NCBI RefSeq assembly: GCF_900172355.1
Contig: NZ_FWFZ01000033.1
Location: forward strand, 1-35,644
DNA from: Roseisalinus antarcticus
GTDB taxonomy: Bacteria; Pseudomonadota; Alphaproteobacteria; Rhodobacterales; Rhodobacteraceae
DNA: 35,644 nucleotides
Direction: 5' to 3'
The translations under genes were made by a program, and so were the position numbers. Within the stretch, counting starts at the first letter, position 1. Each line of letters starts with the position of its first letter. Below are positions 1 through 35,644 of the stretch, piece after piece. The notes under the pieces are model-generated. The model ran no database searches. It saw nothing but the letters and a program-made list of their open reading frames with translations, and was not told where the DNA came from.

Positions 1-2
1 TG

Positions 3-659
3 ACCGAACTCGGGACGTGGGACGAGGCTGCGCTGTCGGCGGAACTGAACGAGCTACTGGCGGAGGATTTCGACCTGTCGCTGGTGGGCTTTTCCGACGG
101 CGAGTTGGACAAGCTGCTGGCCTTCGATACGGACGTGGGCGGCGGAGAAGAAGGTAGCGCCGGGGGCTCCGTGCCTCCGCTGACCATCCCCGAGCCACCG
201 CGCAATCCGGCCTCGCGGACAGGCGACCTGTGGATCCTCGGCGATCATCGGCTGCTCTGCGGGGACAGCACGAACCACGAAGATGTCCGCCGTCTGATGA
301 ACGGCGAGCGCGCGGTGCTGTTTGCGACCGACCCTCCGTATCTCGTCGACTACGACGGATCGAACCACCCGACGCGGAACAAGGACTGGAGCCAGTCCTA
401 CGGCGTCACTTGGGACGACAGCAGCCAAGGGGCCGAACTCTACGACGGGTTCATAGCGGCCGCCGTCGCCGAGGCGATCACCGAGGACGCCGACTGGTAT
501 TGCTGGCACGCTTCACGTCGCCAAGCCCGAGGCCACCTGTCGAAGATGCCATGTATTGAAACGGCAAAGCGCCACAATCTGCGATGCGGTCTCAGCGTGA
601 TGCCGAGGGCAGAGCGCACAACTCACCTGTCCCAAACTGTCACTGTGATGGAACACTGA
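3..659 (+). pseudogene. ParB-domain DNA methylase, internal fragment (prophage type)
   Basis: The reading frame is open from the left edge, so the true start lies outside the window. About the first 60 visible residues look like the tail of a ParB-like domain. Next comes the N-terminal part of an N4/N6 DNA methyltransferase: GDLWILGDHRLLCGDS, then the catalytic DPPY motif (near base 330) and the stretch around DWYCWHASRRQA. Such ParB-methylase fusions are common in prophages of alphaproteobacteria. The family resemblance stops near base 525. The remaining residues to the stop at 659 look unrelated, and the rest of the methylase domain is absent. I read it as a truncated, non-functional remnant created by a rearrangement. 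The product would have modified phage or host DNA. Confidence 0.75.
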
Positions 660-794
660 GAGCTCATAGGTCGGATCAATTCCGAGGCGGAGTATTTTCT
701 CTTGGCCGCATCCGTGGCTGGTAGCGAAAACCTCGCCAACATTCTTCGACCAGACGGGCCGCCCTGCCAGGCGCACGGCGACCCTGGATCTGGC
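530..794. other. Junction debris between methylase remnant and transporter operon
   Basis: No convincing gene. A minus-strand open frame of 87 codons (513-776) has no recognisable motif, no good ribosome site and overlaps the methylase remnant. No clear terminator was seen for the operon that ends at 795. Confidence 0.4.
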
Positions 795-2042
795 TCAGTT
801 CATGCCAAGCTCCATGCGCAAGGTATCGGCCAGATCTGAAATGGTCGCCTCCACGTCGGCGCCCTCCGTTACCTCGACCATGGCCGCCGCGATCAGGTCG
901 GTCACGGCGACGCCTTCAGAACCCGGAAAGGCATACCAGGGTCCGGCATACCGGGCGACCTGTGCATGGGCGATGCGGGCATTCTCGTTGGCCACATAGT
1001 AAGCGCCGAGATATGCCTCATCCTCCAGCACCAGCGCGTTCGCGGGCGCGTAGCCGGTGTTCTCGACGATGATGCGCTGCCCGTCCGGGCCGGTGACGAA
1101 GGCCATGTACTCCCAAGCGGCGTGCTGCACCTCCGGGTCATCGGACAGCATCACGATGGCCGAGCCGCCGGTCGGGAAATACACTGTCGACGCGTCCTCG
1201 GCGACCACCGGAAGCGGGCGCACCATCACCTCGAACCCGTCTCCCGCGCCTTCCTCGAACCGGGTCAGCAGGGCGGAGCTGTCGAACATGATGCCAAGCG
1301 TGCCAGCCGGAAAGGCCTGCCGGGCATCGTTTTCCGACATGGACGACATGCCCGCCTCAGCCGCGAAACGCTGGTAGATTTCGCCCGCCGCAAAGCCCGC
1401 GGCGTCGTCGAAGGCAATGTCACTTTCGTCCGGCGTCATCGGGCGGCCGCCGTGAGACCCGAGCAGCGACTGGAAGCGCCAGTCATGGCGGGCGATCCAG
1501 ACGCCTTCGGTGGTGTCGCTCAGCGCGTTGATCGCGGCGGCAAGCTCGATCACGCCGTCGAAGGTCGTCGGAAAGTCCTCCACCGACCCGCCCGCCTGCT
1601 CGATGAGCATCGGGTTCACATACATCACCAGCGTCGAGCCGGAGGTGCCGAGCGCCCACTGGGTATCCTCGAACCGGCCGAGCGACAGGAGCGCCGGGGT
1701 ATAGCCCGCAGCGGCCGGATCTTCGGGCAGGAACGGGTCGAGCGGTTGCAGCACGCCACGATCTTCCAGCACGCGCCAGAGGTTGAGGCCGACGTAGGCC
1801 ACATCGGGCGCAGTACCCGCGATGCCTTCGCGCAAGAGGCGCTGGACGCCTTCCTCGTAGCCTTCGGCCGGTCCGTCGATCACCACCGTGATATCGGGAT
1901 TGGCGGCCATGAAGGCCTCGGCCAGCGCGGTCTGGGTGTCGGCCCAGATCGTGGGAATGGCGTAGTGGACGCGGATTTCGGTCTGGGCGGTCGCCGCAGT
2001 TGCGGCAATGGCCAGACCGGCGGACAGCAGGATGTTCTTCAT
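795..2042 (-). CDS. ABC transporter extracellular solute-binding protein (family 1, UgpB/MalE-like)
   Basis: Periplasmic ligand-binding component of a carbohydrate or glycerol-phosphate-type ABC importer. The protein of 415 residues starts with a signal peptide (MKNILLSAGLAIAATAATA, cleavage after ATA) and continues with the usual family-1 pattern: AEAFMAANPDITVVIDGP, then APDVAYVGLNLWRVLEDRGV. I chose the ATG at 2042 because it begins the signal peptide and has an AGGAAAG ribosome site. A longer frame opens at 2123, overlapping the stop of the upstream permease by four bases, but it would put 27 non-secretory residues in front of the signal. It is the last gene of a five-gene operon; binding proteins are often first. 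The ligand cannot be read from sequence; glycerol-3-phosphate, a glycerophosphodiester or a sugar are all possible. Confidence 0.88.
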   Translation of the reverse strand: MKNILLSAGLAIAATAATAQTEIRVHYAIPTIWADTQTALAEAFMAANPDITVVIDGPAEGYEEGVQRLLREGIAGTAPDVAYVGLNLWRVLEDRGVLQPLDPFLPEDPAAAGYTPALLSLGRFEDTQWALGTSGSTLVMYVNPMLIEQAGGSVEDFPTTFDGVIELAAAINALSDTTEGVWIARHDWRFQSLLGSHGGRPMTPDESDIAFDDAAGFAAGEIYQRFAAEAGMSSMSENDARQAFPAGTLGIMFDSSALLTRFEEGAGDGFEVMVRPLPVVAEDASTVYFPTGGSAIVMLSDDPEVQHAAWEYMAFVTGPDGQRIIVENTGYAPANALVLEDEAYLGAYYVANENARIAHAQVARYAGPWYAFPGSEGVAVTDLIAAAMVEVTEGADVEATISDLADTLRMELGMN

Positions 2043-2119
2043 GGTCTTTCCTCGGGGGTTGAGTGTGGCGTTGTCTGAACGGATTTCCGGCCATTCGGCC
2101 TTGGCTTGCTGCTCGGTCC

Positions 2120-2938
2120 TCATCTCTTGATCCCCGCCCCGGCGAGGCCTTGGGTGAAGCGGCGCTGCGCCAGCAGGAAGGCCAGGATCAGCGGGGCGGT
2201 CACGAGGGTCGCGCCCGCCATCAGCGGACCGATGTCATCGCCGCTTTCCTGGTCGCGGAAATACAGGATGCCGCGCGGAGGCGTGGCAAGGCCCGGGTCG
2301 GTGGTCGCGATCAGCGGCCAGAACAGATCGTTCCAGTGCGCGGTGACCGAAAAGATTGCAAAGGCGATGACGGTGGGCATGCCGAGGGGAAAGGCCACGC
2401 GCCATGCGATGCCCATCTCCGACATGCCATCGATGCGCGCGGCGTCGATCAGCTCGGCCGGGATCTGCGCAAAGGCCTGTCGCAACAGGAACAGGCCAAA
2501 GGCCGTGGCGACAAACGGTACGATCAGCGCCGTATAGGTGTTGAGGATGCCGATCTGGCTGAACCCCAGAAAGATCGGGATCGCCGTGACATGAAACGGC
2601 ACCAGCAGTGCCGCCACGATGGCCCCGAACAGCAGCCCCCGTCCGGCAAAACGACGATGTGCCAGCGCAAAGGCGCAAGGCACCGAGATCGCGATTTGCA
2701 GCACGAGAATGCCGAGGGTCACGATCGCGCCATTCAGAAGGTAGAAGGTAATGTCAGTTTCGGTCAGAACGGTCCAATAGTTCGACAATGTCGGCTGGCG
2801 CGGCAGCAAGAAAACATCGGGTGTGAAGATTTCTTCGCGTGGCTTGAGCGAGACCGACACCATCCAGACAAAGGGCAGCATCACAATGACCGCGCCCAGA
2901 CTGATCAGGCCGAGGGAGAGGATCGTCGCCGGTCTCAT
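2120..2938 (-). CDS. ABC transporter permease, MalG/UgpE type
   Basis: Inner-membrane subunit of the importer encoded by this operon; 272 residues with about six hydrophobic segments. The cytoplasmic EAA loop that contacts the ATPase is clear: ELIDAARIDGMSEMGIAWRV followed by AFPLGMP. The C-terminus ends in the family's TQGLAGAGIKR, similar to the GGGVKG or GAVKG ends of MalG-like permeases. Its start overlaps the stop of the previous permease gene by four bases (ATGA), which indicates translational coupling. It pairs with the MalF-type permease at 2935-3822. UgpE is the best-known relative with this gene context, but the substrate is not proven. Confidence 0.88.
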   Translation of the reverse strand: MRPATILSLGLISLGAVIVMLPFVWMVSVSLKPREEIFTPDVFLLPRQPTLSNYWTVLTETDITFYLLNGAIVTLGILVLQIAISVPCAFALAHRRFAGRGLLFGAIVAALLVPFHVTAIPIFLGFSQIGILNTYTALIVPFVATAFGLFLLRQAFAQIPAELIDAARIDGMSEMGIAWRVAFPLGMPTVIAFAIFSVTAHWNDLFWPLIATTDPGLATPPRGILYFRDQESGDDIGPLMAGATLVTAPLILAFLLAQRRFTQGLAGAGIKR

Positions 2939-3822
2939 CTGTAATGCACCCGACGTTCGACCACCGCGATCTGGATCGCGGTCAGAAGCAAGAGCGCCGC
3001 AAAGAACACGACGGTGATAGCGCTGGCGTAGCCGGCCTTGAAGTAGACGAACCCCTCCCGGTAAAGCGCGTAGACGATGGTGTCGGAGGCGAAGGCCGGC
3101 CCGCCCTGCGTCATGGTCGCCACGGTCTCGAACACCCGGAATGCATTCGCGGCGGTCACGATCATCACGAACAGCGTCGTCGGCCCGAGCATCGGCCAGG
3201 TCACGACCCAGAACCGGCTCCAGCCGCCTTCCGCCCCGTCGACCGCCGCAGCGTCATAGAGCGTGGGCGGGATCGCGGCGAGACCGGCGAGAAACAGCAC
3301 CATGTTGTAGCCGACGCTTTGCCAGACACCGATGGCCGCAAGCGTGTAGAGCACGAGGCCCCGGTCGCTCAGCCATTGCCGGGACGGCAGGCCAAGACCG
3401 GCCAGCCACTGGTTCACGAGCCCCAGCGAAGGATGCAGCAGCATCTGCCAGGCCACGGCCATCGCCACGAGGGTCGCAGCTACGGGCAGGAAATAAACAG
3501 CGCGCAGCACCGCAGAGACGCGCGGCACCGTGTGGGCAATCCCGTGCAGGCCCAGCGCCACGAGAAGCCCGAGGCCCACCGAGGCCGGGATGACGATGGC
3601 GGCATAAACCAGCGTGTTGATGAGCGCGTTGCGGCCCAGTCGCGATCCGAACAGATCCGCGTAGTTGCCGAGCCCGACCCATTCGAACCTTGTGGCTCCG
3701 AACTGGTAGTCCGTGAAGGACAGGACGACGACGACAGCCACCGGCAGGAAGATGAACACGACCAGCGCCAGCGCCGCAGGCCCGACGAGAACAAGATCGA
3801 TGACGGCGCGGCGCAGCATCAT
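2935..3822 (-). CDS. ABC transporter permease, MalF/UgpA type
   Basis: Second membrane subunit of the operon's importer; 295 residues with about six transmembrane segments. Supporting motifs are FEWVGLGNYADLF near residue 47, the EAA loop TLYDAAAVDGAEGGWSRFWV with VTWPMLGP, and the typical TQGGPAFASDTIVYALYREG segment after it. Two adjacent ATG codons (3822 and 3819) could start it. The upper one overlaps the ATPase stop codon. It is of UgpA length; MalF of E. coli is much longer. Confidence 0.88.
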   Translation of the reverse strand: MMLRRAVIDLVLVGPAALALVVFIFLPVAVVVVLSFTDYQFGATRFEWVGLGNYADLFGSRLGRNALINTLVYAAIVIPASVGLGLLVALGLHGIAHTVPRVSAVLRAVYFLPVAATLVAMAVAWQMLLHPSLGLVNQWLAGLGLPSRQWLSDRGLVLYTLAAIGVWQSVGYNMVLFLAGLAAIPPTLYDAAAVDGAEGGWSRFWVVTWPMLGPTTLFVMIVTAANAFRVFETVATMTQGGPAFASDTIVYALYREGFVYFKAGYASAITVVFFAALLLLTAIQIAVVERRVHYR

Positions 3823-4901
3823 GCGATCTCCACTCTCTGCCCATCGATGTCGAAGGCGTGCACGGCCTCAGGCGACGCCGACAGGTGGATGCGACTGCCC
3901 TGATCCGGCACCGAAGCCGCGCCGCGCAGCACGGCACGCAGGACGATGTCGCCCGGCCCCCGCAGGCTCAGGATGCTTTCCTCGCCATGATACGCGGCGC
4001 TTTCCACGAAGGCGTCGAGAGCGCCATCTGGCGTGATCCGCAGATCCTCGGGCCGGATGCCCAGATCGAACCTCGCGCCCATGGGGTGCACGGCCGCTGC
4101 GGGGCCGGACGGGATCATGTTCATGCGATTATGGCCGATGAACGCGGCAACGGCGCGCGACCCCGGGCGCTTGAACACGCTTTCGGGCGATCCGACCTGA
4201 ACGATCCGTCCGTCGATCATCACGGCAACCCGGTCGGCCATCGACAGCGCATCGGATTGATCATGAGTGACGAGCAGGAAAGGGTAGCCGGTGGTCTTGT
4301 GCAGCGCGCGGATTTCATCGCGGGTGTCGGCGCGCAGCTGGGTGTCGAGGTTGGACAGCGGTTCGTCGAGCAAGAACGCTGACGGATCCCGCACGAGGGC
4401 GCGGGCTAGCGCAACCCTTTGCTGCTGCCCTCCCGACAACTGACCTGGCTTGCGCGCAAGCAGCGGATCCAGCCGGAGCATTTCGGCGATCCGGCGGACC
4501 TGCGCGTCGATCGCGTCAAGTTTGCGCCCCACTGGCGCCCGCAGGATTGCCGCCCCCGGCAGTCTCTCAAGGACCGACAGGCGGCGCAGGCGCAGCGGCA
4601 TCGCGATGTTCTGGTAGACCGTCAGGTGCGGATAAAGCGCATAGGATTGGAACATGAGCGCGACGTTGCGGGCGGCGGCGGTGTCGCGCGTCGCGTCGGC
4701 CCCGCGGAGCAGGACCCGCCCGGCGCTGACCTGATCCAGCCCGGCCAGCAGGCGCAGCGTTGTGGATTTGCCACAGCCCGAGGCGCCCAGCAGCGCAACA
4801 AACTCGCCCTCGCGCAGATCGAGCGACACATCCTCGACCGCGACCGTGTCACCAAAGCGCTTGGTGGCGTGATCGAGGGAAAGAACGGGCTTGCCGGTCA
4901 T
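3819..4901 (-). CDS. ABC transporter ATP-binding protein, UgpC/MalK type
   Basis: Energy-coupling ATPase for the permeases at 2120-3822. All nucleotide-binding motifs are present: Walker A GASGCGKST, Q-loop LMFQSYALYPHLTV, signature LSGGQQQRVALARAL, Walker B AFLLDEPLSNLD and switch histidine LVTHDQSDAL. The C-terminal third contains a MalK-type TOBE/OB region (GIRPEDLRI). At 360 residues it has normal family length. A stretch between Q-loop and signature (near LERLPGAAILRAPVGRKLD) is longer than in most relatives and may be a small helical insertion. It overlaps the SLOG gene stop upstream and the permease start downstream by four bases each. Confidence 0.92.
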   Translation of the reverse strand: MTGKPVLSLDHATKRFGDTVAVEDVSLDLREGEFVALLGASGCGKSTTLRLLAGLDQVSAGRVLLRGADATRDTAAARNVALMFQSYALYPHLTVYQNIAMPLRLRRLSVLERLPGAAILRAPVGRKLDAIDAQVRRIAEMLRLDPLLARKPGQLSGGQQQRVALARALVRDPSAFLLDEPLSNLDTQLRADTRDEIRALHKTTGYPFLLVTHDQSDALSMADRVAVMIDGRIVQVGSPESVFKRPGSRAVAAFIGHNRMNMIPSGPAAAVHPMGARFDLGIRPEDLRITPDGALDAFVESAAYHGEESILSLRGPGDIVLRAVLRGAASVPDQGSRIHLSASPEAVHAFDIDGQRVEIA

Positions 4902-5569
4902 GTGGCAGAACTTTCACATGGATCCGTTCGCCCGGCGGCCACGGCGACGGCCGCCAATGCAGCGAGAGCCAGGGCGATGGCGGCATCGACGCTGTTGGCA
5001 CGCTGTACGCCTTCGACGTCCGGTGCGCCTTCGAGGCCGATGACCGCCTTACCGAAATGCAGGCCATAGGCCACCTCGGTCAGTGTCCCGTAAGAACCGC
5101 CAACCGCGATCAGCACCCGGGCGGATTTCGCGATGATCATGTTCCGTGCTTCCCCGAGGCCGGTTGGCAAGGCGATGCCGACAAAACGGTTCGCCTCGTC
5201 CGGGGTGCTGCCGGGCAGGATCCCGATGGCCAGCCCACCTGCGGCGGAAACACCTTTGCTGACCGCCTCCATGACACCTGAGCGGCCGCCGCAGATCACG
5301 GTGAGGCCGAGCGCACCAAGCGCCGCGCCGACGGCTTCTGCGGCGGAGCTTTCGGCTACGCTCGCTTCGCGGGGGCCGATCACGCCCACGACCAGATGCC
5401 GGAGCGGCACCGTCCGGGACAGCGCCGCCAGGGCCTCTTGCGCGCTGACGTCACGACCACCGGCCTTCGCGCCCTGCGCCGCAGGGGCGGTATGCCAGGA
5501 CTTCGGATCAAGGCGTTGGCCGTTGATGAAGACCGAGCCGTCCGTATGAAGGATGAAGCTGAGCGACAT
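4898..5569 (-). CDS. TIGR00725-like SLOG/LOG-fold protein, first gene of the transporter operon
   Basis: A Rossmann-like protein of about 223 residues in the SLOG (LOG/DprA-like) group. Visible family marks are GVIGPREASVAE, the glycine-rich GGRSGVMEAVSKGVSAAGG, PTGLGEARNMIIAKSARVLI and GGSYGTLTEVAYGLHFGKAV. The last corresponds to the PGGxGTxxE nucleotide-binding and catalytic motif of LOG phosphoribohydrolases. LOG proteins cleave nucleoside monophosphates at the base-ribose bond; other SLOG proteins only bind nucleotide-like ligands. I cannot assign either activity here. The ATG at 5569 is preferred; an in-frame TTG lies two codons upstream. As promoter-proximal gene of an ABC importer operon it may act on, or sense, the imported compound. 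That is inference. Confidence 0.8.
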   Translation of the reverse strand: MSLSFILHTDGSVFINGQRLDPKSWHTAPAAQGAKAGGRDVSAQEALAALSRTVPLRHLVVGVIGPREASVAESSAAEAVGAALGALGLTVICGGRSGVMEAVSKGVSAAGGLAIGILPGSTPDEANRFVGIALPTGLGEARNMIIAKSARVLIAVGGSYGTLTEVAYGLHFGKAVIGLEGAPDVEGVQRANSVDAAIALALAALAAVAVAAGRTDPCESSAT

Positions 5570-5587
5570 TGCCAAAACTCTGGAAGC

Positions 5588-5605
5588 CTGTAAGATACCT
5601 TACAG
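5588..5605. promoter_or_regulatory. Palindromic operator candidate in divergent promoter
   Basis: CTGTAAG (5588-5594) and its exact reverse complement CTTACAG (5599-5605) are separated by four bases. The site lies between the SLOG operon and the DeoR-family gene, where an autoregulating DeoR/GlpR repressor would be expected to bind. Function is inferred from position and symmetry. Confidence 0.55.
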
Positions 5606-5623
5606 TTGGCAGTTTCATGACAC
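5606..5623 (-). promoter_or_regulatory. PHO-box-like site facing the ABC operon
   Basis: On the minus strand the sequence reads GTGTCAT-GAAA-CTGCCAA. These are two heptamers with a period of 11 bp, matching the PhoB consensus CTGTCAT at 6 of 7 and 5 of 7 positions. It directly abuts the palindrome at 5588-5605 and lies about 37-54 bases upstream of the ATG at 5569. Confidence 0.4.
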
Positions 5624-5629
5624 AGGTTT

Positions 5630-6397
5630 ATGACGGTGCAGCATTCGGCCCCGCCACTTTCGCAGCGCCAGTCCGCAATCCTTGACCGGGTGATGGCGAA
5701 CGGCTATGTCACTATCGACGCCCTCGCGGCCGAGTTTGGCGTATCCGCGCAGACCGTCCGGCGCGACATCATCGCCCTTTCGGAAGCCGGTCAGTTGCAG
5801 CGGTTTCATGGTGGCGCAGGACCTGCCGACGCGATGGAGGCCGCACGCCTCGATTACGCCGCCAAACGTGAATTGGGCAAGCCCGCCAAGACTGAGGTCG
5901 CGCGCAAGGCCGCCGCCCTGATCCCCGATGGCGCGGCGCTGTTTCTCGATGTCGGCACGACGATCGAGACCTGCGCGCGAGAACTGGCCCGTCGCAAAGG
6001 CTTCACCATCTTCACCACCTCGATGCGAGCGGCGATGGCCTTTGACCCGCGCAGCCATGCAGTCTACGTGCTGGGTGGCCGACTTGCCGGGAAAGACGGC
6101 TCTCTGGTGGGCGAGGATACCGTGCAGAAACTGGCCTCCATCCATCTCGACGTCGCCCTGATCGCCTGTTCAGCCATCGACGAGACGGGGCGGGTGATGG
6201 ATTTCGACCTGTCCAAGATCGCGGTCAAACGAGCAGCAATGGCTGCCTCGGCACGATCCATGTTGCTGTCGACCCGCAGCAAGTTCGATCGCACCGCGCT
6301 GGGAAAGATCGCCGATATCGGCGATTTCAGTGCGGTCGTGACAGAGGATCACCCCGAGACCTCCCTTGCCTTGGTGCAGGCGCCGTTGCAGGAGTGA
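5630..6397 (+). CDS. DeoR/GlpR-family transcriptional regulator
   Basis: A 255-residue regulator. An N-terminal winged helix-turn-helix carries the DeoR signature (RQSAILDRVMANGYVTIDAL, then FGVSAQTVRRDIIALSEAGQ and LQRFHGGA). A sugar-phosphate-isomerase-like effector domain follows: DVGTTIETCARELARR, TSMRAAMAF and GGRLAGKDGSLVG. Members of this family typically repress catabolic operons and respond to phosphorylated sugars or glycerol-3-phosphate. It is transcribed divergently from the SLOG-ABC operon across a gap of about 60 bases that holds a palindrome, so control of that operon and itself is likely. GlpR is the nearest well-known relative by pattern, but I do not assign the symbol. Confidence 0.88.
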   Translation: MTVQHSAPPLSQRQSAILDRVMANGYVTIDALAAEFGVSAQTVRRDIIALSEAGQLQRFHGGAGPADAMEAARLDYAAKRELGKPAKTEVARKAAALIPDGAALFLDVGTTIETCARELARRKGFTIFTTSMRAAMAFDPRSHAVYVLGGRLAGKDGSLVGEDTVQKLASIHLDVALIACSAIDETGRVMDFDLSKIAVKRAAMAASARSMLLSTRSKFDRTALGKIADIGDFSAVVTEDHPETSLALVQAPLQE

Positions 6398-6550
6398 CCC
6401 ATGGCGCGCCTGCACCGCGAAGGTCGTTCCCAATGGTCCGGCTATACGGTGTCCATCGCTCTGCTGGACTTCAGGAAGTCGTTCTGCGGTGTCTTTCACC
6501 GGCTCGACTCGACAGGCGTATGACCCAACGTGGGCGAGGCCGGTTGCCAT

Positions 6551-7402
6551 TCAACCTTTCACGCCACCGCCCGCGAAGCCCTGCAAGACGTATTTCTGCC
6601 CGAGCACATAGATCAGGATCAACGGCAAGGTTGAGGCGACCGAGCCCGCCATCAGCAAGGTCCATTCCGACTCGAACTCGCCCACGAACCGCATCAGGCC
6701 CAGCGGCACGGTGCGCAGCTCGGGCGAATTGAGATAGAGCAGCGGGCGGAGCAGCTCGTCCCAGTTGTTGATGAACGCGATCACGAAGATCGAGATCAGC
6801 GCCGGCCGAGCCAGCGGCAGGTAGACCCGCCAGAAGATGCGGAACGGTCCTGCGCCGTCGATCCGCGCCGCCTCGCCGTATTCGCCGGGCAGGCTGGCGA
6901 AGTATTCGCGCAGCATGAAGGTGCCGAAGGAGCCGACAAGGAAGGACGGCACGATCAGCGGCAGGAACGAATCGACCCAGCCAAGGCCCCGCATCAGCAG
7001 GAACTCGGGGATGATCGTTACCTCGGTCGGCACGAAAGCGGTTGCGAGGATGAGGGCGAAGATCACGTTCTTGCCGGGCAGCTCCATCCTCGCGAAGGCA
7101 TAGCCTGCCAGCGCGCAAGTCGCCATTTGCCCGAGCGCCGCCGTGGTCGAGACGAAGAAGGAATTGCGAAAATAGAGCAGGAAATCATGCTGCGTCAGAA
7201 CTCGCGTGTAATTGCCGAATGGCTCGGGCCCTTGGAGCATGGTCGGCACGAAGCTGGGCGGAAGGCGGAACACGTCGCGGCTTTCCTTGAAGCTGGTGAT
7301 CAGCATCCACGCAAAGGGCATCAACGTGATGGCGGCATAGGCCAGCAGCACGGCATAGAGCGCGACAAGGGCGGGCGCGCGCCGGAGTGCGACGTCATTC
7401 AT
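6551..7402 (-). CDS. ABC transporter permease, MalG/UgpE type (second system)
   Basis: Membrane subunit of 283 residues with about six transmembrane segments. The EAA loop reads EYGEAARIDGAGPFRIFWRV followed by YLPLARP. The end, LQGFAGGGVKG, is the classic C-terminus of the MalG group. Its start overlaps the MalF-type permease gene by eight bases. It is the last gene of the three-gene minus-strand operon and converges with the DeoR-family gene. The intervening 150 bases (6398-6550) show no clear gene or terminator. Its ATPase is probably the one at 10696-11793, encoded on the other side of the divergent promoter. Confidence 0.88.
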   Translation of the reverse strand: MNDVALRRAPALVALYAVLLAYAAITLMPFAWMLITSFKESRDVFRLPPSFVPTMLQGPEPFGNYTRVLTQHDFLLYFRNSFFVSTTAALGQMATCALAGYAFARMELPGKNVIFALILATAFVPTEVTIIPEFLLMRGLGWVDSFLPLIVPSFLVGSFGTFMLREYFASLPGEYGEAARIDGAGPFRIFWRVYLPLARPALISIFVIAFINNWDELLRPLLYLNSPELRTVPLGLMRFVGEFESEWTLLMAGSVASTLPLILIYVLGQKYVLQGFAGGGVKG

Positions 7403-8348
7403 GCACCCACCTCCGCCGCAGATAGAAGTTCAGGAGCGTGATCAGCCCGATCGCGAAGCACAGAATATAAGCGAGCGCCGAGGCATAGCCCAATTCGAAA
7501 TGCACGAAGGCGTTCTGGTAGATGTAGAAGGCGAGCGTGGTCGACGCCCGGTTCGGCCCGCCATTGGTCAGGGCATAGGTGATCTCGAAGGTCTGGGTGG
7601 ACCGCACCAGCGCGAGGATCAGCACGAAGAACAGGCTGCGCGACAAGAGCGGCAGGGTGATGGCGTAGAACCGCCGGAACGGGCGGGCGCCGTCGACACG
7701 GGCGGCCTCGTAGTAGCCGGGATCGATGGTCTGAAGGCCCGCGATCAGCAAGATCATGTAAAAGCCCGCATCCTTCCAGACCGACACGATGGCGACGGCC
7801 GGCAGCGCCCATGCCGGGTCGGCCAACCAGGGCACGCCATCGAGGCCGATACCGCCGAGCAGGTGATTGAGCAGCCCGAACCGGGTGGAGAATATCCAGC
7901 GCCAGGCAAGTGTGACGGCGACGGTTGCGGTGATGTAGGGCAGGAAGAACGCGCCACGAAAGAAGGCTGAGGAGCGCAGGGAGTTGTTGAGCAGCACCGC
8001 CAGTGTGACGGACACAATCATCACGCCCGGGACGTACATCGCCGTGAACCACAGCGTGTTGCCCAGAACCTCTCGCGAAACGGGTGAGGTCAGGATATGG
8101 GCATAGTTCGACAGCCCCACCCATTCGATATCGTCAAAGATCCGCCAGCTTGTGAAGGACAAGGCAAAGGACCAACCGATGGGGATCAGCCGGAAAACCA
8201 TAAGCCCGACGATCGCGGGCAGCAAGAAGACGATCGCCGGTGCCCAAGCTTTCCACCGGGAACGACGTTGGCGCAGTGAGCCTTGCGTGGAAGGCATTTG
8301 CGCGCGCGCCCCGTCCCGGGGCACGCGCGCTGTGGATGCCTCGTTCAA
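7395..8348 (-). CDS. ABC transporter permease, MalF/UgpA type (second system)
   Basis: Membrane subunit of about 317 residues. A basic, flexible N-terminus of about 30 residues precedes the first membrane helix (APAIVFLLPAIVGLMVFRL). Further marks are IEWVGLSNYAHIL, the EAA loop GYYEAARVDGARPFRRFYAI with TLPLLSR, and LTNGGPNRASTTLAFYIYQN. The start used here is a TTG at 8348 that overlaps the binding-protein stop (TTGA). An internal ATG at 8297 is an alternative that would remove 17 residues. Partner of the permease at 6551-7402. Confidence 0.87.
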   Translation of the reverse strand: MNEASTARVPRDGARAQMPSTQGSLRQRRSRWKAWAPAIVFLLPAIVGLMVFRLIPIGWSFALSFTSWRIFDDIEWVGLSNYAHILTSPVSREVLGNTLWFTAMYVPGVMIVSVTLAVLLNNSLRSSAFFRGAFFLPYITATVAVTLAWRWIFSTRFGLLNHLLGGIGLDGVPWLADPAWALPAVAIVSVWKDAGFYMILLIAGLQTIDPGYYEAARVDGARPFRRFYAITLPLLSRSLFFVLILALVRSTQTFEITYALTNGGPNRASTTLAFYIYQNAFVHFELGYASALAYILCFAIGLITLLNFYLRRRWVHE

Positions 8349-9610
8349 CGCGACAGGACGTCGTTGCCGTAGGCGGTGGCGGCGGCGAGCGCCTCATCCA
8401 GCGGCTTGCGGCCGTTGAACACCTCGTCCAGCTCACCATTCAGACCGCCCGATCCGGCAGCGGCATAGCCACGCCACGCGCTCCAGTCGCGGGTGAACCC
8501 GGTGTAGAGCGGCTGGGTGCCGATCTCGAGGATCAGTTCCATATTGTCGGGCTGCTGACCGCGGCCCAGCCAGTCCTCGGACTGCGCCGTTGCAGTCCAG
8601 GCCGGGACCTTTCCGCCAGTGAAATCGGCCGCAGTCAGAGTCGGCCCGGTCAGGTGCTGAACGAGGGCCCAGGCCAGATCGGTCTGTTCGCTGTCGGTGG
8701 TCACCGCCAGCATGTCGGCCCAGGCATAGGCGACGGCGGTCTCGGGCGTGGCGTCAGGCCCCATCGGCACCTGCGCGATGCCCCATTCGAAACTGTCGCC
8801 GACCAGATTGCGGGTGTTGTCGATGTTCCACGACCCGTCCACCCACATCGCCGCCATGCCCATGCCGAACACGTCTTGCTGGCGGATCCCTTCCAGCTCC
8901 TGCGGGCGGGGAGCAAAACCGTCGTCGACGATGGACGCGAGGAAGGCCAGCGCGTTCACCGCCGGCTCGTTGATCTCGAGCGCAGAACCGTCATCGGTAA
9001 CGTAGCGCCCGCCGTTGCGGAACACCCAGGGGTCGGTCTGCGCGTAGCGGCCATAGACCCAGTAGCCATACTGCTCCGGCGTGCCATCGCCGTTCTCGTC
9101 AAGTGTCAGGGCCTCGGCTGCAGCGCGGAAATCGTCCCAGGTCCAGTCGGCGGAGGGGTAGTCGACGCCCGCAGCATCGAACGCGCTGCGATTGAAGTAG
9201 AGCACCGGAGCAACCCAATTCTGCGGAAAGGCGACTTGCTGGCCATCGATCTTGCCGATCTCGACAGCACTTTCGAAATATCCCTCGAGCGAAGCCTCGC
9301 CGATCAGCGGCGTGAGGTCGAGAAGGTTGTCCGCCTCGGCCCATTCCTGCACGAAACCCGATGACATCGCCATCACGTCGGGCAGATCGCCGGATGCCGC
9401 CAGCGCCGAGACGCGCGGCCAGTAGTCGGCGGGCGGCATCGCCTGAACCTCGACCGTCACGCCGGGGTTCGCAGCCTCGAAAGCGGCGATGGCGGGCGCT
9501 TCGGTCTCGACCTGCTCGGTCGACCAGAGCATGTAGGTCAGCGTCGTGTCCTGCGCGGCGACAGCGCCTGCGACGCACACAAGTGCGGATGCGCACAGCG
9601 TGGATTTCAT
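8345..9610 (-). CDS. ABC transporter extracellular solute-binding protein (second system)
   Basis: Periplasmic binding protein of about 421 residues with a signal peptide (MKSTLCASALVCVAGAVAA) and the family-1 pattern (AIAAFEAANPGVTVEVQAMP, GDLPDVMAMSSGFVQEW). A short acidic loop DENGDGTPEQYG, common in sugar-binding members, may hold calcium. In-frame ATGs at 9619 and 9634 are possible, but the one at 9610 starts the signal peptide. It is the first gene of the minus-strand half of a divergently arranged system. The plus-strand half encodes the ATPase and four candidate hydrolytic partners, so a phosphodiester or phosphorylated glycoside ligand is plausible. This is inferred from context only. 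Confidence 0.87.
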   Translation of the reverse strand: MKSTLCASALVCVAGAVAAQDTTLTYMLWSTEQVETEAPAIAAFEAANPGVTVEVQAMPPADYWPRVSALAASGDLPDVMAMSSGFVQEWAEADNLLDLTPLIGEASLEGYFESAVEIGKIDGQQVAFPQNWVAPVLYFNRSAFDAAGVDYPSADWTWDDFRAAAEALTLDENGDGTPEQYGYWVYGRYAQTDPWVFRNGGRYVTDDGSALEINEPAVNALAFLASIVDDGFAPRPQELEGIRQQDVFGMGMAAMWVDGSWNIDNTRNLVGDSFEWGIAQVPMGPDATPETAVAYAWADMLAVTTDSEQTDLAWALVQHLTGPTLTAADFTGGKVPAWTATAQSEDWLGRGQQPDNMELILEIGTQPLYTGFTRDWSAWRGYAAAGSGGLNGELDEVFNGRKPLDEALAAATAYGNDVLSR

Positions 9611-9627
9611 CAAGGTCATGGGGTATC

Positions 9628-9645
9628 CTGTCATTAAAACTTCAT
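9628..9645 (+). promoter_or_regulatory. PHO-box-like site in the divergent promoter
   Basis: CTGTCAT-TAAA-ACTTCAT: the first heptamer matches the PhoB consensus exactly and the second at 4 of 7 positions, with the expected 11-bp period. It lies about 120 bases upstream of the PHP gene. A weaker two-heptamer site on the opposite strand (9698-9715) may serve the binding-protein operon. Confidence 0.4.
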
Positions 9646-9666
9646 CATTCGCCGGATGGACTGCCG

Positions 9667-9692
9667 GGCGTTACCGTGGGACCTGTAACGCC
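9667..9692. promoter_or_regulatory. Inverted repeat, operator candidate
   Basis: GGCGTTAC (9667-9674) and its exact complement GTAACGCC (9685-9692) are separated by ten bases, so equivalent positions sit on about the same face of the helix. It is the most symmetric element in the 155-base divergent promoter of the second transporter system. No regulator gene lies immediately beside it. Confidence 0.45.
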
Positions 9693-9723
9693 AGCGGGTG
9701 ATGCTTTTGTGACATCGCGCCCC

Positions 9724-9756
9724 GGTCGAAACAGCAGGTGGTCGGAACAGCAGGTG
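9724..9756 (+). repeat. Tandem 16-bp duplication before the PHP gene
   Basis: GGTCGAAACAGCAGGTG is followed at once by GGTCGGAACAGCAGGTG, sharing the last G, so the period is 16 bp with one mismatch. The second copy ends about ten bases before the ATG at 9766, so the duplication spans the leader and ribosome-site region. Confidence 0.7.
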
Positions 9757-9765
9757 GGCGGGACA

Positions 9766-10683
9766 ATGATGGCGGACCTGATCGAACGGCAGTTGCCTTT
9801 TGCGGCACCGGGACGGTTCTGGCGCGGCAATCTGCACATGCATTCCACGCGATCGGACGGTGATCATCCTGTGGCCGAGGCCTGCGCCGCGTATGCGCGC
9901 GAAGGTTATGATTTCGTCGCCATGACCGACCATTTCCTGCCCGACTACGGGCATCCGGTCACCGACACGCGGGCTTGCCGCACGCCCAATTTCGTCACTC
10001 TTGCGGGGGCCGAGCTGCATCAGGGCCGTTTGTCCAATGGCGAGATCTGGCACATCGTGGCCGTTGGACTGCCATGGGACTTCGGGCCCCCGTCCGACGG
10101 CGAGACCGCCGAAGCGATCTGCGCCCGCGCCGTCGCCGCGGGGGCGTTTCTCGCTTTCGCCCATCCCGGCTGGTTCGCGCTGAAGCCCGAGGACGTGCGC
10201 AGCCTCCCCATGGTCCACGCAGTCGAAGTCTATAACCACGGCACCGAAATCGGGCAGATGCGCGGCGACGGCTGGTATCTGGCCGACATGGCGCTGAACG
10301 AAGGGCGCCGCCTGACGGCCATCGCCACCGACGACATGCACCGGCTGGGCGCAGGCTTCGCCGGTGGCTGGACCATGGTCAAGGCCGACGACGTGACGGT
10401 CGAGGCGATCCTGGCCGCCCTGCACGCGGGAAAGTTCTATGCCAGCCAGGGCCCGATGATCCACGATATCTGCGTCGAGGGGGAAGCTCTGGTGATCGAC
10501 TGCTCGCCCGTCGTAACCGCGGCCCTGGTCGGCAGCCGCGCGCGCCGCGCCAATGCGCGGATCACCGAGATCTCCAGCCGCGTGACCCTGCCACTTCCGC
10601 AGATGCAAGGCGGCTATTTCCGCGTCATCCTGCGCGACCGGCACGGGCGGCACGCCTGGACCAATCCGGTCTGGCTGGATTAA
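9766..10683 (+). CDS. PHP-domain metal-dependent phosphoesterase (CehA/McbA-like)
   Basis: A cytoplasmic PHP-domain hydrolase of about 305 residues with no signal peptide. The metal-site motifs appear in order: NLHMHSTRSDGDH (HxH and D), VAMTDH, the Glu of LAGAELHQG, LAFAHPGW, VEVYNHG and the ATDDMH motif near the end of the domain. PHP proteins hydrolyse phosphomono- or phosphodiesters with a di- or trinuclear metal centre. The C-terminal 80 residues, ending in NPVWLD, resemble the small beta domain found in CehA/McbA-like proteins. ATG codons at 9766 and 9769 are both possible. It opens the operon PHP-ATPase-NAGPA-PP2C, divergent from the binding protein, and probably processes the imported ester. 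Confidence 0.85.
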   Translation: MMADLIERQLPFAAPGRFWRGNLHMHSTRSDGDHPVAEACAAYAREGYDFVAMTDHFLPDYGHPVTDTRACRTPNFVTLAGAELHQGRLSNGEIWHIVAVGLPWDFGPPSDGETAEAICARAVAAGAFLAFAHPGWFALKPEDVRSLPMVHAVEVYNHGTEIGQMRGDGWYLADMALNEGRRLTAIATDDMHRLGAGFAGGWTMVKADDVTVEAILAALHAGKFYASQGPMIHDICVEGEALVIDCSPVVTAALVGSRARRANARITEISSRVTLPLPQMQGGYFRVILRDRHGRHAWTNPVWLD

Positions 10684-10695
10684 GGGCAGCGGGCA

Positions 10696-11792
<1,097 letters not shown>

Positions 11793-11793
<1 letters not shown>

Positions 11794-13046
11794 TGGTCGA
11801 GGTCCGGTTTCTCGAACGGCGGCTTGCCTCGGGTATGCTGGCGCAAGTGGTGCGGCTTGCGCCGAAGATGATTCGCGTATCGCCGTGCTTCATACGAGAC
11901 GCCCCGCCCGATGAGACCCGGCTGTCACTGACATTGGCCAGTGCGCGGCTCGGTCTGCCGGTCGCGCCCGTTCCGCCTGCGGCACGGCGCATGACCCCGC
12001 GCGAGATCGACGGCAGCCTGCGGATCGCCGCCCGCGCCGATGCGCGTTCCGGGGTGGCCTGCGCGCCCCTGCGGCTGTTGCGGACGGTGGCAGCAGGGCT
12101 GGCGCCGGGCGAGATCCTGATCAACGCCAACTATTTCCTGTTCCTGCCGACCGAGGTCAGCGCGCCTTTCGACGCCTATGGCGACCCGGTCGGCCTGACG
12201 CAGGCCGACGGCGTGATCGAAACCCCACCCCAAGTCCGCCGCGCCTGCCTGTTGATGTCGGATGCCGGCCCCGAGATCCGGCGCATCGGCTTTGCCGATA
12301 TCGCGGTGTGTTCCGCCGAGGGGAAGGAGTTCACGCCGCACTTGTTCGGCTTGCCCGATCAGACCGGTCCCGGAACCGCCTTTGCCCTGTTCCACGGGTC
12401 GACCGGAGGCACGACACCGCCCGGCAAGGGGCTGTGGGACGTCGCCTTTGTCGGACGCCATGCCGTCGCCTTGTCGGAACACGGGGGACTGTCCATCCCA
12501 AGGGCAGGCTGCGTGTTGCGCTGCGCCAACAGGGCCGACGCCGACGCAGTGGCGTCCGGCCCTTTGCACTACACCTTGCCGGGCGTGCTGCAGGGCGTAC
12601 AGTCGGGCCCTGTCATCGTGGAGTCTGGCGAGACGACGGAAGCCAAGCGAGATGTCTTTGCCGAAGAACTGATGTCGGCCGAAGCACCGCGACCCGACAC
12701 CGTGCCTGTTTCGCCTCATGCCTGGGCAGCGGACTGGCACGGCACCCGTGCCGCCCGCCTGTCGGCCGGGATCACCGGGAACGGACAGCTTTTCTTCTGC
12801 GCCGTCGAGGGCACCTCGTCTTTTTTCCGCGATGGACTTGCCAAGGGGGCGACGCTGCACGATCTGGCACATCTGATGATCGAGGAAGGCGCCGTGCAGG
12901 CAATGCATCTCGACGGCGGTGGCTCGACGCAGGTGTTCTGCGAAGGCGGGGGTGCGCTGATTGCGCCGCGCGATGTCCATCACGGCATGCCGGACAGCCC
13001 GGCCCAGTTCGACCGACCCTTGCCGCTGGGGCTGGTGTTGTCGTGA
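11793..13046 (+). CDS. Phosphodiester glycosidase family protein (NAGPA domain)
   Basis: A protein of 417 residues with the features of the NAGPA (uncovering-enzyme) family: INANYFLF near residue 110, an RLSAGIT segment near residue 325, then GATLHDLAHLMIEEGAVQAM leading into HLDGGGSTQVF. The LDGGGS motif is the hallmark of the catalytic site. Characterised members cleave the sugar-phosphate bond of sugar-1-phosphodiesters, releasing a sugar and a phosphomonoester. Unlike many bacterial members it has no signal peptide, so it should act in the cytoplasm on an imported substrate. It overlaps the ATPase gene by one base and the next gene by four (GTGA). The exact substrate is unknown. Confidence 0.83.
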
Positions 13047-13981
13047 CGGGGTGGATTTTCGAGAGCCTGACCTTGGCCAAGAACGACGCGGCGCCGCAAG
13101 CCTGTGAAGACCGGGTGTTGGTCCTGCCCCCCGATTTCGCGGCTGTGATCGACGGGGCAACGGATATCTCCGGCGAACGCTACGGCGGGCGAACCGGGGG
13201 CGCATTGGCCGCCGAGGCCATCGCTGCGGTCTTTACACAGGCGTGGTCTGCATGCCGCCAAGGCGGTACGGACACGTTCGCCACCGCAGCCGATGCCCTT
13301 GCGCTGGCGGACGGCGCCATCGCGGCGCTCTATGCCCGGTTCGGTCTGTCGGATGTGGTGCTCGATCCGGCCCGCCGATTCCGCGCGGCGTTCGCAGTCG
13401 CTTCGCGGCGCGGCGGGTTCTGGCGCGGCGTCGGCGTGGGCGATTGCGCATTGCGGATCGACGATGCGCAGCCGGTACTGCGCGACCACCCCGCCGAGGC
13501 CGTCTTTGCCGCCTGGCGGGCCGCGATGATTGCGGCTGATGCGGCCCGCCCCGAGGCGGCAATTCGCGCTGCGCTTGTCGGGGGCTGGGCACAGGCCGAT
13601 CCCGCGGCCCGAAAAGCGGCAGACGGAATTGCGTTTGCCGACCCTGTTTTCGCGCGCGGAGCCCTGTCCACCGGGCTTGCCGGTATGCGCGCAGCCCGAC
13701 CTGGAGATGCACTGGCTTTCGGCGTGGCCGACGGCGTGGGCGACATGGGGCATGATTTCTGCTGGCAGGTCCTGTCGCCGGACACAGAGGCTCAGGCTCT
13801 GGCCCTCTGGACGGACGGCTGGCTGTCGCCCGGCGGACAAACCATCGAAAGCTGGCTGACCGCCGCAGATGCGACCCATGCGGAAGACCCACGGCGCATC
13901 GGCAAGTACCGATGCGTCAAAGGCCCTCAAGCCTGCGGTCGGCATGATGACATGGGGATTGTCCTGATCAGGCGCGTTTGA
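13043..13981 (+). CDS. PP2C-like phosphatase
   Basis: Starts at a GTG overlapping the previous stop codon; about 312 residues. It shows a degenerate PP2C fold: an acidic pair in CEDRVLVLPPDF, AVIDGATDISGERYGGRTGG near residue 35, FAVASRRGGFWRGVGVGDCA for the central strands, FGVADGVGD and a final HDDMGIVLIRR. These match the metal-binding Asp positions of PP2C enzymes (ED, DG, ADG, DD). The family usually dephosphorylates proteins. In this operon it could instead remove phosphate from a small molecule released by the PHP or NAGPA enzyme; that is a guess from position. It is the last gene of the plus-strand operon. Confidence 0.7.
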   Translation: MTGWIFESLTLAKNDAAPQACEDRVLVLPPDFAAVIDGATDISGERYGGRTGGALAAEAIAAVFTQAWSACRQGGTDTFATAADALALADGAIAALYARFGLSDVVLDPARRFRAAFAVASRRGGFWRGVGVGDCALRIDDAQPVLRDHPAEAVFAAWRAAMIAADAARPEAAIRAALVGGWAQADPAARKAADGIAFADPVFARGALSTGLAGMRAARPGDALAFGVADGVGDMGHDFCWQVLSPDTEAQALALWTDGWLSPGGQTIESWLTAADATHAEDPRRIGKYRCVKGPQACGRHDDMGIVLIRRV

Positions 13982-14020
13982 CCGGTCGGACGGGTGTCGA
14001 TCTGCAGAATGGCGCAAGCC

Positions 14021-14078
14021 AAAGCCCCAAGGCCGTTTCCTTGTAAAAGAAAGCCTCAAGGCCGTTTCCTTGTAAAAG
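14021..14078. repeat. Two tandem 29-bp repeats with hairpins between convergent genes
   Basis: The unit at 14021-14049 is repeated at 14050-14078 with a single difference (AAAGCCC versus AAAGCCT). Each copy contains CAAGG-CCGTTT-CCTTG, a five-base stem with a six-base loop, followed by TGTAAAAG. They lie between the convergent PP2C-like and EEP genes, where a bidirectional terminator would be useful. The stem is short, so terminator function is uncertain. Confidence 0.6.
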
Positions 14079-14145
14079 GTAGGGATCGCGGACCCGAGAC
14101 CAAATCCTTCATGGTCGCCCTTGCCGTCGGCGAGTCCCGGTAACC

Positions 14146-15219
14146 TCAGTCGCGTGGCAGCGTTACGGTCACGGCAACTGCGTCATGATCGGACAGGATT
14201 GCGCCGTCCGGCCCTATCGCCGGAATCACCGCGGGGTCCGATGCGACGAGGCCAAGGGTAAAGATCCAGTCGATCTTGCCCGGAAACCAGCCGCGTCCGG
14301 CCTCTGCCGCCGGGTCGGCGAACCGCAGCGTCGGCACCAGTGGCAGGTTGCAGGCCTCACAGTCGAAACCATGCGCCGCCATCACCGTGAACAACGGTTC
14401 ATGGGGCACCACTACACACCGGCGCACCAGATCTTCGGGAAGGCCCTCCATCCTTTCACCCCCTGACCGGGTCGAGGTGTTGAAATCGCCGCCGAGCAGC
14501 ACTGGTGCCACAGGGTCGTATTGTGCGATCAACTCCAACAACCGCGCCGCCTGGCCCGCGCGATGCGCCGGGTCGGAATGGCTTTCGAGATGCAGGCCCA
14601 CAACGGTAACGGCGACCCCATCCAGCGTCACCTGCCCTCCGATGGCGATGCGTCCGCTCACCCGCGGCTCACCCAGTCCCCGGCCGAACCACTTGCCCTC
14701 GGCCTCGAGCCGGAACAGGACCGGGCGCTGCAGGGCGCAGCGCGACAGCACCGCATTGCCGTGAAAACCAAGCGCGTTGACCGCACCGGCATGGGCGGCG
14801 CGCTCGCCCTCGGTGCCAAGGTCAAGCTCGACGAACTCGGCGGCATAGGCAAAGTGCTGGCCAATTGTGGCGGACAATTCGGCGGTGCGATGGGTGTTGC
14901 CGGTGCGCGCCATACCCTTGTCGATCTCGGTAAGAACGCAGACATCCGCAGCCTCGCGTACCAACAGATCGGCCGTGGCCGGCAGATGGCGCAGCCGCGC
15001 GACGTTCCAGGCGACCACGCGCAGCGTGCTTCTCGCGCTAGAGACGACGTGCGTCGGCGGCCCGACCTCGATCTGGCCAAGTGCGGGCAGGCCGTCATGG
15101 GCGGCGCGAAAGCTGTCCGCTTCTTCGGGGCCGTCGCGCAGGGCGGTGCGCGTGGCGGCGGGCACCTCGCTCAGCGCCGTCACCGTCGAGGGCGCCAGTC
15201 GGCGGATCCAGCCGGTCAT
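14146..15219 (-). CDS. Endonuclease/exonuclease/phosphatase-family phosphodiesterase
   Basis: A protein of 357 residues without a signal peptide. The EEP fold motifs occur in order: RVVAWNVARL near residue 70, VLTEIDKG (catalytic Glu), GLHLESHSDPAHR, LGGDFNTS, KIDWIFT and the terminal SDHDAVAV. EEP enzymes cleave phosphoester bonds in substrates from DNA to inositol phosphates and sphingomyelin. The neighbourhood argues for a small phosphodiester rather than DNA. Its ATG overlaps the stop of an upstream gene (ATGA) of which only the 3' end survives, so it was the second or later gene of an operon now cut by prophage sequence. Confidence 0.83.
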   Translation of the reverse strand: MTGWIRRLAPSTVTALSEVPAATRTALRDGPEEADSFRAAHDGLPALGQIEVGPPTHVVSSARSTLRVVAWNVARLRHLPATADLLVREAADVCVLTEIDKGMARTGNTHRTAELSATIGQHFAYAAEFVELDLGTEGERAAHAGAVNALGFHGNAVLSRCALQRPVLFRLEAEGKWFGRGLGEPRVSGRIAIGGQVTLDGVAVTVVGLHLESHSDPAHRAGQAARLLELIAQYDPVAPVLLGGDFNTSTRSGGERMEGLPEDLVRRCVVVPHEPLFTVMAAHGFDCEACNLPLVPTLRFADPAAEAGRGWFPGKIDWIFTLGLVASDPAVIPAIGPDGAILSDHDAVAVTVTLPRD

Positions 15220-15484
15220 GCGACCAGCCCTGCCGGGCCAACACCCGCCTCGGTGGCCAACGCCGCGATCCAGCCGACATCATCGCCCGATAGCGTGTCG
15301 ATCAGCCCTGCGGCCAGTGCATCGCGCAAGGCAGGACGCGGATCGAGCCTTGCGCGGATCATCTTGTCGATCGTTGCGGGCGCATAGGCATGACAGCGGT
15401 TCACCACTCCTGCCGCGTGCAGCCGACACGCGTCGTCCGGGTGCCAGACAGCCAGATCGATGCACAACTCGTCCAGCCCTGACG
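15216..15484 (-). pseudogene. 3' fragment of the gene upstream of the EEP enzyme (possibly GDPD-like)
   Basis: About 85 codons are coherent with the local coding bias, from SGLDELCIDLAVWHPDDACR to the stop at 15216. The tail reads GLIDTLSGDDVGWIAALATE. The sequence upstream (plus coordinates above about 15484) belongs to phage genes read on the other strand, so the gene has lost its 5' part and promoter. The pattern ...IDLAVWHPDDACRLHAAGV is faintly like the C-terminal barrel strands of glycerophosphodiester phosphodiesterases, but the match is too weak for an assignment. Confidence 0.5.
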
Positions 15485-15509
15485 AGGCGGCGACCCGCAC
15501 AGGGTCACC

Positions 15510-16524
15510 GTGGCGCGCATCACCCCGACCGCCGACGCCGGCGCGTCCCTCGTCATCACCGTGACGGACGGGTCCGCCAGCGTGGCCCTCACCGCCCTGA
15601 TGATCACCGGCACGACCCTGCGCCGGGGCCTCAAGGCGGGCAACTAAAACCTCTGCCGCTGGTCGGGGAGCCAGGCCCACGTCATCACCCTGCCGATCGG
15701 CACCGCGGCCGATCAGAATGCCGACTACTTTGCCGCCGCAGCACAGGGCCTCAAGGATTACGACGCGGCGACGAACGGCACCGCGTCGGCGCTCACCATG
15801 ACCGTCCAGGCCTTCCGGGTCGCGGGCCAGACGATGGTCCTGCTGCCGCACGTGGACACGACGCTGACCCCCAGCCTGGCCCTGAGCGTCACCGGAACCG
15901 GGACACAGACTGTAAACATCAGGCGCGAAGGCGGCGCCGATCTGGCGTGACCGCTTCGGGCCGGGGTCCGCTATCTCGTGCGCTGGTCCACCGCGGAGCT
16001 GCGGCTGATCGACAGCGGTCTGCAGGCGCTGGCCGCGCGAATGACGGCGTACATCAACGCCGCGGCACTCGCGGCGTCCACCATCTCCGACGTCATCGTC
16101 AGAAGCGCGGACGGTGCCAGCCTCGTCGAGATGGATCACTCCGGCCGGCGAAGGGGCCGGCAACATCTTCGGCGACTTCACGGGCACCCGGATGGGCATC
16201 GAGCTCGGTGGCCCGACGGCCGGTGGCAAGCCCCGGATCCGCGGGCGTTCCTCCTTCCAGACCGAGTTAGTGGCGGACTTCGGCTGGAACTGGATGGTCT
16301 TCGAGACCAATACCGGGGCGGGCATCACCCAGCTGAACGGCGGCCTTCAACTGCCCGGCGCCGCGTCCATCGACGGCAACCTGTTCCAGGTCGGGCTGGC
16401 AAGCGTTCCCACCACGGTGGCCATCGCCGCCTGGGGATACGCGACCACGCCCCTCATCTCGAACGGGGCCGCGAGCGTCATCAACACCTGGTTCCGCTAC
16501 ATCATCGGTGCCCGCACCAGCTGA
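15510..16524 (+). pseudogene. Phage tail/fibre-type structural protein, broken by two stops and a frameshift
   Basis: A GTG at 15510 begins a frame reading VARITPTADAGASLVITV. It is interrupted by TAA at 15645-15647 and TGA at 15948-15950, yet the same frame keeps a coding look between and after them (QAHVITLPIGTAADQNADYF, MTVQAFRVAGQTMVLLPHVD). Near 16140 the coding signal moves to the +1 frame (GEGAGNIFGDFTGTRMGIEL to the stop at 16524). The Gly/Ala/Thr-rich composition and the lysis genes just downstream suggest a phage tail, fibre or decoration protein. I cannot name a family. With three lesions it is unlikely to be made. Confidence 0.6.
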
Positions 16525-16635
16525 CATGGCCCGCAACAGCTGATCGCCCCCGGTCCCGGAAGGCCACCGCTGACACCTCTCATCCCGACGACCATCCGCG
16601 CTTTCGGGCGTGCCTGACTGCGCATGGAGGCGCCA

Positions 16636-16962
16636 ATGACAAAACCTGAAAGCGCGGCACTCCGAAGCTTCCTGTGGCAGCGCGTCGGCATCTGGGCCGT
16701 CGGCTGCACCTTGTGGGGCGTCAGTCTCATCCTCGCCGCCCTGTTCACCCCGCTTTGTTTGCGCCTCACCGACATCTGGACCAGCCCGGACCGGTTGGGC
16801 CGCATCGAGGAGAAGGTGGACCTGCTGACGACCGAAGTCCGGCGCGCGACCGGGGAGGATCGCCTTATCCGCCAGACCGCCGGTCTCTCCTATGTGACGG
16901 AACCGGTCTGCCAGGGCGAGACCATCGTCCTGAATGTCGTCGCGGCACCCGGACCCGGCTGA
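16636..16962 (+). CDS. Small phage membrane protein
   Basis: About 108 residues. A transmembrane helix near residues 17-38 (VGIWAVGCTLWGVSLILAAL) is followed by a predicted coiled coil (RLGRIEEKVDLLTTEVRRAT). It sits directly after the broken fibre gene and before an SH3-like fragment and a holin-like gene, so it may belong to a lysis module. The last residues (VVAAPGPG) run into the frame of the next fragment, and the original C-terminus may have been lost by deletion. Confidence 0.5.
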   Translation: MTKPESAALRSFLWQRVGIWAVGCTLWGVSLILAALFTPLCLRLTDIWTSPDRLGRIEEKVDLLTTEVRRATGEDRLIRQTAGLSYVTEPVCQGETIVLNVVAAPGPG

Positions 16963-17203
16963 GCCAGCCGACATCGAGCCCGCGATCCCCGCGATCGAAC
17001 AGGTCCGCATCGTCACCTCCGGCAGCGGCCTCAACCACCGACGCTGGCCCAGCTTCAACGACAACATCCTCGGCACCATCCCGGACCGGACCATCGTCCC
17101 GGTCCAGCGCCGCGGCGTCGTCGGCGGAATGCCGTGGCTCTGCGTCGCCCAGCACGGCCGCGAGGGATGGGTCGTCGCCGCCTACACGCAAACCGTATCC
17201 TGA
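16934..17203 (+). pseudogene. SH3-like domain fragment, probably from a phage lysis protein
   Basis: The frame from 16934 overlaps the previous gene. It carries a bacterial SH3-like pattern (VRIVTSGSGLNHRRWPSFND, ILGTIPDRTIVPV, then PWLCVAQHGREGWVVAAYTQ). Such domains often form the C-terminus of cell-wall hydrolases. No catalytic domain precedes it, so it is best read as the 3' remnant of a larger gene, though a small stand-alone protein cannot be excluded. Confidence 0.5.
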
Positions 17204-17215
17204 AAGGACGTCCTC

Positions 17216-17518
17216 ATGCTGACCAACATCTCCGACGCGCTGCAGCCCGTCATCTTCGATCTCTGCGCGGCGCTGCTGACTCTGCTGATCGAGTGGGTGT
17301 CGCTGACGCTGAAAACCCGCCTCGGCTTCGACTTCGAAGCCCGGCACCGCGAGGCCCTGCATTCGGCGATCATGTCGGGCCGTCGCTCGGCGCTCGAACA
17401 GGACCTCGATCGTAGCGATATGATCGACGCGGCCGTGGCCTACGCCAGGACGTCGGTCCCCGATGCGATCACGTCGCTCGCCGCTCTTGCCGAGTGGCGC
17501 GGCCTCTGCATGGCCTGA
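17216..17518 (+). CDS. Holin-like phage membrane protein (LLH-holin pattern)
   Basis: 100 residues, with AAAGGACG ahead of the ATG as ribosome site. One hydrophobic segment near residues 10-30 is followed by a charged helix GFDFEARHREALHSAIMSGR and a C-terminal part with YARTSVPDAI. This membrane anchor plus the ARHREALHSAIMSG pattern is typical of LLH-family holins in prophages of this bacterial group. The C-terminus (EWRGLCMA) looks atypical and may be a join with other sequence. It ends the prophage-derived block. Confidence 0.6.
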   Translation: MLTNISDALQPVIFDLCAALLTLLIEWVSLTLKTRLGFDFEARHREALHSAIMSGRRSALEQDLDRSDMIDAAVAYARTSVPDAITSLAALAEWRGLCMA

Positions 17519-17654
17519 CAAATTGGCCCTACTGGAAAACTGAGACGAGACCGCATTTGTGTTGTCAGCACAGTCCTATCGGCATGCCAGTACAGAACTG
17601 TCACATTAGCTTGATAAAGGGGGTCCAAGATTTCCTGAACAAGAGGCCCCCGTC

Positions 17655-18638
17655 ATGCGTTATCCAACCATCCCCATGCTTGCCGCGTTCGCGCTTTTTC
17701 CCTCCGCGCTGTTGGCGCAGGAGGTTACGGGCAGGCTGGTGCTTTACACCTCGCAGCCGAACGCCGACGCGCAACAGACCGTCGATGCCTTCATGGCCGC
17801 TCATCCGGACGTCGAGGTCGAGTGGTTTCGCGAGGGCACGACGCAGGTCATGGCCAAGCTTGCTGCGGAATTTGAGGCAGGGGCGCCGCAGCCCGACGTG
17901 CTGCTCATTGCCGACTCCGTCACGATGGAGGGGCTCAAGGCCGAGGACCGGCTGATGGCCTACCTTGAGGCTGACACTTCCGCCTATGCAGATGGCGTGA
18001 TGGACCCCGAGGGCTACTGGTTCTCGACCAAGCTCATCACCACAGGCATCGTCTACAACACGGCAGCCGAGATGGTGCCGGACTCCTGGGCCGATCTGAC
18101 CGGTCCGGAAGCTACCGGCAACATCGTTCTGCCGTCGCCCCTGACGTCCGGGGCGGCAACGATCCATATGGTGTCCATCGCTGGCGTTCCGACGCTGGGC
18201 TGGGAGTACTATCAGGCACTGGCCGATCAGGGGGCGATCGCGCAGGGTGGCAATGGCGGTGTCTATCAGGCTGTTGCCGGTGGTGAGAAGCTTTATGGGT
18301 TCGTCGTCGATTTCCTGGCCATACGGGGCAAGGCAGACGGCGCGCCCGTCGAATTCGTATTCCCGTCCGAGGGCGTGTCGGCTGTGACCGAACCGGTCGC
18401 GATCCTGTCGACGGCGCAGAACCCCGACGCCGCCAGGGCCTTCGTCGATTTCCTGATCTCGGTCGAGGGCCAGGAGCTGGCCGTGTCCCAAGGCTATCTT
18501 CCTGCGCACCCGGATGTAGCGCCGCCTGCCGGTTTCCCGCCGGTCGCCGAGATCGATGTCATGCAGTTCGACCCTGCCGCTGCGCTGGCCGACGACATGG
18601 AGAACAAACTGCGCTTTACCGAGATGTTCGGCGGGTGA
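17655..18638 (+). CDS. ABC transporter substrate-binding protein, iron/aminoethylphosphonate type
   Basis: Periplasmic binding protein of 327 residues with a signal peptide (MRYPTIPMLAAFALFPSALLA). It has the pattern of the AfuA/FbpA/PhnS-type family: GRLVLYTSQPNADAQQTVDA, QPDVLLIADSVTMEGLKAED, VYNTAAEMVPDSWADL, then SEGVSAVTEPVAILSTAQNP and DAARAFVDFLISVEGQEL. Ligands in this family include ferric iron, 2-aminoethylphosphonate, thiamine and spermidine. In this phosphorus-rich setting an organophosphonate is attractive, but the sequence does not decide. A single PHO-like heptamer (CTGTCAC, 17598-17604) lies upstream without a good partner. Confidence 0.82.
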   Translation: MRYPTIPMLAAFALFPSALLAQEVTGRLVLYTSQPNADAQQTVDAFMAAHPDVEVEWFREGTTQVMAKLAAEFEAGAPQPDVLLIADSVTMEGLKAEDRLMAYLEADTSAYADGVMDPEGYWFSTKLITTGIVYNTAAEMVPDSWADLTGPEATGNIVLPSPLTSGAATIHMVSIAGVPTLGWEYYQALADQGAIAQGGNGGVYQAVAGGEKLYGFVVDFLAIRGKADGAPVEFVFPSEGVSAVTEPVAILSTAQNPDAARAFVDFLISVEGQELAVSQGYLPAHPDVAPPAGFPPVAEIDVMQFDPAAALADDMENKLRFTEMFGG

Positions 18639-18639
18639 T

Positions 18640-20379
18640 TTGACGACGCGCGCTGTCGGCCGGGACGGTTCGCGCCGCCTTGGCCGATTGCCCGTGCGCT
18701 ACGGCCAGCGGGCAACCCTTGCCGCAGTGATATTGATCGTCACGCTGCTGTCGGGGCTGCCGTTGGCGTTGCTGTTCCGGACCGGCCTGACGGACGCAAC
18801 CGGCCTGACGGTCGTGCCCCTGCTGGAGGCGTTGCAAAGCCCGTCCCTGCAGCGGGCGCTCTGGAACTCGGTGCAAAGTGCCGGGTTGTCGGCCTTCTGC
18901 GCGACCAGTCTCGGCACCGCTCTGGCACTTGTGATCGGGCTGACGGATGTCCGAGCGCGGGGACTTCTGGTGTTCCTGATCCTGTTGCCGATGATGATCC
19001 CACCTCACGTGACGGCAATTGCCTGGTTACAGGCGCTTGGTCCTGGCAGCCCGCTGCTGGGGGCATTGGGGCTGGCCCCGCCCGCCGGATCGCCGCATCC
19101 GATGCACGGGCTGGGCGGGCTGGTGACGTTGCTGACCATCCAGCATGCGCCGCTGGTGTTTCTCATCCTGCGGGCGACGCTGCGCAGCTTTCCCCGGGAA
19201 CTGGTCGAGGCGGCCCGGCTGTCGGGTGCCGGGATGGGCCGGATCCTGCGACGGATCATCCTGCCGTTGCTGGCACCCGCCTTGCTGGCGGGGTTCATGC
19301 TGGCCTTTACCGCCGCGTTAGGCAATTTCGGGATCAATGCGCTGATCGGGGTGCCGGGGCGCTTTACCACGCTGCCGGTGCTGATCTGGCAGCGGCTTGC
19401 CGCCTTCGGTCCGGGGATGCTGCCGGGGGTCGCAGTGATCGCGCTGATCCTGGCGCTGCTGACCATCGTGGTTCTTGGCCTGCAACTGCTCCTGACGCGG
19501 CGACTTCGCACGCAGATGGGCGGATTGGCGCAGGCGCCGCTGGCCCACGCGCTGGGTCCGCTGCGCCCGGCGGTTGAGGCCGGGCTCTGGCTGGTGGTCG
19601 GCGCGACACTGGTTCTGCCGCTCAGCGCACTCGTCGCAACCTCTCTGGTGCCGACCTACGGCGTCCCCTTGTCGAGTGTCACCGCGACCCTGGCCAACTA
19701 TGCCGAGGTGCTGTTGCGCCAGGAGGTCACTGCGCGTGCCTTCGTCAATTCCACCGTGATCGCCGGAACTGCGGCCCTGCTGATTGCGATGTTGGCGATC
19801 CTGATGGGGCATTTCATGACGCGGGGCAGCAGAAGCGGGCAGCGCGCTGCGGGCCTTGCCGTTGGTCAGGCGGAAGTGGCCTATGCGGTGCCCGGACTGG
19901 TGGTGTCGGTCGCCTTCATTCTGGCGTTCATTCAGCCGGTGATGGGGCTGCGGCTCTACAACACGATCTGGATCATTCTTCTGGCCTATGTTGCGGCCTT
20001 CCTGGCCATCGGGCTGAAACCCGTGCTAGCCGCCTTCGCACAGATGGACAGCAGTCTCGACGACGCGGGGCGGGTCTCGGGGGCCGGATTCGGACGCCGG
20101 ATCCGGCGGATCTCTGCCCCGCTGGCTGCACCGGCGGCGGCCTCGGGTGCCATTCTGGTGTTCCTCACCGCCTACAACGAGGTCACGGTTTCGTCGCTCT
20201 TGTGGTCGACGGGAAACGAGACGATCGGGACCGTGATCTTCAACTACGAAAGCGGCGGCTACACGACCCTTGCGGCAGCGATGTCGGTCGTGACGGTCCT
20301 GGCAACGGTGGTCCTGATGTTATGCGCGAACCTGATGGGTCGGCGCCTGCCGCCGGGGATCGTTCCGTGGCGGGAATGA
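18640..20379 (+). CDS. ABC transporter permease, two-domain (FbpB/PhnU-like)
   Basis: About 579 residues with some twelve membrane segments, made of two fused permease halves. Each half has an EAA loop: ELVEAARLSGAGMGRILRRI with ILPLLAP, and SSLDDAGRVSGAGFGRRIRR with APLAAPA. This layout is typical of the ferric iron, thiamine and aminoethylphosphonate importers, and fits the binding protein immediately upstream. The best start is a TTG at 18640, two bases after the binding-protein stop; a downstream GTG near 18693 is possible. It converges with its presumed ATPase, leaving only about 20 bases between the stops. Confidence 0.85.
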   Translation: MTTRAVGRDGSRRLGRLPVRYGQRATLAAVILIVTLLSGLPLALLFRTGLTDATGLTVVPLLEALQSPSLQRALWNSVQSAGLSAFCATSLGTALALVIGLTDVRARGLLVFLILLPMMIPPHVTAIAWLQALGPGSPLLGALGLAPPAGSPHPMHGLGGLVTLLTIQHAPLVFLILRATLRSFPRELVEAARLSGAGMGRILRRIILPLLAPALLAGFMLAFTAALGNFGINALIGVPGRFTTLPVLIWQRLAAFGPGMLPGVAVIALILALLTIVVLGLQLLLTRRLRTQMGGLAQAPLAHALGPLRPAVEAGLWLVVGATLVLPLSALVATSLVPTYGVPLSSVTATLANYAEVLLRQEVTARAFVNSTVIAGTAALLIAMLAILMGHFMTRGSRSGQRAAGLAVGQAEVAYAVPGLVVSVAFILAFIQPVMGLRLYNTIWIILLAYVAAFLAIGLKPVLAAFAQMDSSLDDAGRVSGAGFGRRIRRISAPLAAPAAASGAILVFLTAYNEVTVSSLLWSTGNETIGTVIFNYESGGYTTLAAAMSVVTVLATVVLMLCANLMGRRLPPGIVPWRE

Positions 20380-20400
20380 CGGGGCAGGGTGAACGGATCG

Positions 20401-21444
20401 TCAGACCTCCGGCAGAATCCATCCGTCGCGGATGTTCAGGCGCAGCGTATCGCCGGGTTCGGGTCTGTCCGTCAGGCTGACAGGCACAGGCTGCGCCACC
20501 CCATCCAGCAGGGCCACCGCGTCCCAGTGGTTGCCGCGGAATGTCCGGCTCACGATCCGCGCCGGGATGCCGTCATCGCCCGCCACCACCTGCTCTGGCC
20601 GCAAAAGCAGTTGCGCGGGGCCGGGGCTGGTCCCATCGGGGCACGCCACGCTGGCCGCCGTACCGCCGAGCCGGATTCTCGCTCTTCCGCCGACGACCGA
20701 CAGCACCTCGACGGGAAGAAGCGCGCCCTTGCCGATGAAACCCGCCACCCGGGCGGTTGCCGGGCGGGCGTAAACTTCTTCCGGCGGGCCGGATTGCAGG
20801 ATGCGCCCGTCCCACATCACGGCAATGCGCCCGGCAAGGGCCATGGCCTCGTGCTGGTCATGGGTGATGTAGAGCGTCGTCGCGGCGCTGTTGCGGTGAA
20901 AGGCGGCCAACTCCTCCTCCATGGTGGCGCGCAGATGCGGGTCGAGATTGGCCAGCGGCTCGTCCATCAAGATCGTTCGCGCACCCTGCGCAAGACACCG
21001 CGCCAGCGCGACCCGTTGCCGTTGACCGCCCGACAGATCCGCAGGCCGCCGCGCTGCCAAGGCGGTCAGCGCGACGGTTTCAAGGTGCCGGGCCGCTGCC
21101 AGACGCGCTGCCTTGCCGCTCATCCCCGCCGTTTCGAGCGGGAAGGCCACGTTGCCCTCGACCGTTATATGCGGCCAGAGCGCGTAGGACTGGAACACCA
21201 CCCCGACGCTGCGATCCTCGGGCGGGACATGCAGATGCGGTCCTGCGACGCGCGCGCCATTAAGCGAAATGGTCCCTTCATCCGGCCGCTCCAGCCCTGC
21301 GATCAGCCGCAGCAGGGTAGACTTGCCACATCCCGACGGGCCCACGACGACAAAGAACGTGCCTGCAGGGATATCCAATGTGACCCTGTCCACCGCCGTC
21401 TTGCCGGCAAAGCGGCGGGTGACACCGTTCAGTCCGATGCTCAT
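20401..21444 (-). CDS. ABC transporter ATP-binding protein, PotA/FbpC-like
   Basis: ATPase of about 347 residues: Walker A GPSGCGKST, Q-loop VVFQSYALWPHITV, signature LSGGQRQRVALARCL, Walker B TILMDEPLANLD and switch histidine YITHDQHEAMAL, then a TOBE-like tail (LLLRPEQVV). I start it at the ATG at 21444 (MSIGLNGVTRRFAG); the frame is open for 27 further codons upstream without a ribosome site. It most likely powers the permease at 18640-20379 although it is encoded on the opposite strand, downstream of the GDPD gene. Confidence 0.85.
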   Translation of the reverse strand: MSIGLNGVTRRFAGKTAVDRVTLDIPAGTFFVVVGPSGCGKSTLLRLIAGLERPDEGTISLNGARVAGPHLHVPPEDRSVGVVFQSYALWPHITVEGNVAFPLETAGMSGKAARLAAARHLETVALTALAARRPADLSGGQRQRVALARCLAQGARTILMDEPLANLDPHLRATMEEELAAFHRNSAATTLYITHDQHEAMALAGRIAVMWDGRILQSGPPEEVYARPATARVAGFIGKGALLPVEVLSVVGGRARIRLGGTAASVACPDGTSPGPAQLLLRPEQVVAGDDGIPARIVSRTFRGNHWDAVALLDGVAQPVPVSLTDRPEPGDTLRLNIRDGWILPEV

Positions 21445-21525
21445 GACTGCATTCTCTGTTGCTCCGGGCCTCAGGTGACGTGACTCATCCGCCTGCGGCG
21501 AGCGACTGACGGCGCGACGGGGCAA

Positions 21526-22971
21526 TCATCGCTCGCACGCCATCGGTTGAAACGTCTTGCCGTCGAGGTGACGAACAAAGGCGAAGGGCTGATCCAGGTT
21601 GACCATGTCGGGTCGCATGTCCACGATCCTGTCGAACACGTCCCCATCCCGGCCCATATAGGCGATCATGCTAGCCACCGGGCCGTCGCGCAGGGCCGCC
21701 ACCTCGGCGGCGTCGGCATCCGGTCGAAACTCGATGATCGCGGGGGCAAGGGTCGCCAGCGCAACGTCGAGGCTTGGATGGTCTTCGCGCCGGACCATGA
21801 TCCTGGCCGCGGCGCTGTCCTGGCGCAAGGCGCGCAGCAGGTCCATGTCGAACGACCAGAAAAAGCACCGCTGTTCAAGCCCGGCTGCCTGGACCGCGGC
21901 CCAGACCTGCCCGGGTGCGGCATCCTTCAGCTCCAGGTACAGGCCGCCATCGTACTTCACTGCGAGGGCGAGCACCTCGTCCAGGGTCGGAATCCGGACG
22001 TTGTTGAAGAATGGATCAAACCAGCCGCCTGCGTCGTGCAGGCGCAATTCGGTCAGGCTGTGGGCATCGACGCGCCCCGTGCCATCGGTCGTGCGATCCA
22101 GAGTCGCGTCATGGATCGCCACGATCGTTCCGCAGGCGGTGACGCGCAGATCGGTCTCGGCCATGGCGAAACCGGCGGCCAGCGCACATTCCAGCGCTGG
22201 CAGGGTGTTTTCCGGCGCAATGCCGTTGGCCCCCCGGTGGCACACGATCCGGAGCGGCCTGCCATCGGGTGGGGTGAAGGGGTTTACCATCTCGGGGCGG
22301 TCCGAACAGATGCCCAGGACCGGCTTGCCGCGGATCGCGGCCATCCGGGCGGGATCTTCCTCGTGCCAGAGCACGACGCGCTGCCCGGCGTCGAAAGCCC
22401 TTCGGAAGAAATCAGGGGTCAGGGTGTCCTGCGGCCGTTCCAGCCGTTCCCAGCACAGGTGGATCACACCGGCCCCCGCTGCATGAACGAAGGGATCTGC
22501 CTGCAGCGGCACCAGCGCCGAGCGGGGATAGGGGCACTCTGCCTGTTTCAGCATGGCGGCCGCCTCGGGGGCAAAGGCACCCAGGATCGCGCGGTCGATC
22601 CCATGCCTGCGCAGGATGGCGAGGGCCGGCAGGACCGCGTCGAGATCCTTGATGTCGGCATAGATCCCTGTACCCGACTGCGCGGCAAGTGCTGCGACGT
22701 CGTCGAGGGTGGGACAGGGGGCACATGCGGCACGTGTCCGGCTCAGGATGTCGGCATAATCCATGTCGCGAACCGCCGTGCCGTCCGCAAGTTCCGCATC
22801 GTGATGGGCAATGACGATGCCGTCGCGGCTGCAGCGGATGTCCACCTCCCACATATCGGCGCCAAGGGTGTGGGCCTTCTCGGAAGCTGAAAGGGTGTTG
22901 CCCGGTGCATAGGCCTGTGCGCCCCGGTGGGCGATGGACAGCGGGCGCGGTGGCAGGGTCCAATCGTTCAA
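21526..22971 (-). CDS. Tandem-domain glycerophosphodiester phosphodiesterase (UgpQ-like role)
   Basis: 481 residues with two GDPD barrels and no signal peptide. Domain 1 has HRGAQAYAPGNT near residue 15, WEVDI and IAHHDAEL. Domain 2 has HRGANGIAPENT near residue 245, AETDLR, IHDATLDRTTDGTG and LYLELKD. In domain 1 the catalytic and metal-binding Glu of the PENT motif is Gly24, so that half may be inactive or altered, while domain 2 looks complete. The start is a TTG at 22971 overlapping the stop of the UgpC-type ATPase (TTGA). GDPDs release glycerol-3-phosphate and an alcohol from glycerophosphodiesters; the ABC-plus-GDPD order recalls ugpBAECQ. About 80 bases separate it from the next ATPase gene. 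Confidence 0.9.
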   Translation of the reverse strand: MNDWTLPPRPLSIAHRGAQAYAPGNTLSASEKAHTLGADMWEVDIRCSRDGIVIAHHDAELADGTAVRDMDYADILSRTRAACAPCPTLDDVAALAAQSGTGIYADIKDLDAVLPALAILRRHGIDRAILGAFAPEAAAMLKQAECPYPRSALVPLQADPFVHAAGAGVIHLCWERLERPQDTLTPDFFRRAFDAGQRVVLWHEEDPARMAAIRGKPVLGICSDRPEMVNPFTPPDGRPLRIVCHRGANGIAPENTLPALECALAAGFAMAETDLRVTACGTIVAIHDATLDRTTDGTGRVDAHSLTELRLHDAGGWFDPFFNNVRIPTLDEVLALAVKYDGGLYLELKDAAPGQVWAAVQAAGLEQRCFFWSFDMDLLRALRQDSAAARIMVRREDHPSLDVALATLAPAIIEFRPDADAAEVAALRDGPVASMIAYMGRDGDVFDRIVDMRPDMVNLDQPFAFVRHLDGKTFQPMACER

Positions 22972-24011
22972 ATCCGCTCTCCATCCGTCGAGAATGCCAG
23001 AAGCCGGTCGCCGCGCACCCCCCAGTCGACACTGTCGCCGATGGCGTGGCCATGGCCCGAGGGCAGGATCGCCCGCAAGGCTTCGCCGCCGGTCAGGCGC
23101 ACGTCGATCAGATCCTCGCGGCCCTGTGGCTCGACAAAGGTGATCGTGCCGCGCAGGCCCTGCCCGAATTGCGGCCCCAGATGCTCGGGCCGCAGTCCCA
23201 GCGTGATCGGGCCCTGTCCGGCAAGGCGGTCGGGGCGCGGCAGGCTGTTGCCTCCCGAAAGCGTGATCCGCTCGCCAAGATGGGCCGGCAGGAACGAGAT
23301 CGGCGGATTGCCCATGAACCCGGCGACGAACTGATTGGCAGGATTCTCGTACATCTGCACCGGCGTGGCGAGCTGTTCGATCTGACCGGCGCGCATCAAT
23401 GCGATCCGGTCGCACATCGACATCGCCTCGACCTGATCGTGGGTGACAAGGATTGCTGTGATGCCGGTTTCGCGCTGCACCCTGCGGATCTCGGTGCGCA
23501 TCTCGAGGCGCAGCTTGGCATCCAGATTTGCCAGAGGTTCATCCAGCAACAGCACATCGGGTTCGCGCACCATCGCGCGGGCCAGGGCCACGCGTTGTTG
23601 CTGCCCGCCCGACAGTTGGGCCGGTTTGCGATCCAGCAATTCCCCGATGTGGACCAGTTCGGCGATCGCGCCGACCTTGCGCGTGATGGTGGCCCGGTCG
23701 TGGCGTTTCACGCGGAGGGGAAAAGCGATGTTGTCGGAGACCGACATATGCGGATAGAGCGCGTAATTCTGGAACACGACCTTCACCGAACGACGCTGAG
23801 CGGGCAGGGTCGTCACATCGCGGTCGCCGAAATGCAGGCTGCCGCCATCCATCCGGTGGATGCCGCAGATCGCGAACAGCGTCGTGGATTTGCCACAGCC
23901 CGAGGGCCCCAGCAGCGCCAGCATTTCACCGGCGCCGACATGCAGGTCCATCTCGGAAATGACCGTGGTCGCACCGAACCGCTTGGTGAATTTGGACAGG
24001 ATCAGTTCCAT
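22968..24011 (-). CDS. ABC transporter ATP-binding protein, UgpC/MalK type (third system)
   Basis: 347 residues: Walker A GPSGCGKST, Q-loop VVFQNYALYPHMSV, signature LSGGQQQRVALARAM, Walker B VLLLDEPLANLD and switch histidine LVTHDQVEAMSM. The C-terminal TOBE region includes GFMGNPPISFLPA and LGLRPEHLGPQ. The ATG at 24011 overlaps the stop of the permease gene upstream, and its own stop overlaps the GDPD start. It belongs to the third Ugp-like operon, which has lost its 5' end. Confidence 0.92.
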   Translation of the reverse strand: MELILSKFTKRFGATTVISEMDLHVGAGEMLALLGPSGCGKSTTLFAICGIHRMDGGSLHFGDRDVTTLPAQRRSVKVVFQNYALYPHMSVSDNIAFPLRVKRHDRATITRKVGAIAELVHIGELLDRKPAQLSGGQQQRVALARAMVREPDVLLLDEPLANLDAKLRLEMRTEIRRVQRETGITAILVTHDQVEAMSMCDRIALMRAGQIEQLATPVQMYENPANQFVAGFMGNPPISFLPAHLGERITLSGGNSLPRPDRLAGQGPITLGLRPEHLGPQFGQGLRGTITFVEPQGREDLIDVRLTGGEALRAILPSGHGHAIGDSVDWGVRGDRLLAFSTDGERI

Positions 24012-24853
24012 CAGCCCTTGGTGCCGCCGCCGTAAATGTTCATCAGACGTTTCTGGAAAATCAGGTAGATCACTATGACCGGCCTTGTGTAGAACATGCC
24101 GATTGCCTTGAAAAGGCCGAAATCCTGTGTGGTTTCGCTGGCAATGACTGCGTTCATGTAGGTGGCCAGCACCTGTGCCCCCGCGCCCGGCGCAAGCACC
24201 AACGGCAGCACGAACTCGGACCAGCCCGACAGGAAAGAGATGATCAGCAGCGCCGCCAGCCCCGGTTGCACCTGGGGCAGAACCAGGCTCCACCACACGC
24301 GGAACCGGCTGGCGCCATCCTGAACCCCGGCCATCTCTATCTCCCACGGCACGGTGTCGTAGAACCCCTTCATGATCCAGATGCCGAAGGGCAGTTCCAG
24401 CGCCGCCTTGACAAGAATCACACCGGCCAACGTGTCATAAAGCCCGAGATACTGAAGGATGATGAAGATCGCGATGATCAGGGTGATCGTGGGAAAGGCG
24501 TGCAGCACGATCAGCCCGGCCAGAAAGAACCGCCGCGCCGGAAAGTTCAGCCGCGACAGCGCATAGGCTGCCGTCAGCGAAAAGGCGCAGACCGAAAGCG
24601 ATGTGACCGAAGCGAAGACGAAGGTGTTGAAGGTCACCTGCCAGATGCCCGGCCGACCGCTGTCCACGCTTTCCCACAGGAACCGCCAGTTGTTCAGGTC
24701 GAACCCGGTGGGCCACAGGGCTCCGGGCGCAGGGCTGGCCACGCTGTCGATGATCTGAAAGGCATACATGATGACCAGTGGCGCCGACATCGCCGACAAA
24801 ACGGCAACCAGGTGCCAGATCCGCAGGCCAGGTACCGCTGCGGTCCGGCTCAC
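24011..24853 (-). CDS. ABC transporter permease, MalG/UgpE type (third system)
   Basis: 280 residues, starting at a GTG that overlaps the stop of the preceding permease gene (GTGA). About six membrane segments; EAA loop WEIEMAGVQDGASRFRVWWS with LVLPQVQP; C-terminal RLMNIYGGGTKG typical of the MalG group. It is intact itself, but its MalF-type partner is truncated and no third binding protein is found in the window. This transporter therefore cannot work as encoded here. Confidence 0.86.
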   Translation of the reverse strand: MSRTAAVPGLRIWHLVAVLSAMSAPLVIMYAFQIIDSVASPAPGALWPTGFDLNNWRFLWESVDSGRPGIWQVTFNTFVFASVTSLSVCAFSLTAAYALSRLNFPARRFFLAGLIVLHAFPTITLIIAIFIILQYLGLYDTLAGVILVKAALELPFGIWIMKGFYDTVPWEIEMAGVQDGASRFRVWWSLVLPQVQPGLAALLIISFLSGWSEFVLPLVLAPGAGAQVLATYMNAVIASETTQDFGLFKAIGMFYTRPVIVIYLIFQKRLMNIYGGGTKG

Positions 24854-25165
24854 TGCTCGATCCTCGGACGCGCGACCAGATCGCGGAAGTTGAAAAACCG
24901 CATGTAGGTCAGCGACAGCGCGATCCCGATGATCACGAGGACCAGCGCATAGGCCGCGCCCAGCCCGTATTCCAGATTGCCGCCGTAATTGTTCAGCGCC
25001 GTGTGATAGGCCGCCAGCGACCACACCTCGGTGCCGCGCCCCGGGCCGCCGTCGGTGGCCAGAAGGATGTATTCGAACGACGTCAGCAGCGACAGCGTCT
25101 GATACGAGGTCACGAACAGGATCGGCCAGCGCAGTTGCGGCACGATGATGTGGCGCACCTGTTGC
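24850..25165 (-). pseudogene. 3' fragment of a MalF/UgpA-type permease (third system)
   Basis: Only the last third of the permease remains: RWQQVRHIIVPQLRWPILFV (the end of the EAA loop), FEYILLATDGGPGRGTEVWS and two more membrane helices up to RPRIEQ. The N-terminal helices and the first half of the EAA motif are missing. Upstream of about base 25165 the sequence is phage terminase material on the opposite strand. The break has removed the promoter, the N-terminus and probably a binding-protein gene of the operon. Confidence 0.8.
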
Positions 25166-25179
25166 CAACGGTTGGTGTT

Positions 25180-25372
25180 CCGGCTGGCGCGGGAGGAACG
25201 CGACGCCTGGGTGACCTGGCCCGCGCGGGCGGCGGCGCTGATGGCGTCGGAACTGGGGGTGATGATCGCGGATCATGGAAGTCTGGAGCCCGTCATGATG
25301 CGAGAGGTGCTGGAAGCCCATGTCCGTGCCCAACTCGACAGCCTCGCCGAGGTCCGCATCGACCTTCGCTGA
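25180..25372 (+). pseudogene. Phage terminase small-subunit-like protein, C-terminal fragment
   Basis: The frame reads AREERDAWVTWPARAAALMA, then REVLEAHVRAQLDSLAEVRI to the stop at 25372. A WPARxAAxxAxELG helix and a terminal helix ending in RxQLxSLAE resemble the C-terminus of Nu1-like small terminase subunits. It overlaps the start of a GpA-type large terminase, the position expected for that gene. The N-terminal DNA-binding part is missing at the junction with the truncated permease. Confidence 0.55.
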
Positions 25373-25565
25373 GGGCAATGACGGACCGTCGGCCTTTGAC
25401 GGTTCGGATCACATGCTGCGCAGCTGGGGCCGGGGCGTGCGGCCGGACGCCAATCTTACCGTATCGGAATGGGCCGACGCGCACCGGAGCTGGGATCACG
25501 TGCCAGCGCCGAACAGGGGGCGCTATCGCACAGCGCGCACGCCTTACATGCGCGAAATCATGGAC
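25320..25565 (+). pseudogene. Phage terminase large subunit (GpA family), N-terminal fragment
   Basis: Starts at the ATG at 25320, overlapping the small-subunit gene. It contains the N-terminal signature of GpA-type terminases: SWGRGVRPDANLTVSEWADA, then GRYRTARTPYMREIMDA. After MREIMDA (near 25565) the resemblance ends abruptly, before the Walker A motif of the packaging ATPase. The frame runs on to 25763 with unrelated residues. GpA terminases cut and package phage DNA; this remnant cannot. Confidence 0.75.
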
Positions 25566-25809
25566 GCGAGGACAGCGAGGTCCGCCGAAGACCGGAGATG
25601 CAGGCAACGGGGCAGTCCCGCTGCTGAACTGATTCATGATGAACCCCCGTCCCGCTTGCGATGCTCAGCACCCGAATGGCACCTAATTCGCGGGGGAATT
25701 ACCGGCCGCCCCTCGCTCATCGCCGCCAGCAACGCCGCGCCCGGGACGCCCCCGGCTCTGTAACCGAGCCTCATCGGGCTGAGGACGACGGGATGCGGGC
25801 CGGCGCGCC
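25566..25809. other. Junction between terminase remnant and phoD-like gene
   Basis: No gene recognised. The stretch is GC-rich, and the open frames on both strands lack family motifs and ribosome sites. No obvious target duplication or attachment core was seen at either end. Confidence 0.4.
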
Positions 25810-27456
25810 TCAGGTCGTGGCGAAGCTCAGGGAGGCGTCCGACTTCACGATGCGCCCGCGGAAAAGCTCGACCGTCTCGTAGTCCGTCGACATCACCGTA
25901 TCGACGCCGATCACGGTCACCACCGCCTCCTCGCGGCCCAGCACGACGCGAATGTAGCCGTTGTGCAGCCCATCCGTCCAATGCACCTCGGGCATGTTCT
26001 CCGCATAAATCATGTCGAGTCTCCGGCCGACCTCGGGGTCAAGGCCCGTGTCAACGTATTCGCTCGGCGAGGAAATGCCCGCCGTGCCGAGCTCGATACC
26101 CATGCGGCGGCCCTCGTCGTCCATGAGCTCGGCGGCGAAGAACTGGTGCGTGTCGCCGGTCAGCACAAGCAGGTCCTGTGCGCCCGACTCGCGGGCCATG
26201 TCGTAGAAGGCTTGGCGCGCCTGCGGATAGCCGTCCCAGGTGTCGGTGTACCAGGGCCAGTTCCACTGCCCGTGATCGGCCAGGTACTTCAGTCCGTCGG
26301 AGAGCTCCTCACGCGAGATGCCAAGGGAGACGATGTCGGGGATGTTGAACCGCTCGAAGGGGCTCGCGGAGCCGACGAGCCGCCACGGCTCGCCCGCCGT
26401 CACCGACGCCATGATGCTCGACCGGGCGTCCGCTACCATCTCCGGCGCCAGCATCTGGCGGTTCGGCGCGACGATCAGCTCCTGCCAAGCGCGGTCGCGA
26501 TCCTCCTGCGTCTCGATCTCGGTCCAGTCGGGGTAGGCAGGCTCCTGGTCGCGGCCCGTGTGGCGGGTCTCGAGGATCACAAAGGTCGCGAGATCTCCGA
26601 ACCTGTAGGTGCGCCAGTAGCGCATTCTGGGCTCGGGTTCGCGGATCGGCATCCACTCGAAATACGCCTGCAGCGCGTTCGCGCGGCGGGTCTCCCAGTC
26701 GCCCTCCTCTTCGGGCTGGTGGTTCTGGGCACCTCCGGTCCAGGGGTTGTTCGTGACCTCGTGGTCGTCCCAGCACGCAACGAAGGGGTGGGCGGCGTGC
26801 ATCGCCTGCGCCCCGGCGTCGGTTTTGTACTGCGCATGGCGCTGCCGGTAATCGGCCAGCGTCACGATCTCCTTGTCGGGCAGGCTCTCGCGATCCAGCG
26901 CCTCCGCAACCGCGCCGCCCCAGTCCTCCGTGGAGTACTCGTAGATGTAGTCGCCCGTGTGAAAGACGAAATCGACCTCTTCGTCCCGGGCGATCGCATC
27001 GTAAGCGTTAAAGTGGCCGAGCGGATAGTTGGTGCAGGACGCCACCGCAATGCCGAGCCGGTCGAGCGGGCCTTGCGGAAGGGTCCGGGTGCGGCCGACG
27101 GGCGAGTTCTCCTCCCCGACGGTAAACCGGTAGAAGTAGACGCCGCCCGGCTCGAGCCCGTCGGGGACCACCTTCACCGTATGGTCGCGCTCGGCCGAGG
27201 TCGTGGCCTCACCCTCCGCGACAACGGTGGCGAAGTCGGCATCGGCGGCGACCTGCCACCGGGCCGACGGGGTCGCCTCGTCCGACGACAGCCGTGTCCA
27301 GAGCACGACGCTGGTCGCGTCCGGGTCGCCACTCGCGACGCCGTGGCGGAACGCGCCCTCGGCCGGTTCCTGCGCGAATGCCTGGCGCCCGGCGGCGCTC
27401 ACGGTGCCCGCCACGGCGAGGAGCTTCAGCGTCTCACGTCGATTCAACCGTACCAT
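25810..27456 (-). CDS. phoD: PhoD-family alkaline phosphatase/phosphodiesterase, Tat-exported
   Basis: 548 residues. A twin-arginine signal (NRRETLKLLAVAGTVSAAG) predicts export of the folded enzyme. An N-terminal fibronectin-like PhoD domain (GVASGDPDATSVVLWTRL) precedes the metallophosphatase domain: CTNYPLGHFNAYDAIARD, FVFHTGDYIYEYS, WDDHEVTNNPW, LETRHTG and VLTGDTHQFFAAEL. These hold the Asp, Asn and His ligands of the PhoD iron-calcium centre. The ATG at 27456 has a GGAGG ribosome site. PhoD enzymes release phosphate from diesters and monoesters in the periplasm. The gene is alone and is flanked on both sides by pieces of one prophage. A PHO-box-like site lies about 105 bases upstream. 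Confidence 0.93.
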   Translation of the reverse strand: MVRLNRRETLKLLAVAGTVSAAGRQAFAQEPAEGAFRHGVASGDPDATSVVLWTRLSSDEATPSARWQVAADADFATVVAEGEATTSAERDHTVKVVPDGLEPGGVYFYRFTVGEENSPVGRTRTLPQGPLDRLGIAVASCTNYPLGHFNAYDAIARDEEVDFVFHTGDYIYEYSTEDWGGAVAEALDRESLPDKEIVTLADYRQRHAQYKTDAGAQAMHAAHPFVACWDDHEVTNNPWTGGAQNHQPEEEGDWETRRANALQAYFEWMPIREPEPRMRYWRTYRFGDLATFVILETRHTGRDQEPAYPDWTEIETQEDRDRAWQELIVAPNRQMLAPEMVADARSSIMASVTAGEPWRLVGSASPFERFNIPDIVSLGISREELSDGLKYLADHGQWNWPWYTDTWDGYPQARQAFYDMARESGAQDLLVLTGDTHQFFAAELMDDEGRRMGIELGTAGISSPSEYVDTGLDPEVGRRLDMIYAENMPEVHWTDGLHNGYIRVVLGREEAVVTVIGVDTVMSTDYETVELFRGRIVKSDASLSFATT

Positions 27457-27560
27457 CCAGCATCCTCCGATCGGCCCGCGCCCAGCCATGCTTGCCGTGG
27501 CGGGGGCATGGCCCACATTCCCCGGCCCTTCTCTCGTGAATTAATGGGTAGCGCTTGGGT

Positions 27561-27578
27561 ATGTCGTCTTCGTGACAG
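27561..27578 (-). promoter_or_regulatory. PHO-box-like site upstream of phoD
   Basis: The minus strand reads CTGTCAC-GAAG-ACGACAT, two heptamers at 11-bp period, matching CTGTCAT at 6 of 7 and 4 of 7 positions. An extra CTGTCCA lies eight bases upstream. The position, 105-122 bases before the ATG, suits a PhoB-activated promoter. Confidence 0.4.
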
Positions 27579-27707
27579 TTGGACAGACTTCACGACGAGG
27601 CGTTGGCTCTCAATCGGCCTTGAAACGGTACCCTTAAGCACCGAATGGGGACCCCCGGCATAGCGACGGGAGCTGATCCTGACCCGACGGCGCTGCTCAG
27701 GTGGCGT

Positions 27708-27991
27708 AGCCGGTGAACTGGATTCTGCCACGCTGGGATTGGGTCGATCCGCTGAAGGACATCCAGGCGCAGGTGCTGGCGATGGAGGCCGGGATCGTCT
27801 CGCGCCGCAAGGTCGTCCAGGCGACGGGCTACGACGTCGAGGAAATCGACCGCGAAAACGTGACCGACGCGGCCCGCGTGGCAGCACTGGGTCTGCACTA
27901 CCGCACGAGGCCGGGCGAGACGCAGGGCGCGCGGGCCACCCCGGCGCAGCGGCCAGAGGCGGCCGCAAACGACGCAACCGAACAGGAGTGA
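27708..27991 (+). pseudogene. Lambda-type phage portal protein, C-terminal fragment
   Basis: The frame is closed by a TAG at 27707 and then reads NWILPRWDWVDPLKDIQAQV, followed by GIVSRRKVVQATGYDVEEID and a tail rich in Ala, Pro and Glu. This WVDPLKD...GYDxEEID pattern is the C-terminus of lambda-like (GpB-type) portal proteins. The N-terminal 400 or so residues are missing. The next gene is a prohead protease, as expected in lambda-like phages. Confidence 0.75.
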
Positions 27992-27995
27992 CAGC

Positions 27996-28190
27996 ATGAA
28001 CAGCTGGTACACGATCCGCGCCCAAGCCCAAACCCAAGCGGTGGGCGTGGAGGTGGTGATCTATGACGAAATCGGGGCCTATGGCATCTCGGCCAAAGGG
28101 TTTCTGGCGGAACTGGGCGCGTTGCCGGATGCCACGCCTCTGACCTTGCGGCTGAACAGCCCGGGCGGGTCGGTCTTTGACGCAGTCGAC
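27996..28190 (+). pseudogene. ClpP-like phage prohead protease, N-terminal fragment
   Basis: Starts at an ATG at 27996 just after the portal stop and reads VEVVIYDEIGAYGISAKGFL, then TLRLNSPGGSVFDAV. The NSPGGSVFDA segment is typical of ClpP/S49-type head-maturation proteases. Near base 28190 the sequence changes to an AT-rich stretch, so the catalytic Ser and His region is lost. Confidence 0.75.
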
Positions 28191-28601
28191 TACACTACAA
28201 TAGAACATCGAAAAAAATGATTGCAGTTGCCCGATCAATGCACGATGCTTATTTCTTTCCTTCGGGGCGACCGGGACTGCGGAGTTTCGTGCTCCGGACT
28301 CGGGGTATGCTCGTCATCTTTAATCCTATTCAGACATGCGTCCCGCGACGCATCCTCCCTGTGCAGATAGTCCGGCAACATCCTGAGATACTACGGGGGG
28401 CTGGTGTGCGGGCCTCCCGACCCTGACCGGTCATCGCCTTGGTACAGGCAGTTTGCACCTGATGACCGCCCTTCACCTACGGGCGCCCCCCCCCGGCCGA
28501 CATTATAATTATTTAATGGGTTGATTAATAAATTTCTGCATTTTGAGTTGAACTCACTAAAGGTCCATCCAACAGGGAAAAAACAAATGAAGCGCACACT
28601 T
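28191..28601. other. AT-rich, apparently foreign stretch with the start of an IS-interrupted gene
   Basis: No complete gene. Bases 28501-28560 are far more AT-rich than the rest of the window and look promoter-like. A run of nine C lies at 28486-28494. At 28587 an ATG opens a frame reading MKRTLL, like the start of a signal peptide, and is cut at its sixth codon by the IS5-type element. No obvious continuation was found at the other end of the element. Confidence 0.4.
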
Positions 28602-29459
28602 CTAGGGTCAGGACTCACAACCAGTATATGACGGTGGCTGCGAGGGCGCAGGCGGAGAGGAACAGGATCAAGCATCTGTCGTAGCGTGTTGCGATCCGTC
28701 GCCAGTCCTTGAGGCGGGCGAACATGTTCTCGATCTTGTGGCGCTGGCGGTAGAGTTCAGCGTCGTGCGGGATTTGGACCTTACGGCCGATGCGGGACGG
28801 GATGCACGGGGAAATACCCATCTCGATCAAACCGTTGCGGAACCAATCGGCATCGTAGCCCCGATCTGCCAACAGCGCCTTAGCCTGCGGAAACGAGGAC
28901 AGCAGCGCCCTTGCCCCGATGTAATCCGAGGTCTGGCCTGCGGACAGGAACATCCGGATCGGGCGGCCTTTTGCATCGGCAAGGACGTGCAGTTTCGAGT
29001 TCAGCCCACCTTTCGTGCGCCCGATCAGCCGTCCCCGGTCTGCAAGGCGCCCCCCTTTTTCACCGCCAGGCTGGATGCCGTCCGGTGCGCTTTGAGGTGG
29101 GTCGCGTCGATCATCACCGTCTCGGTCTGCTGGGCCTGTGCGGCGAGTTCCGTCATGATCGTGGCGAACACGCCCTTCCGGCTCCACCGCTTCCAGCGAT
29201 TATATAGTGTCTTCGGCGGGCCGTAGGCCGAAGGGGCATGCTTCCACATCAACCCATTGCGTTGGATGAAGATTATGCCGCTCAACACCCTCCGGTCATC
29301 GACCCTGGGCTTGCCACGCGACTTCGGGAAGAACGGCTTCAGCCGCTCGACCTGCGTTTCCGTCAGCCAGTAAAGTTCGCTCATGATCCCTCCCCAGTTC
29401 GGGAGTTTGAATCACGACGCGACCCGTCGCTCAAGTGGATTTATGGGTCCTGACCCTAG
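28602..29459 (-). mobile_element. IS5-family (IS427-type) insertion sequence
   Basis: CTAGGGTCAGGACTC at the left end and GGGTCCTGACCCTAG at the right end form inverted repeats matching at 14 of 15 positions, about 850 bases apart. Both ends carry CTAG, the palindromic target tetranucleotide seen at many IS427-type insertions, so the exact boundary is ambiguous by those four bases. The element contains one transposase in two overlapping frames and looks complete. Confidence 0.85.
28615..29384 (-). CDS. IS5/IS427-type transposase, two frames joined by -1 frameshift
   Basis: The first frame (29384 to 29025) starts after a GGAGGG ribosome site and carries WLTETQVERLKPFFPKSRGK, GLMWKHAPSAYGPPKTLYNR and the first catalytic Asp in TVMIDATHLKAHRT. 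The second frame ends at 28615 and carries GRTKGGLNSKLHVLADAKGR, LLADRGYDADWFRN (second Asp) and YRQRHKIENMFARLKDWRRI (catalytic Glu). They overlap at AAAAAGGGGGGC (bases 29049-29060 on the plus strand), a slippery run where a -1 shift joins them. Such programmed frameshifting is normal for IS427-type elements. Confidence 0.9.
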
Positions 29460-29515
29460 TGTTCCCCACCTGACACAGGATTCCCATTGATGGCCTGACG
29501 TGCCATATTCGGGGC

Positions 29516-29675
29516 ATGAGACGCAATGACATCTGCCTTTACCTTGGCCCCGCCGACCGTGCTGAGCTTCAAGCTCTGATCACCAACCGCAACACTGCGC
29601 GCAAGCTTGTATGGCGGGCCGAGATCGTGCTGGCGACAACGGGCGGTCATGGCACCTTCGAGATCATGCGGCGCG
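29516..29675 (+). pseudogene. IS630-family transposase, N-terminal fragment
   Basis: From the ATG at 29516 the frame reads CLYLGPADRAELQALITNRN, then ARKLVWRAEIVLATTGGHGT and FEIMRRA. This is the N-terminal helix-turn-helix region of IS630-type transposases common in this bacterial group. It stops matching near 29675, where sequence of an amino-acid-permease gene on the other strand begins. No DDE residues remain. Confidence 0.7.
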
Positions 29676-29769
29676 CCCGCACAAAGATGCCCGCACCGAT
29701 CATCGCGCCAGTGCCCATCGCAACTGCGCCCGGCAGGGTGATGCTGTTTTTCTTGTAACCCTCCGCCAT
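29676..29769 (-). pseudogene. APC-family amino acid/cation permease, N-terminal fragment
   Basis: About 30 codons from an ATG at 29769: MAEGYKKNSITLPGAVAMGT, then GAMIGAGIF. The SITLPGAVAMGTGxMIGAGIF segment is the first membrane helix and substrate loop of APC-superfamily permeases. The rest is lost at the IS630 remnant. Its ATG shares one base with the stop of the TVP38-like gene, so they were one operon. Confidence 0.65.
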
Positions 29770-30195
29770 CAGGTGTCCTTCCTGACTTGCCGTGCTGCGA
29801 TCCAGAGCAGGGGCAATCCGGTGATCAGGCCGAGACCCAGCACCGCCCATGTGGTCCGACCAAGGTCTCCGCTGACCGCCTCACCGCCGAAATGCGCGAG
29901 GACGAAACTCGCCGGAATGATGCCCACCAGCGTCGCCAGTGCGAAACGCCAGGCGTGCAGGCGGCTGAGCCCCGCCGCGTAGCTGATGATGTCGAAGGAC
30001 ACGAACGGCGTCAGGCGGCTGGCAAATACGGTCCAGGTGATCGCGTTCTGCGACCCAAGCAATCATGTATCGACCGAGGTGCCAAAAACCCGTCGCAAAA
30101 CATCATGCCCCAGAACCCGTGCCAGGCTGAACGCAATCAGCGCTCCAAGCTCGGCCCCGATCACCACCTGCACGATGCCCCAGAAGTGCCCTAGT
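29769..30195 (-). pseudogene. TVP38/TMEM64 (DedA-like) membrane protein, truncated and with an in-frame stop
   Basis: The C-terminal half of a TVP38-family protein: GHFWGIVQVVIGAELGALIA, FSLARVLGHDVLRRVFG, then ASRLTPFVSFDIISYAAGLS and further membrane helices to the stop at 29769. A TGA at 30063-30065 interrupts the frame between VFGTSVDT and LLGSQNAIT; elsewhere the frame is open and similar to the family on both sides. The N-terminal helices are missing upstream of about 30195. Function in this family is poorly defined (membrane lipid or small-molecule transport). Confidence 0.7.
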
Positions 30196-30324
30196 CCACC
30201 ACGCCACCATCTTCGAGATGAATGTCGAAAGCTATCGAAGGAAGGCGGCACAAAAGGCCAGAGGATCAAGCCGACCCACGGAAATGGACGACACCAGCGA
30301 CAAGAAGCAGTCTGATTGACGCTC

Positions 30325-30442
30325 CGCGACAATCAACAGCCACAAATCTCTTGCCCGCGACAAACCGATCAGCCAATCTCAAACTGTCGCGGCCAAGGAT
30401 TATCATCCTGATTGTCGCGCTGCTCTCACCCAGACTGTCGCG
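30325..30442. repeat. Cluster of five TGTCGCG heptamers
   Basis: CGCGACA occurs at 30325-30331 and 30356-30362, and its complement TGTCGCG at 30385-30391, 30413-30419 and 30436-30442. Four of the five are followed, in their own orientation, by GG or GC, and all have C or T ahead of TGT. The first two point left and the last three right. The stretch has no gene. Confidence 0.7.
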
Positions 30443-30446
30443 CTAC

Positions 30447-31534
30447 AGATGCGGCTGGTCTCGATTGCAGACTCGGACCCGCGCAACATCGATGCTGTCC
30501 GCCAGGACCGCGCCGTCTACGATTTGCCGCCCGGAGAGTCCCGCCCGGCTTCGCTCTCGACGCCTACCGTATTCGGGGCACCTGACGTCATTCTGTTGGA
30601 TCTGCCACAACTGCGTGAGGATCAACCTGCGCACCGGCCGCTCGTTGCCGCCCATGCCAAGCCTTGGCCAGGCGAAATGGCCGTCTATCGTAGTGCCGCG
30701 ACAGATGGCTTTGCGTTGCTGACCAGTTTTGGCAGCCGCGCCCGGATGGGCGTGCTGGCCGAAAGCTTCTATGCCGGGCCGGTGTCGCGCTTCGATCTTG
30801 GCAATACGCTGGTGGTCGATCTGTTCTCGGGCACTTTGGAGAGCGTCACCGACATCTCGCTCTTGGGAGGGGGCAATGCACTGGTAGTGGAAACTGGTCC
30901 AGGGCAATGGGAAATCGTCCACGCGGGGGCGGCAGAGCTGATCGCGCCGGGACGATATCGCCTGACCCGGCTACTGCGTGGCCAACGCGGGACAGAAAAC
31001 GCGGTCGTCAGCGTCGTGCCCACCGGCGCGCGGGTTGTCGTGCTGGACACCGCGCTGGCCTCACTACCGATTTCTGAGGCCGATCTCGGTCTGCCATGGA
31101 ACTGGCGCATCGGCCCGGCCTCTCGCCCGGTCAGCGACGAAACCTTTGTCGCGGCCACATTCACGCCTGAGGGCGTTGGGCTGCGGCCATTTTCGGGGGG
31201 CCATGTCGCACAGCCGTGGCGCACGGCGCGCACTCCTGGCGATCTGACCATCCGCTGGACACGTCGGTCGCGATCCCTTGCCGCCTACACCTGGGGCGCG
31301 GGCGATGTGCCATTGGCCGAGGAGAGCGAGGGGTATGAGGTCGACATTCTGGACGGATCAGTTGTCAAGCGATCCTTGACGTCTGCAACGACCAGCGCGC
31401 TTTACACCGCCGCCCAGCAAACCGCTGATTGGGGCGCTCTCCTTGGCCCCGGCCAGACCCTCGCAATTCGGATCTACCAGCTCTCGGCCCTTATCGGCCG
31501 GGGTGCCGTTCGATCCGTCACGCTCACCTTCTGA
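30447..31534 (+). pseudogene. GTA/phage host-specificity (TIM-barrel-like) tail protein, C-terminal fragment
   Basis: About 361 codons from near an ATG at 30449. Recognisable parts are AVRQDRAVYDLPPGESRPAS, VILLDLPQLREDQPAHRPLV, AKPWPGEMAVYRSAATDGFA, RYRLTRLLRGQRGTENAV and the final TLTF. This is the C-terminal third of the large baseplate/host-specificity protein of siphovirus tails and of RcGTA-like particles, normally well over 1000 residues. The N-terminal part is missing at the TGTCGCG-rich junction. The retained frame has no internal stops, so the loss was one event or is recent. Confidence 0.8.
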
Positions 31535-31544
31535 AAGCAGGACC

Positions 31545-33470
31545 ATGTCCGACATCACCACCCATCTCCTGCTGCCGTATATCCTGGCATCGCAGGCCCA
31601 GAAGCATGTCACCCATAATGAAGCCCTGCGCCTGCTGGATGCCATGGTCCAGCTGTCAGTCCTTGATCGCACGCGCACCACGCCACCCGCATCGCCAGCC
31701 GACGGCGACCGCCATATCGTGGCCTCGGGAGCCACCGGCCTCTGGACTGGCTGGGATCTGAACGTGGCCTTCTGGGTCGATGGGGTCTGGATGCGGCTGG
31801 TACCGCGCCCGGGCTGGCTGGCCTGGATTGCGGATGAGGCCGCGTTCGCCGTGTGGGATGGGTCTGCCTGGGATCCGGTCGGGGTGCCACAAGACGTCTC
31901 GGATGCCATCTTCAGCTTGGTGAATGCCGTCGATCCCACCAAGAAGGCACTGTTTTCGCTGTCTGGCATCACCACCGGCACCACTCGGACGTTCACCCTG
32001 CCAAACACCTCGAGCGAATTGGCGATCCTGGCGGGCACGCAGACTTTCAGCGGCAACAAGACCTTCTCCGGCTCCCTGACGGCGTCCGGCACGGTGACGG
32101 TATCGGCAGCCGCGGCAAACATCGGCACGGCAACGACGACAGCAATCTATGGGATGGGAACCGGGACCACGACGACCGGTGTCACCAAGACCGTGAACCT
32201 CGGGACCGGAGGCGCATCCGGATCGACCACGGTCGTCAACATCGGCTCGGCCATCGCCGGGGCGGGTGGCAGCACCGTGGTGAATACCCCAACCGTGACC
32301 TTCGCCAATGCCGTCACGCAGGTCGGCATGCCCCAAGCGAACCTAACTGCCCAGCTTCTGGGCCTCGGCGGGGCGACGGCCGACGGTTACAATCGCATTT
32401 CGGTCAACACTCCAGCGCTTCTGCTCAATAACGCCGGGGCCGGGATCGAAGCGACGCTGAACAAGGCGGCAGCCGGAAACGATGCGGGTTTCGCCTTCAA
32501 AACCGGGTTCTCGGCGCGGGCGCTGATCGGGTTGCTGGGCAATGACGACTTCAGCTTCAAGGTCAGCCCGAACGGATCGACCTTCTTTGATGCCATCAGG
32601 ATCGACCGCAACTCGGGCCGGGTTGAACTGCCCGAACCCCTGCACATGCCCAGCCTGCCCGCCGCCCCAGACCCGCCGCCCGCAGGCAAGCTCGCCATCT
32701 ACGCACGCGACCGCGCCGGGGCGGGTTGGCTGGACGTGCAGCGCCCCTCGGGACGGTTCTTTCCGCTGCAGCCGCATTTCGGGGTCAACCGGATCGCGAC
32801 ATGGGCACCCTCAACCAGCACCACGGTCAACACCAACGGCATGCCCCGCACGGCCGTGGGTACGGTTGCGACGCCAACTTTGGCCACCACCAACCTTTCC
32901 ACCAGCATGCGGCGCTGGCGGGTGACCAGTGCCGCAACAGCCGACGCGGTGGCCGAAGAACGATCTGCAGGCTGGGTCTGCTGGCGCGGCAATGCTGATG
33001 GTTTGGGCGGATGGAACTACGTCAACCGCCTGTCTCTGACGACCCTGCAGGCCAACGGCATGGGCTTCTTCTGACTTTATGGCTCGACTGCTGCGCTCGC
33101 CACCACGCTGACATTGGCGGCTGCGGTAAACTGCATCGGCATCGGCTTCCAGCGCGGCACCCATGCCAACTGGCAGCTGGCGCACAACGATGGCTCCGGC
33201 GCGCCGACACTGACCGATTTGGGCGCAAGCTTCCCGGTCAACAGCCTGACCAACGTATTGACGCTCTATATCGCCGCCGCGCCGAACGGATCCGACATAG
33301 GCGTCCGCGTCGTCGAAGAGGTCAGCGGCACGGCCGTCGAGTTCACCATCACCACCGACATGCCCGCCGCCACCCAGCTTTTGAGCCCGCGCAACTACAT
33401 GAACAACGGTGCTACGGCGGCGGCCGTCGCCTACGACTGCTCGGGTGTCTACGTCGAGACCGATTACTGA
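31545..33470 (+). pseudogene. DUF2793 phage tail/fibre protein with premature TGA
   Basis: Starts at an ATG after an AGCAGGA ribosome site. The N-terminus is a DUF2793 domain (HLLLPYILASQAQKHVTHNE, then GDRHIVASGATGLWTGWDLN). A Thr/Ala/Gly-rich repetitive middle follows, with FSGNKTFSGSLTASGTVTVS and TTTAIYGMGTGTTTTGVTKT, then a C-terminal head. A TGA at 33072-33074 ends translation after NGMGFF. The same frame continues without another stop as LYGSTAALATTLTLAAAVNC up to YVETDY at 33468. One substitution in that codon (for example from GGA or TGG) would explain it. Truncation would remove about 130 residues, probably the tip domain. Confidence 0.75.
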
Positions 33471-33482
33471 AGGACAATCAAA

Positions 33483-33791
33483 ATGACAGAAGAAAACTCT
33501 CTCTTGCAGGAGGTTGGTGCCGCATTGCGCGACCACGGCATCACCGCAGCCATCACCGCCCTGATCGGCGGCACGATTGCCCTTCTGGCCGCAGTCACGC
33601 GCCGGGCGTTCACCAACGACGCGATGCTGGCACGGCTGGACCGCGAACTGCTGGCCGTGCGTGACCGCGTGGATCGGCAGCGCGCCGAGGACCGCAAGGG
33701 CGACGCCGACCGGCTGGATCGCATCGAGACAGATATCCGCGCCATGCGCGATCTGATGTTTGAGGCCTTCCAGCGCGGCCGCACCGACTGA
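33483..33791 (+). CDS. Small phage membrane protein with coiled coil (holin-like)
   Basis: 102 residues. A hydrophobic segment near residues 18-40 (ITAAITALIGGTIALLAAVT) is followed by a highly charged helix (RLDRELLAVRDRVDRQRAED, then RLDRIETDIRAMRDLMFEAF). It lies between the tail-fibre gene and the endolysin gene, the usual place of a holin or spanin-like component. I cannot assign a specific holin family. Confidence 0.65.
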   Translation: MTEENSLLQEVGAALRDHGITAAITALIGGTIALLAAVTRRAFTNDAMLARLDRELLAVRDRVDRQRAEDRKGDADRLDRIETDIRAMRDLMFEAFQRGRTD

Positions 33792-33820
33792 CAATCACCA
33801 CATCATGACCGACCCACCCG

Positions 33821-33844
33821 ACCCGCCCATGTGGCGGGTTTTTT
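33821..33844 (+). terminator. Rho-independent terminator
   Basis: ACCCGCC (33821-33827), a five-base loop and GGCGGGT (33833-33839) form a perfect seven-base stem followed by six T. It lies between the holin-like gene and the endolysin gene, just before the latter's ribosome site, so it could attenuate endolysin expression. Confidence 0.75.
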
Positions 33845-33861
33845 CGTTCTTGGAGGACACC

Positions 33862-34536
33862 ATGACTACGACCTTTTATGACCACTGGGGCGATGTGCCC
33901 GAGAGCACCTGGCGCTGGACCAACTTTTCGCCCGCCGAAATCGCCTGCCGGGGCACCGGCAAGCTGCTGATCAACGCACCCGCGCTCGACAAGCTGCAAG
34001 CGCTACGAGACCGGCTGGGGAAACCGCTGATTGTCCGTTCTGCGTATCGTAGTCCGGAGCACAACCGGGCTGTCGGCGGCGCGGCACGCTCGAAACACAT
34101 GGATGGCACCGCCTTCGACATCGCCATGACGAACCACGACCCGGTCGTGTTCGAGGCGGCGGCGCGCTCGGTCGGTTTCCTCGGGTTTGGCTTCTATCCG
34201 CGCTCGGGGTTCATGCATGTCGATCTTGGTCCAGCCCGCCAGTGGGGGGACCGTTTCGCGATCCGGGCGACGGCCTTCGCCGAGGACACGCCGCCCGCGC
34301 GCGAGGTTCTAGCTGAAAGCCGCACGATGAAAGGTGGCGGAGCGGCCGGGGTGGCGACGCTGGGCGCGGCGGGGGTCGAAGTTGCACAGAGCGTCCTGGC
34401 CGAGACCCAGTCCGCCGTCCTGCCACTGGTGCCATATCTCGACACGCTTCGTTGGGTGTTCATCGCCGTGGCGCTCATTGGCATCGCTGTCACGATCTAC
34501 GCCCGCCTTGATGACTGGCGCAGGGGGCAGCGATGA
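33862..34536 (+). CDS. Peptidase M15-type phage endolysin with C-terminal membrane anchor
   Basis: About 224 residues, ATG at 33862 after TGGAGGA. The M15/DUF882-like D,D-peptidase domain has SAYRSPEHNRAVGGAARSKH, MDGTAFDIAM and FMHVDLG, which give the zinc ligands His, Asp and His and the SxHxxGxAxD core. It should cleave peptidoglycan cross-links or stems during lysis. Near the C-terminus there is a membrane helix (LRWVFIAVALIGIAVTIYAR), an anchor seen in some phage lysins of this group. The gene appears intact although the surrounding prophage is not. Confidence 0.85.
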   Translation: MTTTFYDHWGDVPESTWRWTNFSPAEIACRGTGKLLINAPALDKLQALRDRLGKPLIVRSAYRSPEHNRAVGGAARSKHMDGTAFDIAMTNHDPVVFEAAARSVGFLGFGFYPRSGFMHVDLGPARQWGDRFAIRATAFAEDTPPAREVLAESRTMKGGGAAGVATLGAAGVEVAQSVLAETQSAVLPLVPYLDTLRWVFIAVALIGIAVTIYARLDDWRRGQR

Positions 34537-34822
34537 TTGCCACCATTCTCGGCGGGATCGCCGCTTGCCTTGCTTTGGTCGAACACGCCGAAGTTTCCGA
34601 AGAAATCGAGCAGGGGTCGTGCGCGAGCATGCCTTTCAACAGGCGTTCCGCATCGACGCGACCTTCATTTGCATCGTCCAGCCGCTGCAATTCACAGAGG
34701 GACGCCACCGACGAGGAGCGCGCAGTCGCCTTAGAAAAAGCACTTGCGCTTCGAGCGGTGCTCGCTTGGAATGGCATCGGCGACGCGCGCGGCAGTCTCA
34801 TTGACCCCAGCCGCCTGACGTA
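34533..34822 (+). other. Broken start of a small phage gene and unassigned junction sequence
   Basis: An ATG at 34533 overlaps the endolysin stop and reads MIATILGGIAACLALV, a membrane segment like the start of an Rz-type or other small lysis protein. The similarity of this frame to phage sequence seems to end near 34585. From there to 34822 neither strand gives a recognisable product. Confidence 0.4.
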
Positions 34823-35197
34823 TTGCCGGAATGTCCCGGGCACCTGTCAGGCGTCGCGCAGGACGAGTGGGACAGGCTGGCCGGACCGCTCCATGCAATG
34901 GGCGTCCTGACCGAGATCGACCGCGCTGCCTTCGCGGCCTACTGCCAGGCTTACGGTCGCTGGGTCGAGGCCGAAGAGCGTCTCGGCGACCTGCCCCCCA
35001 TGGTGAAGACGCCCTCGGGATACGTGCAGCAGAACCCGTGGATGGGCGTCGCCAACAAGCAGCTGGAGCTGATGGGCCGCTACATGGCCGAGTTCGGCAT
35101 GACGCCCGCATCGCGAAGCCGGATCCGGACGGGCTCCGAGATCAATCCAGAGGGACAACTGACGATCATCCTCGAGGCTGACGCCGTCGATCTGTAG
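34823..35197 (+). pseudogene. P27-type phage terminase small subunit, 5'-truncated
   Basis: The frame reads CPGHLSGVAQDEWDRLAGPL, GVLTEIDRAAFAAYCQAYGR, then PSGYVQQNPWMGVANKQLEL and MTPASRSRIR. This is the core and C-terminus of P27-family small terminase subunits. The usual N-terminus (basic, with a GNPG-like segment) is missing, and the only start is a weak TTG at 34823 without a ribosome site. It is a different small terminase from the Nu1-like remnant at 25180, so it comes from another phage or an exchanged module. No large terminase follows. Confidence 0.75.
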
Positions 35198-35297
35198 GTA
35201 ACCCCTCAGTCTATTGGCATCGTTGAAGAAAGTCGCCGCACCGGTCGCCTTCGCCGTTCCAGTCGAACGCTCCGACGCCAACGGCAGCTTCGAGCCG

Positions 35298-35461
35298 ATT
35301 CTGTTGAAAAACTCACTTCCTCCTCCCAGCGAGTCGGACCAGCAGAATATTTTCCCTCGAACGGGTCCTTCCAGAAACAAGGTTTGCCAATTGTCCTGTG
35401 ACGACGACAATATTCCAGATTTCTGGGGAGCTTTTTGCGTGGCAGAGTTTTTCAACAGAAT
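35298..35461. repeat. 164-bp element with perfect 17-bp inverted repeats
   Basis: ATTCTGTTGAAAAACTC (35298-35314) and its exact complement (35445-35461) enclose 130 bases without a convincing gene. The GTTGAAAAACTC type of end is seen on several insertion-sequence families. It may be a miniature element, or two ends of insertion sequences lying side by side. No clear target duplication is visible. Confidence 0.65.
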
Positions 35462-35606
35462 AAGCCCATACTGACCCATCCCATGTTTGCCGATAGCGCT
35501 CGAAACACTCTATCGTAGGCGGTGTCAGCAAAGCGTGTTGGTTCGTGCTTTGTTCTGATGTGTCAGTGAGGTATGCTGAGGCTTCCGAAGTTCCAGGAGA
35601 CCCGCC

Positions 35607-35644
35607 ATGCCCCGCTTCGAACCAGCTGAATTCGGCCGTCTGCT
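35607..35644 (+). CDS. 5' end of an ORF cut by the window edge, possibly a transposase
   Basis: An ATG at 35607 preceded by CAGGAGACC (a good ribosome site) opens a frame reading MPRFEPAEFGRLL before the sequence ends. The MPRF start and the inverted-repeat end 145 bases upstream suggest an insertion-sequence transposase, but thirteen residues are too few to identify it. Confidence 0.35.
   Translation, partial: MPRFEPAEFGRL

What the first reader, a model, noticed from the sequence alone, without database searches (positions are those of the whole stretch)
795..27456. Candidate phosphodiester-scavenging island with several uptake systems and six hydrolase families
Within about 27 kb there are three Ugp/MalK-type ABC systems (two complete), one iron/aminoethylphosphonate-type ABC system, and GDPD, PHP, NAGPA, EEP, PP2C-like and PhoD enzymes. 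Each family acts on phosphoesters, and several specifically on diesters. The combination suggests uptake of several phosphodiesters (glycerophosphodiesters, sugar-1-phosphodiesters, possibly phosphonates) with cytoplasmic cleavage. The family calls are from motifs; the common purpose is inference.
Basis: partly seen in the sequence, partly recalled or inferred. Interest (0 to 1): 0.75.

Follow-up and report, generated by a model that had tools for sequence, protein, structure and literature searches.

The report
Composite cluster of organophosphate importers
A bacterial DNA stretch carries several separately inherited import systems for phosphorus-containing small molecules, some with signs of being switched on by phosphate starvation; one pairs a sugar-type importer with an enzyme family known from animals for cutting sugar-phosphate diesters, and that pairing recurs in distant bacteria.

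Summary
The genes are real, but this is not one island. Four independently inherited ABC modules plus EEP and PhoD lie between fragments of decayed phages and insertion sequences. M1 (795-6397): UgpB-group importer; its binding protein has all four phosphate-contact residues of UgpB. M2 (6551-13981): sugar-type importer with NAGPA, PHP and PP2C-fold enzymes; importer plus NAGPA recurs in Alphaproteobacteria, Chloroflexota and one Thermotogae bin. M3 (17655-21447): AfuA/AepX-like importer with a partly kept phosphate loop. M4 (21526-25173): broken GDPD operon; binding protein absent, one permease cut to 107 of 431 residues. EEP is of a family that usually follows an ABC importer, mostly ugpBAEC. 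A shared phosphorus role is supported statistically: Pho boxes are enriched before M3 and UgpB genes in relatives; a matrix from relatives ranks sites before M1, PhoD and M3 1st, 2nd and 4th of 71,254 window positions (the M1 site may be a DeoR operator; plain box counts in the window are not above chance). M3 lies within 6 kb of UgpB-type genes in 5 of 39 relatives (0.22 expected). Phosphodiester scavenging is thus partly supported; a conserved whole island is not: the one same-genus genome searched lacks all seven proteins tested.

The parts
795..2123 (-). SBP1, UgpB-group binding protein (M1)
   Evidence: SBP_bac_8/1; best PDB match M. tuberculosis UgpB 6r1b, E 5e-14; all four UgpB phosphate residues present
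2120..2938 (-). MalG-type permease (M1)
   Evidence: BPD_transp_1
2935..3822 (-). MalF-type permease (M1)
   Evidence: BPD_transp_1
3819..4901 (-). MalK/UgpC-type ATPase (M1)
   Evidence: ABC_tran + TOBE_2; UgpC subfamily 295 bits, below its cut-off 432
4898..5575 (-). SLOG/TIGR00725 protein, first gene of M1
   Evidence: LDcluster4; TIGR00725 over cut-off; same place in L073, L074 and on a Nitratireductor plasmid
5606..5623 (-). best Pho-box-like site of the window, before M1 (DeoR operator not excluded)
   Evidence: rank 1 of 71,254; p 0.0005
5630..6397 (+). DeoR/GlpR-type regulator, divergent from M1
   Evidence: DeoRC, HTH_DeoR; same place in L073, L074, L144
6551..7402 (-). MalG-type permease (M2)
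   Evidence: BPD_transp_1
7395..8348 (-). MalF-type permease (M2)
   Evidence: BPD_transp_1
8345..9634 (-). SBP2, CUT1 binding protein (M2)
   Evidence: SBP_bac_1/8; relatives; none of the four UgpB phosphate residues
9628..9645 (+). weak Pho-box-like site, PHP side of the M2 divergent promoter
   Evidence: rank 15; p 0.048
9698..9715 (-). weak Pho-box-like site, SBP2 side of the M2 promoter
   Evidence: rank 19; p 0.049 in the window, p<0.05 in 7 of 14 relatives
9769..10683 (+). CehA/McbA-type PHP metallohydrolase (M2)
   Evidence: NF038032 over cut-off
10696..11793 (+). MalK-type ATPase (M2)
   Evidence: ABC_tran, TOBE_2, OB_MalK
11793..13046 (+). NAGPA-family phosphodiester glycosidase (M2); no signal peptide seen by eye
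   Evidence: PF09992; profile matches animal NAGPA structures, E 6e-10; predicted fold (pLDDT 85) matches them
13043..13981 (+). PP2C-fold phosphatase (M2)
   Evidence: fold search; conserved VIDGATD, GxGD, DG and DD motifs
14146..15219 (-). EEP-family hydrolase of the kind that follows ugpBAEC
   Evidence: PF03372; neighbourhoods
17587..17604 (+). Pho-box-like site before FutA
   Evidence: rank 4 of 71,254; p 0.0145
17655..18638 (+). FutA/AfuA/AepX-like binding protein (M3)
   Evidence: SBP families; phnS2 model 126.6 bits, below cut-off 392.75; PDB relatives incl. AfuA 4r72 and P5PA 6wce
18694..20379 (+). fused two-domain permease (M3)
   Evidence: two BPD_transp_1 stretches
20401..21447 (-). 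ATPase of M3
   Evidence: ABC_tran + TOBE_2; beside FutA/FbpB in relatives
21526..22968 (-). double-domain GDPD (M4)
   Evidence: PF03009, two stretches
22968..24011 (-). MalK-type ATPase (M4)
24011..24826 (-). MalG-type permease (M4)
   Evidence: BPD_transp_1
24853..25173 (-). remnant of the MalF-type permease (residues 325-431 of 431)
   Evidence: 84% identity to L076 over 107 residues
25810..27456 (-). PhoD-type secreted phosphatase/phosphodiesterase
   Evidence: PF09423 + PF16655
27561..27578 (-). Pho-box-like site before PhoD
   Evidence: rank 2 of 71,254; p 0.003

Best explanation
A composite of separately inherited organophosphate-acquisition modules that landed on one contig amid decayed phage DNA, probably under joint phosphate-starvation (PhoB) control. 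M1 imports a glycerophospho-compound (UgpB/GPC-like pocket) and EEP, of the family that closes ugpBAEC operons, hydrolyses such compounds in the cytoplasm. M2 imports a sugar-containing compound whose sugar-1-phosphodiester bond NAGPA opens, leaving sugar plus a phosphomonoester for PHP and/or the PP2C-fold enzyme. M3 imports a small phosphorylated (or phosphonate) molecule. M4 was a glycerophosphodiester importer and is broken. PhoD releases phosphate outside. Shown by computation: families, residues, gene order, loss in M4, box enrichment in relatives. Inferred: ligands, reactions, PhoB binding.
For: SBP1 and its three orthologues have Y/S/S/Y at UgpB Y64, S143, S266, Y342 like 14 of 14 UgpB orthologues aligned; SBP2 (21 rows), SBP3 (7) and k25 (4) have none; in 9 other CUT1-like SBPs of the fetched loci at most two. 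EEP after an ABC ATPase gene in 17 of 20 neighbourhoods fetched of 31 relatives (one by coordinates only), 12 of UgpB type, and beside GDPD in 3. NAGPA only where SBP2 is (3 of 248 genomes; SBP2 in 4); NAGPA in 14 of 30 SBP2-type loci, among them 4 of 4 Chloroflexota and the one Thermotogae locus. M3 within 6 kb of a UgpB-group gene in 5 of 39 relatives, 0.22 expected; beside phosphohydrolase genes (MBL with His-phosphatase and HAD in 5, MBL with SurE in 3) in others. CTGTCA is the top de novo 6-mer before FutA in relatives, 11 of 28 against 21 of 393; box score of 12 or more of 14 in 8 of 29 FutA, 3 of 14 UgpB, 2 of 7 SBP3 and 2 of 419 control upstreams, both of those controls being the M3 ATPase gene of other genomes.
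Against: Box counts in the whole window are not above chance: 25 against 18.1 (8 of 100 shuffles as many) and 2 against 2.0. The M1 site may be a DeoR operator: two of three M1 relatives have TGTAAG-N4-CTTACA palindromes there and no significant Pho box. FbpC and the M4 remnant have no significant box in the window (p 0.85, 0.054). The matrix sites were chosen by a consensus fixed beforehand. SBP2 and SBP3 lack the UgpB phosphate pocket; SBP2's closest solved relatives are sugar SBPs. The two best PDB hits of FutA by score include one deposited as iron-compound-binding (8x1a). No ligand was tested.
Confidence: 0.62

Rival explanations
1. One functional phosphodiester-scavenging island inherited as a unit.
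For: Repeated pairwise neighbourhoods: M2 with M3 in G132 (L034), M1 with M3 in G207 (L058), UgpB with M3 in four others, UgpB beside M4 in L079.
Against: No relative examined holds M1, M2, M3 and M4 together; the one same-genus genome lacks all seven proteins searched; M4 is broken; phage fragments separate the blocks.
Confidence: 0.1
2. A heap of ordinary sugar and iron ABC systems brought together by mobile DNA, with no common purpose.
For: CUT1 importers are common; M3 is annotated like iron systems; mobile debris surrounds every block; window-wide Pho-box counts are at chance.
Against: UgpB residues in SBP1, EEP-ugp and NAGPA-SBP2 linkages, FutA-UgpB co-location, and Pho-box enrichment before M3 in relatives.
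Confidence: 0.2
3. M2 is a plain amino-sugar oligosaccharide system in which NAGPA trims glycan-linked sugars as a carbon source; phosphate is incidental.
For: SBP2 resembles sugar SBPs; relatives add ROK, Gfo/Idh and SIS-domain genes.
Against: NAGPA family chemistry concerns sugar-1-phosphodiesters; relatives add a Na/Pi cotransporter and PhoX lies beside one locus; SBP2-side Pho-box scores have p<0.05 in 7 of 14 relatives.
Confidence: 0.25

Closest known systems
UgpBAEC glycerophosphate importer (E. coli; Phaeobacter UgpB, PMC12718374) and M. tuberculosis UgpB (glycerophosphocholine)
   Same: M1: CUT1 layout; the four phosphate residues; best PDB match is M. tuberculosis UgpB; EEP family member closes ugp operons in relatives
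   Different: SBP1 has Arg where UgpB has Trp188, Gly at Glu88, no Arg393 in the alignment; score far under the UgpB equivalog cut-off (26 against 411); SLOG and DeoR genes attached
AfuABC hexose-phosphate importer, P5PA pyridoxal-phosphate binder, AepXVW aminoethylphosphonate importer
   Same: M3: same SBP superfamily; Ser148/Gly149 of the AfuA phosphate loop invariant in 29 sequences, Ser37 replaced by Thr as in P5PA
   Different: AfuA ring residues His205 and Glu229 are Val, Tyr103 is Leu; only Asp206 kept; far below the phnS2 cut-off
NAGPA (mannose-6-phosphate uncovering enzyme) and bacterial DUF2233 proteins
   Same: profile and predicted fold match; DGGGS motif invariant in 13 sequences
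   Different: no signal peptide seen; operon partner of an ABC importer
ugpQ/GDPD operons
   Same: M4 relatives: SBP, two permeases, ATPase, GDPD, LacI-type regulator, in 4 of 7 an inositol-monophosphatase gene
   Different: in the window SBP3, most of MalF, LacI and the monophosphatase gene are missing

Membership tests
UgpB-group binding proteins (SBP1) | two Tyr and two Ser contacting the phosphate (Y64, S143, S266, Y342 of Phaeobacter UgpB) | tested here: met
UgpB proper (SBP1) | Trp188/191 clamp and Glu88, Gly303, Arg393; equivalog score | tested here: not met
   only Trp191 and Gly303 kept; 26 bits against 411
UgpB-group binding proteins (SBP2, SBP3) | the same four phosphate residues | tested here: not met
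   0 of 4 in 21 SBP2 and 7 SBP3 rows
AfuA (FutA) | His205, Asp206, Glu229 | tested here: not met
   1 of 3; mapping read by eye from the phmmer alignment
AepX/phnS2 (FutA) | TIGR03261 cut-off | tested here: not met
   126.6 against 392.75 bits
Ferric-iron binder FbpA (FutA) | iron-ligand residues | not tested
   no alignment to FbpA was made; FbpA-type chains score lower (32 bits or less) than AfuA (70)
NAGPA family | PF09992 cut-off, NAGPA fold, DGGGS motif | tested here: met
NAGPA activity | cleaves sugar-1-phosphodiesters; catalytic residues | not testable with these tools
   catalytic residues were not mapped one by one
PP2C phosphatases | PP2C fold and Asp motifs | tested here: met
   (model of middling confidence)
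GDPD and PhoD | Pfam cut-offs | tested here: met
Pho regulon (M2, M3, PhoD) | Pho box in the promoter | tested here: inconclusive
   enriched in relatives of M3; window sites p 0.003 to 0.049; total counts at chance
Pho regulon | induction by phosphate starvation | not testable with these tools
   no expression data

The most novel reading that the evidence does not exclude
M2 is an unrecognised, phylum-spanning pathway: a CUT1 importer that brings intact sugar-1-phosphodiesters (probably of an N-acetylhexosamine) into the cytoplasm, where a bacterial NAGPA frees the sugar and PHP/PP2C-type enzymes free the phosphate, in the Pho regulon of Rhodobacteraceae and carried by some Agrobacterium plasmids together with ROK, SIS and a Na/Pi cotransporter.
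Probability: 0.4. Interest if true: 0.72.

Novelty: new variant of a known kind. Interest (0 to 1): 0.5.

Why it matters
If right, sugar-1-phosphodiesters join glycerophosphodiesters as phosphorus sources taken up whole, and a large family of bacterial NAGPA proteins gains a nutritional role that can be tested. It would also show that AfuA-like 'iron' systems of Rhodobacteraceae are organophosphate importers of the Pho regulon, and that an EEP enzyme takes the place next to ugpBAEC that UgpQ holds in E. coli.

Tried and rejected
Whole-island conservation: rejected (see rivals). Genomic-island composition: GC is 0.60-0.68 throughout, no clear step at the modules. tRNAs and Rfam families: none. 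SBP3 elsewhere in the genome: no match at E 1e-10 (the tool warns that an empty answer without a positive genome shows little). Plain Pho-box counting: at chance; upstream tests with a first consensus on both strands gave mixed values, so a fixed second consensus on the gene strand was tested against 419 control upstreams and then a matrix. The third-ranked matrix hit (6509-6526) lies in no promoter that I recognise. Literature searches for NAGPA with ABC transporters gave nothing on point in the titles and abstracts listed; for AfuA with PhoB only listings, none read. Metagenome and viral collections were not scanned.

Papers: PMC12718374, outline, first of six parts and two sections read; PMC4546632, PMC8427247, PMC8316502 and PMC4415409, passages only; all others, listings only.
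Full report
Observation. The third CUT1 system is a remnant. The window is the whole of contig C65. Close relatives of M2 lie in Rhodobacteraceae and Rhodobacterales records, so the host is inferred to be of that group.

Modules. Relatives separate the content into four ABC modules. M1 (SLOG, ATPase, two permeases, SBP1, divergent DeoR) recurs in the same order in L073 and L074 and on a Nitratireductor plasmid; SBP1 at 68% identity or more is in 3 of 247 relatives, the next best being 37%. M2 SBP2 is in 3 relatives at 67-86%. M3 FutA is in 39 relatives at E 1e-40. M4 GDPD is in 8 relatives, 7 of which have the full SBP3-PermF3-PermG3-ATP3-GDPD-LacI order. G065, the only same-genus genome in the draw of 248, has no match to any of the seven proteins searched. 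PHP relatives occur in 68 of 248 genomes including the own one, but apart from two at 80-86%, which sit with M2, they are about 55% or less identical; among the 20 neighbourhoods fetched, only those two show the M2 genes around PHP.

M1 and EEP. A 2025 paper gives the UgpB phosphate contacts. SBP1 has all four; SBP2, SBP3 and k25 have none. Other SBPs in the fetched loci: after leaving out 20 re-called copies of SBP1 and SBP2 from 34 rows, 5 have three of four (UgpB-like, three of them cut or gapped at the first position) and 9 have at most two. The UgpB identity of cluster k6 rests (E 2e-106 to 9lff). EEP: 31 relatives at E 1e-25, 20 neighbourhoods fetched. An ABC ATPase gene stands immediately upstream in 16 and in L102 by coordinates; of these 17, 12 are UgpB type (L112 judged with the overlapping L086), 4 are k25 type and one is at a contig end. 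L093, the closest relative (57%), has GDPD instead; L094 and L107 have neither.

M2. NAGPA at E 1e-20 is in 3 of 248 genomes and SBP2 in 4; all three are shared, which by chance has probability about 2e-6 if genomes were independent, which they are not. The genome-contig scan returned 30 loci, of which L142 is only 20% identical and four are shorter than 6 kb; NAGPA is found in 14 of the 30 by tblastn: Alphaproteobacteria, 4 of 4 Chloroflexota and one Thermotogae bin, whose NAGPA reading holds one stop. Three of the 30 loci are the same contigs as G080, G132 and G020. Loci without NAGPA often carry ROK, Gfo/Idh and PP2C-type genes. On Agrobacterium fabrum pAt1D132b the order is ROK, SBP, two permeases, phosphodiester glycosidase, ROK regulator, UgpC-type ATPase, SIS protein, Na/Pi cotransporter. 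From this I infer import of a sugar-1-phosphodiester, release of the sugar by NAGPA, and phosphate release by another enzyme.

M3. Best solved relatives are 8x1a (deposited as an iron-compound binder), AfuA 4r72 and, further down, P5PA 6wce. The AfuA phosphate loop is partly kept and its sugar-ring residues are not; Thr60 is variable in the family. M3 adjoins M2 in L034 and M1 in L058, and UgpB-group genes lie within 6 kb in 5 of 39 relatives against 0.22 expected for random placement (P 3e-6 by Poisson; relatives are not independent). Other M3 loci carry phosphohydrolase genes.

Pho control. In 28 FutA upstreams of other genomes CTGTCA is the most enriched 6-mer, 11 of 28 against 21 of 393; for 14 FbpC upstreams it is not among the top ten. 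With a fixed consensus, scores of 12 or more of 14 are found in 8 of 29 FutA (window included, itself at 10), 3 of 14 UgpB, 2 of 7 SBP3 and 2 of 419 controls. A matrix from 21 such sites, none from the window, ranks sites before M1, PhoD and FutA 1st, 2nd and 4th among 71,254 window positions, EEP 12th, M2 15th and 19th. Resampling p values: M1 0.0005, PhoD 0.003, FutA 0.0145, EEP 0.0235, PHP 0.0475, SBP2 0.049, PermG3 0.054, DeoR 0.31, FbpC 0.85, uncorrected for nine tests. Against this, simple box counts in the window are at chance, and the M1 site may be a DeoR operator, since L074 and L144 have palindromes there. The E. coli consensus CTGTCAT and the two-promoter control of ugp were seen in passages of PMC4415409.

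Decay and mobile DNA. PermF3 survives as residues 325-431; terminase small- and large-subunit fragments begin two bases beyond. PhoD lies between that terminase fragment and a portal C-terminus with a head-protease N-terminus. Truncated phage genes also flank M1 on the left (1-659) and lie in the EEP-FutA gap. A chimeric assembly is not excluded.

Verdict. A composite, partly decayed set of organophosphate uptake modules of known kinds; the NAGPA-linked importer is the part that looks new.

Noticed in passing
window 1-659, about 16.9-17.5 kb, 25175-25760, 27710-28220, 30449-34536, 34898-35197: Fragments of phage genes (ParB-methyltransferase, amidase end, two different terminase small subunits, terminase large, portal end, head protease start, tail protein end, peptidase) lie between the cargo blocks, as if the modules sit in the wreck of at least two phages.
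   Followed up: partly
window 25810-27456: PhoD, with a good Pho-box-like site before it, lies between a truncated terminase large-subunit gene and a truncated portal gene.
   Followed up: partly
window 28615-30062: Transposase remnants in different frames, and DNA matching a VTT-domain protein/APC permease stretch of a Roseicitreum plasmid.
   Followed up: partly
window 4898-5575: A SLOG/TIGR00725 gene heads the M1 operon in the window, in two relatives and on a Nitratireductor plasmid; its role beside an importer is unknown.
   Followed up: partly
L074:12515-12700 and L144:14748-14947: TGTAAG-N4-CTTACA palindromes between the SLOG and DeoR genes, likely the DeoR operator.
   Followed up: no
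L095, L097, L098, L100: A second importer type (binding protein k25, without the UgpB phosphate residues) is followed by EEP and by a second EEP or GDPD gene.
   Followed up: partly
G000:C144:19477-20748 and G000:C105:91015-91440: The genome holds a second UgpB-group SBP and a second NAGPA-domain gene on other contigs.
   Followed up: no
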